From Muricea muricata (Eukaryota > Cnidaria > Anthozoa > Malacalcyonacea > Plexauridae): a DNA stretch of 64,000 bases. The notes beneath the pieces were generated by a model. That model saw nothing but the letters and a program-made list of their open reading frames with translations. It searched no databases and was not told where the DNA came from. Positions within the stretch are counted from its first letter, which is position 1, and every line of letters begins with the position of its first letter. This document shows positions 1-64,000 of this stretch, in pieces. The translations under genes and the position numbers were made by a program. The stretch covers positions 28,966,421 to 29,030,420 of the forward strand of contig OY979716.1 in the NCBI GenBank assembly GCA_963855995.1, given 5' to 3'.

Positions 1-3
1 TAG

Positions 4-3000
4 CTCCATCAAGCCAAGAGGGAGTTTGGTGATACACCCGCGACATTGCTAGCTACTGAGACTGGTGAAGCATCAAATGTAGAGACTGCTGTAGTATCAA
101 CTGTTGAAGAACCAAATGTTGAGACTGGTCAAGCATCCGCTGTTGAAGGATCAGATGTTGAGACTGGTGAAGTGTCAACTGCTGACGCTCGTGAGTTATC
201 TGTGGAGGCTGTCTCAGTAAAGGCTATTGAAATCACCGAATGTAGACCACAAGAAGCAGAAGTAAGTATACTTAGTATTATCAATTCTTTTGACCAGCCT
301 CTGAGCAATAAAAAGCCCTATATTTTGAGTGAAATATAGGTACATGATTGATTATTAATGCACATTGAATTTTAGGCGGGCACTCACAAAAACATGGAGG
401 ATGCTTGGTCCCAGACAATATCTACCAAATGTGAAAATTGTACAAGGTTGTCTGCAATGTTTAAAAAGATTAAAAGGAGGATGCTGTTTTACAGGTCGCA
501 AATAAACAATGGTATGTATAGTTTGAATAAATGAATTCAGTTGATTGAAAAATAATATAATGGTTGCAGTGATGTTTGATACATCTGTATTGCTGATGCT
601 TTTGTAATTCCATTAGATGGTGAAAATTCAGAGAGTGATAGTGAAAATTTGGAGAGCGATAGTGACAATGACATGGATATGGTCAGCTTAGAAACAGACT
701 TTCCTGGATATTGCCCTGAAAGTGATGATGGTGCTGATAGCGATAGTGATGACACTCACTCTTCAACTTTGGAACCATCCTCACCGACAGAAGAAGAACC
801 AACAATGGAATGGACAAGTATAAGTGATACAGAAACAGAGGAAGAAAGTGAAGTTGAAGATCAAGGAAGAAGGTATGTTATTTTTATGAGTATCATTAAA
901 AGCTGAATAGGCCATTTAAGTGCAGGTCAAGTCATGTTCGGCTGAATATGGCGCATCAACAGTTAATTCTTGTGAGTGCGATGCATTTTCTGTTGCTTGT
1001 GGCAAATACCAAAGTTATGGCAACAAAACATAAGATATAAAAAAGATTTATACACTGTAACATGTAGAGTATGTTACAGTGTATAAATCTATTTTTCAGA
1101 GTATATGTTGATGATCAAAATCTGAGAACACAACCAAAGTTTGTTGTTTTTCTCCCACAACTGTTGGAATTGTTTGATGTTTGTCCCACTTGTAAACTGC
1201 CTGGTGTATTGGTAGAAATCAAAGGATTTTCTACGATGGTGCAAGTTGAAACAACATGCAACAATGAAAACTGCATTCAACGTGATAGAGTATGGAAAAG
1301 TCAACCTACAATGCCTGGTACATACATTCCAGCTGGAAACTTACTCCTGTCCCTTGCCATATTGTCTGGTGGTGGATGTGCAAGCAAAGTCATCAGAATT
1401 TTTCAGCACATGGGACTGGGCTGCATATCTTTGTCTACATTCTTTCGTCATCAATGTGTAAGTTATTCCTAAAATTTGCCATACAGCATAATGTATTAGG
1501 TAGCTCTATATATAGTAGTTAGGAAATACAGTAACCATACAATACACTAGCAGAGCGGTCTAGCTTTGTTGTGATTTTGTAAATTGCACAAATCATTTTG
1601 TTTAGACAAAATTGTTGCCAGCCATTCACATCCATTGGAAGAACTATAAATCTTTATTGCAATCAAAGTTAAAAGAAGTCAAAGACCTTGTTGTAGCTGG
1701 AGATGGGCGCCATGACAGTATGGGCCACAGCGCCAAATACTGTGCCTATACTCTTTTTAGCTGCAATGATTCTTATAATCTAATTGTGGACTTCAGTTTA
1801 GTGCAGGTATATTTGCTTATTAATTAATGTAAAGTGTAGATGCTGGTTTTATTTTTATGTTATGAAAGGAAGGTGCTACATCGAGACATAGCTAAGTAAG
1901 GTTCTTGTAATACACACTCAACCACAGAATATTTCAAAATCTAAACAATACAAACTGAACTGAAATGTTTCAATCAAAGACCTCAACAAGGTCAAACTTC
2001 CTTACAAAGGACCTCTGCCTGAAATGTTTCAATTTTTTTTTATTGTTCCAGTAATGAAATATCCTATAGTTTTGTATGCTGCAAATTAATGATATAATAC
2101 ACTTGTTGTAGGATTTATCCTATGCATTTTATTTATTAGAGAAATGAAGCTGGGAGCAGTCCTGCAATGGAATATGTAGGATTTACCAGATGTATGGATA
2201 ATGCTTTCAAGAATGGTTTAGATATTACAACATTTGTTTCCGATCGACACGCAACTATAGCAAAGCACATGAGGGAAAAACTGGACAATGTTACCCACTA
2301 CTTTGACTTATGGCATTTGACTAAGAGTATGTAGGTTACAGTAACTCATTGACTGTGTAGAAGAAACTAATCATACTAACATGTATATTGATAACTGTCA
2401 AAGTATATTTGGAATAAATTTGTGTAAATTTTCATCCTAGTGCGTTTTTACTCTTATATTGTCTCATAAACTTTTTATTCTGACTGTAGGAGTTTCCAAA
2501 GTTCTGAGCAAAATTGCCAAAGAAAAAGATTGTGAGGAACTTCTGCCATGGGTCAAACCTTGTGTAAACCACTTATACTGGAGTGCAACATCGACAGTTA
2601 ATGGAAATGGACAAGTTATATGGGCCAAATTTGAGTCATTTTTTGAGCATATTGCAAACATACACTCAAACTTGCCAAATCCAGTGTTCAACAAGTGTGC
2701 TCATAAAGAAGATATACAAGAAAGGACTGGCTCAGTAAAGGTACCAGTATTTTCTTAATATTTTAATGGAGAATACTAAGTTCAATCATCATAAAAGTGT
2801 TATAAAATGTTTGATAGATAACCATCTAAATTGCATGGTGCTCTTTTTTTGTGTTGGTGGAATGTGCTCATCGATCCTCAACATATGGAAACAAATATGT
2901 ATGGTACAAAAACTTATTTGATTGATGTTTTCCTGTTTTAGATTCTGCTGTTTATGAAAAGCTCCTGATGCCCTCCAGAAAAAAAAGATGAAAAAGGGAA

Positions 3001-3946
3001 TAATGCAGGCATCACCATTATCTCAGACCAGCTGTTTGGAGGGGTTCCATTCACTTTTAAATCATTTTTCACCTAAAATGGTTGCCTACTCATTCCAGGG
3101 AATGTATTGCAGGTATGATATGCAATTCTGTATTTATGTAAGTATTTGCCAGCAATTTTTGAAGTGCAATGGTAAACAGTACTGGCTCCTGTTCTAGGCA
3201 CATCTTGGCTATATGCCATTTTAACATCAACCTTCGAAGAGACGAGCGAAAAACGGAACTGGGAAAAACACAAATCAAAGTGGTGTATCCAAAATTTAAG
3301 AATGATGAAGCCACTGTAAAAAGTGTCAGAGTTGCACCAATGTTTGGTATGATTGTATTACAATCAATTACAATTACCAGTTATTTTTGTATACAATCAG
3401 CATTTGGAAATGTATATCTCTCTTTTAGATTATGTTGAAGAAATTTATCAACAAATGATAAATGCCAGTAAACAAGAGCTGGAAAATGCATGCACAGAAC
3501 TGGTAAAAATGGCCCCTCTCCTATGAACACAATGTTAATGAAGGAATCAAAAGAAAAGGCTGTACAAAAGATGAGCCAGCGAAGCAAAATGGTTGTAGTC
3601 AATGTTCCACCAACTGCAGGTACATGTTATGGGGCAATACAAACCTGATATGCTTATATGCCAGATTAGCTTTGTGTATGTTTGCTCATAAAATAGACAA
3701 TATAGTACATAATTTATTATACAACAGGTTACACAGTTGGTATTTTTAGGTTGAAACTTCAAAAAATTAATTACAAGTTTTCCTAAAACATCAAGTTTAA
3801 CAATTTTATTATAATTACTTTTAGCACCTTCGGTGCCTGAACCACAGCCAACACCAAAGGAAAGAGCAAAACCATGCTGCAGAACGTGTGGCCAACCCAT
3901 GAAGGGTCATAAGAAGATTCAAAATTGCCCACGAAACCAAAAATAA
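4..3946 (+). pseudogene. Kolobok-like DDE transposase, 11 exons, two frameshifts
   Basis: Exons by GT..AG sites: 4-261, 376-511, 617-872, 1100-1457, 1606-1806, 2140-2326, 2490-2740, 2942-3112, 3198-3346, 3429-3619, 3825-3946. The N-terminal part in the window is acidic and repetitive (VETGE-like repeats, then a Ser/Asp/Glu-rich exon); any THAP domain would be to the left. The catalytic core shows DGRHDS (first Asp), VSDRHATI (second Asp), the conserved YFDLWHLTKS, a CEELLPWVKPCVNHLYW block, and CLEGFHSLL, where the Glu is the likely third catalytic residue. The C-terminus is a Cys/His knuckle, CCRTCGQPMKGHKK. Two apparent frameshifts occur: one at an A8 run (2979-2986), one near 3520. Kolobok is inferred from the DDE pattern, from THAP association in paralogous copies, and from the TTAA TSD at 18.8 kb. 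The gene faces the ballast gene at 4283-5901. Confidence 0.7.
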
Positions 3947-4282
3947 AATTTGAAAAAGATATGTGTATCTTCTCAACTACTGTGTTCACTGACTTTAGGT
4001 AACTACAATTGAAATTTTAATCTGCACCTCCCATGTTGAGGAACCCAGGAAGTGCCACTACCCCCAGAACTTTTCTGTTATTTAACTATTTTACATTTCC
4101 CCTGTGAAATTTTCCCGTTTTGGAATCCCCTGAGGATTTTTATCATTTGTTAACATCCCTCTCTTGGTTATTGATGAAATTATTTTAGTAGTGCAGATTA
4201 AAATTGGAACAGCCCAATAGACATGCAGTATGTCAGTACATTTGTTCTACTAGTGAGACAACTGCGTGAGAAAAACAGTATA
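3947..4282. other. Spacer between the convergent genes
   Basis: No coding signal was seen between the transposase stop and the ballast-gene stop. A T-rich 3' flank with possible polyadenylation signals for both genes is expected here. Confidence 0.5.
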
Positions 4283-5901
4283 TTAAGCCACTGATTGGGC
4301 TGATTCTTGATGGTCATCATCGTCATACCCTGTAAATAGTTTTCCTTCAAATTTTGTACGTTTGGCATTATAGGCACATGCTGGTAAAGGAATTTGTCTT
4401 TTCCCTATGTGCCCATAGAAAAGTTGGATATATTCTCGGTATGAAATACTTCTGAGATAACTAGAAAATAAAATAAAAATTGTATGATAAGATTGAAATA
4501 CTATCCATCTTTCAGTTGTCAAAGTTGCAATTCACCAGCCATGTCAAATGGTGTAAAGAGGAAATTGAGAGGAATATAATAAACAGAGAACTTTGAAACA
4601 AATGATAGCAATATTAAATCTTAAATCTATTACAGCAACATGTAGATCATTTGTTTCGAAGTTAATTTTGAGGTTATTTTCACAAAAGACTTTAATAAAG
4701 AAGGATGAATTAATTTTATTAATATCTTCATGGTTTAATGCATTATTTGCTATACCTATTTTCATCTCCATGCACTTCATACTTCTTCTTGTCCATCTTT
4801 CTGTAGTTCGGTCCAGCTAGGCGCAATGACCAAGTAGCCAAACATACCTCAGTAAAGCCTGGGTGCAAAGTTATGCAAGTTGGTACGGTAGAAACCTCTC
4901 GTTTGACCAGGTCACTGTTCAAGGATTCAACACAGTCATCAATCTCTCTGCAACACCGACACTCTCTTTCGTTTTGCAATTTTTCAATCTTACAATTTCC
5001 ACATTGACACCTACAGTAATTTAATACACAGAAACTCTTGTAAGATTCCATGCAATTTACACAAACAATGCAAAATAATATCAAGTACAGTAACTATAAC
5101 CAGTTTTGTTATTATTTACATTTCTTCGCAGGCCAGTCAAATTTAGCCTGCATAAATGGTATATATTTATTCATGGTTTGAGAATTTCCGCCAGAAAATA
5201 TTTCTGACCTCACAGGGGTTCCTGGAGGATAGAATCAGGAAAAACTGAAAAAATTATGAATTCATTATAGCACTGCTGTGCATTTTGTTACATGGTTTAT
5301 AATATCAAACAGTGTAACCTATAACACACGGCCTCCAACACTGATTTGGTTAAAGGTTAATTCGTCTGATTAGTTCGTCCGGCATTTATGCTATACGTAT
5401 TTAAACGTGAGACGACTAAGTTCGTCCAGACGAATTATCCCCCTAGTATAAACACAGCTAATGTGTGGCAATACAACAATTATAAAAAGAACATCCTTGT
5501 GCGTGAAACTGACTTTTCGACGCATTATAAAGCATGTGAGTTAAAATGAAAAGCTTCTACCTGGGAAACAAAATGACAGAGTAGCAAGGAGTTGATCCTT
5601 CTGATCAAAATACTAAAAATAATCACTGTACTCACCAGGTTTGCAAAGCAATATCTCCGCGCAATCGAGACCGAAGATTCTCCAACCTTTCTTCTTCAAA
5701 ACGTCTCTGTTCATAATAATTTGTAATCCAATCATCATCGGCAATAGGTTCCCCTTCGTAAGGTTTACAGCCCCACAATTTTTCGTCTTCGACCGGATTT
5801 GATCCGACAGCTTCGTCTTCAACCTCCATTATATAACCCGGAATAAAATTTGTTTCTGAATCATTCTGACTGCTAGCCGGGTCAGAAAAGCTCGAAGACA
5901 T
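4283..5901 (-). CDS. P2X7 C-terminal 'ballast' zinc-domain protein, intact, 3 exons
   Basis: The exons 5901-5636, 5010-4756 and 4460-4283 join to 699 bp, an uninterrupted 232-residue protein. Exon 1 encodes a Ser/acidic N-terminus (MSSSFSDPASSQ). Exon 2 has the cysteine cluster TWCQCGNC, then ECRCCREI, HPGF and VCL. Exon 3 has SISYREYIQLFYGHIG and IPLPACAYNAKR, ending in an acidic tail. This is the Zn-coordinating, cysteine-rich intracellular domain known from vertebrate P2X7 receptors, here without any transmembrane segment. The first intron splits the Trp codon (TG|G TGT), exactly as in the copy at 19079-19832. It faces the transposase at 4-3946. Function is unknown; nucleic-acid or protein binding within the transposon cycle is speculation. 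It is among the best-preserved cellular-type genes in the window. Confidence 0.8.
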
Positions 5902-6107
5902 TTTGCCGTTATAAGTTAAATAAGAATGAACAAAAAAAAAGTTTTCACACAAAAAAATTCAATGCTATCTAGCCCAATCCCTATATCTTATTAGTTGTTT
6001 TACTTTGTGTAGAATCTGCGTGTTCTCAATATGTCGTCACTTCCGGTACCAAAGCCAAACTCTCCCTAGTCCATTTACCCTAAGGGCAAAAAGGAAAATC
6101 GCCAACT

Positions 6108-6111
6108 TTAA
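6108..6111. other. Candidate TTAA target-site copy at right end of element 1
   Basis: A TTAA follows the sequence gccaact at about 205 bp upstream of the ballast-gene ATG. It is a candidate TSD by analogy with 18805-18808 and 28321-28324. The partner copy is off the window. Confidence 0.35.
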
Positions 6112-6502
6112 GCCCCGAAAAGTCTATGAAGATGAAATTTTCGACTTATAAAATATATTGCAAATCGTCATTAAATAACCTAAATAATCGAAATATGCAA
6201 ATTCCCTGACCTTGATATAGGCACTTTAAGATGTTTACACATAGTGACTTGTCTTGTATTCTGGCATATGAAAATTTAACTTCAATAGCAGCCCTACTAT
6301 TAAATAAAAACCATGTGGCAATTTAGTTGAATTTAGTTTGATGTGATTATATGCAACAGAATACGAATCACGCCCAACAAATAGTTGGGTGCAAATGTAC
6401 TTCAACAGTGATATCATGATATAGGTAAAATTTTGGCTGATCACAAGTGCTGCATCTGTGTAACGAAAAAGACTGCACAACATGGGAGTGGATATGAGCC
6501 AT

Positions 6503-7800
6503 TGCAAAAATGTGTGACGGCAAATGGCGCAAAAACATTACAACAAGTGGAAAACGATGACCAGTATCCTTCGTTATGAGCAGAAGTTGCTGGTGTCAAT
6601 CGGCAAACCATAATAGCAAGAAAATATTACTATGATAAATCATGTTACAAAAAAATTGCTAAGAAACAAACACCAAAGAAGACTGCAGTCATAGATTACA
6701 CAGACGCAGATCATGTTTTCTGAGAAGTTACCAAGCATATCACAGAAAAAATAAAGATGGATGGAAGTCGTACAGGTGAGTGATATTTCAAAGATGTATT
6801 CGGAGAGGCAGATCAACTTCTGGTGATGAAGATAACCTTGTTTTAATGACGGCTCAGAAAATGAAGGAGAAGATTCAAAATTATTTCAGAGAGAAAGTAC
6901 AATTTAACTATAAGATTTTGAATCTTATTTTCTGTTTTACCTATTAACTTCTCTGACATGTAAAATTAGTTCATCTTGGCAAACGTTTTTCCATCTTATT
7001 TGCTGCCAGAAGGCTTATTTTATAATATGTATATATACCTTGTTCTTTTAGTTGGCCACCATCGGTAAAGGAATTTTTATTGAATGAAACACCCATATCC
7101 GGTTTGACAACTCATTAATTGGAAGGAATTCTTGTCAAGAAAACAGCAAAGTCAGCCAAAGTTTTGCACTTAGTTTTTCCAATTGGGCAAGATCTTATAT
7201 ACCACACTAACATACCACATTTTCATTTTCAAATAAAAGGAAGGCTGGCTTGAAACAAGTCATTAGTTGGGTGAATAAGTTTGGACATGGAATCTCTTAT
7301 AATGATGTTCTTCTTATTGAAACACACTTAGCGATGGAGCACACTAGGCGATGGAGCATGCCAATCAAAGGAACTCGGTATTCAACATCACACGTCACTG
7401 CTCTCTCCTCTTCAATCTGAACTGAAAGCGGAGAAGCAAGTATTAACAGAAACCAACGTTGTTCTAAGCATGGCTATCTACGCCAAAGCTGTCGAAATTA
7501 TCATGAATCCAAGGTATGTCAACCTTAAGAAGTTCATAGTCTTGTGCCTTGGAGCATTCTATACCATGTGCATTTTTATTGCTGTTATTGAAAAATAATT
7601 TGGCAGTGCTGGCCTTTGAGATATAATTGTGGAATCAATTCTACTTGAAGAGAGCTCTGTTGATCAGATGTTCAAGGAAACACTACAATAACACCACAAG
7701 AGTTTTGAAATGTTTGTATGATGCAATGAAGAGGCATATATGCTTGGAAGCTATGAACAGTCTGTTCACAATAGCCAGTTAGAGATAAATTATAAAGACT
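6503..7800 (+). pseudogene. Decayed multi-exon gene of a cnidarian repeat-like family (unnamed)
   Basis: Three coding-like stretches run on the plus strand. About 6511-6775 contains ARKYYYDKSCYKK followed by a Lys-rich block. About 7050-7340 contains WPPSVKEFLLNETP, VFPIGQDLIYH and KFGHGISYNDVLLIETHLA. About 7440-7800 contains AIYAKAVEII, FIVLCLGAFYTMCIF and VESILLEESSVDQMF. Each part is broken by several in-frame stops. The order and motifs match a large, uncharacterised multicopy protein family I recall from coral and anemone genomes. I do not know a domain name and give no function. It is clearly dead. Confidence 0.45.
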
Positions 7801-9640
7801 TTATCGAATCAGTAGGGCTTCAAAAGCCTTTTCCCACTCCATCTAGCTCTTTTCCCACTCTTTTTCCAAAGCTCTTTTCCCACTCCAAGAGTTGCTGGAA
7901 ACCTTAATGATCACCAGGATGTAATTAACCATATCCACACACATATGAAAGCTCTTTTTTGGCTAGTTCCCTAGGTCCAACAGGAAGTGTTTGGTCATCA
8001 TTTTTGCTGGATTTTGCCTGATCGGTAAAGCTCAGTGACTGGAAACTGCGTCTTCAAAATCTGACAAACTTATGCATTTCCCCCATTTTTACTTTAAGGG
8101 ATATTTCTGTGCAGATACATACGTTTCAATTTCAAGACCTTAGTAACTTTTAGTGGCTTAGACCATAGACAATCTAAGGAATGATACGCTTTACTTTGGA
8201 ACCATGTAACTTCCATTTAAATTCATTTCAGGACTTCGTATTTACATCTTTTAAACAAGAACAGAAATGTGAATGCAACTATGGACTTTTAAAACTTTTC
8301 AGAGAGATAAACAAGGGGGAAAATCACCATTTAATGTTTCTGTGAACCTTTTTCAACAACAACAATGGCAACATTTCTTTTGATTGTCTATGCTTAGACA
8401 CTTGGTTATTTTATACTTCGGCACAGTAAAAACAGAATTGAAAGTCAAAATATACTTTTGAAAGATGTAAAAATATTTTTTCTTTTATTCCAAATTTGAT
8501 GGTCGAATTGGGAAAAGCTGAAAGTAAGAAAAAGTATGCACTGGTTTTGTTTTTGGGAAGATTCTGTTATTGTGAGAGAGGCCTTTAGCCCTTAAAATAA
8601 AAATGGGGGAAGTGCATAAGTCTAAGATTTTCTTGCATTTAAAGCTTAAAAACAAAACAATACCCAATGGACATGAAAATAGAATAATATTCATGAAAAT
8701 ATTCACTCCCCCGGTATGGTTGCTCACATGGAATTTTCGTGAGAATTGCGTGTAACTTTCAAATTATTTTGAAGCTCAAACTTTCAACTTTGACACTGGA
8801 TTTTAAGTGGGTGGATTTTTATATTGAAATTTGATCAACTTCAAAACCAGAAATTAAATAGTATAAAATACTATTGGATTACATAAAATAAATACACATG
8901 AAGACAAAGGAGCCACATTTATCGGATTCAAGAAGCAGCAAGACTTCATAATGGCAGCAATTTTGCCTAATATTCAACAATACAAAATCAGAGATAAAGT
9001 AGACAGCCAGTCTCAGAACAAATCGAAACTAGGCTGAATTGTTCTTTAGTTATCTGTGATTATGGAAAAGTACAAGAATAGTATGATACTTTGGCTACTC
9101 AGAGATAAAAAGGAAACAAGATGGAAAATATGGCTGAAATTGTTTTTTTGGCGGGGGAGGGGAGTGAAATACGATAATAATTTCGTGTTCTCAGTACGTG
9201 AAATTAAATTTTAATCCAAGCCCTAAATCTAATAAAAAAGATGACAATTAAAATGCTGGTTAGGATTAGGGTTTAGGTTAGAGCTTGGATTAAGATTTAT
9301 ATGGGAACACGGAATTACTACTTGAAATACAATGCCTTAAATATCACAAAATAATCATTAATCCTTTAGAAATCTGCAATAATTGGATTCAATTGAACAT
9401 GGTTTTTCATGTTATATTTTTTTCAAAATATGAAATATTAATTTTTTCTAGCAATTTTAGTGATTTATGCATAATTAGCTGCTTAGCTGTCATGTTGAGT
9501 GGTGATTTCCTTGGAAAATATTATAGTTGGGCAATGTTTTGCTTCTGATAACCACCCCTGTAAGCAACCCTTCTTAACAGTGTAGGCACTTCAGAGAGGC
9601 TGTTGCGTGGATTGGTCTGAAGTTAGAGCTATGTAGTTAG
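7801..9640. other. Non-coding stretch
   Basis: I see no credible gene. There is a local duplication of a ttttcccactc motif at 7828-7885 and a degenerate telomere-like ggttagg/agggtttagg segment near 9258-9285 of the kind often found inside MITEs. The ORF on the minus strand at 8485-8727 has no recognisable feature. Confidence 0.5.
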
Positions 9641-9663
9641 AGCTTTTTTTTCAAAAAAAAATT

Positions 9664-10071
9664 GGCATGCATTAACATATGAAGCTGGAAAACTGCTTAA
9701 AAAGTGCCTGAGCAAATACATCTGCGAGACATGCACTCAGACATTTACAACAGAGAATGTTAACGACAACAGTCAATTACTGTGCGTCTTTTAGACCTTT
9801 GAAAGAACTATAGCATCAGGAGGTCTGATACACCCTGAAGGTGTGTTTTTACGTCATTTGGCAGAGATGGAAAAAAATTATCAGAGAACTCAAGAGTTGC
9901 ACACAAAGGCCTCAAAATAGCTGAATATATATGTTCACAAATGACCAAGTTGCCAGCAGGCCTTTCTAAGTGCCAAAAGTTTCCCTGGCATGAACTTAAA
10001 TCAATTATTTGTTAAAATGGAATTGCATTATGGCTTGAAATTCAGCAACCAGGAGCTGAGTTAAAGGAAGA
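9664..10071 (+). pseudogene. Transposase C-terminal remnant, possibly P-element-like
   Basis: A conceptual translation with three in-frame stops reads LTYEAGKLLKKCLSKYICET, then a CETC pair, GGLIHPEGVFLRHLAEMEK, and near the end LFVKMELHYGLKFSNQELS before a stop. The 'xxxGKLLKKCLSKY..C..C' start and the 'LFVKMxLHYxLKF' end resemble the C-terminal region of P-like/THAP9-type transposases. The resemblance is from memory and weak, and other DDE families are possible. Confidence 0.3.
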
Positions 10072-10606
10072 AAAAAAATAGGAAATACATTAAGGTTTAA
10101 CATTTATGACTTGACATGATTTGAATTTAAATATGTCTGTACACAAAGAGAAAATTATTTAAATAGTCATTTCATTTCTATGGCTGATTGTATAAAAATC
10201 ATGTAGACTGTACCAATGATAATTTTTTGGTTATATATGATAATCACAGAATGGCAATAATCATGTATTTAATGTACCAAATCGTAAATATTCACCCTTA
10301 AATAAATTAGGTACATGTATATTCATAATGTATGCTAGAGGTGAGCTGATCATCAGCAAAACACCGGGAAAATTGATTAATTAGCTTGTTTTTTCACAAT
10401 CGGCCATGTCATTCATGTCGTTCACCATCGGAATCATTGTGAATAGTCAGCGGTGTTAGCTAAAAATATTGAAATTCCAAATTTTTGGTGTGGAAACACT
10501 GATTTTATTACCGCTCTTTTTGACCGTGTTCTCGGCTTCTCGCAATTTGCAATTTGTATTTTTTCGGCTTTAATTATGATATGATATGATGTATCTTCTG
10601 AAGTTT

Positions 10607-10716
10607 CAACGTTCGTGGCTCTTTTCCGTGTTGCATCGAAATACCTGAGTGCTCCAAGTTCTATCTTATATTCCGAGCCTGTGTTTAGTGAGCAGGGCAA
10701 TATCTACACCGAGAAA
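10607..10716 (+). pseudogene. hAT C-terminal dimerisation (hATC) fragment
   Basis: The reading frame from about 10612 encodes ALFRVASKYLSAPSSILYSE, then PVFSEQGNIYTEKRS. This matches the hATC signature (…YLSAPxSSxxSERxFSxxGxIxxxKRS…), with Pro replacing the usual Arg after SE. Only this block survives and nothing upstream is recognisable, so it is an hAT fossil distinct from the minus-strand copy at 11.7-14.1 kb. Confidence 0.6.
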
Positions 10717-10803
10717 AGAAGTAAATATTGGTACTGGAAATCGGTATCGGCAATTGGCTTTTTTTTGCCCATTGGCTCACTTTTAATGTATGCAAGACAA
10801 TAT

Positions 10804-11215
10804 TAAGTAACACCTCAATTTTTACTTTCAAAGTACTGACTGAAAATTTTACTTATTAAATGTAAAAGTATTGCTTCAAAATTTTAGTTAATGTACCAGA
10901 AAAGTTTTGGAAAAATTTACTTTTTGGAAAAAGTGAAAGTACAACTTAAATAGAATTTAACAGAGCATTTATTTGGGTGGCATAGTAAACTGGAGGTAAC
11001 AGCCCAGAGCCATAACCTGGCAGAGTCAAATAACTTTAAACAAGGTTTTTTACTTTGCCAAAGTACAACAAAAGTAATGAAGTAGAAAAAAATATTAAAC
11101 AAAAATCGTACTTCGCTACAAGTAACAAGTAATTCATAATACAATTACTTCATACAAGTAAATACTGATTTTTTTTACTTAAGTAAAGTAACTAAGTAAA
11201 TTTACTTGCAGTTGT
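10804..11215. repeat. AAGTA/TACTT-rich repeat (MITE-like)
   Basis: The segment is dominated by alternating aagtaa, tactt and acttaagt words (for example aagtaacacc near 10806 and acttaagtaaagtaac near 11180), giving many small inverted pairs. It resembles palindromic non-autonomous hAT-type repeats common in invertebrates. No clean terminal repeat or TSD could be fixed. Confidence 0.4.
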
Positions 11216-11709
11216 TACTAGCATTGATTAAATCTATGGATTATTAAGGCATGCAAAAAAGATGTATAACACCATACCTGGTACTGTTTTCAATAGTAAA
11301 GAACTCATGACCAACAAAATATATGAGCCAACTTATATTTCACAATACTTGTCACACAGTACTGTAGCAGATGCAACTTCTAGCAGATAATCAGAACAGG
11401 ATAGAAAGAACCAGACCTGTCAAGGTTGAATTTTGAAAATGAGTAAGAATCAATGCCCAATATTCCATGAATAGTGACAGTTTAAGTACTGGAAACAAAA
11501 CTTGCAATTATCTACGAGTCCTATGGTATACAAATACACATGCGCTCTGTCATATGTCCCATTACTGGGCAATAATCGTAGTGCAGACTCGCGCATCCTG
11601 CACGTAAACATAAAAGTTGTTTTGAATAGTTTATATAGCTTACAAATGATTACAGTTATTACTTATAATAAAAAAAATTCAGAAAACATCACTAGTTCGA
11701 TTTAAAAAG
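11216..11709. other. Non-coding stretch
   Basis: No gene, RNA or repeat structure was recognised. Confidence 0.4.
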
Positions 11710-12492
11710 TTATTTTTTCTGCGTATGTACTTTATTGTACTCCCACATGGCACTCTTTGCTTTCTTTAAAAGTTCATTTGTTGGTTTGAACTGTACAGCA
11801 TCAACATCAGCAAGCTTTACAGTAAGAATAGAAGAAAGAGTACCATCCATCGATAGGCTGGAACGGAATGGTGTTTTGTTCTTGCATAACATACTAAAAA
11901 CTCGTTCCTCGCCAGCCTTTGAATGAGGCAATGCCAAGATAAGTTTTGCTACTTTAAACAGTCTCTTAAACAAAAACTGTCCATCTGCTGCTTTCATCGT
12001 AGATAAGTAACCCCAAATCACATCCATTCTATAATACTTCTTCATTTCATCACCATCAGCATCATCTTTTTCAACAACTCATGCATCATCCCAAACTAAT
12101 TTAGGAATGTTGTCTTCATTGAGAAGTTGGTAAAAGATGAACTATTCCTGGAGAGAGTTGAGGTTCTGGGAGCTAAAAAGTAGTCTAAACCATTGAATAA
12201 AAAACTCAACATCTGCAAATTCACAGCTCTCTGGTGTGATAAAATTTACAAATGCAGAGTGCATCAATACTTCATCACATAAAGGTAGTTTCTCAAGGCC
12301 ATACTTTGTTACAGAGCAATAAAATTGGACAATTCCTGCATAGAACAATAAACTTAGCCATGAACTGCCTCATAAAGCTGTTTAACTTTTCATGGATTAA
12401 ATATATACAAGAATCTTCTCATTGCAGTAAACGATTTGTTGCTGTAAACGATGGCATTATAGAACAAGAGGTATACTTCTGCCATGCACCCG

Positions 12493-12663
12493 ATCCGAAC
12501 GTTGTATTCCAATAAAATTATTGTCTCCAATAAATTATTGGGATGGTTAGGGTTGGGGTTTGGGTCAGGGTTAATTTTATAATCATGAAATGACAATTCC
12601 CAGTAACTATTGGAATTATCAAACGTTGTAAGCAGTAATTTTATTGGAATACAACGTTCGGAT
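12493..12663. mobile_element. 171-bp MITE with perfect 28-bp inverted ends
   Basis: The left arm 12493-12520 and right arm 12636-12663 are perfect reverse complements (atccgaacgttgtattccaa...). The interior contains ggttagggttggggtttggg, a telomere-like low-complexity tract. No clear TSD was found. It sits inside the hAT pseudogene. Confidence 0.7.
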
Positions 12664-13365
12664 TGGTTGTGTCATGGGGCTTTGGAAGTACTTCATAAGG
12701 CGTTTAAACCTTGCACATGGTTCACTTTCACTTAAGAAATAACTCTTCAGACTTCATATTGCTTTAAAATGCATTCAACTGCTTGTTCAAGGCTCAACCA
12801 TCTCACATTAACATGTTTCAGAATCTTTCTGTATTGCTCATCGCAAAATTCATTGTATGACTTCAAAGCTCCCTTTCGTTTAGTGCTTTTATCGACAATA
12901 TTGTCTGTAATGGACAAATGCTTCTGATCCTTTGTGAGCAGTGTTACGTATAATGTGGCACAGACAACCCATGAAGTAACACAATGGGTTTTTACCCAAA
13001 GCACAAGAAAGAATCGAGTTGTGTAATCCCAAATTTACACTCGTGTTATCAGCTGAAAACACAACACAGTTAGACAATAGAATAGCACGTTCTGATATTT
13101 TTGTGTCAATTTGATTAAGAAGTACTGACTAAGCTACATTCTGTTCTAGATGTACAGCACATGTCTAAAAACCATGTTACAGTTCAATTTCTGTGAACAT
13201 CGTAAAGTCAGACGGTGAGCGGGTTCATTTTTTCCAAGTCGCTGTTATTAGAACCATCAGTTGATAATGAAAAAACATCACTTCTCATTACTTCTACTGT
13301 TTCTTTCAGAAAGTGGGGTGCTAAAGCTTGATTCAAAATACATGTTGCTTTTGTTCTCTTTGATG

Positions 13366-13367
13366 CA

Positions 13368-13439
<72 letters not shown>

Positions 13440-13442
13440 CAT
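13366..13442. repeat. (TTA)n/(TCATTA)n microsatellite
   Basis: A run of tat/tta triplets passes into tcattatcatta hexamers. The poly-isoleucine ORF over it is an artefact. Confidence 0.9.
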
Positions 13443-14061
13443 TACACGAATTATTTCACAGGGTAAAACACTTCAGCTTAAGAGGCAAACCACAGCTGTT
13501 ATCAATGTGTGTCATGTAACTAAGCAATAATGTATTTATATTTACAATTTACAATTTAAAAATTAGAAAGTTAAGAATAACAAACTAGAAGTACAATTTC
13601 AAGGTTAACGAAAGTTAATAGAAAAGTCTAAAGGTGTAAAACGTCATCAATTATTAAAGTATTCATGTAATATTTTTTCAAAAATACGAAAGATTTCAGC
13701 TTATATACCTTGGCCCCCATAAAGAAGAAAGACCTTCTGGCATATTCAGTTTTAACAGCTGGTAATCTTAGCAGATGTGCATTATTCCTTGTTTCTTTAT
13801 TGTGATTTATAATGGTAAAATACTTCTGCAAGGACAAACAAACGTTTCCATCAAGACATTTACGAACCAACGTACAGGCTCTTTTTTATCACATTGTAAA
13901 CTATCTTGATACTCTTTCGCTATCTTGCTATCGGGGAAAAGATCCTTGAATATGTCACTTAGTTTATCTGCAAATGACATTTGAATGTTGTTCTCTGCAA
14001 GAAGCAATGCTACTTTTGTTTCTGCTCGAATAACCTCAAAAAATACAGAAAAACAAATCAA

Positions 14062-15190
14062 TTGGTATTGAGAACATATGAATATTTCGTAGTGATTACA
14101 GACAGTGTTTACAGTGATTATCGGCGTTTATCACAGTGTTTTTAATACTTGCTCCTTAATGGGATCATATTGCATTCTAAATCCACATTCATTTCTTCGT
14201 CCAGTCCAGATTGAATTTAATTTAAATATCGCTGCTCCAGCATATTTATGTTTATTGTAAACATCACTTGCTTTTTCTTTTTTGCTAATAGTGGACCATT
14301 CGACTCTTTATCACCGCTGTTATTTATGTTTCATATTTGCTCGATCTGTTCGTAATTTCGCCATGTTTTTTTGCAACATTTGTATGGACAAAATAACCCA
14401 AACGAATGATTCATAAGAAGTAAGATCACTTTTAAATCAATGGGAAGGCGGATGTCTGCAAACACAATGCTATTTTGGATTTTCATTGGTTATTTTGTCA
14501 ACTCTACAATTAGCTGTCTTGGAATTAGCTTATATGTCTTGGAATTTATGGCAAGTTAACTCATATAGTTATTATTTGGCATTCCAAATTTTTTGTGTTC
14601 AATTCATACCAAAATTAGTAAATATCAAAACCACTGGCAATGTTCAGGGCTTGTTCAGCACATTCCAAAAATTTGTGAGAAAGATTTTCTCTGCATGTGA
14701 GCATGAGAAAATGTCCAAATGCATGTGTCTTACGCAGAATGTGTGAGACTTGGAAGGTCTGAAGAACCATGCAGTGAGAACCAGTGACTGGAGTTAATAT
14801 AAACGAGTTTATATTCCAAGTCTATAGCAAGCAGTAAGTTCCACTTTTTAGCATAATTAGGGACTGTTTACTTGAAACAGGTTAGCCCAATATTAACCAG
14901 GGCACCAAGCTAATTTGTGTCAAGAAAATTTTTCCTCTTTGACAAGAGAAATTTTAAATAGCCTAATTTCACTTTAGGGTTAACCAGGTTTGCCGATCTT
15001 GCTTAATAAGATTAGCGATTTATATGCATGCAACATTGTCATTGTACATGTATTTGAATATATATAGAGTATAAACTCATGCTTGAATATTGTTAATATG
15101 TTGAATGCAAAAGTTAATGAATAGTGTTTACAACACTACTATGTGCCTGTAGCCTCGATCAAAGGTCTTACTTGCAAAGCTTTCTTCCTT
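14062..15190. other. Non-coding stretch
   Basis: No gene was recognised. Near 14870-15000 a 'gactgtttacttgaaacaggtta' type word with a later ggttaaccaggttt suggests a degraded MITE, but the ends could not be paired with confidence. Confidence 0.35.
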
Positions 15191-15462
15191 GGTCTTACTT
15201 GCAAGCTTTCATCATTTTGAAATCAGCTCTTTCGTGTTTTCTTACTATTTTGTGATTTCAACAATTGTAAAACAATGTTAACCGATCATGAAACTGATTC
15301 ATTAAAGTGATCTAATGCATGGTAATCAAAGGTCTTACTTGCTAGCTTTCATCATTATGAAGTCAGCTCTTTCGTGTTTTCTTACTATTTTGTGATTTCA
15401 ACAATTGTAAAACAATGTTAACCAATCATGAAACTGATTCATTAAAGTGATCTAATGCATGG
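15191..15462. repeat. Tandem duplication, two ~132-bp copies
   Basis: The copy at 15191-15322 and the copy at 15331-15462 are nearly identical (ggtcttacttgc...ctaatgcatgg), with only a few mismatches, at a period of 140 bp. Function is unknown. Confidence 0.85.
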
Positions 15463-15797
15463 TCGGCAGAGGTCAGCATTGACCGCACAGTCATGTAAAT
15501 ACATCGCTTGTATTCTCTGCCTTGAAATAAACTCTACATAAATCTTTTCTACACAAAAACAACTGCTCACCATTTATCTTGCAAAGCAGCAAAACCTTGC
15601 TTCAATTTTGTAAAATAAGTATTTTCACTCTTTTGAAACACCAGAGCCAGAGCAATTCACTTTGCGTGGTGCATGTGGTGATGCAAGGTGGTGCATATGT
15701 GGAGGACACGAAATAATGAAGAAACATGCGCGAGTTTCATATCTGTATATACTTACTCCGTGGCTCAGATATGCTGCAGTTGCCTGTTGAGAGTGAT

Positions 15798-16140
15798 GGC
15801 TGATTTTGAACCGTCAAGTTCCAAAGCAAATCCAAATGCAGGCTATTCTGGCAGGTCTGAGGCAAGAAAGGAGATGATGGGAAGTGGAATAGACCTTTTC
15901 TGAACTACAAAGCATGGTGCATTGTGGTTTAGATTCAGTACAAAATAATTAATTTATCATACCTTATATGGAATTGCTTGTACTGAAGCTATACCAGCAT
16001 GCATCTTGTTCTCTTATTTCAGAAAAGGCCTATGCCTCTAGGGTGTGTTTATTTACTGAAAGGTAGAGAGCGTTTCAAGATGAACACGGCCTCAAAACAG
16101 ACAAGTATGTTGCCGAATTTCTCCTTGACAATAGTATTGT
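15798..16140 (+). pseudogene. N-terminal exon remnants of a transposon-type gene
   Basis: A first exon beginning at the ATG at 15798 reads MADFEPSSSKANPNAGYSGR. A second block from about 16021 reads KAYASRVCLFTER, then a TAG, then RAFQDEHGLKTDKYVAEFLL. The 'SRVCxFxERWRxxxDExGLKTDxxVAEFLLD' pattern is a recurrent N-terminal module of multicopy transposase-like genes in cnidarians. The TAG replaces an expected Trp (TGG). No catalytic part follows on this strand before the leftward gene at 16682. Confidence 0.4.
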
Positions 16141-16681
16141 AAAAAATACATGTGTGCATAGTATTCATATTGTTTTGTGATTCACTTTTTTATTATTTGC
16201 TGCTTTTTTTATACGTTCTTTTCTTCTGCACCTTCTGTGATGTTTTTAGTAATGCAGAGACTCAAACAAAAAAATCAGCCCGACATTGTCAACAGACCAG
16301 AATTTCTGAACAATTTTAACTTCAACAAACTGCAAACTGTGTAAATTTGGTGGCACTCAAATGCTAATTTGCCAAATAAATATACCAAAGCCTGGTTATG
16401 ACGTTGCATTGACTAGCTGGCTTTTTGCTTGATGAAAGCTTACCAGAGGCTTTGTTTATAAATCTACTTTATTCAATTTTTGGAAATAGCAATCTCATAT
16501 GCTTTAGCAGCATTCTATTATTGCAGTGCAATATTGCAATGTTGCTTGCAATAGAACACTAGTTTAAACTGTGATAATTTACACTGAGAACAAAAAAGAT
16601 TTGGAATGTAATACAATGATAATATTTACAGTATTAATAACTATAAAATAAATGTGCAACACTATGATTTTTTAATGTTTG
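16141..16681. other. Non-coding stretch
   Basis: Nothing recognised. Confidence 0.35.
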
Positions 16682-17686
16682 TCATTTTTCCACCCTGTAC
16701 CTAGTGCACATGTCTACAATGTTGCCAGCGTTGTACCCACTATAGATGCCATTAGGTGAAGAATAACGAGCACATATTGCTACCACACAACAACTTGGGC
16801 TGACTCTTCTATTGTCCCTTACCAAATGATGATGTTGCGACAACAAGATATACTTTCTATAAGCAACATGTCCCTGATATGTTTTATTGTCCCTGATGTT
16901 GTCTAACACAAGAACATCTTCTCCAAGAATTGCAACGAACATCTTCTCTTCTGCAAGATAAAGCACATTTGGATCAAGGACAAGTTGTGAAAAAAGTGGT
17001 GTTGTTGAATGCAAGGCAGCACTGTACTTGTGCACCACTTGTTCTCTTCCTGTGTTGGCATAACAACAAAGTTTCTGCATTTGCACCAATCTGGGGCTTG
17101 TCCAGCACCTTGTCCTCCCTGTTCTCACCACATCCCCTTCCTCTTTCAGCTGCTCTACCCCTGCTCTAAGCTTCTTCTTCCTTGTACTCCGACTCATTAT
17201 TACGCAAAGTATAGTTGTAACAAAAAAAATTGCTATCGATCAAAACACAACAAGTTATTATCTTTTGTTATCAACTTGAATGGTTCTGTGCAACGTTTAG
17301 AATTTAATAAAACTTGACTAATATTTTACAACCTGACACATTTATATTATATTTACTGGTAGCACAAACACACAATATGTTTACAATATTATAAAAGATT
17401 ATAAATCAGCGCAGGCGTATGCAAACTTTCCTTTCTGAAGTGTGAAACACAACAAATTTTACATACAAAATATGGTTTGACATCAGTTCTGTCCCTTTGT
17501 TTGAAGTTGCTTTGTATAAAGCGTTTGGATAGAGAAAAAATATATAATCTTTTTACTGCGTGAATTAACGCACATGAGACATATGCAGTTATACACAAAA
17601 TCCCAGTGAAAGACAGCTATAACTGTATAAACATAAATGAAGAAACTCACCAATGAAGAGGAATCATCACTATCACTTTCTTGCGC
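16682..17686 (-). pseudogene. P2X7-ballast gene, degenerate copy
   Basis: The C-terminal half (in the 171-codon ORF 17197-16682) reads LDPNVLYLAEEKMFVAIL, GHVAYRKYILLSQHHHLV and DNRRVSPSCCVVAICARY, the ballast-domain C-terminal module. The upstream cysteine cluster, DWCKCRNFVVMPTQEENKW, is in a different frame (about 17110-17030), so at least two compensating frameshifts are present. A possible upstream exon at 17686-17652 encodes AQESDSDDSSSL, like the acidic first exons of this family. The sequence belongs to a different subfamily from the copies at 4.3-5.9 and 19.1-19.8 kb. No partner transposase was seen to its left. Confidence 0.6.
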
Positions 17687-17799
17687 TCTGTAATTATTCA
17701 AGCACGAAAAATTTCCTGCATGGCAAATGCTCAAACAACACTGGTTCAAACTTTTGCAGGGGCAAAAGTTTTTTCCTTTTTCCCAAATGCCATTTCTGC

Positions 17800-18130
17800 A
17801 ACACAATTCAGGAAATTCAGGACAGATGCAATCTTTTCTATTTGGCTTATCTCGAGTTGTTTGACAGTATCAAAACTTACCCAGAGCTTTTATGGCACGG
17901 CAGATTGAACAAATCGATGTTTTGTCTTTGAGATGATTATGGACAGGTTTAATACGACGATAGTCCATGTTTAATATGATTACATTGCACCTTTAATTTA
18001 ATGATGGTACATCTTTTAATTGATTTGCCACATTTTTAACTCGACGACACAGCTATGATATAATAATGCTACATCTTTAACGACGCAGCTTCGATGTGAT
18101 AATGCAACACCTTTAATTTGACAATGTACA
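17800..18130. repeat. Degenerate tandem repeat, ~35-45-bp unit
   Basis: The word group 'gataatgc(t/a)acatctttaa' recurs in degenerate form between about 17930 and 18130 (cacctttaattt, catcttttaatt, catctttaacgacg, cacctttaattt). It lies just upstream of the HECT pseudogene. Confidence 0.45.
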
Positions 18131-18337
18131 CGTTTGATTTGACCAAAGGCCCACAAGTCTTTTGCCGTGGGAATTCGACTTTGACAGTCCTATCAAAGTT
18201 GTGTTTGAAGGTGAACCAGCAGTGGATGGAGGTAGGCCAAAAAGAGAGTATTTCACCCTTCTCCTCCAGATGCTTATTTCCTCTTCCTCACCCATTTGAC
18301 TCTTTGAAGGATGTGACTCATCTTACTGCCCATGCAT

Positions 18338-18767
18338 AACACCGCGGTCAAACGTTTGCGCATGCACGGGCAGTTTGGTGAAGAAGAAGAACATCAACTG
18401 ATGATGATAACAGTACATCGCTACCGATGGTTGTTGATTGCAGTGATACTTAACATGTTGGCATATTGCATAATTTTCATTGTGAGCACTGCTGTTTGTT
18501 GTGTTTTCTGGCCCTAGTTCTCGATTGTGACAACAACAGCTGTAAGGATATCTAGCAGGAGTATCGCTGTCGGCACGTTTATGGACCTCCAGAAAAAAGG
18601 GTAAATAAAATTATGAGGGGGTAAACTCAGAAAAAATTTCTTTTAACATAAGGAACTTTCGTTACCATATATTTTCAACCGTTGTCTTGTATTCTTCACT
18701 TTTCATTCCTTTGTATTCAATTTGCCTTTGTTTTTCGTGCATGCGTGTAATGTTTGACCGTGGTGTT
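18338..18767. mobile_element. 430-bp non-autonomous element with 9-bp TSD
   Basis: The ends are imperfect inverted repeats (aacaccgcggtcaaacg ... gtttgaccgtggtgtt). They are flanked by a perfect direct repeat cccatgcat at 18329-18337 and 18768-18776. A 9-bp TSD is typical of Mutator-like elements. The insertion splits the HECT-gene 1 codons for PMHN. The short ORF at 18332-18517 is internal and not convincing. Confidence 0.75.
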
Positions 18768-19078
18768 CCCATGCATAATATGGATGCAATCCGAGCAGGA
18801 ATGTTTAAAGGGGACCTCCGGTCCCAAATAAAGTTAGGTTTAAATGAAATATCGTACCTTTGTTAGATTGTTCCTAAAATATTTCTGTCCAAATGTTTAT
18901 CGTAAACGAGAAATTGCTCTCCAAAGTTCGCATAATATTCAAATTTGGGCGCCACCTTGTTCTTTTCCGTGCAGACACAAATTTGGTAAGCGCCTCATTT
19001 TGTGATGTCAGTGAGTGAAATCTGCATGGCAAAGCATATTATTTTTATACAGCAATACAGCATTATTTAGCTTTAACG

Positions 19079-19832
19079 ATGAATGTCAATCCTTTAAAAT
19101 CGTCAAGTGACCGTTTGTCGGAATCAAGCACTTCCAGCTCATCAGGTGAGAGTTCAGATGAATTCCATAGAGATCTTTTACAAGCGGACGCAATCCTTGG
19201 CTACCTAGACGAGATTCGTACAGTGCGAGTGACAAGTCTGCTGACATCAACGGGGAAGAACACATGTCGATCAAAGGGGAAACTTCGCTTGTTCGTTTGG
19301 GCAACTTAGACTGGTAAATCATCACTTTGATGGTTGGAATTTTCTTGTTCTTAAATTGTATCAATTTAATTTAAGTCAGTGGCAAAGTCGTTCTTTATTG
19401 ACTGTTGTTAGGTGTTCATGTGAACATTGTCAGGTCATGGATAGAGAACAGGAATGCATCTGTTGTCACAAGATTGAACGAATTGCCAGTAAAAACGACG
19501 AGGTTTTTGAACACATTAAGCCTACCGAGCCATATGATTGCATAACTGATAACCCTGGTTTTCGTACAGTCTGTTTAGATCGATGGGTGTTGCAAGCTGC
19601 TTGGCTTTATTATAAACAAAAGTATGGAAGTCGAGCTTACGAAGGTCCCGAGCACAAAGAACATAGGCATATTGCTTACTGCCAGCTAGTGCGATGGTGT
19701 TGGGGAATTCTAGGGAAAGAAATATGAGTTGTCCTTCCATCTTGTGCAGTTAGTTGTATTCGAGCACACTTTCCACCACCAGGCAATGAAGATGACTTTG
19801 AATTTGTTGGATTTCGTTTTGCTGATGAATAA
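19079..19832 (+). pseudogene. P2X7-ballast gene inside Kolobok 2
   Basis: Exon 1 (19079-19313) begins MNVNPLKSSSDRLSESSTSS and ends, after a frameshift near 19213, with SLVRLGNLDW. Exon 2 (19412-19832) carries CSCEHCQVMDREQECICCHK, DNPGFRTVCLDRWVLQAAWL, AYCQLVRWCWGILGKEI and VVLPSCAVSCIRAHFPPP. The intron falls in the same Trp codon as in the intact copy at 4283-5901. A single TGA (19725-19727) replaces what is usually Arg in GKEIR-VV, consistent with CGA to TGA. One frameshift and one nonsense codon are the only lesions. The start codon lies about 270 bp from the element end, leaving the TIR as the likely promoter. Confidence 0.75.
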
Positions 19833-20409
19833 TTCTATTGTTGTGGAATTACGGTGAGTTATTTGATATGTCTGAAGACTTGTAAATATCTTAAGACCGA
19901 GTTTTAGTGGCAATTGTGTTTTTCATTTTTTTCCAGACAGCCTTGACTTATGTTGTTCAATAACCTCCTGTTTTGAACATACATGTCCAATACTGACAAT
20001 CTGTATCCGATCGACAAATCAACTTTACCGTCGGTACGTTTAGATCCATTGGTCAGTTGTTACTTACGGTCGGACAGTTGTTATTTACGTTTGGACAATA
20101 TTTTGCAGTTGATACAATGTCATGCCATGCAGGAAGTGCGTCATACAGCACTTGCGCTTCTGTCTTGCTGGTTTCCGCCCTAGCTTGAACCTGCTGTGCA
20201 TGTGCATGGTAAGTCAAATGGTCCGATCGATCGATCGGATCCATCGGACAAAGCTGTTTACGGTCGGACAATTTTTTATCGATGGATATATTCTAACCCA
20301 CTGAGAACAAAAATATCGCTTTGTTCGTTAAAAATTGCTGAAGTCGGGAATGTGAACAAGGCTTAGAACATGGAGTTTTCATGCTAAACATTGACAGAAT
20401 AAGTAGAAT

Positions 20410-21465
20410 ACATATATTATATTTTATGACGCACATATGACAGAACAAGTAGAATACAATCAAATGCAGTTCGTAATAAAACCATATGACATGCTGACTA
20501 TTATATTTTACGACGCACATAGTCACAGTCATATTACATTGATTACAATAACAATATGCTTGCTTCGTTGTCAAGAAAATCTATATGACGTGCTGACTCA
20601 TATATTTGGACGCAAATAATCATAATCCTATATTGCTTCGTTCTCAAGATAACTTACAAGACATGCTAACTATTATATTTTACGACGCACATATGACAGA
20701 ATAAGTAGAATACAATCAAATGAAAGTCGTAATAAAACAATATGACTTGCTGACTCTTATATTTTAGAACGCAAATAATGACAATCGTATAACAATAACA
20801 ATATGTTTGCTTCGTTCTCAAGATAACTTACATGACATGCAAACTATATATTTTACGACGCGCATATGACCGAATAAGTAGAATACAATCAAATGCAAGT
20901 CGCAATAAAACCATATGACATGCTGACTCTTATATTTTACGACGCACATAGTCACAATCATATTACAATAACAATATACTTGCTTTGTTCTCAAGAAAAT
21001 CTATAATATGACATGCCGACTATTATATTTTACGACGGAAATGATGACAATCATATAACACTAACAATATGTTTGCTTCGTTCTCAAGATAACTTACATC
21101 ACATGTAACTATTATATTTTACGACGCATATATGACAGAACAAGTAGAATACAATCAAATGCAAGTCGTAATAAAACCACATGACATGCTGACTCTTATA
21201 TTTTACGACGCACATAGTCATAATCATATTACAATAACAATATGCTTGCTTCGTTCTCAAGAAAATCTAGCTATATGACATGCTGACGCTTATATTTTAC
21301 GACGCACATAGTCACAATCATATTACAATAACAATATGCTTGCTTTGTTCTTAAGAAAATCTATATGACATGCCGACTATCATATTTTACGACGCAAATA
21401 ATGACAATCATGTAACACTAAAAATATGTTAGCTTTGTTTTCAAGATAACTTACATGACATGCTA
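20410..21465. repeat. Satellite array A, ~85-95-bp unit, about 11-12 copies
   Basis: The core 'gacatgctgact.ttatattttacgacgcaca' recurs roughly every 80-95 bp (for example near 20487, 20660, 20750, 20923, 21012, 21183, 21268, 21362). A longer module containing acaagtagaatacaatcaaatg appears in a subset (20446, 20703, 20873, 21141), giving a higher-order pattern. It lies between the two convergent Kolobok 2 genes. Confidence 0.85.
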
Positions 21466-21472
21466 AGCATTT

Positions 21473-22310
21473 CACCATCGGTAAAATATTTGTCCGACCG
21501 TAAGATTGCTTGTCCGATGGATCCGATCGATCCATCGGACATTTGGCATGCTTGCAAACCCTCTTGCTTCAAGACTGTGCCCCCTAGCGTTTTGCAATAA
21601 CGTCACATTTCACCATCGGTAAAATATTTTTCCGACCGTAAGATTCCTTGTTCGACGGATCCGATCGATCCATCGGACCATCTGACATTTCCCATTCTTG
21701 TAAACCCTCTTTCTTCAAGACTGTACTGCCTATAGCGCTTTGCAATTACGTCATTTCACCATCCGTAAAATATTTGTCGGACCATAAGAATGCTTGTCCG
21801 ATGGACCGATCGATCCATCTGACATTTGCCATGCTTGCAAACCCTCTTCCTTCAAGACTTTACTACCTAGCCCTTTGGAATTACGTCATTTACTCGTCAT
21901 TAATTCCCTTTATCTTTAACCAGATTCGTCAATTCACCATCGGTAAAATATTTGTCCGATGGATCTGATCGACCCATCGGACCACCTGACATTTGCCATT
22001 CTTCCAAACCCTCTTGCTTCAAGACTGTACTGCCTATAGCGCTTTGCAATTACGTCATTTCACCATCGGTAAAATATTTGTTCGACCGTAAGAATGCTTG
22101 TCCAATGGATCCGATCGATCAATCAGACCATCTGACATTTGCCATGCTTGCAAACCCTCTTGCCTCAAGACTGTACTACCTAGCACTTTGGAATTACGTC
22201 ATTTACTCGTCATTAATTCCATTTATCTTTAACCGGATTCGTCAATTCACCATCGGTAAAATATTTGTCTGACCATAAGATTGCTTATCCGATGGATTCA
22301 TTGGACATTT
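21473..22310. repeat. Satellite array B, ~125-190-bp unit, six copies
   Basis: Copies start with caccatcggtaaaatatttg at about 21473, 21611, 21757, 21934, 22061 and 22248. Each includes the palindromic gatccgatcgatccatcgga. An inverted, degenerate counterpart occurs at about 19985-20290 (tacggtcggaca, ccgatcgatcgatcggatcc). Array A is therefore bracketed by inverted B-type sequence. The two ORFs of 106 codons across the array are repeat artefacts. Confidence 0.85.
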
Positions 22311-24417
22311 GCCATGAGCAGTTGAAAAAAAATCCACACTTAGGAAACGTAGGAAAAGCGCTGTTAAGCTGTTAAGTATAAATAACCATAGCAATAAATG
22401 CGTATGCATATTATAGTTCCCTACTTGACAAATATTTTTCGGACGGTAAACATCTATTACCATCGGCTCGATCGGAACCACCTGTAAGAGAGATTTCTCC
22501 ATAGGACTCTGATTGCCGATATTGGGCATCAATCGTTTTGAACGCTTTGGAGTTGGTGCTATGCATTGAGCTTGTTTAGCTGGATTATATTTTTTAAGCT
22601 TCTTGCCTTTCTTACATTGCAACACACGCTTCATCATTCCTACAACATAGGCAGTGGATTTTGGGCTCTTTATTTCCTTTGCTTTGCACAAACCAGCTTG
22701 AATCGTTTCTCGCCTTTATTGACTCCCTGTTTCAATTCTGCTTGGCTTCTGTTGACGTTAGTATTGTGATCGAGAATAGCCAACTGGGTTCGAGTTATCA
22801 TTCCATTGTAATGAAAATGCTCTCGTTTGGGAACACATTTTGTCATAAGGGAATGGTAAGATTCCAGTTGATCAGTATGATGGAATTCTGTTAGTTTACC
22901 AATATCCTTCAAAAGCTTATTGTTCGTCACAACTTCTTCTAATGCAACATGTGCCGGAGAACCAGCTTCAAGCCATTTTATGGACTTTTGGTCTTTTTGG
23001 CTTATTGAAGGATGTCCACACTTCTTGACATTTTGGAAGTCTTTTGAAGTCTTCCATCGATGTTTACCAGTGATGTGGTATAATAATGACAGCCATTTTC
23101 CCTTAAGATGTCAGCACTTTCGTCACAGGTTGCTGCAGACCACCACAAATGGTTTGATACACTCCGTATCCATGGCAATAACTCTTCACAACCCTTCTTT
23201 TTTGCCTTTTTGGTTAATTTTTTGGTTATCCATTTACTTATGTGCCATACATTATATTGGTGGGTAATTTTAGGATAGTTTGACCTCATTTTAGCAGTTA
23301 TGGTTGTGTGGCAGTCTTGTCAGGCACTGGATTGGAATTTTCTTTTTGATGATTGAATTCAATGTTCCTTTACAACCTTCATACTCATGCATTTGAGGAT
23401 GTTACTTCTGTTACTTGTACAACACTGAATTCAATTATCAAATTAGTTTTTTCATCCTTGAGGGTATAAGTCCAATATTTTGCCGAATGTCTCGGTCTGT
23501 CACATCACCCATCTCTACATACATCCACACTGCCACTTTGCTTCATCTGTTTTAGAACAGCCATGGCCATTAATACAAGTTGCAGCAATAGTTACCATAC
23601 TTCCCTGACTATGTTGTGTTGTTGTATCAATAGGGCTACCACAATTTTGAAACAGCTTAAATAACTTAAATAACTGACTTTCAAATACTATAAATTTTTT
23701 TTCAGTGGAAGGTGTAGTGCCATCAAGAAATTCATCATCTGTTTCAGAGTCATTGTCAGAAGCTGAAGGACAATATGAGGAACAGCTATCACTCAAACAG
23801 CTGTTGTTATCGGATTAAATTGAAAATGCTTCATCCTCAGATTCCAATATTACCAGTTCATGTTGGTTATCACCACATGTGGATAAAATGAACAAAGGCA
23901 ACTTTTGTCTGATTGGTTGATTTTTCACATTATGTAATTGCACTGTTGCTATGGAAATCACAACATGGCTGCAGGTCAAAGCAAAATGAATTGTGTGTGT
24001 TCTTTCGAATTCACTGCAAATATTTTTGGAAATAATACTTTAATAATATCCAGAAGAAAGAGAAAGAAAATCTACTAGTACTGGGATTATTCCGAGTTGA
24101 TTTTATTGCATTATGTCCAGAATCGTGGCGATCAGTCGATCATGCATAATTGTATTTTTCTTCGCCCTGGGTCATGTTGTGCAGTAATGGTTACATTTTC
24201 GCTTTTTGTGCTTTAAAACTACAACCAATGGCTACAAGTCTTTACTTAACATTATATACCATATTTGTCAAGATGTTTCCTTGCTTCAAGACGCTTGACA
24301 GACTTGAGGCGGGAAATTTTGTTCAACTTTTTCGAAGGCTTTTAATATACCTCGTATTTCTGTTGCTCAGTGCTTTAAACTTAAGTTTTTAACAGTCTTT
24401 TTAAGAACTATTTCTGT

Positions 24418-24750
24418 GCAGCAGCATGGTTTAAATTTCCCTGTCGTGTTTGCGGAAAGAAGTCTGCAAATTCGGCCTTTGTAAACCCTGGTTTACATGA
24501 ACAGTGCATTTGCAGGCTCTGTTATGCGAAACAAATAGGTACATGTTTGCAAAATATTGGCGTTCATGTAAAAACACAAACTGAATTGAGTACAATGACT
24601 GAAGGAGGTATGTACACATACAATTTATACATATTTGTATTGGTTGTTTTATGTATTAAAGTCTGATAAAACCTGAAATATTAAAACTCCTATTTGTTAA
24701 CAGAAACTCCAACTGGTCAGAGCCCAAATTCCTACCTCACTGTTTCTGGT
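24418..24750 (+). CDS. Cysteine-rich exon pair, unknown (possible zinc finger)
   Basis: The frame from about 24422 reads AAWFKFPCRVCGKKSANSAF, VNPGLHEQCICRLCYAKQ and NIGVHVKTQTELSTMTEGG, then a gtatgt donor. A second short exon (from about 24704) reads ETPTGQSPNSYLTVSG before a gttagt donor. The CxxC...CxCxxC spacing suggests one or two zinc sites. It may be the 5' part of a gene captured by the nested element; a link to HECT-type genes is possible but only a guess. No stop codon interrupts the frame. Confidence 0.35.
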
Positions 24751-24984
24751 TAGTGGTTTCTTTTGCTTTTAAACTGTACGAAAACAATACTAATAAACAT
24801 AGTACATGTTTTAGGACAAGTGTAAACATGTCCAACTTTGTCCAACTTTGTTCAACCTGGCTTCAAGTGGCTTTGAACTTGATCAATTTAAACCCTACTA
24901 TGATAGTACATGTATGTATATACTGGGTCAAGTTATTATTCAAAAGATGTAGAGCAAATGTGCAGTTACTTTAATTATGCCTAA

Positions 24985-27384
24985 ACCATAATCTATTACT
25001 ACAGTCAGACCAAATGAAATACTATAAGATTATACTTCAACAATATAATATTACCAATCTAGACAGGACCTGTGAGTAGCAGAGGTGATTATAGTCAATG
25101 CTATCGGCATAAACAGTCTCGCTCGAAATGTCAAAGATCGATCACATCTCAAATCTATTATCAACAGTTGACAATACAGTGCTGGTATATGAAATGTGTT
25201 TTAGTAATATTTTAGTACTTGCCCATGCTTTTTTTTCTCTTCAAAAAGCTGAGTTTTCTTTTCCGAAAACTGTGCATTTTTAGCAAGGGAATTAGTCCAA
25301 ATACCCTTCAAATAAGGGTGGACCAGATCTAGTATATTGTAGGGGTACGTCACTAGCGGTCAGGAGTTGGGGCACACCGAAAATGCAGAAATGAAGGTCA
25401 TTTACTAGGTTATTACTAGGTTAAGTTGGGTAGGTCAAAATAAAATATTTTGGACATTCAGTTCCATGCTAAGAATACACAGTTGTTTAGCCAAATAAAC
25501 AATTGCTCCAAAGAACTATGCAAATCTACTGCTTTATAAGATAGCTTAGTTTAGTATTAGTTAATGTGAGGAAAGTAATACTACCATCATGTACCATAGC
25601 TTAATTTATAGTCTGGGCAGGTCAATTTCTGTTGTAATGCACTCAATTCACATGCCTTTTCAGCAATTGTTTATTTACTTTTGTTAATCACATTAATCTG
25701 TAAAAATAATGTTTAGTATCAAATTTATAGGCTAGTTAGAAATGGCATGGTTACAAAATTACTTGCTTGAATCATGCATGCTTGAACACTGCACTAAATT
25801 CTTAAAAATAGCATAAAAATATGTTTGGGAATTATATTTTTCATGTTTATTTGGAACTATTAGTATAAAAGCAAGCAATTGTAGCTATCTCATTTAAACA
25901 AAAGTGAGGTTTACTTAGGTTGAGAACCGCCGATGGCCCCGACTGGGTCCGGTACGAGGCTCTTTTAAACCTTTTTAAACATCATCTGTACTTAATTAGG
26001 GTTATAAAATTAAAAAAACCATAAAATGTTTGTTGTCTCCTTGGGTACTGAAAAAATAGGGAAAAAATTGAACAAATGTATACAATACGTATGTATAATA
26101 TACAAATGTTACAGTAAAACTATCCTTTATTGAATGAAAAAATTCGAAAATATTTATTCGAAACTCGCTGTCGTCAACTATATTTCGAATATACAATAAA
26201 TTAAGCAAAAAATGTCCAAGTTTAATGCATGGCCACACATGCAGTGCAAGGTCGGCAAGAAAACTAAATATATTTTTGTAAACATTGTAACACAAACAAC
26301 ATGGTCAGGAAGCCATTTCCCGTAACTCGGTCTAGTTTGTTCACAGGCAAGAGAACTCGCTCGAGTTGTAATCATGCATTTAATTTGTGAGTTTTATCTG
26401 CCAAGAGGATATATTCGAATGAATTGTTGTTTAAAAAGTAAAGGGCTTTCATCTCAAATCTCTCGAGTAAATAACATTTCGGTTATAGCAAACTTGTTGC
26501 CAATTTTCCATTGTCAAAATTATATATTTAGCAGGGCGACGAACCGAGAAAGCTAGGCCGCGATTCCAACAAAGTTTTACTGCTGAAAGCCGACCCGCAC
26601 GATTCGAAACAGCCTTGTGTTTGAGGTGCAATGTCGATGGAATAATGAAGCACATTTTCTAAAGTAAAAAAGCTCCATTTCAATGTGAGTTCAGGGAAAT
26701 CCTGTAACTAGAGCTCATTACATTTGTGTAGCTGTTTTAGCGCGCTTCATGCAAAATGAATCCACTAATGCTAAAATGTAAGTTGTAAATAAAAGCCGGT
26801 TACTTCGACTACAAATATTTACAAGTCACGGTAGTGAGTAGTTAAAATGCCTTACCTTTGTAGGTTCCATATCTGAAAAATGACAGGAGCTCAACCATAT
26901 GCATACCTCTTGCTTAAAAATGTTTAGAAAACCGCACTGGTTAAATAAGTCCTTGACTTTCCCATATTACTTGCTCTGGTGTCCCGACTATGGGTTCACT
27001 CAACTGCTCATATTGTACAAATACTTTATGCTGAGTAAGCGGACTTAATAATTCATTTTTGGAGAAAAAAACTACAAAAGGATAAGACTTTCATCAGAAG
27101 ATCTTCACTTGCTTCTATTATGCTTTCATGGGCCCAACCAAATCGCGATCAAAAGGTAGAAAAGCTTTATCCAAAGTCTCAAGATTTATGAATATGACAC
27201 AGCAACAATCACTTCGTACAGTACTGTTGATTTCATAACAAACGCAAGACAATTTTGTCTGTTATACCTGTTTACGTTCACCAGATACGCAAACGCACAC
27301 ACTTTCGAGCCTTTGAACCGGAAGTATTTTTATCAAAAGAAAACTTCGAAAAAACTGACCAATCAGACGAAAGTTGCCTTTGTT
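24985..27384. other. Rest of nested element, no gene recognised
   Basis: Small ORFs at 26002-26655 on the minus strand show no recognisable motifs. Confidence 0.35.
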
Positions 27385-30292
27385 GATAAAATGATGGACT
27401 TGTGATTAAGGTCTGGTGTGGATGGTGTTGGGCATGATTTTGCAACTTCAAAGTGGTCGTCAGTTAAGAATTGAGTTTTGGGGTCCAATGAGTAACAGTG
27501 ATCTTATAAATGAAGAATTTTGTTGATGTCATCAGCATTTCTAGTTCTTGGTATTCTTTTTGTCAGAACATCTATAGTTTGTGCCCAATTGTTGTAAACA
27601 TTTTAACCTGTCCTGAGGTAGTCTGAACCTCCTTGTGCACCTTGAGTTCAGTGTTTTGTACAGTGACTTGTTCAAAATCATTAGAAATATCTATGCTTTC
27701 ATTTTCATGGGAGCAGCCAGGTGAATTACCAGAAACAAATTCTTCCTTTTCTGTTTCTACAGCCTTGACAATGTTAACCGTACAAATTGATAAAATCAAT
27801 TAAATCACAATGCTTAAATGTATTTTATATGTCAAAATATGTTTGTTATAAATGTCAGTGCTGTTCACATAATAGTATCTATCAAATACCTATCTACCTA
27901 TATCCAAGTCAATTGTTGACAATTTTGGAAGCCAAAATTCTTGGGATTAGTAAATAAATATTATTTGACATTTTGACCTTAATATATAGTACAAATCAAA
28001 ACCAACCTTCCTTTTTTGATTTTTTATTTGCCTCGTACTCGATGGTCTGGCTTTTTTACCATTGTCCCTTGAACCAAACTTAAAAATTGTCGGTATTGCT
28101 GACGATGTTAGCGTCTTGACCTTTTTAAAACCAGGTATAATTTAAACACCGGGTTGAAAACAATCTTCTGTGAAGTGTGCACTACAGACAAACGTATGCG
28201 AACTTTGGAGAGCAATTTCTCCTTTACTATAAACATTTAGATGGAAATATTTTAGGAACAATCTAATAAAGGTACGATATTTAATTTAAACCTAACTTCA
28301 TTTGAGACCGGAGTTCCCCTTTAAGGTGGCTGGAATATTGATCACAGCAAGTGTTATCAGCGGTGGTCCTGGGTTTCCATTTCTTTCTCCTGTGCTGTTC
28401 AAGTACTTCACTTCTGCAGCATGTGAAATAGATAATGTGTTAGCTGAGATAACTAAAGATGTGGTTGACTGGAATACTCTAAAAGGTATAGAAAACGTTA
28501 CCATGTGTAGAACATGTCAATGCATTGCACGGTTAAAATGATCATTTTGAACCATAGAAAGGGAAAAATAAGACGATTTGGAACAAAAAAGAAACAAAAT
28601 CTGAAGCTCATACCAAGATTTCAAAAATTGCACAAATTACTGTAGAGGGAATTTGTTTGCACAAAAGGTTGCACTATATATGCTGTAAGAAAATGTTGAT
28701 GATTTTAAGAGAAAAAATACATAGGTCATTCAGATTGTTTACTTGTTCACATTGCTTGCTGAAATCTTAAACAATTCATTGGCAGAATTATACATTTGTT
28801 AATTTTTGTTTTATTTACAGATTGACGCTGCCACTGACAGTGACATTTAACATGTCTCTTCTGCTGTACAAAATTTGCTTGTTGATTATAGGTACACCAA
28901 AGTACTTCAGATCAACAACAAACTGGAAGCAATAACAGCACAGTGTATGCACTCAGTTATCCTTTCAAGAAAAGGTGCAATTGACCAATTTGCCATTGGC
29001 TCAATGCCACTCTTGGAACTAGCAAAAGAAACCCCAGTATTTATGAAACAAATCTTTGTGGCTGGTGCATCCTCTCTCAGCGTTAATGTGGAGACATTTA
29101 AGGAATTATTAGTCTTTGAGGACGTTGATGCCAATATAAAAGATATGTTTTTAAGATATATTGAAACGGAAGGTTAGCTTCTTAAAATGCTTATTTCCAA
29201 ATGGGAAATGCAGTATACTCCAAAAAATCCTAAATAGAATTAGTTGGAGTCACAATTTGCTTAGCATTGACTGCATTGACCATTATTCTGATAAAAAGGT
29301 TGAAGTGTATATGAAGTGAAATTTTGTATTCCATAGTTAAAAAGATCTTTTAAAATGGTTTAACAAGTTGTTTTGCAGTTTTTCATTTCCTTTCAAACTT
29401 AGACATTTTAGTTTGCAAACAATGTGATGTCATGTTGCATAATGAGCTCTCGTTTAACCTTGCTATACTTGGTTAGTCAAGCAAAAGACCATGCTAAGAT
29501 GAACATGTCTGTAACTATTAATGCTTCATGCCCATGTAACTCAGTTTGGGTTGTTTAACTCCCTGGCAGCTGCTAACATGAAAGTTTGAAAAATATGTAC
29601 ATGACTTTGTATTGTTACAATGAAAAGTTCAAAGAATCTAAAATATTTCAAGTTAAAAAGAAAAAAAACCCTGCAAATTAAGGAACTTGTTATACAGTTT
29701 TAAAAGATCCTTCCAACTAAAGAACAAAAAAATTCATGTGAAATGCATTTCAACAAAGTTGAATTGATAGTATTTGATGCTACTGGAAACGTACAGTATG
29801 AGGTATTTTCTCTATTAAAATAAAATATTTTATGAAGCAAAATTTTTAGATTAGGAATCTTTTGTGTGGCTTTTACAGATTACAAATGCATCATCTTTTG
29901 CTCGTTTATTTAGCTGAGAAACTCCAAGACTTGTTAATGTTTTGCACAGGAACGAACCAACTCCCTCCTCTCGGCTTTCATGAGCCTGCTAAAATAACTG
30001 TTATGCAGTTGGATGAATTACGTGGAAAACTTCCTAATTCTAACACATGTCCTCAAGAGTTGGAACTTCCCAGTGTCCACAATGGATAAGAAGCATTTAA
30101 AGATTCTATGAACTGTGCGTTGTTGATTGATGAATCACGAATTCAAGTTATTCAACTGTCAGCAAATATCTAACTTTAGTTAGCTGTTTGCACTATAATA
30201 TTTTGTATTTTTGCAAAAAGTTTTGGGAACTTTAACAATTTATTGTTGCAAAAATTAAATAAAAAGCATTTATCAGGTCAACAAATATGGAG

Positions 30293-30405
30293 TCAAGCAA
30301 GCAGCAAAAAAAAACACGAGGAAACAGTACGTTTAGCAAGGCGAAACGAGCGTAGACGACGACAAAGGCTCAAGGAGACTGCTGAAGAGGATTGAAGAGA
30401 GATTA
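30293..30405 (+). pseudogene. Arg-rich exon-like fragment
   Basis: The frame reading ARRNERRRRQRLKETAEED then stop lies just after the HECT-gene 1 end. Basic blocks ending in ETxEE are common at the N-terminus of Helitron and other transposon proteins, but nothing more supports an assignment. Confidence 0.25.
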
Positions 30406-30554
30406 ATTCGGGGAAAATACAGAAAAGCGCCAACAATTGACTATGGCGTGAAACACAAGGCAAGTTTGTTGATAATGCATATTTATACTTGTGTTTTAAT
30501 GCTTTATAAAGGCCGGCATAGCCGTACTCATCCAGTCTACACGCGTAAAAATTG

Positions 30555-30860
30555 ATGAGGTTGTTCGGCGTTGTTCGTTGAACAATGCCTGAACAACGTT
30601 GTTATCATGACTAAACAACATTGTTAAAACATCAATCGTCAACAACATTGTTCTAACAACTTGTTCACGCTTGATGGACGAACAATGGTTGTTGCAACAT
30701 GATGGAACATGCGTCGACAAGGTTGATGAAACATTCCTGTTAACTGTTGTCGAGTCATCAGGCATCAACAATATTGTCTAAACAGGCGTGAACAATGTTG
30801 ATGAAAGAACAGGTTGTTTTTAGTTGTTCAAACAACCGTTGACAACATTGTTTACTATTT
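30555..30860. repeat. Left subterminal palindrome array
   Basis: At least ten variants of the 11-12-bp palindrome aacaa(c/t)(a/g)ttgtt occur within 300 bp (for example aacaacgttgtt, aacaacattgtt, aacaatgttgat). The array resembles the subterminal transposase-binding repeats of CMC-type DNA transposons. Confidence 0.75.
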
Positions 30861-31435
30861 TTTATATTATTTTTTTATGCGTTGCGAGGTAACAAGGAGG
30901 ATAGCTGAGGATATTTTATTGACAGATTAACTTCCGCTTTGTCCCAAGCTTCCGGCAGGCATTTTGCCGCTACAAGGACAAAGTCGACAGTTGTAATTTT
31001 AATTTTTCGAATTGTTTCATCGATTGTATTTAGAGGATTGTATTGCAAGTATATAGTTCTTTTCAAGCCACTGAATGTATGGACTATACTTACAATCGCA
31101 TTCTGACGTGCAAAAGAAGATATTCGTATTGCACATATCGCTTGATTCCTCACATTTTTCAGTCACGTTAATGTAATTATGTAACTAATATAATTATGTA
31201 ATTATGTAAATAATCATGTAATTAATTGTTTCCAGATCAAGACTCACCACTCACATGGAACTTAAGCAATCAAGCTCTTTTCCAGGTATTTAAAGTTCTA
31301 TTTAACAAACCCATAGTAATAAAATGATTTTGCAGCAATAAAATTAGTACTTTTTGGAGTATTGCGTGGCATACAAGACAGGATATTTTTGTGAGGGAAT
31401 TAAGTTCAAAATTCTAAATCGGAATGCTACTATAA

Positions 31436-31826
31436 AGGCCTTGTTTACATGGAGACAGGGTTACCCTGGCAGGAGGGTTATCCTAACAAATGGGTCAGAA
31501 AAAACCCCCAACATTAACATGAGATAGGGTGATCCTATCTTAATGTGGTCGCTAAGCCGTTCATTTCAAAAGTTCTTGTGGCAAGGTGTACGATGCTATT
31601 GCCTTGCTCAATTTCTTCCTGCATGTCAGTGCTGGGACCATTCTTGTTTGTTTGACATTCACAGAAGGCAAATAACTTGACCCACTTGATAGGGTAACCC
31701 TGCAGTTGATGCATCTACATGGCATATTTAAGCAAAAAGATGGCCCTACTGCTAGGGTAATCCTATATATATTTGATAAGGTAACCCTACCACTGGGGCT
31801 ACCCTACCGTGCATGTAAACACTCCC
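31436..31826. mobile_element. MITE with gtttacatg inverted ends and agggttaccct motifs
   Basis: The left cttgtttacatggagacagg and the right gcatgtaaacactccctg are inverted. The interior has repeated agggtaaccct/agggttatcct words near both ends. No TSD was settled. Confidence 0.55.
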
Positions 31827-31996
31827 TGTAAAACATATTGTAGTCGGGTAACTTTCTTGTTAAGGTCACCCTTACTCCTTATTGTTGATATCGTGAGATT
31901 GATTATGATGAACACATGAGCATGTGTTAAATTTAATAACTTCATTTGTAATATAAACAGTATGATTTTTATCAGTATATAACAAAAATTAATAGT

Positions 31997-33607
31997 TCAT
32001 TCTTCTTCGTTTAGAATTTCAGCCCAGACAGATGGGGAAGGTCCACGTGCACCATATGTTGCTTTCTCCCATGTCTCATAATTGATCCAGAACTTGTCAT
32101 CTTTGGCACACTCATCCCTTCCAGTCTCAGCTACATAGATCTTCTGGAAAAAGGAAAGATAATGGTAAGTAATCTTAACTTTTCTGTTGTTGTTTGTTGC
32201 AGTTTGTTTTGAGGACATTTTTGAGGGTATTATGTCAAGGGAGAGTGTTGTGCTGGTTATTCATGTTGTGTAGTTAATAACTCTGCTTTTAATTATAAGT
32301 ACCCTTGTCAATTTATTTTTGTATAGAATTGGGACACTTGTCTTGGTGGTAGATGTACTAAATACTTATGATAATCTTACCACAAGAGCAGTTCGACGAA
32401 ATACTGCTTCCTCCAGCATTGCGTTGAACTTCACTCCAAGGAGTCCACAGATTTTAGTTGCCAACTCCCTAGTGGATGCTTTCTCTAAGGGTGACCAGTT
32501 TCCTATACCAAGAATCTGAGGACAAAAAAGTAAATATTATAAATGCATGAGCAAATATATATGTTAGACCTTTAAGTGAATGACATTTACTTAATTAGGT
32601 TGATTGTAATACGATTTAATGAACATTTTTAAGTAGGATTTGTTCTTAAGAAAGGATTGATAGAATTTTTACCTTTCTCCTTTCCTCAGCCCTCCATTAG
32701 GTAAACTTTTTCGACTCAAATTGGTCCACTTTATTCATCATTTCCTCCACTCGTAACCCAAATGGGGAGTTTTGGAATTCCAACTTCAGTTGTTCCTTAG
32801 TTTAAAATCAAATCATATTATATAAAACTATGATTGGTGTATTTTCTGACAGTTTTTTAACAATTTGTTCATTGTATATAATTATTTTATGTAAGCTTAC
32901 AGTTTTGCTGTCATTAGATTTGGAAAATCGACCAAGTTGTATATATGCCTTTGCCAATATTTTCGTTACATTTGCCTGTTATAAAAATTTTAAACACATT
33001 GTAAAACTAAAATAAACTACATAAGCCTGCAGGTACTGTATATTAAAAATAAAGTATCACTGCTATTTTTTTTGAGAAAGAGATTTATGTACTTACTGCA
33101 TGGCTTGACTTGGCCACATCAAATTCTTGAGTTGAAAATTTAGTCGCCAAGTTTTTGACAGCCTTTTCCATCGCTCCCTGTCGCTTTTGCACGTCTTTTA
33201 CCAACTCCTTCAACTCTCGCAACTCTTGTAAGATGGTGTCGTATTGGTCTCGCTCTCTGAAAAACACTGTCGGGTCTTGCGTTTCTGAGTCGTCTGACAA
33301 AAAAGTCGGAATTTTATTTCGTGCATTCACAGTTTTAAAGAATGTTTAAGAAAATTTTGATACTAGTATGTACCTTTAAATAAACATTGAGGAGTATTTC
33401 CGCAGGCATAAGGTGCTCTTCTTTGTGGGTTTCGCGTATCGCTGCTTAGGATATTGTTAACGTCTTGCTGCAAACTGTTTCGGCTGTAGTTTAAGAAATA
33501 ATAAAATAAAAATATAGAAAAAAACTTTAATGAAACGTGTCAATTTTATATTTTGTGTACCTTTGTGAAGCACCAGCTGTTGTTCTTAAATCATTGTACG
33601 TTGCCAT
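31997..33607 (-). pseudogene. Six-exon coiled-coil protein, orphan, one in-frame stop
   Basis: The exons 33607-33561, 33483-33374, 33293-33097, 32795-32673, 32515-32381 and 32143-31997 join with consistent phases to 759 bp (252 residues). Starting MATYNDLRTTAGASQ, it has an acidic patch, a predicted coiled coil (LQELRELKELVKDVQKRQGA), a second helical stretch (LRVEEMMNKVDQFESKK), then ILGIGNWSPLEKASTREL and a C-terminus YGARGPSPSVWAEILNEEE. One TAA interrupts exon 4 (about 32688), so this copy is damaged or was misread. I recognise no named domain. It is head to head with the Plavaka-like transposase and inside the same proposed element, so it may be the element's accessory protein. Confidence 0.6.
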
Positions 33608-33874
33608 TAGTTCAAATTTTTGATATTTAAAAACAAGGGCGAAGGCGAAGGGCTTCAAAAATCCTTGCAGTGTTTTTTGCCTTTCGACCAATCAGGGCGA
33701 GGTATTTGCAAGCATCTCAAAAAATCAGCCAATCACAGTTGTTTTAAGCAAAGCGGGAGATTTGTTTGCCAAAAAAAATGTCGCGGGGCGGTAATTTAAA
33801 TCAACAGGTCATGCAAAACAAAAGCTAATTAAGTTGATAAATTGCAAAATTCTGAATTTAATTTGAACGGGAAT
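33608..33874. promoter_or_regulatory. Candidate bidirectional promoter of the two-gene element
   Basis: Only 267 bp separate the start codons of the leftward coiled-coil gene (33607) and the rightward transposase (33875). Two ccaatcag-like words (33697-33707 as gaccaatcagg; 33726-33735 as cagccaatcac) look like CCAAT boxes. A shared promoter is inferred. Confidence 0.45.
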
Positions 33875-34829
33875 ATGAAAAAAAGGGCATGCCAACATCA
33901 CTGCGACATTTGTGCACTGAATTTTGAGTCATGGGAAAGATTTTCTGTGCATTTAACATCGAGAGGACATCGCATGAAACAGCTCGCGACCACGACAGCG
34001 ACCTAAAATATACAGCTGGTTTCAGAAACATTTGAACATTCCACCCATCAATGCACTGACCAAGACGACTTTTTATCCGTGCGAAGCATATTCTATCAGT
34101 TCTCATATCATTAGTTCTGCCCGAGTGTTCACAAAACAATGAATACGCTACGTTTCGCTACGACACTGTTGATAAATGGAAAACGGCCTTAAGTCCCGCT
34201 ATGCAAATATTTTATTTTTATTGACTGTAACTAACAATCCATTTCTAAAGAAATATACATGAATAATTTGAAATTTGCATAGCGAGACTAAATTGTCGGG
34301 CTGGCTATGCCACTAAACCTTCATTCTTTTAAACTGAAAACTTTTATAGTCTTGTGCAGACTTAGATTTTCTGTGGATGATATTCAGAAAACTTCACGTT
34401 GATGTTCCTTCCCTGAATTCAGTGATAAATTTCAAAATAGCTGGAGTAGAAGAGTTACTACAACCACGAAAGGTAGGTGCACAAATTTTCATATTGCACC
34501 TTGGCCAATGTCTCATCCACATTTTCCTATTTTACAATACCAGGTTAAAATGCTTGCAGGTTATGTCCTAGCATATTTTTTGTGCACTGAATTGGAGAAT
34601 ACAGTGTGTTTCACTTGACCTTAAGCACAATCCAAAGTCTTCTCCTTTTTACAGTACACAAAACGTAACGAAATAATCAACATTAAAACTAGACCAATGG
34701 CAATGAGCAAAATCTAATAAGTGGTAAAGTCTATGAACCAATCGCATAATAGACCTAATTTTGAAATTTTGAAACAGCAAAAATTTCAGTAGCATTGAAA
34801 AAATCCTAAACTGCAAAATAAGTCGTAAC

Positions 34830-36506
34830 GGACTTGTCAGAAATTAACAGGGAGGGAGGGGGGGGTGGGGTGGAAATACAGAACTTAAGGTTGGAAATGA
34901 GGTGACCCATCTAAGCAATAGGAACGAAATTTCCTTACCCTCCCCTTGGGCCTAGCATGAAACACCATGACCCTCCCCTCTATCATCAGGTGATTTAATA
35001 CAAAAGTTCAGTTTAGTTACACACACACATAAAACGTTTACACTATAAAACTCAATACTTTTTCATTCTAGAATATGTCTATTTGACATTGTTGTTGTGT
35101 TTTTAATATAATATTTGAACTAAGCATAGCACTATTTACTCCGCCTGCCGTAGGCGAGGCGGAGTTTTAAATTCGCCCGTTTCTGGGGTTTTTTTCGGTG
35201 TCGCAAGTTGTCGCAGCACTCATGGGTGATACAGCTGGCACTAGCCACGTGAGCCGACCTAAACACGGCGTTTAAACTCAATTTCTAGCAGAATATGTCA
35301 ACAAAACACGCATTTAAACATGTATGCTAGCACATCTAAGTCGCAAGAAGATTTTATGTGCAAAGATTCTCATGCAAAATGTTTTAAAATGAAAAATTCC
35401 ACCGCAAAACTTTACCGAGGAGCGATGTATCACGATGAAGTTTTGAGAGCGTGTTTTCATCATTTTCTCTTGTGTTTCCACTTTTAAGGAAATTTAGAAA
35501 TTTCTACTTAAAAATCAAGCGCAAGTTCTACTGAAATATCAATGTACAAAACACAATTTTTAACATGTAATAGTTATTAAAAAGGGACAGGAAGGTTCTT
35601 TATCAAAACATTGCTCCAGAAATGTTTTAAAATGGCAAATTTTGATAGACTCCATCATTCCATGATCAAGGAGTGAGTGTATGAAATGTGTTGCTAGTTC
35701 TAATCACGAAGTATTTGTTGTGATTTCTTTCCTCAGTTTTCTATACCTATGTTGAGATGCTGATATTTCATGCAAAATGATTTATTTGCTAGTGGGATCT
35801 CATACATTTATAAAAGGTAAGAGACACTTAACATTCCAATTCCAGAAATACATATGTTAGTTTAAAGCTCCCAACAAATTATATCGTGGAGACTTCAGGT
35901 AGTGTGCTGCAGAATTGATTTAAATGATGCCATCAGGTTAATATATTTATGTATTGTATACACTTTTAGTAAAATTTTCTTTACCTGCAACTACCCAAAA
36001 ATAAAACAGCCATATGTTAGTGGTATTATCACAAAAGAATCTTGTTTAATACAATTATGTGCAATGAAAGTCTTTAATTTAAATTAATTTCTAAAAAATG
36101 CAATCGTACTAGGACTCTGGGGCAGAGTTCCTGGCAAGTCACTGAGACATTGATTTTTGGTTATCTTAGTGATTACATAAGATGTGCTAGCAATGTCTTA
36201 AAATGTCTTGGAAGGTACCCTAATAACAATTGATTTAAAAAGGAGTTAGTTGGGCAGAACAGAAATAACTGAATATACCCCACCCCCAATGAACGCTCTA
36301 GTTACAGCCTTGTGCCCATTTTCGTTTTTCTAATCTATTCATACTGTGTACTAACAACTGTACGAGCATAAGAATAAATTTGAATGACCCTCCCCTTAAA
36401 AGCAGCTCATTTTATGGTCACCCTCCCTTTTTTAGGATCTTAAAAAGCTATGACCCTTCCCACTTTTCCACCCCCCGCCTCCCCCCTGTTAATTTCTGAC
36501 AAGTCC
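34830..36506. mobile_element. 1.7-kb element with ggacttgtcagaaattaac inverted ends, in an intron
   Basis: The left end ggacttgtcagaaattaacag (34830 on) and the right end (36482-36506) are inverted, followed inward by G-rich/C-rich tracts (gggagggagggggggg / cccccgcctcccccc). A local palindrome, ctccgcctgccgtaggcgaggcggag, is at 35141-35166. No protein was recognised. It lies between exons 34360-34472 and 36940-37077 of the Plavaka-like gene. TSD unclear. Confidence 0.6.
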
Positions 36507-36556
36507 CTAAATAAGGGAAGTTTGCAAAACAAAATTGATACTTTTTTGGCATGTGG

Positions 36557-36737
36557 TAAAATGCGGACTGGATTGGACTGGTAAACTACGGACTGGACTC
36601 GATCAGTAAAACGCGGACTGGACTTGATTTATTTAGTAAAACACGGACTGGACTGGATTAGTAAAACGTGGACTGGATTAGTAAAACACAGACTGGACTC
36701 TATTAGTAAAACGCGGATTGGACTCGATTAGTAAATA
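36557..36737. repeat. Minisatellite, ~24-28-bp unit
   Basis: About seven copies of agtaaaacgcggactggact plus a variable cgatt/ggatt tail are present. Copies differ by small substitutions and a short indel. It is intronic in the Plavaka-like gene. Confidence 0.85.
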
Positions 36738-39700
36738 AGATAATGTTGTTTAAATAAAGGCAATACATTGTATAAAAGTCCATTCCAGTTCGCGTTTTAC
36801 TACTTTCTTCCGTCGCTTTTTTTAAACTGTGTCTATTATGCAATAGGCATGTTGCATTGTTTTACTTCTATAATCTTTCCATAAGAATAGAACATTTAGT
36901 CATTTATTGATGTGCACAAGTAAACATTTGAATTTCTAGGATTATTACAACTGCAACCCATAGTATTGGCTGCAGCCTTCAGATAGCGTTCGATTTCAAC
37001 TGGCAATACCAGCTAAAGCAAGTGCGCTAATGAGGCATCCAGAAGAGACAGACATGTACATTAATGAAATGCCACAGGTTAGATTAAGTCAACTTAAAAT
37101 ATAAGAATTCACAGCAAAATATGTCCAAGTATTTGACGCCAATCGTTACTGTACTTGAAGCAAGATATTGCATGCCATAAACTGCAGAATGTAGATTAGA
37201 ATTTCTTTGCTACAGGGAGGCAAGTGGTTGGAAAATGAAGACTTTCAAAGCTCATCAATCTGTTCGAAAGAAACAACATATTACCTCAAAGACATGGTGA
37301 AATTTACATCTCACGGAGATATTTATACAGGGAAACTAACCAAATTCTTTGCTAAGGTACAGTAAATTATTCCTGTTGTACAATAGTTGAGTATATTTTG
37401 TCGATTCAATTAAGGTTGTACTTTTAAAATCCTGGCTATGAACACACAAGGGTGGTAAGTTGTTGCTTGTTTGGACGCACAAACAGAGAAACTTGGTTTT
37501 CAAAGAATACCTCACAGTGACATATAGAACACTGACAACAAAACACATAGTCAATGTAAAGGCAGTTTCTTAAAGGCCTTACCCATCATCCTTTGCGCAC
37601 CCAGAGTTATAAGGTTTATTGTTCAGAAAGGACAACTGTATATAATATTTGTAATGCCATGTATGTTTGCGATTTTTACAATATTTTAACTATATAGGTC
37701 ATTCAAAACCAAACAGAAATTATGACAAAAATCGAATACATGCAAGATGAGGGAGATGGAAGTTATTGCGTTTGTCCAGATGTGATAGTGACTATCAATA
37801 CTTCCAATATCCAGAATAAAGTTGCTCTTCATCATAGTCAAATCAGGCACAAATATGTAAATGAGCAAGCCACAGAAGTATCCAAACAGGTTTGAGCATA
37901 ATTAATAGACTCTAAACTGTAACACACACATATAACCCACCTGCAGTTCCTTATTCTTTGAAATAACGTTTTTGCTACAGGAAGACATTCTTCAATCACA
38001 CATCGACAAGACATTATCTGGTGGGAAAAATCCGTCGTTCACAGTTACGTTGCTCGTCTTTAGCGATAAAACAAGCGGACATACAACAAAGGAGTGGAAT
38101 CGGTTGGAAAGTTTCTCACTGAGTTTGGCGGGTCCTCCCCGAAACGAATTTCGGAAAACCGAAAACATCCACTTTGTTAGCACATCTAATGTTGTACCAT
38201 CTGTTGCACTTGGAGAATCTATTGCCCATGACCTACGAGGTAAAATAAAAAAAAATCAAAAGTAAGCAAGCCTCACAAACAGCTCAAATTAGTTTTGTTT
38301 AAAATTGTAATGAGTTATTCATTTTATCTTAATTTGTTGCAGAACTTGAAGAGGGTAAAATAATGTATGACGCTCACTTTAACAAGACGATTCTGGTAAA
38401 GTCCCCTGTTTTATGCATGTTAGCGGACAATCCACGGGCATCAGAGTTTGAACATCACATGGGGAGCTGTGCAAACAAATTTTGTAGGAAGTGCAATGTA
38501 AGTTCATTTCCAGACTTTCTAAAATGTACTTTAATAAAATGTGTCTATTACACTGCCCTAGATTCGCTTTTTCATTTAATTTTGTTACATGATTTTTTCA
38601 TATGTGCTAGATCATCTCTCATACGCAATCTTATTATTTTAATGTCATAACTCATTCATATGTAAATCATACAGCAGCCAAAAAAGTTCTAAGTAGTCAA
38701 CATGTCTGACGTAATTTATATTATTGCCAAAGACGCACGATTCGTACACATTATCCACGCATAACTTGTGTGATTAAAATACAAAATTGCATAAATATTT
38801 ACTGCAGGCAACACACGCTAATGGAATGCACATTCAAGAAATGCGAACTGATGAATTTGTTCAAGAGAAGATTCAGGAAATAGAAGATTGCCCGTACGTT
38901 AACAAAACTCTCTTACTTTACTTTTTTGAAGACTTACCATGCATAAAAATTAAATTGGTGCTAATGTAAATTTTTGACGATAGATCTGAAAACCAGAAAA
39001 AAAATAAAAGATGTGAGTGTGGAGTAACTGAACAAGGTGGAGCGTTCGACATCCTTAAGAGCTTTCGTGGAAATAAGTAAGCAAATAGGATATCACGTAA
39101 TTAACGTGGCGGCATAACATGATTACTATACATTGCAATGAATGGTATGCATTGGCCCAAGTCGTACCAGGTCTTGTGGGTTACAGGAAATGCAATGATT
39201 TTTTTTAAATGTACAGATTGAGATGCTAGCAGTGAACCCACATATTTGATTTATTGCAAATAAATTATATATACATAGGCGAGTACTTATTTTATACCGC
39301 CTCTTTACTTTTTATTCAGCAAAACCCCTATTGAAATACTCCATACAATACTTCTTGGACCGGTCAAGTATTTGCTGTCTAGCACAATCAAATCCCTATC
39401 CCAACAACTGAAAAACCAGCTCCACGCTAAGATTCAAGCACTTGACATGAGCGCATTTCCAGCACAAATCAGGTAAAACATAACCAGGAACTACGGTTTG
39501 TATGTTAGCAGAGATTATAAATTATGGATGCAAGTTGCTGTCTTCATTCTGCAAGATATTATTCCATCTGAACAACTCTTGGTCTGGGAATTGTTGAGTG
39601 AGGTATTTTAGTCCTTTTTAACATCTATAAATTGCATTCGAGTTACACCCATCATGAGCAATATTGGATAATTTATACACCCTGTCAAACTTTTCTTTCC

Positions 39701-41324
39701 TCTGATCAAGGTCAGTTCAGATTTCAATATTCATTTCAGATATTTGCCTTGGCATATTCAAGTGGTTTTGATAAACGAAATTCAGAAGCGGCAAAGCAGC
39801 TACTTCAGTCATTTGTAAATGCAGTGGCAAAAACGTACCCTGAATTTCTAAAGAAGGCAAAAGTACATCTCCTGCTACATCTTGTAGATTACATTGAAAG
39901 CCTGGGACCAGCAAATGGATTTTGTACTGAAAGGTAAAAACCCTTGCTAATCAAACTTTATGTGTGCAAATTAGAACCACCCATATGGAAATGCTTGCTG
40001 AGGAGGTAATTATAGCAAGTTCATAGCCATGCATTCATTTCGACATGCCAAGTTCTTCATGCGTCATTGCTCACAGTCACTAAAATCTAGAAGGCACCTT
40101 CTGCACCTCCTGCCCCCCTTGGCAAAGGGCAAGGGGGACAACCGCCCCCTTGCCCCCCAGTTTCGGCATCACTGCATGTTTTGTTATTCTTCCAATCTTT
40201 TTGTTTTCTATAACCACCTAGCAATTTTACATAATATCAAAGTGACCGACTGACAGTGAGACTTGAATTTGTTAAAAATACCATTGTAGTATATAATTTT
40301 CTAATATATGCTCACCTTATATATTATACAAATTGCTATAATAATAGATTTGAAGCTTTCAACCATTTTATTAGAGGTCTGAATATCAACAGTAACAGAC
40401 ATGCATCCAGCTTAGATATATGCACAAAATTTGCAAAGATGGAAAAGCTTCGATTTGTGCCAGGAGGAGGAAAATGGGGGGAAGACCATAGGTCAGAGTA
40501 TTTAATACTTAGTACTGTAAAAATTGAATCAGCTAGTTCAATGTACCTTGCATTGTAATTAACTAAAGAAGTTTTTTATAATTATATCATCAGCTTACAT
40601 GCATCAGAATCCATCATAAGGTTGGCACAAGATCCAAAGCTGCAACAATTCTTGGACAATATTCCCACAAAGGAAAGCATGGAAGATAAAGCAATTTATC
40701 AGCCAGGATGTCTAAGAAAAGTAAAAATTAAGTGAGTGTCTAGAACAGCACACAATTGAAGCAGCTGGCCTGCCTCCAATACAGAAGCTACACCTTTCAA
40801 AGCTGTTGTTAGTGAAAAGCAAACTCTGGTCAATTTGGATTCAGCAATTGTACATGTGGATGATGATCATCAGGTACATATGTAGTTTTAATTTACAGAA
40901 CCTTTTGTTACCAGGTGTTTGGAGCAAGTTTTGCTATGTTGTTAATGCCCAATTATTATATATAATATAAACAATATAGCTCACCAAAAGTGAAACAAAA
41001 GGTCCACCAAGTATTCATTCAATCACTTTTTTATCTCAGCATCATCTTGGCATCTTCAAGAAAGGTATCAAGATACAAAATACCAATAGAGAAATTGTGG
41101 CAGTTGAAGAAGTGAAATTTTGTAAGAATGAATTGGGAAACCAAGTCTTGGGAAGTTTTCAGTGCGCCAAGGTTGAAAGAACTGGAAAAGTGAAATTGAT
41201 ATCACCCGAGTATGTTATCAACCAAGCATGTCTCATCCATGATTGTTCCACAGGAAGGTGCTGTTTTGGCGAGAGTGAAACAACTGTCACAATTGAAAAA
41301 GAACCAGTTAAAAAAGTCACATAT

Positions 41325-41466
41325 TGTCGGGAAATGTTGGAAGGAAAGTGGAAGCACGTGTGTAGTGAGAAAGAAACTCGTGAGCGAAGTGTGACCGTGA
41401 GTTATTATTGAATTAAAACTTTAAAAATATATGCGTGAGAGGTTGTTGTGTAAACAATTCGCAACA
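41325..41466 (+). repeat. 5' LTR of BEL/Pao (142 bp)
   Basis: It starts tgtcgggaaatg and ends attcgcaaca (TG...CA ends). It matches 46397-46538 at 140 of 142 positions. Confidence 0.95.
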
Positions 41467-41470
41467 AAAG

Positions 41471-41489
41471 TGGCGACCCCGGCAGGATT
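41471..41489 (+). other. Primer binding site
   Basis: tggcgaccccggcaggatt lies four bases after the 5' LTR. The leading TGG pairs with the CCA end of a tRNA. The tRNA identity was not determined. Confidence 0.7.
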
Positions 41490-41567
41490 GCTTAAAAGCA
41501 ATCCTAAATCTGAGATATTAGTGACGAAAAAAGGCGAAAATAACGAAATCTAAATACGGAAGTAAAT

Positions 41568-42565
41568 ATGGATTTGGCGACATCTCAGAAGAAATTGCAA
41601 GGTAAACTCAAGTTACTGAAGTTATTAAACGAAGATACTCAAAATATAATAGATCAACGTAATTTAGAAGCTATCGAGTGACATTTAAGTACAATGCGAA
41701 ACAAATTAAGCGAAGTACAAGACCTGAAAGTTAGTATTCAAGAGTTAAAATTCGAGGACGGCAAAGATGAGACCGATATACGCACCTGAAGTGCTCAAAT
41801 CAACAAGGATATAAAGCAATTCCAACGGGTTGGTACCGAGTTAAAAGAAATCGTAAAGGAGATGAAACAAGAAGAAGCTGAAAGGGAAGACAGAATTAAA
41901 CAAGAACAAAGAATTAATTTGGAGAAAGAAATCGAGAAGATCAAGTTTGAAGAGAAATTGAACTATGAGAAACCAAGACCTCAAACCCAACCCAAGGGCC
42001 ATCAAAGGTAAAGTTTCCAAAGCTTATTATAACTAAATTTAACAGAACATTTACCTACTGGTTTCGCTTTTGGAACCAGTATGAAGCAGAAATTGACTCT
42101 TCTGACATTAGTCCAGTTTCTAAATTTTTCTACCTGAAAGAGCTAGTTATAACTCCAGTACATGCAAACATTGATGCATTACCTCTGACCACCGAGGGCT
42201 ATGAAAGAGCAAAGCAAATCCTAAAGGCCAAATATGGAAAACCAAGCGAGGTTGTGAACGCCTTCGTTCAGAACATCATGTCCTTACCCCATATCCGCGG
42301 CACAAATCCATCCAAAATACATGAATTTTATGGAAAGTTGGCTTCAAGTGTACAAGCATTAGAGGCTCTAGGGGAGCTAAAAACAGTGTCTGGCTATGCA
42401 CGACTAACACTAGACAAACTTGAAGGAATACGAGCTGACTTAGTGAGAACCGATGATGGCTGGCAAGATTGGGGGTTCACACAGTTATTGGAACAGTTAA
42501 GGAAGTGGACTGAGAGAAACCCATTGGAGAGCAAAGGTGACCAAGACACAGACCGAAATACTTGA
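41568..42565 (+). pseudogene. BEL/Pao gag, broken
   Basis: From the ATG at 41568 a Lys/Glu-rich coiled-coil region runs with two TGA stops (near 41680 and 41790). A frameshift follows near 42010. The DUF1759-like capsid region then runs to the stop at 42563-42565 (motifs TYWFRFWNQYEAEID, LPHIRGTNPSKIHEFY). A CCHC knuckle is encoded at about 42620-42670 in the ORF 42569-42754. No complete Gag can be made from this copy. Confidence 0.75.
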
Positions 42566-42827
42566 CGAATGAATCGGGATCACTTATTTGGTGCCCAACG
42601 ACATGAAGTGAAACCGAAATCCTGCCCGTATTGTGATGGAACCAACCACAAACCAAATGATTGCAAAAAGGTAACTCAAGTGGCAGATCGGAAGAGAATC
42701 TTAGTTACTAAATCGTTGTTTCAATTGACGGCGCCATCACACATCAGTTTGTGATTCCAGCAATAAGTCACCAACAACAGGAGAAGAAGGCAGAGAACGG
42801 ATTCTTGTAGCAACAGGATCGGGAGAG

Positions 42828-45143
42828 GTGGTGTGCCCAGTAGTCGTGGTTCGAGTCAATGGAATCAAATGTCAAGCTCTTCTTGACACTGGAGCTGGCA
42901 GTTCTTACGCTTCATCGGTGCAAAACGTCGTCTTTATGCTGCAAAAGACGAACAGTAGGCCTGCTAAAAAAGAAAACAAGCAAATTGAAATGATGATGGA
43001 GTCTTGCAAAAAAAGAATCGAAATCCACAAAGTGACCATCTGTAGTTTGGGCAACAATTTTAGAATCAATACCGAAGTAACAAAAGTCGACCGGGACAAG
43101 CTATTAACTTTGGAGAATCCACAATATCAACAAAAGATCAATCAGTATGCTCACTTACAAGGAATTTCGATGGATGACGACGACACCAAGTTGGAGCTTC
43201 CTGTTCATTTGATTTTGGGAGCTAGTGAATACGCCCAAATCAAGACCGAAACAAAGCCAAGAGTCGGCCAACCAGGAGAACCAGTTGCTCAGCAAACGAG
43301 ATTTGGGTGGACAGTGATATCCCCTGGTAAAGAGATTGATCTCGGCAGCATCCTCTTTACCCAGACCTCAAATGTGGACTACGAAAACCTTTGTTGGCTT
43401 GATGTATTGGGTCTTAAGGATACACCACCAGGAAGTCAGGAGAATGTCTACGAGGAATTCCAAGAACAACTTACAAGAAGCCCAGAAGGATGGTATCAAA
43501 CAGGACTTCCTTGGAAAGCTTGCCATCCACCCCTACCTAGTAATGAAGCCGGAAGCTTGAAAAGGTTGAATAGTCTTACGAAGCGATTAGAAAGGAATCC
43601 CGAATTATTGCAGAGATATGATGACATCATCAAGGAGCAGTTGCAGGACGGTGTTGTTGAAAGAGTAACTGAAAGTGCAAAGGGCAAACAATTCTATTTA
43701 CCGCATAAACCAGTTGTACGCCAGTCAGCAGAAAGCACGAAAGTACGTATAGTTTTTGATGCAAGTGCCCGTGAGAACGAGAATTCACCATCGCTCAATG
43801 AATGTCTTGAAACTGGTCCGCCATTACAGAACCAGCTATGGCACGTTATGTTAAGAAATAGATTCTACCCTGTGGCGATTGCCGGTGATCTCGTAAAAGC
43901 ATTCCTCCAAGTCAGAATTCAAGAAAACGAGCGCGACGTTATGCGATTTCACTGGTATAAAGATCTAAACGCTAGAGTCATCGAAGTTCTCAGATTCACC
44001 CGTGCCTTGTTTGGCCTGGCTCCATCCCCGTTTCTCTTGGGGGGAGTAATTAAACAGCATCTCGAGAGTTGTCGCGAAAGACACCCAGAGTTGACAGATC
44101 AGATCCTCAATAGTTTATACGTTGACGACCTGATTGGTGGAGGAACAACGACAGCGAAAGCACAGAATTTGAAGGAAACGGCCACAACTGTATTCCAAGA
44201 AGCGAAGTTCAAGCTGCATAAATGGCACTCCAACGAGCCTTCCCTTGAAACTGAGAACGAACCTATTGAGAAAGAACATAGCTGCGCGAAAACACAACTC
44301 GGAGTTAAGGAAGGAGAAACGAAATTGCTTGGTTTGCCTTGGAACAAAACAGACGACCAGATAGCTGTTCAGTTTCAGAAAAGTGACTTTTCAACACCAA
44401 CGAAGCGTGAGGTGCTAAGCAACATTGCGAAGATATATGACCCTCTCGGTGTCGTCTCCCCAATGTCATTGGTTGGCAAGATGTTGCACAGAGAGATTTG
44501 CGATTGTAAAATCCCGTGGGATAAGCAGCTTCCTTCAGATCTAATCGCGAAATGGTTAGTATGGCAGAACAAGTTACCTGACAAAGTAGAGTTCCCGAGA
44601 AGTTTGGTCAATTTCTGCGAAGATATCAACGACATCAAACTACACGCGTTTGGCGATGCCAGCGGCAAGGGCGTCGCAGCAGCTGTGTTTGCAGTTATAG
44701 AGCAACCATCCGGTGTTAGCCATGGTCTAGTGGCTGCGAAATCCCGTCTGGCCAAAGAACAGTTGACAATCCCGAGGCAAGAGCTAGTGTCAGCTCACAT
44801 GGCGTGTAACTTATTGCACAACGTGAAACAAGCTTTAAAAGGATTTCCTGTTAGTGATGTCTATGGTTGGCTCGACAGTACCACAGCCTTACATTGGTTG
44901 AAAAGAGGGGGCGAGTATAAGCAGTTCATTCGGAATCGTGTGAAAAAGATTCTGGAAAAGGCATATATCCAATGGAGATATGTAAATACTAAAGAAAACC
45001 CAGCAGATTTGGGTAGCAGAGGCGGTAAAGTCGACGAATCAACGCAGTTATGGCTGAAGGGTCCTGAGTGGCTGTCTAAACAAGACGTTTGGCCTGACGA
45101 CATCACCACAGTGTCAACAGTTGAGCGATCGGATACACGATGA
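42828..45143 (+). CDS. BEL/Pao pol: protease, reverse transcriptase, RNase H
   Basis: This is a 771-codon open frame. The aspartic protease motif LLDTGAG is near residue 19. The reverse transcriptase has VRIVFDAS, a GDLVKAF block, and the catalytic YVDD near residue 430. An A17-like linker (LLGLPWNKTDD) follows, and RNase H has GDASGKG near residue 608 and STTALHWL later. The frame ends soon after RNase H. The following 100-200 residues that normally lead into the integrase zinc domain are absent, indicating an internal deletion near 45121. Coding sequence here is visibly more GC-rich than its surroundings. Confidence 0.85.
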   Translation: MVCPVVVVRVNGIKCQALLDTGAGSSYASSVQNVVFMLQKTNSRPAKKENKQIEMMMESCKKRIEIHKVTICSLGNNFRINTEVTKVDRDKLLTLENPQYQQKINQYAHLQGISMDDDDTKLELPVHLILGASEYAQIKTETKPRVGQPGEPVAQQTRFGWTVISPGKEIDLGSILFTQTSNVDYENLCWLDVLGLKDTPPGSQENVYEEFQEQLTRSPEGWYQTGLPWKACHPPLPSNEAGSLKRLNSLTKRLERNPELLQRYDDIIKEQLQDGVVERVTESAKGKQFYLPHKPVVRQSAESTKVRIVFDASARENENSPSLNECLETGPPLQNQLWHVMLRNRFYPVAIAGDLVKAFLQVRIQENERDVMRFHWYKDLNARVIEVLRFTRALFGLAPSPFLLGGVIKQHLESCRERHPELTDQILNSLYVDDLIGGGTTTAKAQNLKETATTVFQEAKFKLHKWHSNEPSLETENEPIEKEHSCAKTQLGVKEGETKLLGLPWNKTDDQIAVQFQKSDFSTPTKREVLSNIAKIYDPLGVVSPMSLVGKMLHREICDCKIPWDKQLPSDLIAKWLVWQNKLPDKVEFPRSLVNFCEDINDIKLHAFGDASGKGVAAAVFAVIEQPSGVSHGLVAAKSRLAKEQLTIPRQELVSAHMACNLLHNVKQALKGFPVSDVYGWLDSTTALHWLKRGGEYKQFIRNRVKKILEKAYIQWRYVNTKENPADLGSRGGKVDESTQLWLKGPEWLSKQDVWPDDITTVSTVERSDTR

Positions 45144-45873
45144 GCAAGATACGGGAGACGTATTGATACCGCGATTACGACGGCTTGTGAAGAAAGTGAT
45201 TCATAAATGCAACCGGTGCAAACGATTTCAAGTGAAACCTTTGCCTAGTCCACCAGTCGGGAATCTACCGAAAGACAGGACCAGTGGAGAAGTACCGTTT
45301 CAGACAATCGGTGTAGACTATGCTGGTCCGATCAAATACCGTCACAAGAGGTTAGAGAAGAAAGCCTACATATTACTCTATTCCTGCAGTTTGACTAGAG
45401 CTGTATATTTAGACTTGTTGCCAGATCTTAGCACAGAGGAGTTCATTCGAAGTTTTAAACGCCTAGTAGCCAGAAGAGGAAGACCCAGGAAAGTATACTC
45501 GGACAATGTGAAAACTTTCGTTGCCGCAGAAAAATGGGTCAAAAATGTTATGAAAGATGAAAAACTGCAACACTGGCTTTCACGCAACGACATAAAGTGG
45601 CAGTTCAACCTAAGCCGTGCCCCTTGGTGGGGCGGGCAATTTGAACGTATGATCGGTCTTGTGAAACAAGCCTTTTACAAGACGGTTGGAAAAGGAAATC
45701 TCAAGTGGAATGAGCTAGAGGAAATCATCATCGATATTGAAACCACGATAAATTCGCGTCCCTTATGCTACGTCGAAGATGACATCGAACTTCCCTTGTT
45801 AACACCAAATGTCATGTTGTTTGGACAACCCAACGTAATTCCACAACAAGATCTGAGCGCGATTCAAGATTGA
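45144..45873 (+). pseudogene. BEL/Pao integrase, N-terminally truncated
   Basis: The open frame overlapping the pol end (45121-45873) retains the CxxC half of the HHCC zinc site (HKCNRCKRF) but not the preceding His pair. The catalytic core is visible: Asp in GVDYAGP, Asp in YSDN, and Glu in GGQFERM about 47 residues later. A TGA at 45871-45873 separates it from the C-terminal domain. Confidence 0.8.
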
Positions 45874-46281
45874 CAACTGCGCAAAAGAGCAAAATATCTA
45901 CGCAAATGCAAGGATGCTCTGTGGTCAAGGTGGTCATCTGAGTACGTCAAATCTCTAAGAGAGCGACATAATATGAAGCACAATCGTAGAGAAATGTTGT
46001 TAAAACCTGGAGATGTCGTGTTGATCAAAGGTGGAGATAAAGTCGTACGAGGTGCAAAATTGCGAGCAGGAAAGTCCACTCTAGAAAGACCGGCGCACCA
46101 CTTGTTCCCGTTGGAACTTTCATGCGACATCCTGCAAACTATCCCACAAGCGTCAAAGGAAGGAGCAAAGTTGGACGCAAGGGCTGCAGAGTTCCGTCCA
46201 AGACGGAAAGCGGCCGAAGCGGCGAGAGGACTGTTGAAAACAATTGCGGAAGCTGAACTTCAGGACAATGATAAAGATTAA
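45874..46281 (+). pseudogene. BEL/Pao integrase C-terminal (DUF5641-like) domain
   Basis: It continues in frame after the TGA, with REMLLKPGDVVLIKGG and a later PLELSCD. The domain usually ends BEL/Pao polyproteins. It stops at 46279-46281. Confidence 0.7.
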
Positions 46282-46385
46282 CAATTTAGCCCAACATTGA
46301 GCATAAACTGAAACTAAATGCAATTTAACAGCTAATTAGATATATTTACTTTGTTGTTACAATATTTGCAAGGTTATCTTGCAAA

Positions 46386-46396
46386 TAGGGGGAGAG
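46386..46396 (+). other. Polypurine tract
   Basis: agggggagag immediately precedes the 3' LTR; it is the plus-strand primer site. Confidence 0.8.
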
Positions 46397-46538
46397 TGTC
46401 GGGAAATGTTGGAAGGAAAGTGGAAGCACGTGTGTAGTGAGAAAGAAACTCGTGAGCGAAGTGTGATCGTGAGTTATTATTGAATTAAAACTTTAAAAAT
46501 ATATGCGTGAGAGGTTGTTGTGTTAACAATTCGCAACA
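46397..46538 (+). repeat. 3' LTR of BEL/Pao (142 bp)
   Basis: It is identical to the 5' LTR except a C/T and an A/T difference. The Plavaka-like coding sequence resumes directly after it. Confidence 0.95.
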
Positions 46539-46629
46539 GTATAACTTTGTCCATAACACCAATCACCCTTATTACCTCATGAACAAGTTTTACCTTGGAG
46601 AATCCCTTAAATACTTTTATATTTCATAG

Positions 46630-47437
46630 ATCTAATTTAGTTTATATCCCACAATATTTAATTAAAGACGCTGCCCACTCCGTGCTGCGCATCAGTTCTG
46701 CTAATAAATTTCAGATTTTTTAAACTTTTTTGTATTGAAACTCTAAATATTATATTCATTTATGAACATAGGAAACCAGAACAGTGGCTAACAGTGTCAG
46801 TTATTTCATATTTCTCGAATACAGCATCTCAAAATCTAAACAAAGCGCTTGTTTACATTATGGAGTGGACAGCATCTTTAAAATAATAATATATCTTGCT
46901 CAGCAACTGCTTATTGCTAATCCATCCTGAATTATTTAAATCATAATTTATAGAGGTTGCATTGTTCAGTATTTTGTTCAGATCAGATCCCCCAAGTACA
47001 AAAAATTCAATCTTTATTGGATATTCCTAAGTTACATTTTGAACATCAAATCATGGCAGTTCGTTTCTTAGGGCAAATTTATTTACTACAACCAATAACA
47101 AATATTTAAAATACTTTGTATTATTCATTTTACTGTACATGCAACCTCTCTCACAAAGGCCAAATAAACTCTTTTAATAGATTTTGTATTTGCACATAAA
47201 TGCATAATTTGTACATCATTTATAATTTGAATATAAAAACTAAGGCCACGACAAGCTACCTGTTATAAAGTGTACTTAGAATTATTATGGTCTTACCTAT
47301 GTATTTACTTCTGTAATTTGTATATTGTATAATAATACATACTGTAGCTTTCATATTTTGGTCCGTGAAATAAAAATATTGGAACAAACAAAATTTGTGT
47401 GTCTTCCCCCCCCCCCCCCGGGAATATCACGTTGATT
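46630..47437. other. Non-coding 3' region of the two-gene element
   Basis: No gene was seen. A run of 13 C residues lies at 47407-47419. Confidence 0.45.
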
Positions 47438-48172
47438 CATAGGCGGCTCAATTCAGTGTGTAGTTTCATATAGAGATCAGTGCGCACATAAACACACTTC
47501 GTAGTTTCTTAAATATAATTCCCTAAGGTTGGCAACTAAATCAATTACGAACATACACCCCCCATGAAATAAAGCATAAATACACAAAGAAAACGTAACG
47601 AATTCCAAAAAAAAACAAGACCAGTGTGTGGCTGGATAAATTTGCTACCCTTGTGGTGAGTTTCTGTTTTGAAAACCACTTAAAAACGTTGTATACGGGT
47701 CAAAATTTTTAATGTTTTGTTAAATTTTACGGCTGTAACTATGCGGGATGCTCTCATCCTGCTACTGGAAAGAGTTTTAAATGACGAATCCCTGCAGCGA
47801 TTGGCTTAACTATGAATTTTTAACGTTAAAACTTTGACAAGCCAATCGCTGCACGGATTCGTCATTTAAAACTCTTTCCAGTAGCAGGATGAGGGCATCC
47901 CGCATAGTTACAGACGAGAAATCGGCAAAATACCTTTATATTTCGTGCAAATACGGTCCGTTTAAAGCCGTGTTTTGACAAGAAAAGTTGCTAACAGGTT
48001 TGTAAAATTATTCTAGTTTATATTTGTGTTGTTTTTAAAGCTGTTTTCTTTCTGGTTTTGATAAACTACGGATTTATTTCATGCCTTAGGAAATTAACTA
48101 TATAAACTACGAAGTGTGTTTCGTGCGCACTGATCTCTATATGAAAGTACACACTGAATTGGGCCGCCTATG
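47438..48172. mobile_element. 735-bp fold-back element, 7-bp TSD
   Basis: The ends cataggcggc / gccgcctatg continue as ~95-bp inverted repeats (47438-47530 versus 48080-48172). The flanks gttgatt at 47431-47437 and 48173-48179 are a perfect 7-bp TSD. Inside is a second, near-perfect ~75-bp inverted repeat (47733-47807 with 47839-47913) around a 31-bp loop. The insertion lies within the right palindrome array: array-type sequence (atatcac-ttgatt) is on both sides. Confidence 0.8.
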
Positions 48173-48539
48173 GTTGATTTAATATCACATTGATTTGTGC
48201 TGTTTTGACAACCTTGTCGTGCATTGTTAAAACAACATTGAACACAATTGTTGACAACAGAAAACACACTGATATCAGGTTGATTTATGCTGTTCCGACA
48301 AGGTTGTTCATTCATCAATCGTGAACAAGATTGACATCATGTTGATTTGAGCTGTTCCGACAGCGTTGTTCAGGCCTTGTTAATCCATCAACCGTCAACA
48401 ACATTGTTCGAACAAGCTTGAACAATATTGTCAACAAGCTTGTTGACAGGGTGCAGCACAACATTGCTGCAACCTGTTCGGAACAACGGGGAACAAGTTG
48501 ATATCAACGTGCATCAGCCTGGGCATTTTTACGGGTGTA
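48173..48539. repeat. Right subterminal palindrome array
   Basis: Three copies of a longer unit, 'ttgattt.tgctgttc(c)gaca', near 48180, 48280 and 48330, are mixed with many aacaacattgtt-type palindromes. It ends in the inverted terminus ttttacgggtgta at 48539. It mirrors 30538-30860. Confidence 0.75.
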
Positions 48540-49595
48540 TTCACTGTTTAAATTCCAGAGTAAGTTTATGTTTTGTAAATGCAAGACTGTCTTCTTATTA
48601 TTAATGTAATTAATAGGTCGTATTTTATACCAAATTTAAGCTTACATTAGGCGTAATAACATAGCGATGACAAATGTTGTGCCATTGAAAAAAATTGTCA
48701 ATAAAACAAGGATTAAAAACTCAATATTTTGTCATTTTGAAAAAATATACAGAAAGAATAACAATTGCCGTGTTGCTATGACAACAACCTATCGAAGTAC
48801 TTCATGTAATTCCGAAAATTTAGTTGCATGCTCTTAGTTAGTGGTGAGGGGTTGCTGCATGCATGTATTTTTTGTATAGATTATTATGTACAAACTGTAC
48901 CAGCACCCATTACTTGGTTAGAACGTAGTTCATTAAGTTATACAATATTTGATGTAGATATTGTGTTTTTGCTGCATATTACGTACTTAATATATACATT
49001 AACAGTTTCTATAGAATATATACATCTGTTTAACTTTCTGCAAGGCCAAGGGAGCTGCAAGTTGTTTATATTATGTTATAGTTGTTTATAGTATGTTTAT
49101 ATTACGTTATAACTGCACAAAAATTGACTTAAAACAAACCTGCTTAAAACAAAAGATGTAATTTACACTAAACCAGAGATTGTAGTTATTTAGTCTGGCT
49201 TAATTACAATTAGAACACATGCATTATGAAAAAGGAGCAATGTGTGTGCAATACAAGTTGTATTGATACTCTCAGTGCATGAGATTAGGTACTGTTATTT
49301 CTGATTGATTCCCATCTCAACCAACCATTTTCATACTTTCATGTACAAATCAATACCATATAAATTGCTGTCAGCCAGTGGTTCCACCATTGACTTCAAT
49401 TGCGATTCTTGTTCCTCACTCATTGCAATATAAACATTTGGAACTTCAGCATGAACATAATTATGGCGTTACATCCCCGCCAAAATTCATGTTCCTTATT
49501 TTACCATCTGGTTATGTTATTCGGCTCATTTTAAATCTCGGTTTCTTGCAAATTCGACCAGTTTAAAACAAATTCAGCACGTTCTAAATTTTGCT
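48540..49595. other. Non-coding stretch
   Basis: No gene recognised; small ORFs have no motif. Confidence 0.35.
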
Positions 49596-49599
49596 TGTC

Positions 49600-49832
49600 C
49601 ATTGTTCCACTCGTTTCAAACAAATTCGGCTTGTTTCAAATTAAATTCGGCTTGTTTCAAATTTCGCTTGTTTCAAATTTTGCTTGTTTCAAATTCGGCT
49701 TGTTTCAAATTTGGCTCGCTTTAAATTCGGCTTGTTTCAAATTTCGCTTGTTTCAAATTTGGCTCGCTTCAAATTCCGCTCGCTTTAAATTCGGCTTGTT
49801 TCAAATTTCGCTTGTTTCAAATTCCGCTTGTG
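49600..49832. repeat. Minisatellite, ~20-bp unit
   Basis: Repeats of (t)tcggcttgtttcaaattt with gct/cgc and tcgct variants, about 11 copies. The resulting LFQISLVS-like ORF is an artefact. Confidence 0.9.
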
Positions 49833-50305
49833 AACTGCGCATGACCAGAATACGGCGTCTGCTGTACATGTATTCTACGGATTCAGGATTGCACGTCATT
49901 GTCATTGTCTGTTAGGTCAAAGGTTATCATCATATATTTAATTTTGATTGCCGGGTTGCGGACCAATTGTTGAATTTTGCAAATCAAAGTAAGTTAATTG
50001 TTTATATTACATCTCAAACTCATTAATGATTCATCAAGTTAAGAACAAAGAAAATCATAACCGTGGGGGTTTGGATACCTGGTCTTAATTAGACAGATTT
50101 TTACGATTTTATTTCTCCATTTACTTCATAGTTTTTGTTTCGTTTGAGAATATAATATTAAACACTCGAGACAGTGTTTTATCAGCTATCCAAGCATCCT
50201 TAATTTTGTCAAAAATAGGATATCCCGTAAAAAACTGTCACTCGTGTTTGATATATATTTATAATATAGCATTTGTAAATTCTGAACACTGATTGGCTAA
50301 GAGCC

Positions 50306-50551
50306 GTGTTGATATAACTCTATGTCAACACGGAAAATTTCCCGCCACTTTTCTGTTAAAGTTCTTTGTGCTATATTATAAATGAAATATAAAACATTTT
50401 TTCCATATTGATATACAGTTATATCAACACTTGTGAAAATTGAAAAAACTGGAAATTGTGTGAAAACACTCTGCCCTGCGAGCATCATGTTTCCGCATAA
50501 TTTCTCGTTTTTTCAAATTCCACTCGTGTTGATATAACTGTATATCAACAC
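50306..50551. repeat. Three copies of a 26-bp palindrome
   Basis: gtgttgatata-actg-tatatcaacac or close variants occur at 50306-50331, 50406-50430 and 50526-50551. The outer two frame a 246-bp unit, and the middle one is in reverse orientation. Hairpin-forming or protein-binding DNA is possible. Confidence 0.75.
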
Positions 50552-51842
50552 AGAAAATGTTTTATATTTCTTAAACATCACTATGCGTATAATTGATACA
50601 ATTATATAATTTATTTTCAGATCAAAGCCAGGTTAATTGTCAAGCCTGGTTAATGTTAATAAGATATACAGACATGGGATGTAAAAACATTAATAACAAT
50701 AAAAATAAAAGATGTGAACATGTAATATATAAAAATATTTATTTCAGGAAATGTAGCAAATACCCCTTCAACACCAGGGGCTCAACAAAACTTGCAACAA
50801 CAACCAGCAGCAACCATGCAATCAGAAAACAGACGAGTATTCAATCACTCACCAGGGACTCGACAAAACTTGCAACAGACCCTGCAACAAACAACAACAC
50901 TAGAAACAACCATGCGCCAAGCGCAAATTTACATCTGGCCATTACAGAAAGATATTATGCGAGATGGAAAAGCTCAAAAGTACCAGGATGAAAAACATGC
51001 ACTTGTGAGTTATTATTCCTAAAATATTTATTTGTATGGTAATGTATGTATTCTTGAACCAAACGATTAACTTAAATTGTTCATGATGATTTTTCACCAG
51101 ACTGGTCCACTTGTCAAGTGCTTGGAATGCCATAAAGAAATTGTTATGTCCCAGTTCAGGAACCACCAAGAACAAGAGCATGGGAGAATAAGTAAGGTGT
51201 GTATATACAGGAAAATTAAGGAAAACTATCTCATTTTCTACTGATTTGGATTCTCCATTGGGCCTTCAATATTCAGCTTATATTAATAAAAAACAGTTCT
51301 GGATGCAATCTAAATCATGACATCAAGTGTGTTAATCCGTTCATTAATTGAAGCTGGACAACTTGTGCACAATGACCGGGGGTGCATGTAATCCTGTGCT
51401 TGACTGCTAAGGCTAATTAATGGCTTCAAAATATCGAACATAGACAAACTTTTTTCCACTAGAGACAGAAAACTCTGGACAGCACGTACCTAGAAAGGTA
51501 CGAAGTCCCAATAAATAAAGTTCAGGCATGTACATTATAGCAATCAATATCACTCACACACACATATACGCATCATCTGTGTGTGTGTGCTTTAATAACA
51601 CACAGCTCGCGACCAATGAAAATGCAGAATGAACATGTATTATTACATAAAATTACATATTATCATGTGTGAATTACTTATTGTAAGGTGTATTGTAATT
51701 TATAGTCCACAATGCGTGTGTACAGTACAGTGTTGCCAGTGCACCCAATCTTGAACTTTAATGAATTTAGTCATAAAAAAACACCCTGAACAAGGCCAGA
51801 TGATTCCCACCCACCATATCTACCACAGACCTACTGTCTGTC

Positions 51843-51967
51843 TAAAGCCTAGTTCCCATATGGTCATAAACATGTCGTAAGAGTGTCATAACTGTCATAG
51901 AGATAGACTTTTCCATGATCTCGATGACATTTATAGCACATTCACGACCATATGGAAATCAGGCTTA
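51843..51967. mobile_element. ~125-bp MITE, inverted ends (t)aagcct..ttcccatatggtc
   Basis: The left aagcctagttcccatatggtc pairs with the right gaccatatggaaatcaggctt, with two mismatches. It is intronic in HECT gene 2. Confidence 0.65.
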
Positions 51968-52408
51968 ACACTACAAATACACACTCTTGATGCAGGCTGA
52001 GTTATTACAGTAGATCTTTCATTTCAGTTTAGCCAGGCCTATGAAGGTACCCTATGCATTATTTGGCCTTACAGTGTATGTAACTCAGTGGAATTCTTAA
52101 TTTCATTATTCTTGAACAGTTCATCCATGGGTGAAACAGCATCAAAATCAGATGATGATACTACATGCACTTCAGAACAACAGAGGCAGTCAGTTGAGGA
52201 ATTGCCGAGTGAGTCCTGTACTGCAGGTTGCATATGAATTGTACTTTACTCATAATTAGTTTTTTTTTGTATCAATATTTTCTTTTTCTGGTTGATATTG
52301 AATGGTCAATGATTTGTTACTCAGTTTATTCAACTTTTACAATCACTGAGAGTTCCAAAAACATTCTTAAGTCAAAACTATGTGATATAAAATATATGTA
52401 GAAACTAT

Positions 52409-52908
52409 AAAGGCCGGAACACACGAGGCGACAAATTGCTGAATCACGTTGCTGCAACAAATTGCTTTGTGTGCACAGTCACAGAGCATACAGAGGTTGA
52501 ACTTCTTATTAATTATACATACCCCTGGCTTAGCCAGTGTGCTAAAAAGAGGCATTCTCCCCCCTGAAAATACTCATGGCCATTAAAAATGGCCAGGGGG
52601 GAGAAGGCCTCTCCTTAGTGCACTGGCTAAGCTATGAGAAGTTCAACCTCTGTATGCTCTGTGGTACAGTCAAGCGACAAGTTTTATGTGCTCATTGCAC
52701 CTCATTGGTTAATTAACATTTTGTCCCAAGTCAGAATTTTGTCGCTGCAACATGTCGCGCAAAATCAAACCAATTTAATTTCGTGCAACATGTTGCAGCT
52801 ACAAAATTCTGTTGCGGTGACAAAATTTTCAATAAAGTTTTCCTGTTCAAACAAAAATTGTTGCTACAATGTGTGGCAGTGATTTGTCGCCCTGTGTGTT
52901 CTGGCCTT
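52409..52908. mobile_element. 500-bp MITE with nested fold-back
   Basis: The outer ends aaggccggaacacac / gtgtgttctggcctt are inverted. Inside, 52481-52506 and 52637-52662 form a perfect 26-bp inverted repeat (acagagcatacagaggttga...), which brackets a G/C-rich palindrome around ggggggag. The inner unit is flanked by acagtc on both sides (52475-52480, 52666-52671). It is intronic in HECT gene 2. Confidence 0.7.
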
Positions 52909-54909
52909 AATATATAAGATAACTTTGTTATTGATACATTAAAGCAAAGACACACTGTTGATCTCATTATGATACTGAGCCATTTTACATATTTCTTGTG
53001 CACTTGTCCTTTTACGTTTATAGATGAAGAGACTTGTGGCAAAGCTCCTTGTGCTGCCAATTTGTTACTTCCTGGAGCATCTGGAGCAAGTGTTGGGAAC
53101 CAATCACTCCCAGAACCATCTGTTTTAGAGACTGACAAGAGCAATCTGATCCAACTAATGGATATATTTCCTGAGAAGGGCAGGGATGAGCTGGTGCATG
53201 CTCTAAGAATTTATGGAACTATCAGTAGAACAGCTCTTTCTCTTTCTTCCTCAACTGTTCACAATATTGATGACAGCCATAATGATGATCTGGCCCAACC
53301 CACTTTTGCTCCCACTTTAATGTCCCTGTTAAAGGAGCTTGAGAAGGGTCTCAATCAAGAAAAAGAAAAACTTAAAGTTGATGAAGATGATATACTACAA
53401 GCAGCTAGATTTTAACCCTAAGAAGAGGCTTCAAATCCAATACAGAGGCCAGCCAGCAGTGGATACAGGGTAGGGTGACAAGGCAATTTTTCACAAAATT
53501 GCTTGAAGTTGTCTGTGACAAGTTTTTCAGTGGGAGTGTTTCCAAAAGTCCTATCTATAGTCCAGACATTGCTGCTTCTGGAATTATGAGACATTTAGGC
53601 ACAGTATTTGTGCACAGTATTTTACATGGTGGACCAGGTTTCCCTGTATTCAGTCCATCTGTGTATTCTTACCTGGCAACTGGTGATGTGGATGTGGCCA
53701 TGGCCACAGCAAATTATGGAGATTGTTCTGATCCTATTCAGCATTTTATTACAACGGTAACTGGTATTAACATATAAATGCATTGCAGTTGCACAAACAT
53801 GTACACTGCTAATAAATTGTAGATTATTTACACCCTGTACTGAGTACAAAAGACCTGCAGGGATTGTACAGTGAACTCCTGGTCATTATTACCTAAGTAA
53901 TGTTAGTAATTGTTTTATAGGTTGCTGAAGCAAAAGATGTTAATGATATTGAGTGGATAGATATTCTCAGTGAATGTGGATTAACAGTTGCATTAACAGT
54001 AAGTCACATACATCCAGCACTTCAATCACTTGGGGGCAAGGGGCTTTTTGGTAATAATATGCAGTATCTCCATGACATGTCACCATAAATGTAAAAAGCT
54101 TAAAGGCAAATTCAACTTTGCTTCTTTCTTCATACATGAGTAGGTCAAACTTACTTTATATACTATAGGTGGTAAAATTCCAAGAATCATAATTGCTTTA
54201 GGTCTTAGGGGCATGTCATTGATTGTAATTGCACTCAACTGATAAATGCATGACTTTCCTAACTTGTTTACATCAACTTTGCTGGATGAGGTGGAGTAGA
54301 ATACTGTACATACAGGATGTACTGTAACTGACTGCCAGAAATATAAGAATTACTGCACAAATATAGATATTTAATTATTGATCATGACAAATTTGTCATC
54401 TCTAGAATGAAAACAAGATGACAATTATTCAATCTGTTATTGCCCATGATGTTATTGGCCGCCCAAAGATTGTGCTTGACCAGTTTGAAGGTTTAAAAAC
54501 TCTGGGATTTCATGGCAAGGTGAAGAAGTACCCCGAACTGTTTCAAGAACTCTTTGTTCCCAGTAGTAACATCACAGTGACTTCACTTTCTGTCAAGGAT
54601 GCCCTTGAAATCCCTGCAGAGATGGGCGAGGATGAAAAGAATGTAGAGCATTACCTTCTTCAATACCTGGAAAATGCAAGGAGTGACACCTTGGAGCAGT
54701 TTCTCATTTTTGCCTCTAGAGCCAAGTCTTTACCCAGGTTTGGTCATGGAAAAATTCAAGTAAAGTTTGAAAACATGCCAGCCATCTTTGCTTCAACTTG
54801 TCTTCTGCAGATAACATTTCTATGTCAGTTTGAAGACTTTGACATATTCACTCAATCTTTGAGTGCAGTGATTAGTGTGTCAAAAGGAAAAGCATTTAAT
54901 TGTGTTTAA

Positions 54910-57900
54910 GATGATCTATAACAGTTTGCTTTCCAATCCTCAGTTATAAAAAGATGGTGACTGGTACATTTTTGCAAAATTTATTAAAACCGACAGTTAA
55001 CCAGTGATCTCATAACCAAGTGGGTCTGATACCCACTTATCAAAAACAGTTTTACTCACGTCTACGAAATAATCAAAGCCTATGCGTACCCATGTTTTTC
55101 AGTTTTAACTACCAGTATTTATATTCTTAGAATGCTTTCATACTGTAGCAATCCCTGTGCATAAAATGCAATGTGGAATCCAAGAAACATGTCAGATGTG
55201 ATTCACTCTGTTTCTGTTTGGAAAAATTGTGGTAAAAAGTGCAGCCATCATCTTTTTTTGTAATCATAACGGGGCTCTGCTATAGTTCATACACCACGCT
55301 TGGCAAAAAATGTAGCGAATCCGGCCAACACGAGTGTGACATTTTTTCACGGCCGCACGCGTGTTTTCAGGGCATTGGTAACAAAATTAATTTTTGAAAT
55401 TTGCGCCACTTTAAAACGATTGAGGGTGCTTGTGGATTCTCTGCATACAACAAGTATTAGTGGGATCAATAGAGGGGATTTTTGGGATCATAATGATACC
55501 AAATTCACTTATGTTGCTTCTAATCCCTTGTTGAACTAACACATCCTTTTTGAAGCATTTCTGACTTTGTGCCGCGTTGTTTATTTTGAGGAAAATTTGG
55601 GCATTTTTGGCTAGTTATAACTTTTTTGTTTTATGTTATTATGTGGTGATTTGATATTTAAAAGAAAGCTGTGATTATGACTTAAATTCGTATCTTTTTA
55701 TTTTTTTCGAGTACTTTCATATCACTGTAAAATAAGCAGTTGAATTTGGGGGTGAAATGTGTGTTTTCACAAAGTCGCAGTTTAATATGAAACAATATTC
55801 GATGTACTCTGCCACCGTTAGCGAGGGAGAAACTCGCGAAAAGTAAGCCAATTCAAGACAAACGGACATATTTACAAAAAGGTGTGTACCTCAATTGTAT
55901 TTTGCTTTTTATTTTGCTAAAATAACTGAATTTGTTTATTATTTAAAGTATATACATGATTGTATAATCGACATCATATCATTTATGTGCATCAATATAA
56001 TCTTGGAACAAAGATTACATACAAAGCTTTTCACAAATAGATGCGTGTATTTGTCTACCTAAGGTCTGTAATAACATGAGATATTATTTCATGCATCTTG
56101 AGTACAACTACTTATTTGTATATTGTGTGGTAGAATTTAATAGACCACATAATAGTCCTTTACTTGTGTAGGATTGTGTAGATGTGGAATAATATACCTG
56201 GTATAGAAAATCATAGCTTCAAAACAATAATTGTTGAAGACATTCAAGACACGTTGAAATTGAGATGTGCTTGGTATCCTAGTTGCTTGTAATCATAATT
56301 TTCTTTACATTGGGTTAATTACACTTGCTTCAAAACATTCAATTTTGAAACATGTACAATAAAGGGAGGTCAGTCTGCTATATGATGCTTATGCCACCTG
56401 CATAGCATGGGTATACATGATATATTAATTGACCTTTTGTAATGTGAAGGATATTTATTACTTTCTAGGATGAGGAGGGAGGGGGAAGTGGTGTTATTAA
56501 TGCAATAACTCATCCAGTCACATTGTTATCTGACTCTGGTTGTTTACTCTGCTTTTTAATATGCAAATATTCAATCTCGTCATTTATTCACCAAGAAGGG
56601 CAGCATCTTAGTTATGTATTGTATTATGCACAGGAGGTATAATTTTGACACTGCCATGTGTAACTGATGGTCCATAACCCTTGCTACAGGTTATCCCATT
56701 AAGCTGGAGTACCTCCCACTGTCGTCTAAATAGGCTGTGTACACTGGATAATGTTGCCCGCCAAAGGGGAAACTGTAGCTCAATGGTGTGAGCTTCCCAA
56801 AAGTGTGTACATACATATATATTTGTTTTTTCTGGGATACAGAGGGAAGGTATTTTTCATCTCATTGGGAATGTAGCCTGCAACCCTGTTCAAAATATAT
56901 TGTACTTGTATCTTCACTCTTGACATATTTCTTGTAGGTCTTCAGATGCAATTGTTTTAATGATGGACAACATGTGCACTGAAAATTTACACTATGTATA
57001 CCTAGTGCTTTGGTTTGTTACTGATTTTGAAATAAATCTGTGTGATATTGTATTATATTTTATGTAAGCTTTTGGTTTAGTGTAGTATTTATGCTGTTAA
57101 TAATTAAGAATTTCATGTTGGTTGTACTATCAATTAAAGAGGAGTTGAATAAGGGTTGTACCACGAATTAATCCACTACTGTGTTGAGGATTCTTTTTTA
57201 TTGAAATAGGTGGTGAATGTTATGAAAAATCAAAGCTATGTTTGTTTACTTAATATGTTTTCTTTATACTTGTTTGAAAAACAAACATACCTTTGTTTTA
57301 TCAGACATTCATCCAATTTCATTCTGTACTCATTACAAAGGTAAACTCAATAACAATGTAAATTTCTTGAAACACTTAGACACCACTCTCATCTGTATGA
57401 TTTAACTAGATTAACTAACTTATTAATACACCAAATACTATCAAGGTACATACACCTCTGCATACATATAGACACAATGCAATTTATTTTATTTTATTCA
57501 CATAATACTGTGAACTACAAAGACAATATATGCCCCCAGTATCAATTACTCTGAATATAACTGGTCAAACTATAATGCATTGTATGGACACCATGCATGT
57601 AGAGTCAGATACATTATTTGGCACCTGAAGAATAGTGCATGTAATTGCCGAGCTGTTGCAAAGCATATAGACATTACATTCGCACCACGTGTACCTTGTG
57701 AAAACCTTATAGTACTGTTAACTTGTTCTTGCATCATGAATATCATACATATTTGCAATGACACCAATAAATACAAATTAACATGGACAGGGGGTAGATC
57801 ATGATATAATATTCCCAAATAAGAGCACAACACACACAAATACAATGATATAAAATTAGCCAAAAGGGCCAGATTCTATGAAAAATTACATCATTTATCA

Positions 57901-58540
57901 TGCCGATTCTCAGATAATTTGTTTTTCGATGATGTTGCGAGCTGGTACATTTTGATTACCACAAACCAGATAAAAAATAAGCTTCTAAATGTTCAATATT
58001 CTTTACCCCTGGTCGGCGCCATCTTGGATTTTTATTATGCTAATGGGAAAACCGCTGAACGCAATGACAGTCCAACTTGGCTGAATTCGCTGCATTTTAT
58101 GCCAAGCGTGCACATACAGGATATCACATTTTTCAAATAGAGGTTTTTACAATCCAACTTTGAATGTTGTTCTGTTACAGTTATACAATAACTTACAATA
58201 GGGTTCAGTTGAGATTTTTTCTCATTTGTTGATTTTATGTTACTTATCATCAGCATTAGAGTGATCCTTTTTAAGACGGTCATGGTACATATTAGTCAGG
58301 ATTTTATTTTTTCATTGCAGCAACATGTATGTAGCAAGACTATGCAACTTAGGATATCTCATCGAAATAAAAATGTTCTCATTCAGTCTGTTTTTTATGC
58401 TGTACTCAAATATTTTTATTAATTGAGAAAATAAAATCCGGTTATGTTTCACATTCAATTCTATGTTTTTCTAGTTTTGTTGTGTAATCAGCTTGTCAAC
58501 AGATTGTTCTCAATCACATTATAAATATGTACTAGACCGT
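54910..58540. other. Long stretch without recognised genes
   Basis: No coding similarity was seen. Several short ORFs (for example 55300-55539, 57570-57863 minus) lack motifs. Confidence 0.4.
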
Positions 58541-58555
58541 GTTCTCTCAAAATTA

Positions 58556-58775
58556 GTCAGGGAAATTGATTGCGATGCATCCTTGTTACCTCTGCAACAG
58601 TTCGATAAGAAAATAAAATTCCATAGTTACCATCATCACCAAGTTGGTCTACTAGCTGCTGTAATACAAACAGGTTATCTTGACTTAGTGGACATTGTGT
58701 ATCAGGAACTTCCACAATACTATCATCTTCATAGTGCACTGGCCCATTCAAGTCAATTCCATACTGAGCTATTTC
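58556..58775 (-). pseudogene. C-terminal fragment of an integrase-core (RVE-like) repeat protein
   Basis: The minus-strand frame reads DEIAQYGIDLNGPVHYEDDS, EVPDTQCPLSQDNL and LQQLVDQLGDDGNYGILF. The order 'YGIDxxGPV…VPxTxCPLSxxxLxxLQQxVxxLxDDGNYGI' matches the tail that follows the integrase core in a widespread, multicopy metazoan family. No integrase core was found upstream (58.8-59.5 kb), so it is a 3' fragment. Confidence 0.45.
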
Positions 58776-58799
58776 ATCCTAAAGAATGTGTTTAAATGA

Positions 58800-60178
58800 T
58801 TGGCTTAAACATATTTACACATACCGTACATATGTCAAATCCAGTTACACAGGAAATGTTACCTTTGACAATGGCTCTTGGTTTCTTAACAATGTCTGAC
58901 CTCAGTGTGTAAAGTGGAGTCCACTTATCCAGAGCTGCATGGGACCTTTATTGTTTTCAGTAACAGAGGAGCCAAAAATTATCGCTATGGAAATCTTAAA
59001 ATCTCTGCAGAAATCCCTCACCTATTAACACAATCATGAAATCAAAACAGAATTCATAAAATCTCCCCACAATAGCGTAACTACCATGGGCTTGGAAATT
59101 CGGTGGACCAGGGCAAAAGCCCAAAGAAACCCCAGATATTGTCAGTTTGTCAGGAAAGCCCAGTGAACTCTAAATTAGACTGGAACATAACTTGGCCACC
59201 ATCTTTGAAGCCAAACTGGTTATCAATACGTTATCAAGTTCAGTCCTTTTCTATTGTTTCTCTCAGTGCGGTTGACACCATTGTTCTGGAAATGTACCGA
59301 TATTTGATGTTTTTATTTTAATTTAAGAGGAAATTTTATGGTTTATGAGCTTATAACCTAGTTTGTGATTCAGTCTTTTTTGAAAATAGCAAATACCTCG
59401 GGGAAAATAGTACTAGGGCTGTTTACGACATTTGTAGTTGTTGCCGCCATCTTGGCTTCACCCAAACGTAGGGTATTTATCTGGAGTTATCGTTCCAGTG
59501 TTTATAGAGTTCACTGGGAAAGCCCATGAAAAACGAAGAAAGGAAACGTTTCTGACTAATGACAATCAGAATTTGACATAATTCTGTAAAAATCTTTCCC
59601 CAAAGTCCAGATTTCTTTATTCGTATTTTGTGGAGAGGGGGGCTTCACAAATTTTGAACCCACAGCCTACTGCCATAACGTTACGCCACTGTCTTCCATG
59701 AGAAATGATCCAATTAACATTAAACTTCGCAATCTGTTAGAGTTCACAAAATCAGATTAGAAATCACAGAAATCAGGAAATCAAGTTAGAAATCACCTCA
59801 TTTCAAAATCTTGTGCGCAAAATCTCGAAACCCGTGGTGAGCCCCTCGTAAATAAGTTTTCAAAAATTAATAAACTATCCACTTGAGAGTTGCAATGAAA
59901 CCGTATAAAAATAGATTTAAGTTCAAAACCTTGTATATTTCACTAAACTAACTTAACAACTGTCTATTAGTTCGTCAAAACTCTATTAACACTTTTAAAC
60001 ATAATTAACCTGTTTGTAAGGCTGAGATAAAAATGTTAACAACAATCATGTAAAGTTAGCTTCGCATCCCCTGGTAGTTCATCTATCTAATTACACCAAT
60101 TTCACAAGGTGGTTATTTAAAACCAGCTTCCTTAACAAGGAAAAGCATGTACTATTCCCTGTTAATTAACCTCTGCAA
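58800..60178. other. Non-coding stretch
   Basis: Nothing recognised. Confidence 0.35.
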
Positions 60179-60570
60179 CAGGGTTGGTAGGCTTTTGCGC
60201 ATGCACAAAGCCAAATGGCATTTTAAAAAAGGCCAAATTTAACAAAATAAAGCTAAATTTTATTTTTTTTCCAAAAAAGCCAAAAAGGGCCAAATTTTAT
60301 CAATGTTTTGACATGGTATCAATCAGATTTGGTCCAGCTAGTTTTCAACTTCACAAAAAATGAAACAGTTTTATGTTGAGCACATACATAAAATAACGTT
60401 TATTTACACGAATGTGTCTATGGCATTGACAGTTTTTACTTAAATTTTGTCACTCGATAAAAAAGCCAAAATAAAGCCAAAAGGCCAAACAGTTTTTTCA
60501 AGGCCAAACAAGAAATAAAAAAGCCAAAATCGAGTTATTTGGCCTTAAAAAAGCCAAGTTACCAACCCTG
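60179..60570. mobile_element. hAT-type MITE, 392 bp, 8-bp TSD
   Basis: The ends cagggttggta / ttaccaaccctg are inverted. The perfect TSD ctctgcaa lies at 60171-60178 and 60571-60578. The interior is full of aaaagccaaa/aaggccaaa words. The 8-bp TSD and CAGGG end indicate hAT. Confidence 0.85.
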
Positions 60571-60628
60571 CTCTGCAAACTTGGTCACGTGACAGAAACC
60601 ATGGCAACTATGACAAACATTCTCTGCC

Positions 60629-60632
60629 TTAA
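60629..60632. other. Candidate TTAA at left end of Kolobok 3
   Basis: TTAA is followed by agtgctactaaaccc. It lies about 260 bp upstream of the THAP reading frame, the same geometry as in Kolobok 2. The partner end was not found and may be beyond the window. Confidence 0.4.
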
Positions 60633-60893
60633 AGTGCTACTAAACCCAAAATGGGTTTTTGATGATTCAGGTAGACCTAAAAAGTTAGTTAATACTTTTT
60701 AGACTAGTTTTTGCATACAACTTTTAGTTTTCAAAATATGATGGCTCAAACAATGAAATTTGAGCTGTTTTAGAGAAAAAAAGTGCGCACTTTGTTCGGC
60801 CCGTCGGGGGACTGGATCCGGGGAACCCATTTTCCACAAGAACTAGGGATTTCTATTGTGAAAGACAAAATTTTCGTGACTTTTGGTCAAAAA

Positions 60894-62175
60894 TGCCCAA
60901 ATGATGTGTTGTTGGAGGCTGTTCGAACACTGCCAACCAAGAAGAGGGAATTTCTGTGTATGAAATACCTTTTTGGGAGGAAGAATCGCCCATATTGGCC
61001 AAATGGAGGGGGAAATGGGAGAAGTTTGTCAAGAGCATGAGACATAAATGGGCAGCAATACGTGGGGCTGTTGTGTGCTCAAAGCATTTTACTGAAGCCT
61101 GCTTTGAATACAGCTCAGACACGGTTGAAAAGTACAAGACTCCAAGGTTAAAGAAAGATAATTTAGGAGCATGCATCTTTCGTACGTTGGCCACGAGTGC
61201 TGAGACAAGTGTGGAAACTAAGCACACGAGACGTGGAAAGCGAAGGCAGGAAAGCAAGGTATTTATCTGTCCCTTCACATATTAAGTAGCATGAATAACA
61301 TCATATACGCTCATTCATGTAACGTTATATTCGTTTATATAGTCTCATAGACTTGCGTCAATAAAACATAAAGTGGAATAATTATACTTATTGTGTCAAT
61401 TTGCATTGTAAATATATTCTTGTTCAAAAATTTAATAACATTCATGCGGCTTTTATAGTTTTATACTACACCTCTACAGTTTCTGCTCTGGAATCCTGAA
61501 ATTTGATATATATTGTTGTCATGTCTTATCTTAACTCGACAGGCTGTTGATGAAGAAAGCTCTGGAAGGTGAAACTATTGCTGTTGTGTCAGAGACTACA
61601 GAGAGTGGTGTGCCAAGCGAAGAAGGAATGGTGGTAGGACTTATTTTAAAGTCTCGCAAACAACATATGTTACTACTACAGCATGTATATGTTGACTCGT
61701 GTGTTTTCATAAATTTATAGATTGTTGGTGAAGAGAGAGGAGAGTCAACTTCATTACAGTTGTAAAGACTTGTATCTTAAATTCAATAGAAATTCAGCAT
61801 AGATGACATGTGAAACTCAGGATATATGACATTTGCATTCAGTTTTTTGTTTTGTTTTTATAGTATGTAGAATTAGAGGCTTGTGAAAGAAAGAAAACCA
61901 GGGGATTCACGTTTGGTGAAAAAAATCAAAGCACAATTTACCTTTGGCCAGAGTGGAATTAAAAACTCTTAAGGCCAGTTTTGCAGGTGAGGAATATGCA
62001 TACATTCTGATTATATGTCTAAACCTTCTATATTTATTTGAAAAGTGTGACATGTATATTTTTTGTCTTTTATGTGCAGGTCAGACAGGTGAAAGTATTC
62101 AAACAATGATAACAATGTCGAGATTGAGACATCAGATTCTGAAACTGACAAGGATGCACGTGGTCAGTCACAAAG
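60894..62175 (+). pseudogene. 5' part of a third THAP/Kolobok gene
   Basis: The THAP exon (60894-61258) reads MPK, a TGA, then CVVGGCSNTANQEEGISVYE, IPFWEEE, KWEKFVKSMRHKW and VVCSKHFTEACFEYSS. The C-x4-C...W...C-x2-H zinc-site pattern is clear. The TGA stands where Arg (CGA) would be expected. Likely further exons are near 61545-61633 (ETIAVVSETTESGVPSEEG), 61722-61763, and 62085-62175 (YSNNDNNVEIETSDSETDKD), acidic like the N-terminal exons of the transposase at 4-3946. No catalytic part was seen before the window end. This may be a truncated copy or have a large intron. Confidence 0.55.
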
Positions 62176-62215
62176 GTAGACATTTAGTTGGACAATTTCT
62201 AGTTAGATTGTGATA

Positions 62216-64000
62216 TTCATATCTCTAATTTTTGTATCTGCGCAAAGCACGGATATATATTGTCGTCATGATATATGTATGTATGTTTGTTAACGCCGGA
62301 ATTTGTACCTCATGGTACAGAACGCCCGGGATAGAGATTTGCAGGCTAAACAAAATGGCGGCTGAAACTATGAGCGCATTTTAACCACTGATTTTAACAC
62401 TAATATATGAGGCGATTGGGGTGCATTGAAGTGAGTTATTTGAACGTTTTAGTATGTATGGTATACAGGAATGGTCAAGGAAAGTGCCGTGGTTTAAATT
62501 GATGTATTTCAGTTGTTATTTAGCAAAATGTTCATGAAAGTGTTCAGTGTTTGGGATTATCTGTTTTAATACTATCTGAGTACAGTACGTGTCTTTATGT
62601 ATGGTTTTGTTGTTATCATTAAGAATGTTTGCTATGTTATTTGCTTCACATGGACTGAAACTGCATCACACTTGGTCAACAATTTGTTTAATGAGTACTG
62701 TAGAATATGCCTATAAATGTGGTGCCAAATTTTCATCTAATATTTTATGTAACATCTGCTATCATCTTACAGGCAGGTGACAAATAACATATCTCAATAA
62801 ACATTTGTTACTTTACAATTATAGAACTTGTGTTTTTTGAATTTTATGCACTCTTGTTGAGTAATATTGGCACATGTACCGTTATCATATATTATCATCA
62901 TGGAAAAACTAGAATTATATCTGTGATATTATAGGTAAAAAAATATGATTTTTAATAATACTCATCTTTTGAATTACTAGTTAAATATTTCTTATATTGT
63001 TTGCATTAAGTTGTATATTTTGTTTCTGGAATGTTTCGTGTTTCGCCACATTTTCTAGAATTTAGAACTTATGTCTCGTGTATATTCGACACCCTGTACA
63101 CCTTATGCATAATTTTTTATCTTGACCACATATCGAAGAAAAAAAACTCTTAGCGAGTTTAGCAACGCGTAATTTCCTGTTTCCTCTACATGCATCACCA
63201 TTTTTGCAACGACCTAAATATCAGTTGGTATGCACCTAATTGGTATAGACAAATAAGTACTTTACTATTCACTTTCTTAGGCTGCAATAAACCTTTTCAC
63301 TTGTACATCACAATTACATAGAATCTAAACAGACGGCTGGGTATAATATCCAGCATTAGAATAATGCGCATTGCGCAGATACATGTACGCATAGCGTACC
63401 TATTTTTACTAATGAAAATGGTATTTCAAAATTCTCCAGGAGTACAGTATATAGTCAGGGAGCAGATAGCCGAAAAATAAGGTTTCGTTTAACAGTCGCC
63501 ACAGTAAAGGTTTGAAAATGGTTTCTGATAGAGGAAGACCTGCTGATTAACGCTAGATAGTTCGTAAAGTCGAATTGTGGTATACACTTCGAGTTAAAGG
63601 GGCGTTTTTAACAGGTCTTCAAACCACAGGAACTCAGTCATGGAAATTTTTAAATTAAATTTTTTGAAATTAAATTAAATTTTTTGACATTCTAGAGGTC
63701 TATAACTAATTTTTCAGTGATAGTTGATAGTTTTTGTCCAAAGTGCTTAAATATTTCAAGGGGTAACATCGAGGTAATGTCATTCTTTCTGGCCATGCAT
63801 CTCTGATCATACCTTATGTGGTTTTAATATAATGCTGCTGAAACCATGCATGGTCCGAAAAGTTTTATTCAAAAAATGTTCTGCTTTAGAACACTTTTGC
63901 TAATTTTGCCTTTCCTTCAACGCAAATACACAATATCGCATGCTCTATTACGAAAGAAGCCTCGCTTCCGTTCATCCTGCAATCGGGCTGGCATTACATG
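62216..64000. other. No gene recognised to window end
   Basis: No coding motif or clear repeat boundary was seen. Confidence 0.35.

Follow-up and report, generated by a model that had tools for sequence, protein, structure and literature searches.

Convergent KolX (P2X7-ballast) and THAP-DDE transposase genes in Kolobok transposons of Muricea muricata

A 64,000-nucleotide stretch of the Muricea muricata genome (GenBank assembly GCA_963855995.1, contig OY979716.1, positions 28,966,421 to 29,030,420; hereafter the window) holds two different Kolobok elements, A and B, the latter beginning upstream of it. In both, a THAP-DDE transposase gene faces a gene for a protein related to the cytoplasmic ballast of P2X7, KolX. 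We consider it probable that these pairs are two-gene transposons of the Kol0 type, that the KolX partner is needed for their spread, and that the tail of P2X7 came from such a gene. The observed basis consists of the transposon ends, the TTAA sites, the gene order, the genome-wide pairing of the two genes, their co-divergence and purifying selection. In the mechanism we propose, the transposase and KolX would be encoded convergently between TTAA-flanked inverted repeats, and KolX would be a small zinc-ligand protein with the ballast fold. As a conserved partner, it would most likely work alongside the THAP transposase, either as a subunit of the transposition complex or as its cofactor. For the tail of P2X7, we take over the published proposal that it derives from a KolX-type gene.

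An earlier note, made from the sequence alone, did not count the link between the ballast domain and a transposon as standard annotation, but this link was published in 2022. Kojima and Bao (2022, PMC9587614) described that Kol0 Kolobok elements encode KolX, which is similar to residues 476-595 of P2X7 and has seven conserved cysteines, and they proposed P2X7 to be a fusion with KolX, the source of its tail. The available part of that paper contains no KolX gene orientation, census, selection or co-divergence analysis, and among the papers listed we found no further literature on KolX or on these aspects of it. The present analysis adds a genome census, shows that the convergent order is fixed and that KolX carries a signal of selection, and finds three of the five GDP contacts conserved. 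While the published transposon origin of the P2X7 tail rests on similarity, this single genome, with more than 100 ordered pairs and at least 11 diverged families, offers a testable system for the role of the ballast fold with a transposase.

Element A spans 9512 bp (18809-28320). Its inverted arms (18805-18934 and 28195-28324) are 130 nt long and 92% complementary; the outer four bases of each arm are TTAA, which leaves terminal inverted repeats (TIRs) of 126 nt with 92% identity and the outer end sequence AGGGG. The KolX gene lies on the plus strand (19079-19829) and the transposase gene on the minus strand (22533-28201), in convergent orientation. This agrees with the earlier note, which had described a TTAA-flanked element with matching TIRs and both genes at this site. 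Both genes are broken in element A: the KolX copy is disrupted by a frame change and a stop, and PF20478 matches its open part (Table 1). Compared with L013, a 4003-bp relative from another site of the genome, element A also lacks the counterpart of positions 3575-3877, the region of L013 in which the THAP exon begins. Element A is longer than L013 because it contains a tandem-repeat block and a nested 3494-bp element.

The pair in the first 6.1 kb of the window belongs to a second complete element, B, of 7077 bp (window -851 to 6225) with TTAA on both sides, its completeness being established by reading the DNA upstream of the window. Its inverted ends are 83% identical over 227 columns, and its THAP exon lies at the left end, before the window start. 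The transposase is on the plus strand and KolX on the minus strand (5901-4286) in three open exons, which bears out the earlier note's claim that the same tail-to-tail pair occurs here with an intact ballast copy. The THAP domain (PF05485) was matched with E-values of 4.9e-11 in element B and 3.2e-16 in L013. The ballast gene of element B is strongly diverged, with a PF20478 E-value of 0.055, below the curated cut-off; a home-made KolX profile, among whose building sequences element B may itself be included, matched it at iE 3.6e-16 and 2.4e-11. The window also holds a third, frame-shifted ballast relic of the main-clade type, missing from the earlier note; no transposase-tail match was found beside it.

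Table 1. Features of the two Kolobok elements and of the third ballast relic in the window
Feature	Position	Strand	Remarks
THAP-DDE transposase, element B	1..3946	+	matched blocks 1606-1809, 2146-2325, 2492-2737; end read by eye
KolX exon 3, element B	4286..4459	-	KolX profile 4349-4456, iE 2.4e-11
KolX exon 2, element B	4752..5033	-	KolX profile 4758-5030, iE 3.6e-16
KolX exon 1, element B	5635..5901	-	
TIR, right, element B	6018..6225	.	partner starts 851 bp before window
TTAA target-site duplication, right, element B	6226..6229	.	
Frame-shifted third ballast (KolX) relic of main-clade type	16751..17094	-	iE 4.4e-20; second piece 8.5e-6
TTAA target-site duplication, left, element A	18805..18808	.	
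TIR, left (ballast side), element A	18809..18934	+	92% over 126 nt
KolX/ballast exon 1, element A	19079..19314	+	tblastn with L013 protein; frame change near 19204-19219
KolX/ballast exon 2, element A	19413..19829	+	in-frame stop 19725-19727; PF20478 E 2e-7 (open part)
Tandem-repeat block between element A gene ends	19977..22535	.	absent from 4003-bp L013
Transposase DDE part, element A	22533..23892	-	frames interrupted
Nested 3494-bp element within element A transposase	23891..27384	.	9-bp repeat GATAAAATG at both flanks
Transposase part after THAP, element A	27381..27799	-	
THAP remnant, element A	28004..28201	-	stretch matching L013 3575-3877 missing
TIR, right, element A	28195..28320	-	
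TTAA target-site duplication, right, element A	28321..28324	.	

With the left end of element A as query, a genome search produced 43 matches; 40 of the 147 candidates were scored. Both family-A ends were present in 12 of the 20 regions examined, with TTAA on both sides in seven of these and on one side in five. In L013, the two exons of KolX, the THAP exon and a transposase frame of 682 aa are all open, and its KolX matches PF20478 at 3.6e-17. Most copies are broken: a pattern test on 13 family-A elements, the window copy included, found just two with both KolX exons open. Four copies of 1.67 kb (L009-L012) were considered as ballast-only elements and rejected as such, since they are internal-deletion derivatives that have lost the C-terminal part of KolX as well as the DDE core. 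Three further copies (L014, L015 and L018; 3971, 3971 and 3945 bp) share identical flanking four bases and may be duplicates of each other. A related KolX type is carried by L026-L028, together with a short palindromic derivative of which both ends are present in L026 and L027 and one in L028.

Elements A and B both have 4-bp TTAA target-site duplications and both start with AG, that is, with the 5'-RR termini that separate Kolobok from piggyBac (PMC9587614); piggyBac elements combine TTAA with 5'-YY ends and a piggyBac transposase. The L013 transposase frame contains, read by eye against the motifs given in the same source, GDGRCDS, TTDRH, YDVWH and LESYH in order, with cysteines between DxxH and E; its one Pfam match, to MULE, stayed below threshold, and piggyBac was not among the domains matched. 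The second protein, with its ballast match in L013 and a fold match for the model of a homologue, points to Kol0 for the elements. They share with the Kol0 lineage (Kolobok-1_XT and relatives), as described in the available part of PMC9587614, the TTAA sites, the 5'-RR ends, a DDE transposase with DxxH, and a KolX protein whose fold is that of the P2X7 ballast and whose cysteines are conserved. They differ in being new families, found in this genome and assigned by ends, motifs and KolX.

We then took the pairing to the whole source genome. A PF20478 scan yielded 743 candidates, of which 150 were scored, all above the Pfam cut-off; the transposase-tail query yielded 224 candidates, 150 of them scored. 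At 115 of the 150 ballast loci, a transposase tail lay within 10 kb downstream on the opposite strand, and 105 of these convergent pairs were at most 2 kb apart, with a median gap of 676 bp. In 1000 shuffles, the convergent count averaged 0.54 and reached at most 5 (true lengths were used for contigs C1-C3, and 15 Mb was assumed for the remaining contigs). Convergent order is thus general in this genome and not due to chance. The earlier note had asked for a facing transposase within 10 kb of ballast loci and had made its case depend on unpaired loci and other gene orders not prevailing; 33 loci had no transposase-tail match within 10 kb, and two, with tails 4.3 and 5.9 kb away, were arranged differently and adjoined a further ballast locus. 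Pairing was found in 29 of the 30 best-scoring loci but in 86 of the other 120, lower-scoring copies that are presumably older or more diverged. At the letter level, a first profile found a facing tail within 1.5 kb downstream in 23 of the 30 best loci and upstream in none, and a second profile, which included tails cut at the locus edge, paired 25 of 30; other transposase exons are retained at L037.

The note had also proposed testing ballast loci for TIRs and TTAA. Among ten multi-copy families, the ballast-side boundary lies within two bases of TTAA, followed by AG, in four; in four others it reaches the edge of the compared DNA, and in one it falls in simple or unread sequence. In the remaining family (L032/L053), similarity ends at the ballast domain without TTAA. 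The L039/L056 pair ends likewise, whereas the other pair of its family ends at TTAA. We counted these two boundaries against the main explanation, together with the unpaired loci, the two differently arranged loci and the mostly broken copies. At one ballast match, an apparent long open frame results from unread letters and gives no evidence of a fusion gene. For pairing on the same contig in other assemblies, there was a weak hint: among 120 x 120 listed KolX and transposase homologues, three contig sizes matched exactly, compared with four in all over 12 shifted comparisons.

The two genes diverged together, a comparison that the earlier note had proposed. Across 11 families, KolX and transposase-tail distances were correlated (Mantel r 0.81, p 0.0003), as they were within the 10 main-clade families (r 0.40, p 0.005). 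The set consisted of 20 of the 30 best-scoring loci plus L013, giving 21 pairs from which 11 representatives were used; pairs with short or cut tails were dropped, the tail of element A being too short and element B having no tail match. With 55 between-family pairs for each gene, the median pN/pS was 0.23 in KolX and 0.43 in the tail of the transposase, a comparison that covers the tail without the catalytic core. Synonymous sites were near saturation while replacement differences were low, so the exact ratios are rough (dS was finite in four KolX and nine tail pairs). KolX is under purifying selection. As stronger constraint would not be expected of a passenger, its constraint relative to the tail and its co-divergence lead us to infer that it behaves as the element's own second gene. 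Of the earlier note's view that the ballast gene is transposon cargo, the association with the transposon therefore stands, while the word cargo does not fit.

The strong constraint, and the presence of a separate convergent gene, would also be accounted for if KolX protected the element from host defence, as a regulatory or anti-silencing protein outside the transposition reaction. Certain Mutator-like elements of plants encode a protein of this kind in their second gene. A role in transcription regulation has also been suggested for nanor, a zebrafish relative (PMC7016195). However, up to E 1 the sole Pfam family for KolX was PF20478, with no match to a domain that binds DNA or acts on chromatin, and we regard this alternative as unlikely. 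It is very unlikely, in our judgement, that KolX is a host gene captured once between the ends and carried without a role in transposition. The many single copies with stops or frame changes, including that of element A, and the spread of the 1.67-kb derivatives without the KolX C-terminus would fit such capture; these derivatives also lack the DDE core and are therefore uninformative about KolX specifically, whereas KolX has been kept in the same facing order across 11 diverged families, co-diverging with the transposase under constraint exceeding that on its tail. An accidental neighbourhood of unrelated nested or adjacent repeats, multiplied by locus duplication, of which L014, L015 and L018 might be instances, is refuted by the co-divergence and by pairing far above shuffles, which recurs across numerous contigs and diverged families; the elements also have inverted ends and TTAA of their own, and the probability of this alternative is negligible.

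The main explanation, in which KolX and the transposase are partners, raises the question of what the protein might contribute. In the best 120 of 257 main-clade KolX homologues, eight zinc-ligand columns are occupied by cysteine, with 0-5 exceptions per column among the 112-118 rows without a gap. The predicted model of one homologue (P0005) had a mean pLDDT of 65.6, with a core of about 90, and its best Foldseek match had an E-value of 1.7e-3, none reaching 0.001; the mean pLDDT and these E-values also count against the main explanation. A PDB sequence search with the L013 KolX had five matches, in which P2X7 scored weakly (E 0.003-0.01) and a chimera unrelated to it reached 0.006; the same search with the element B KolX gave no P2X7 match. 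Relative to the P2X7 ballast domain (PF20478; PDB 6u9w and 9e3p), KolX lacks the channel part and almost always has R574 and K583 replaced.

Rump et al. (2020, PMC7016195) listed five GDP contacts in rat P2X7 (R546, H547, R574, R578 and K583). According to the available part of that paper, vertebrate P2X7 generally keeps R546, H547 and R578, R574 and K583 are mammal-only contacts, and R546 and R578 are the sole ones left beyond deuterostomes. The positions of R546, H547 and R578 hold R, H and R in 114, 117 and 114 of the best 120 of 360 homologues of the L013 KolX. They are kept in 112, 116 and 101 of the best 120 of 257 main-clade homologues (8 gapped at R578) and in 29-30 of the 30 best loci; in almost every KolX sequence compared, V stands in place of R574, and either P or S in place of K583. 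The KolX of element B retains the R but not the H at these positions (read by eye). As the histidine is directly visible in named cnidarian alignment rows, H547 is, judged from the alignments, kept in cnidarian KolX, contrary to its reported loss outside deuterostomes.

The P element and THAP9 transposases likewise combine a THAP domain with a DDE-type (RNase H) transposase, and in the P element, positioning of the transposon end requires GTP, bound in a predominantly helical domain (PMC7776569). Together with the GDP contacts kept in KolX, this requirement makes a guanine-nucleotide role common to both systems conceivable. KolX, a separate helical zinc protein, might then lend a GTP/GDP site to the THAP-DDE transposase, the two forming a P-element-like machine split into subunits; we consider this quite unlikely. 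The P element differs in having its GTP site within its own transposase and in an 8-bp target duplication, and no KolX is described for it in the available part of that source (PMC7776569). If this nucleotide role were real, the GDP site of P2X7 would be a fossil of a transposition cofactor.

Among the matches listed, named KolX homologues came from cnidarians, a crinoid and hemichordates, and the best named proteins were from anthozoans, including the octocorals Paramuricea and Dendronephthya; a scan of viral contigs with the KolX alignment found no relative. The many ordered pairs in this genome suggest that many cnidarian 'P2X purinoceptor 7-like' annotations may be transposon genes, and that markers adjoining such genes may be the second gene of that transposon itself.

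Section 11 and the Figure 6 legend of Rump et al. (2020; PMC7016195) place ballast genes in 'ancestral synteny' with two markers, and the same paper describes a THAP-ballast protein in Ixodes. Both could have their basis in the transposon's own transposase.

KolX is the transposon's second protein, with a P2X7-ballast fold. No transposase partner was found adjoining the third ballast relic in the window, which is of the type of the main clade (10 of the 11 KolX/transposase families compared). Elsewhere in the genome, three regions (L026-L028) hold short derivatives of a family related to that of element A, a Kolobok transposon in the window. Each consists of a truncated KolX with an inverted copy of itself behind it; both ends are visible in L026 and L027, and one in L028. 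In L020, a family-A copy, an insert interrupts the transposase; it contains an open frame of 1330 aa and appears retroelement-like when judged by eye.

Other features of the window
Feature	Position	Strand	Details
Third ballast relic, main-clade type	16751-17094	-	
Complex tandem-repeat arrays (2)	20310-22300		Between element A's two gene ends
Nested element (3494 bp), inside element A	23891-27384		9-bp target repeats GATAAAATG
Long open frames	40980-46281	+	198, 804, 271 aa
THAP-like match, weak	60893-61138	+	28% over 85 aa, E 2.5e-4

The tandem-repeat arrays have periods of about 90/173/266 and 146/304. The nested element has inverted arms of 38 nt (87%), and a short cysteine-rich frame lies within it at about 24440-24530 (+). 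The long open frames resemble a BEL/Pao-type retroelement.
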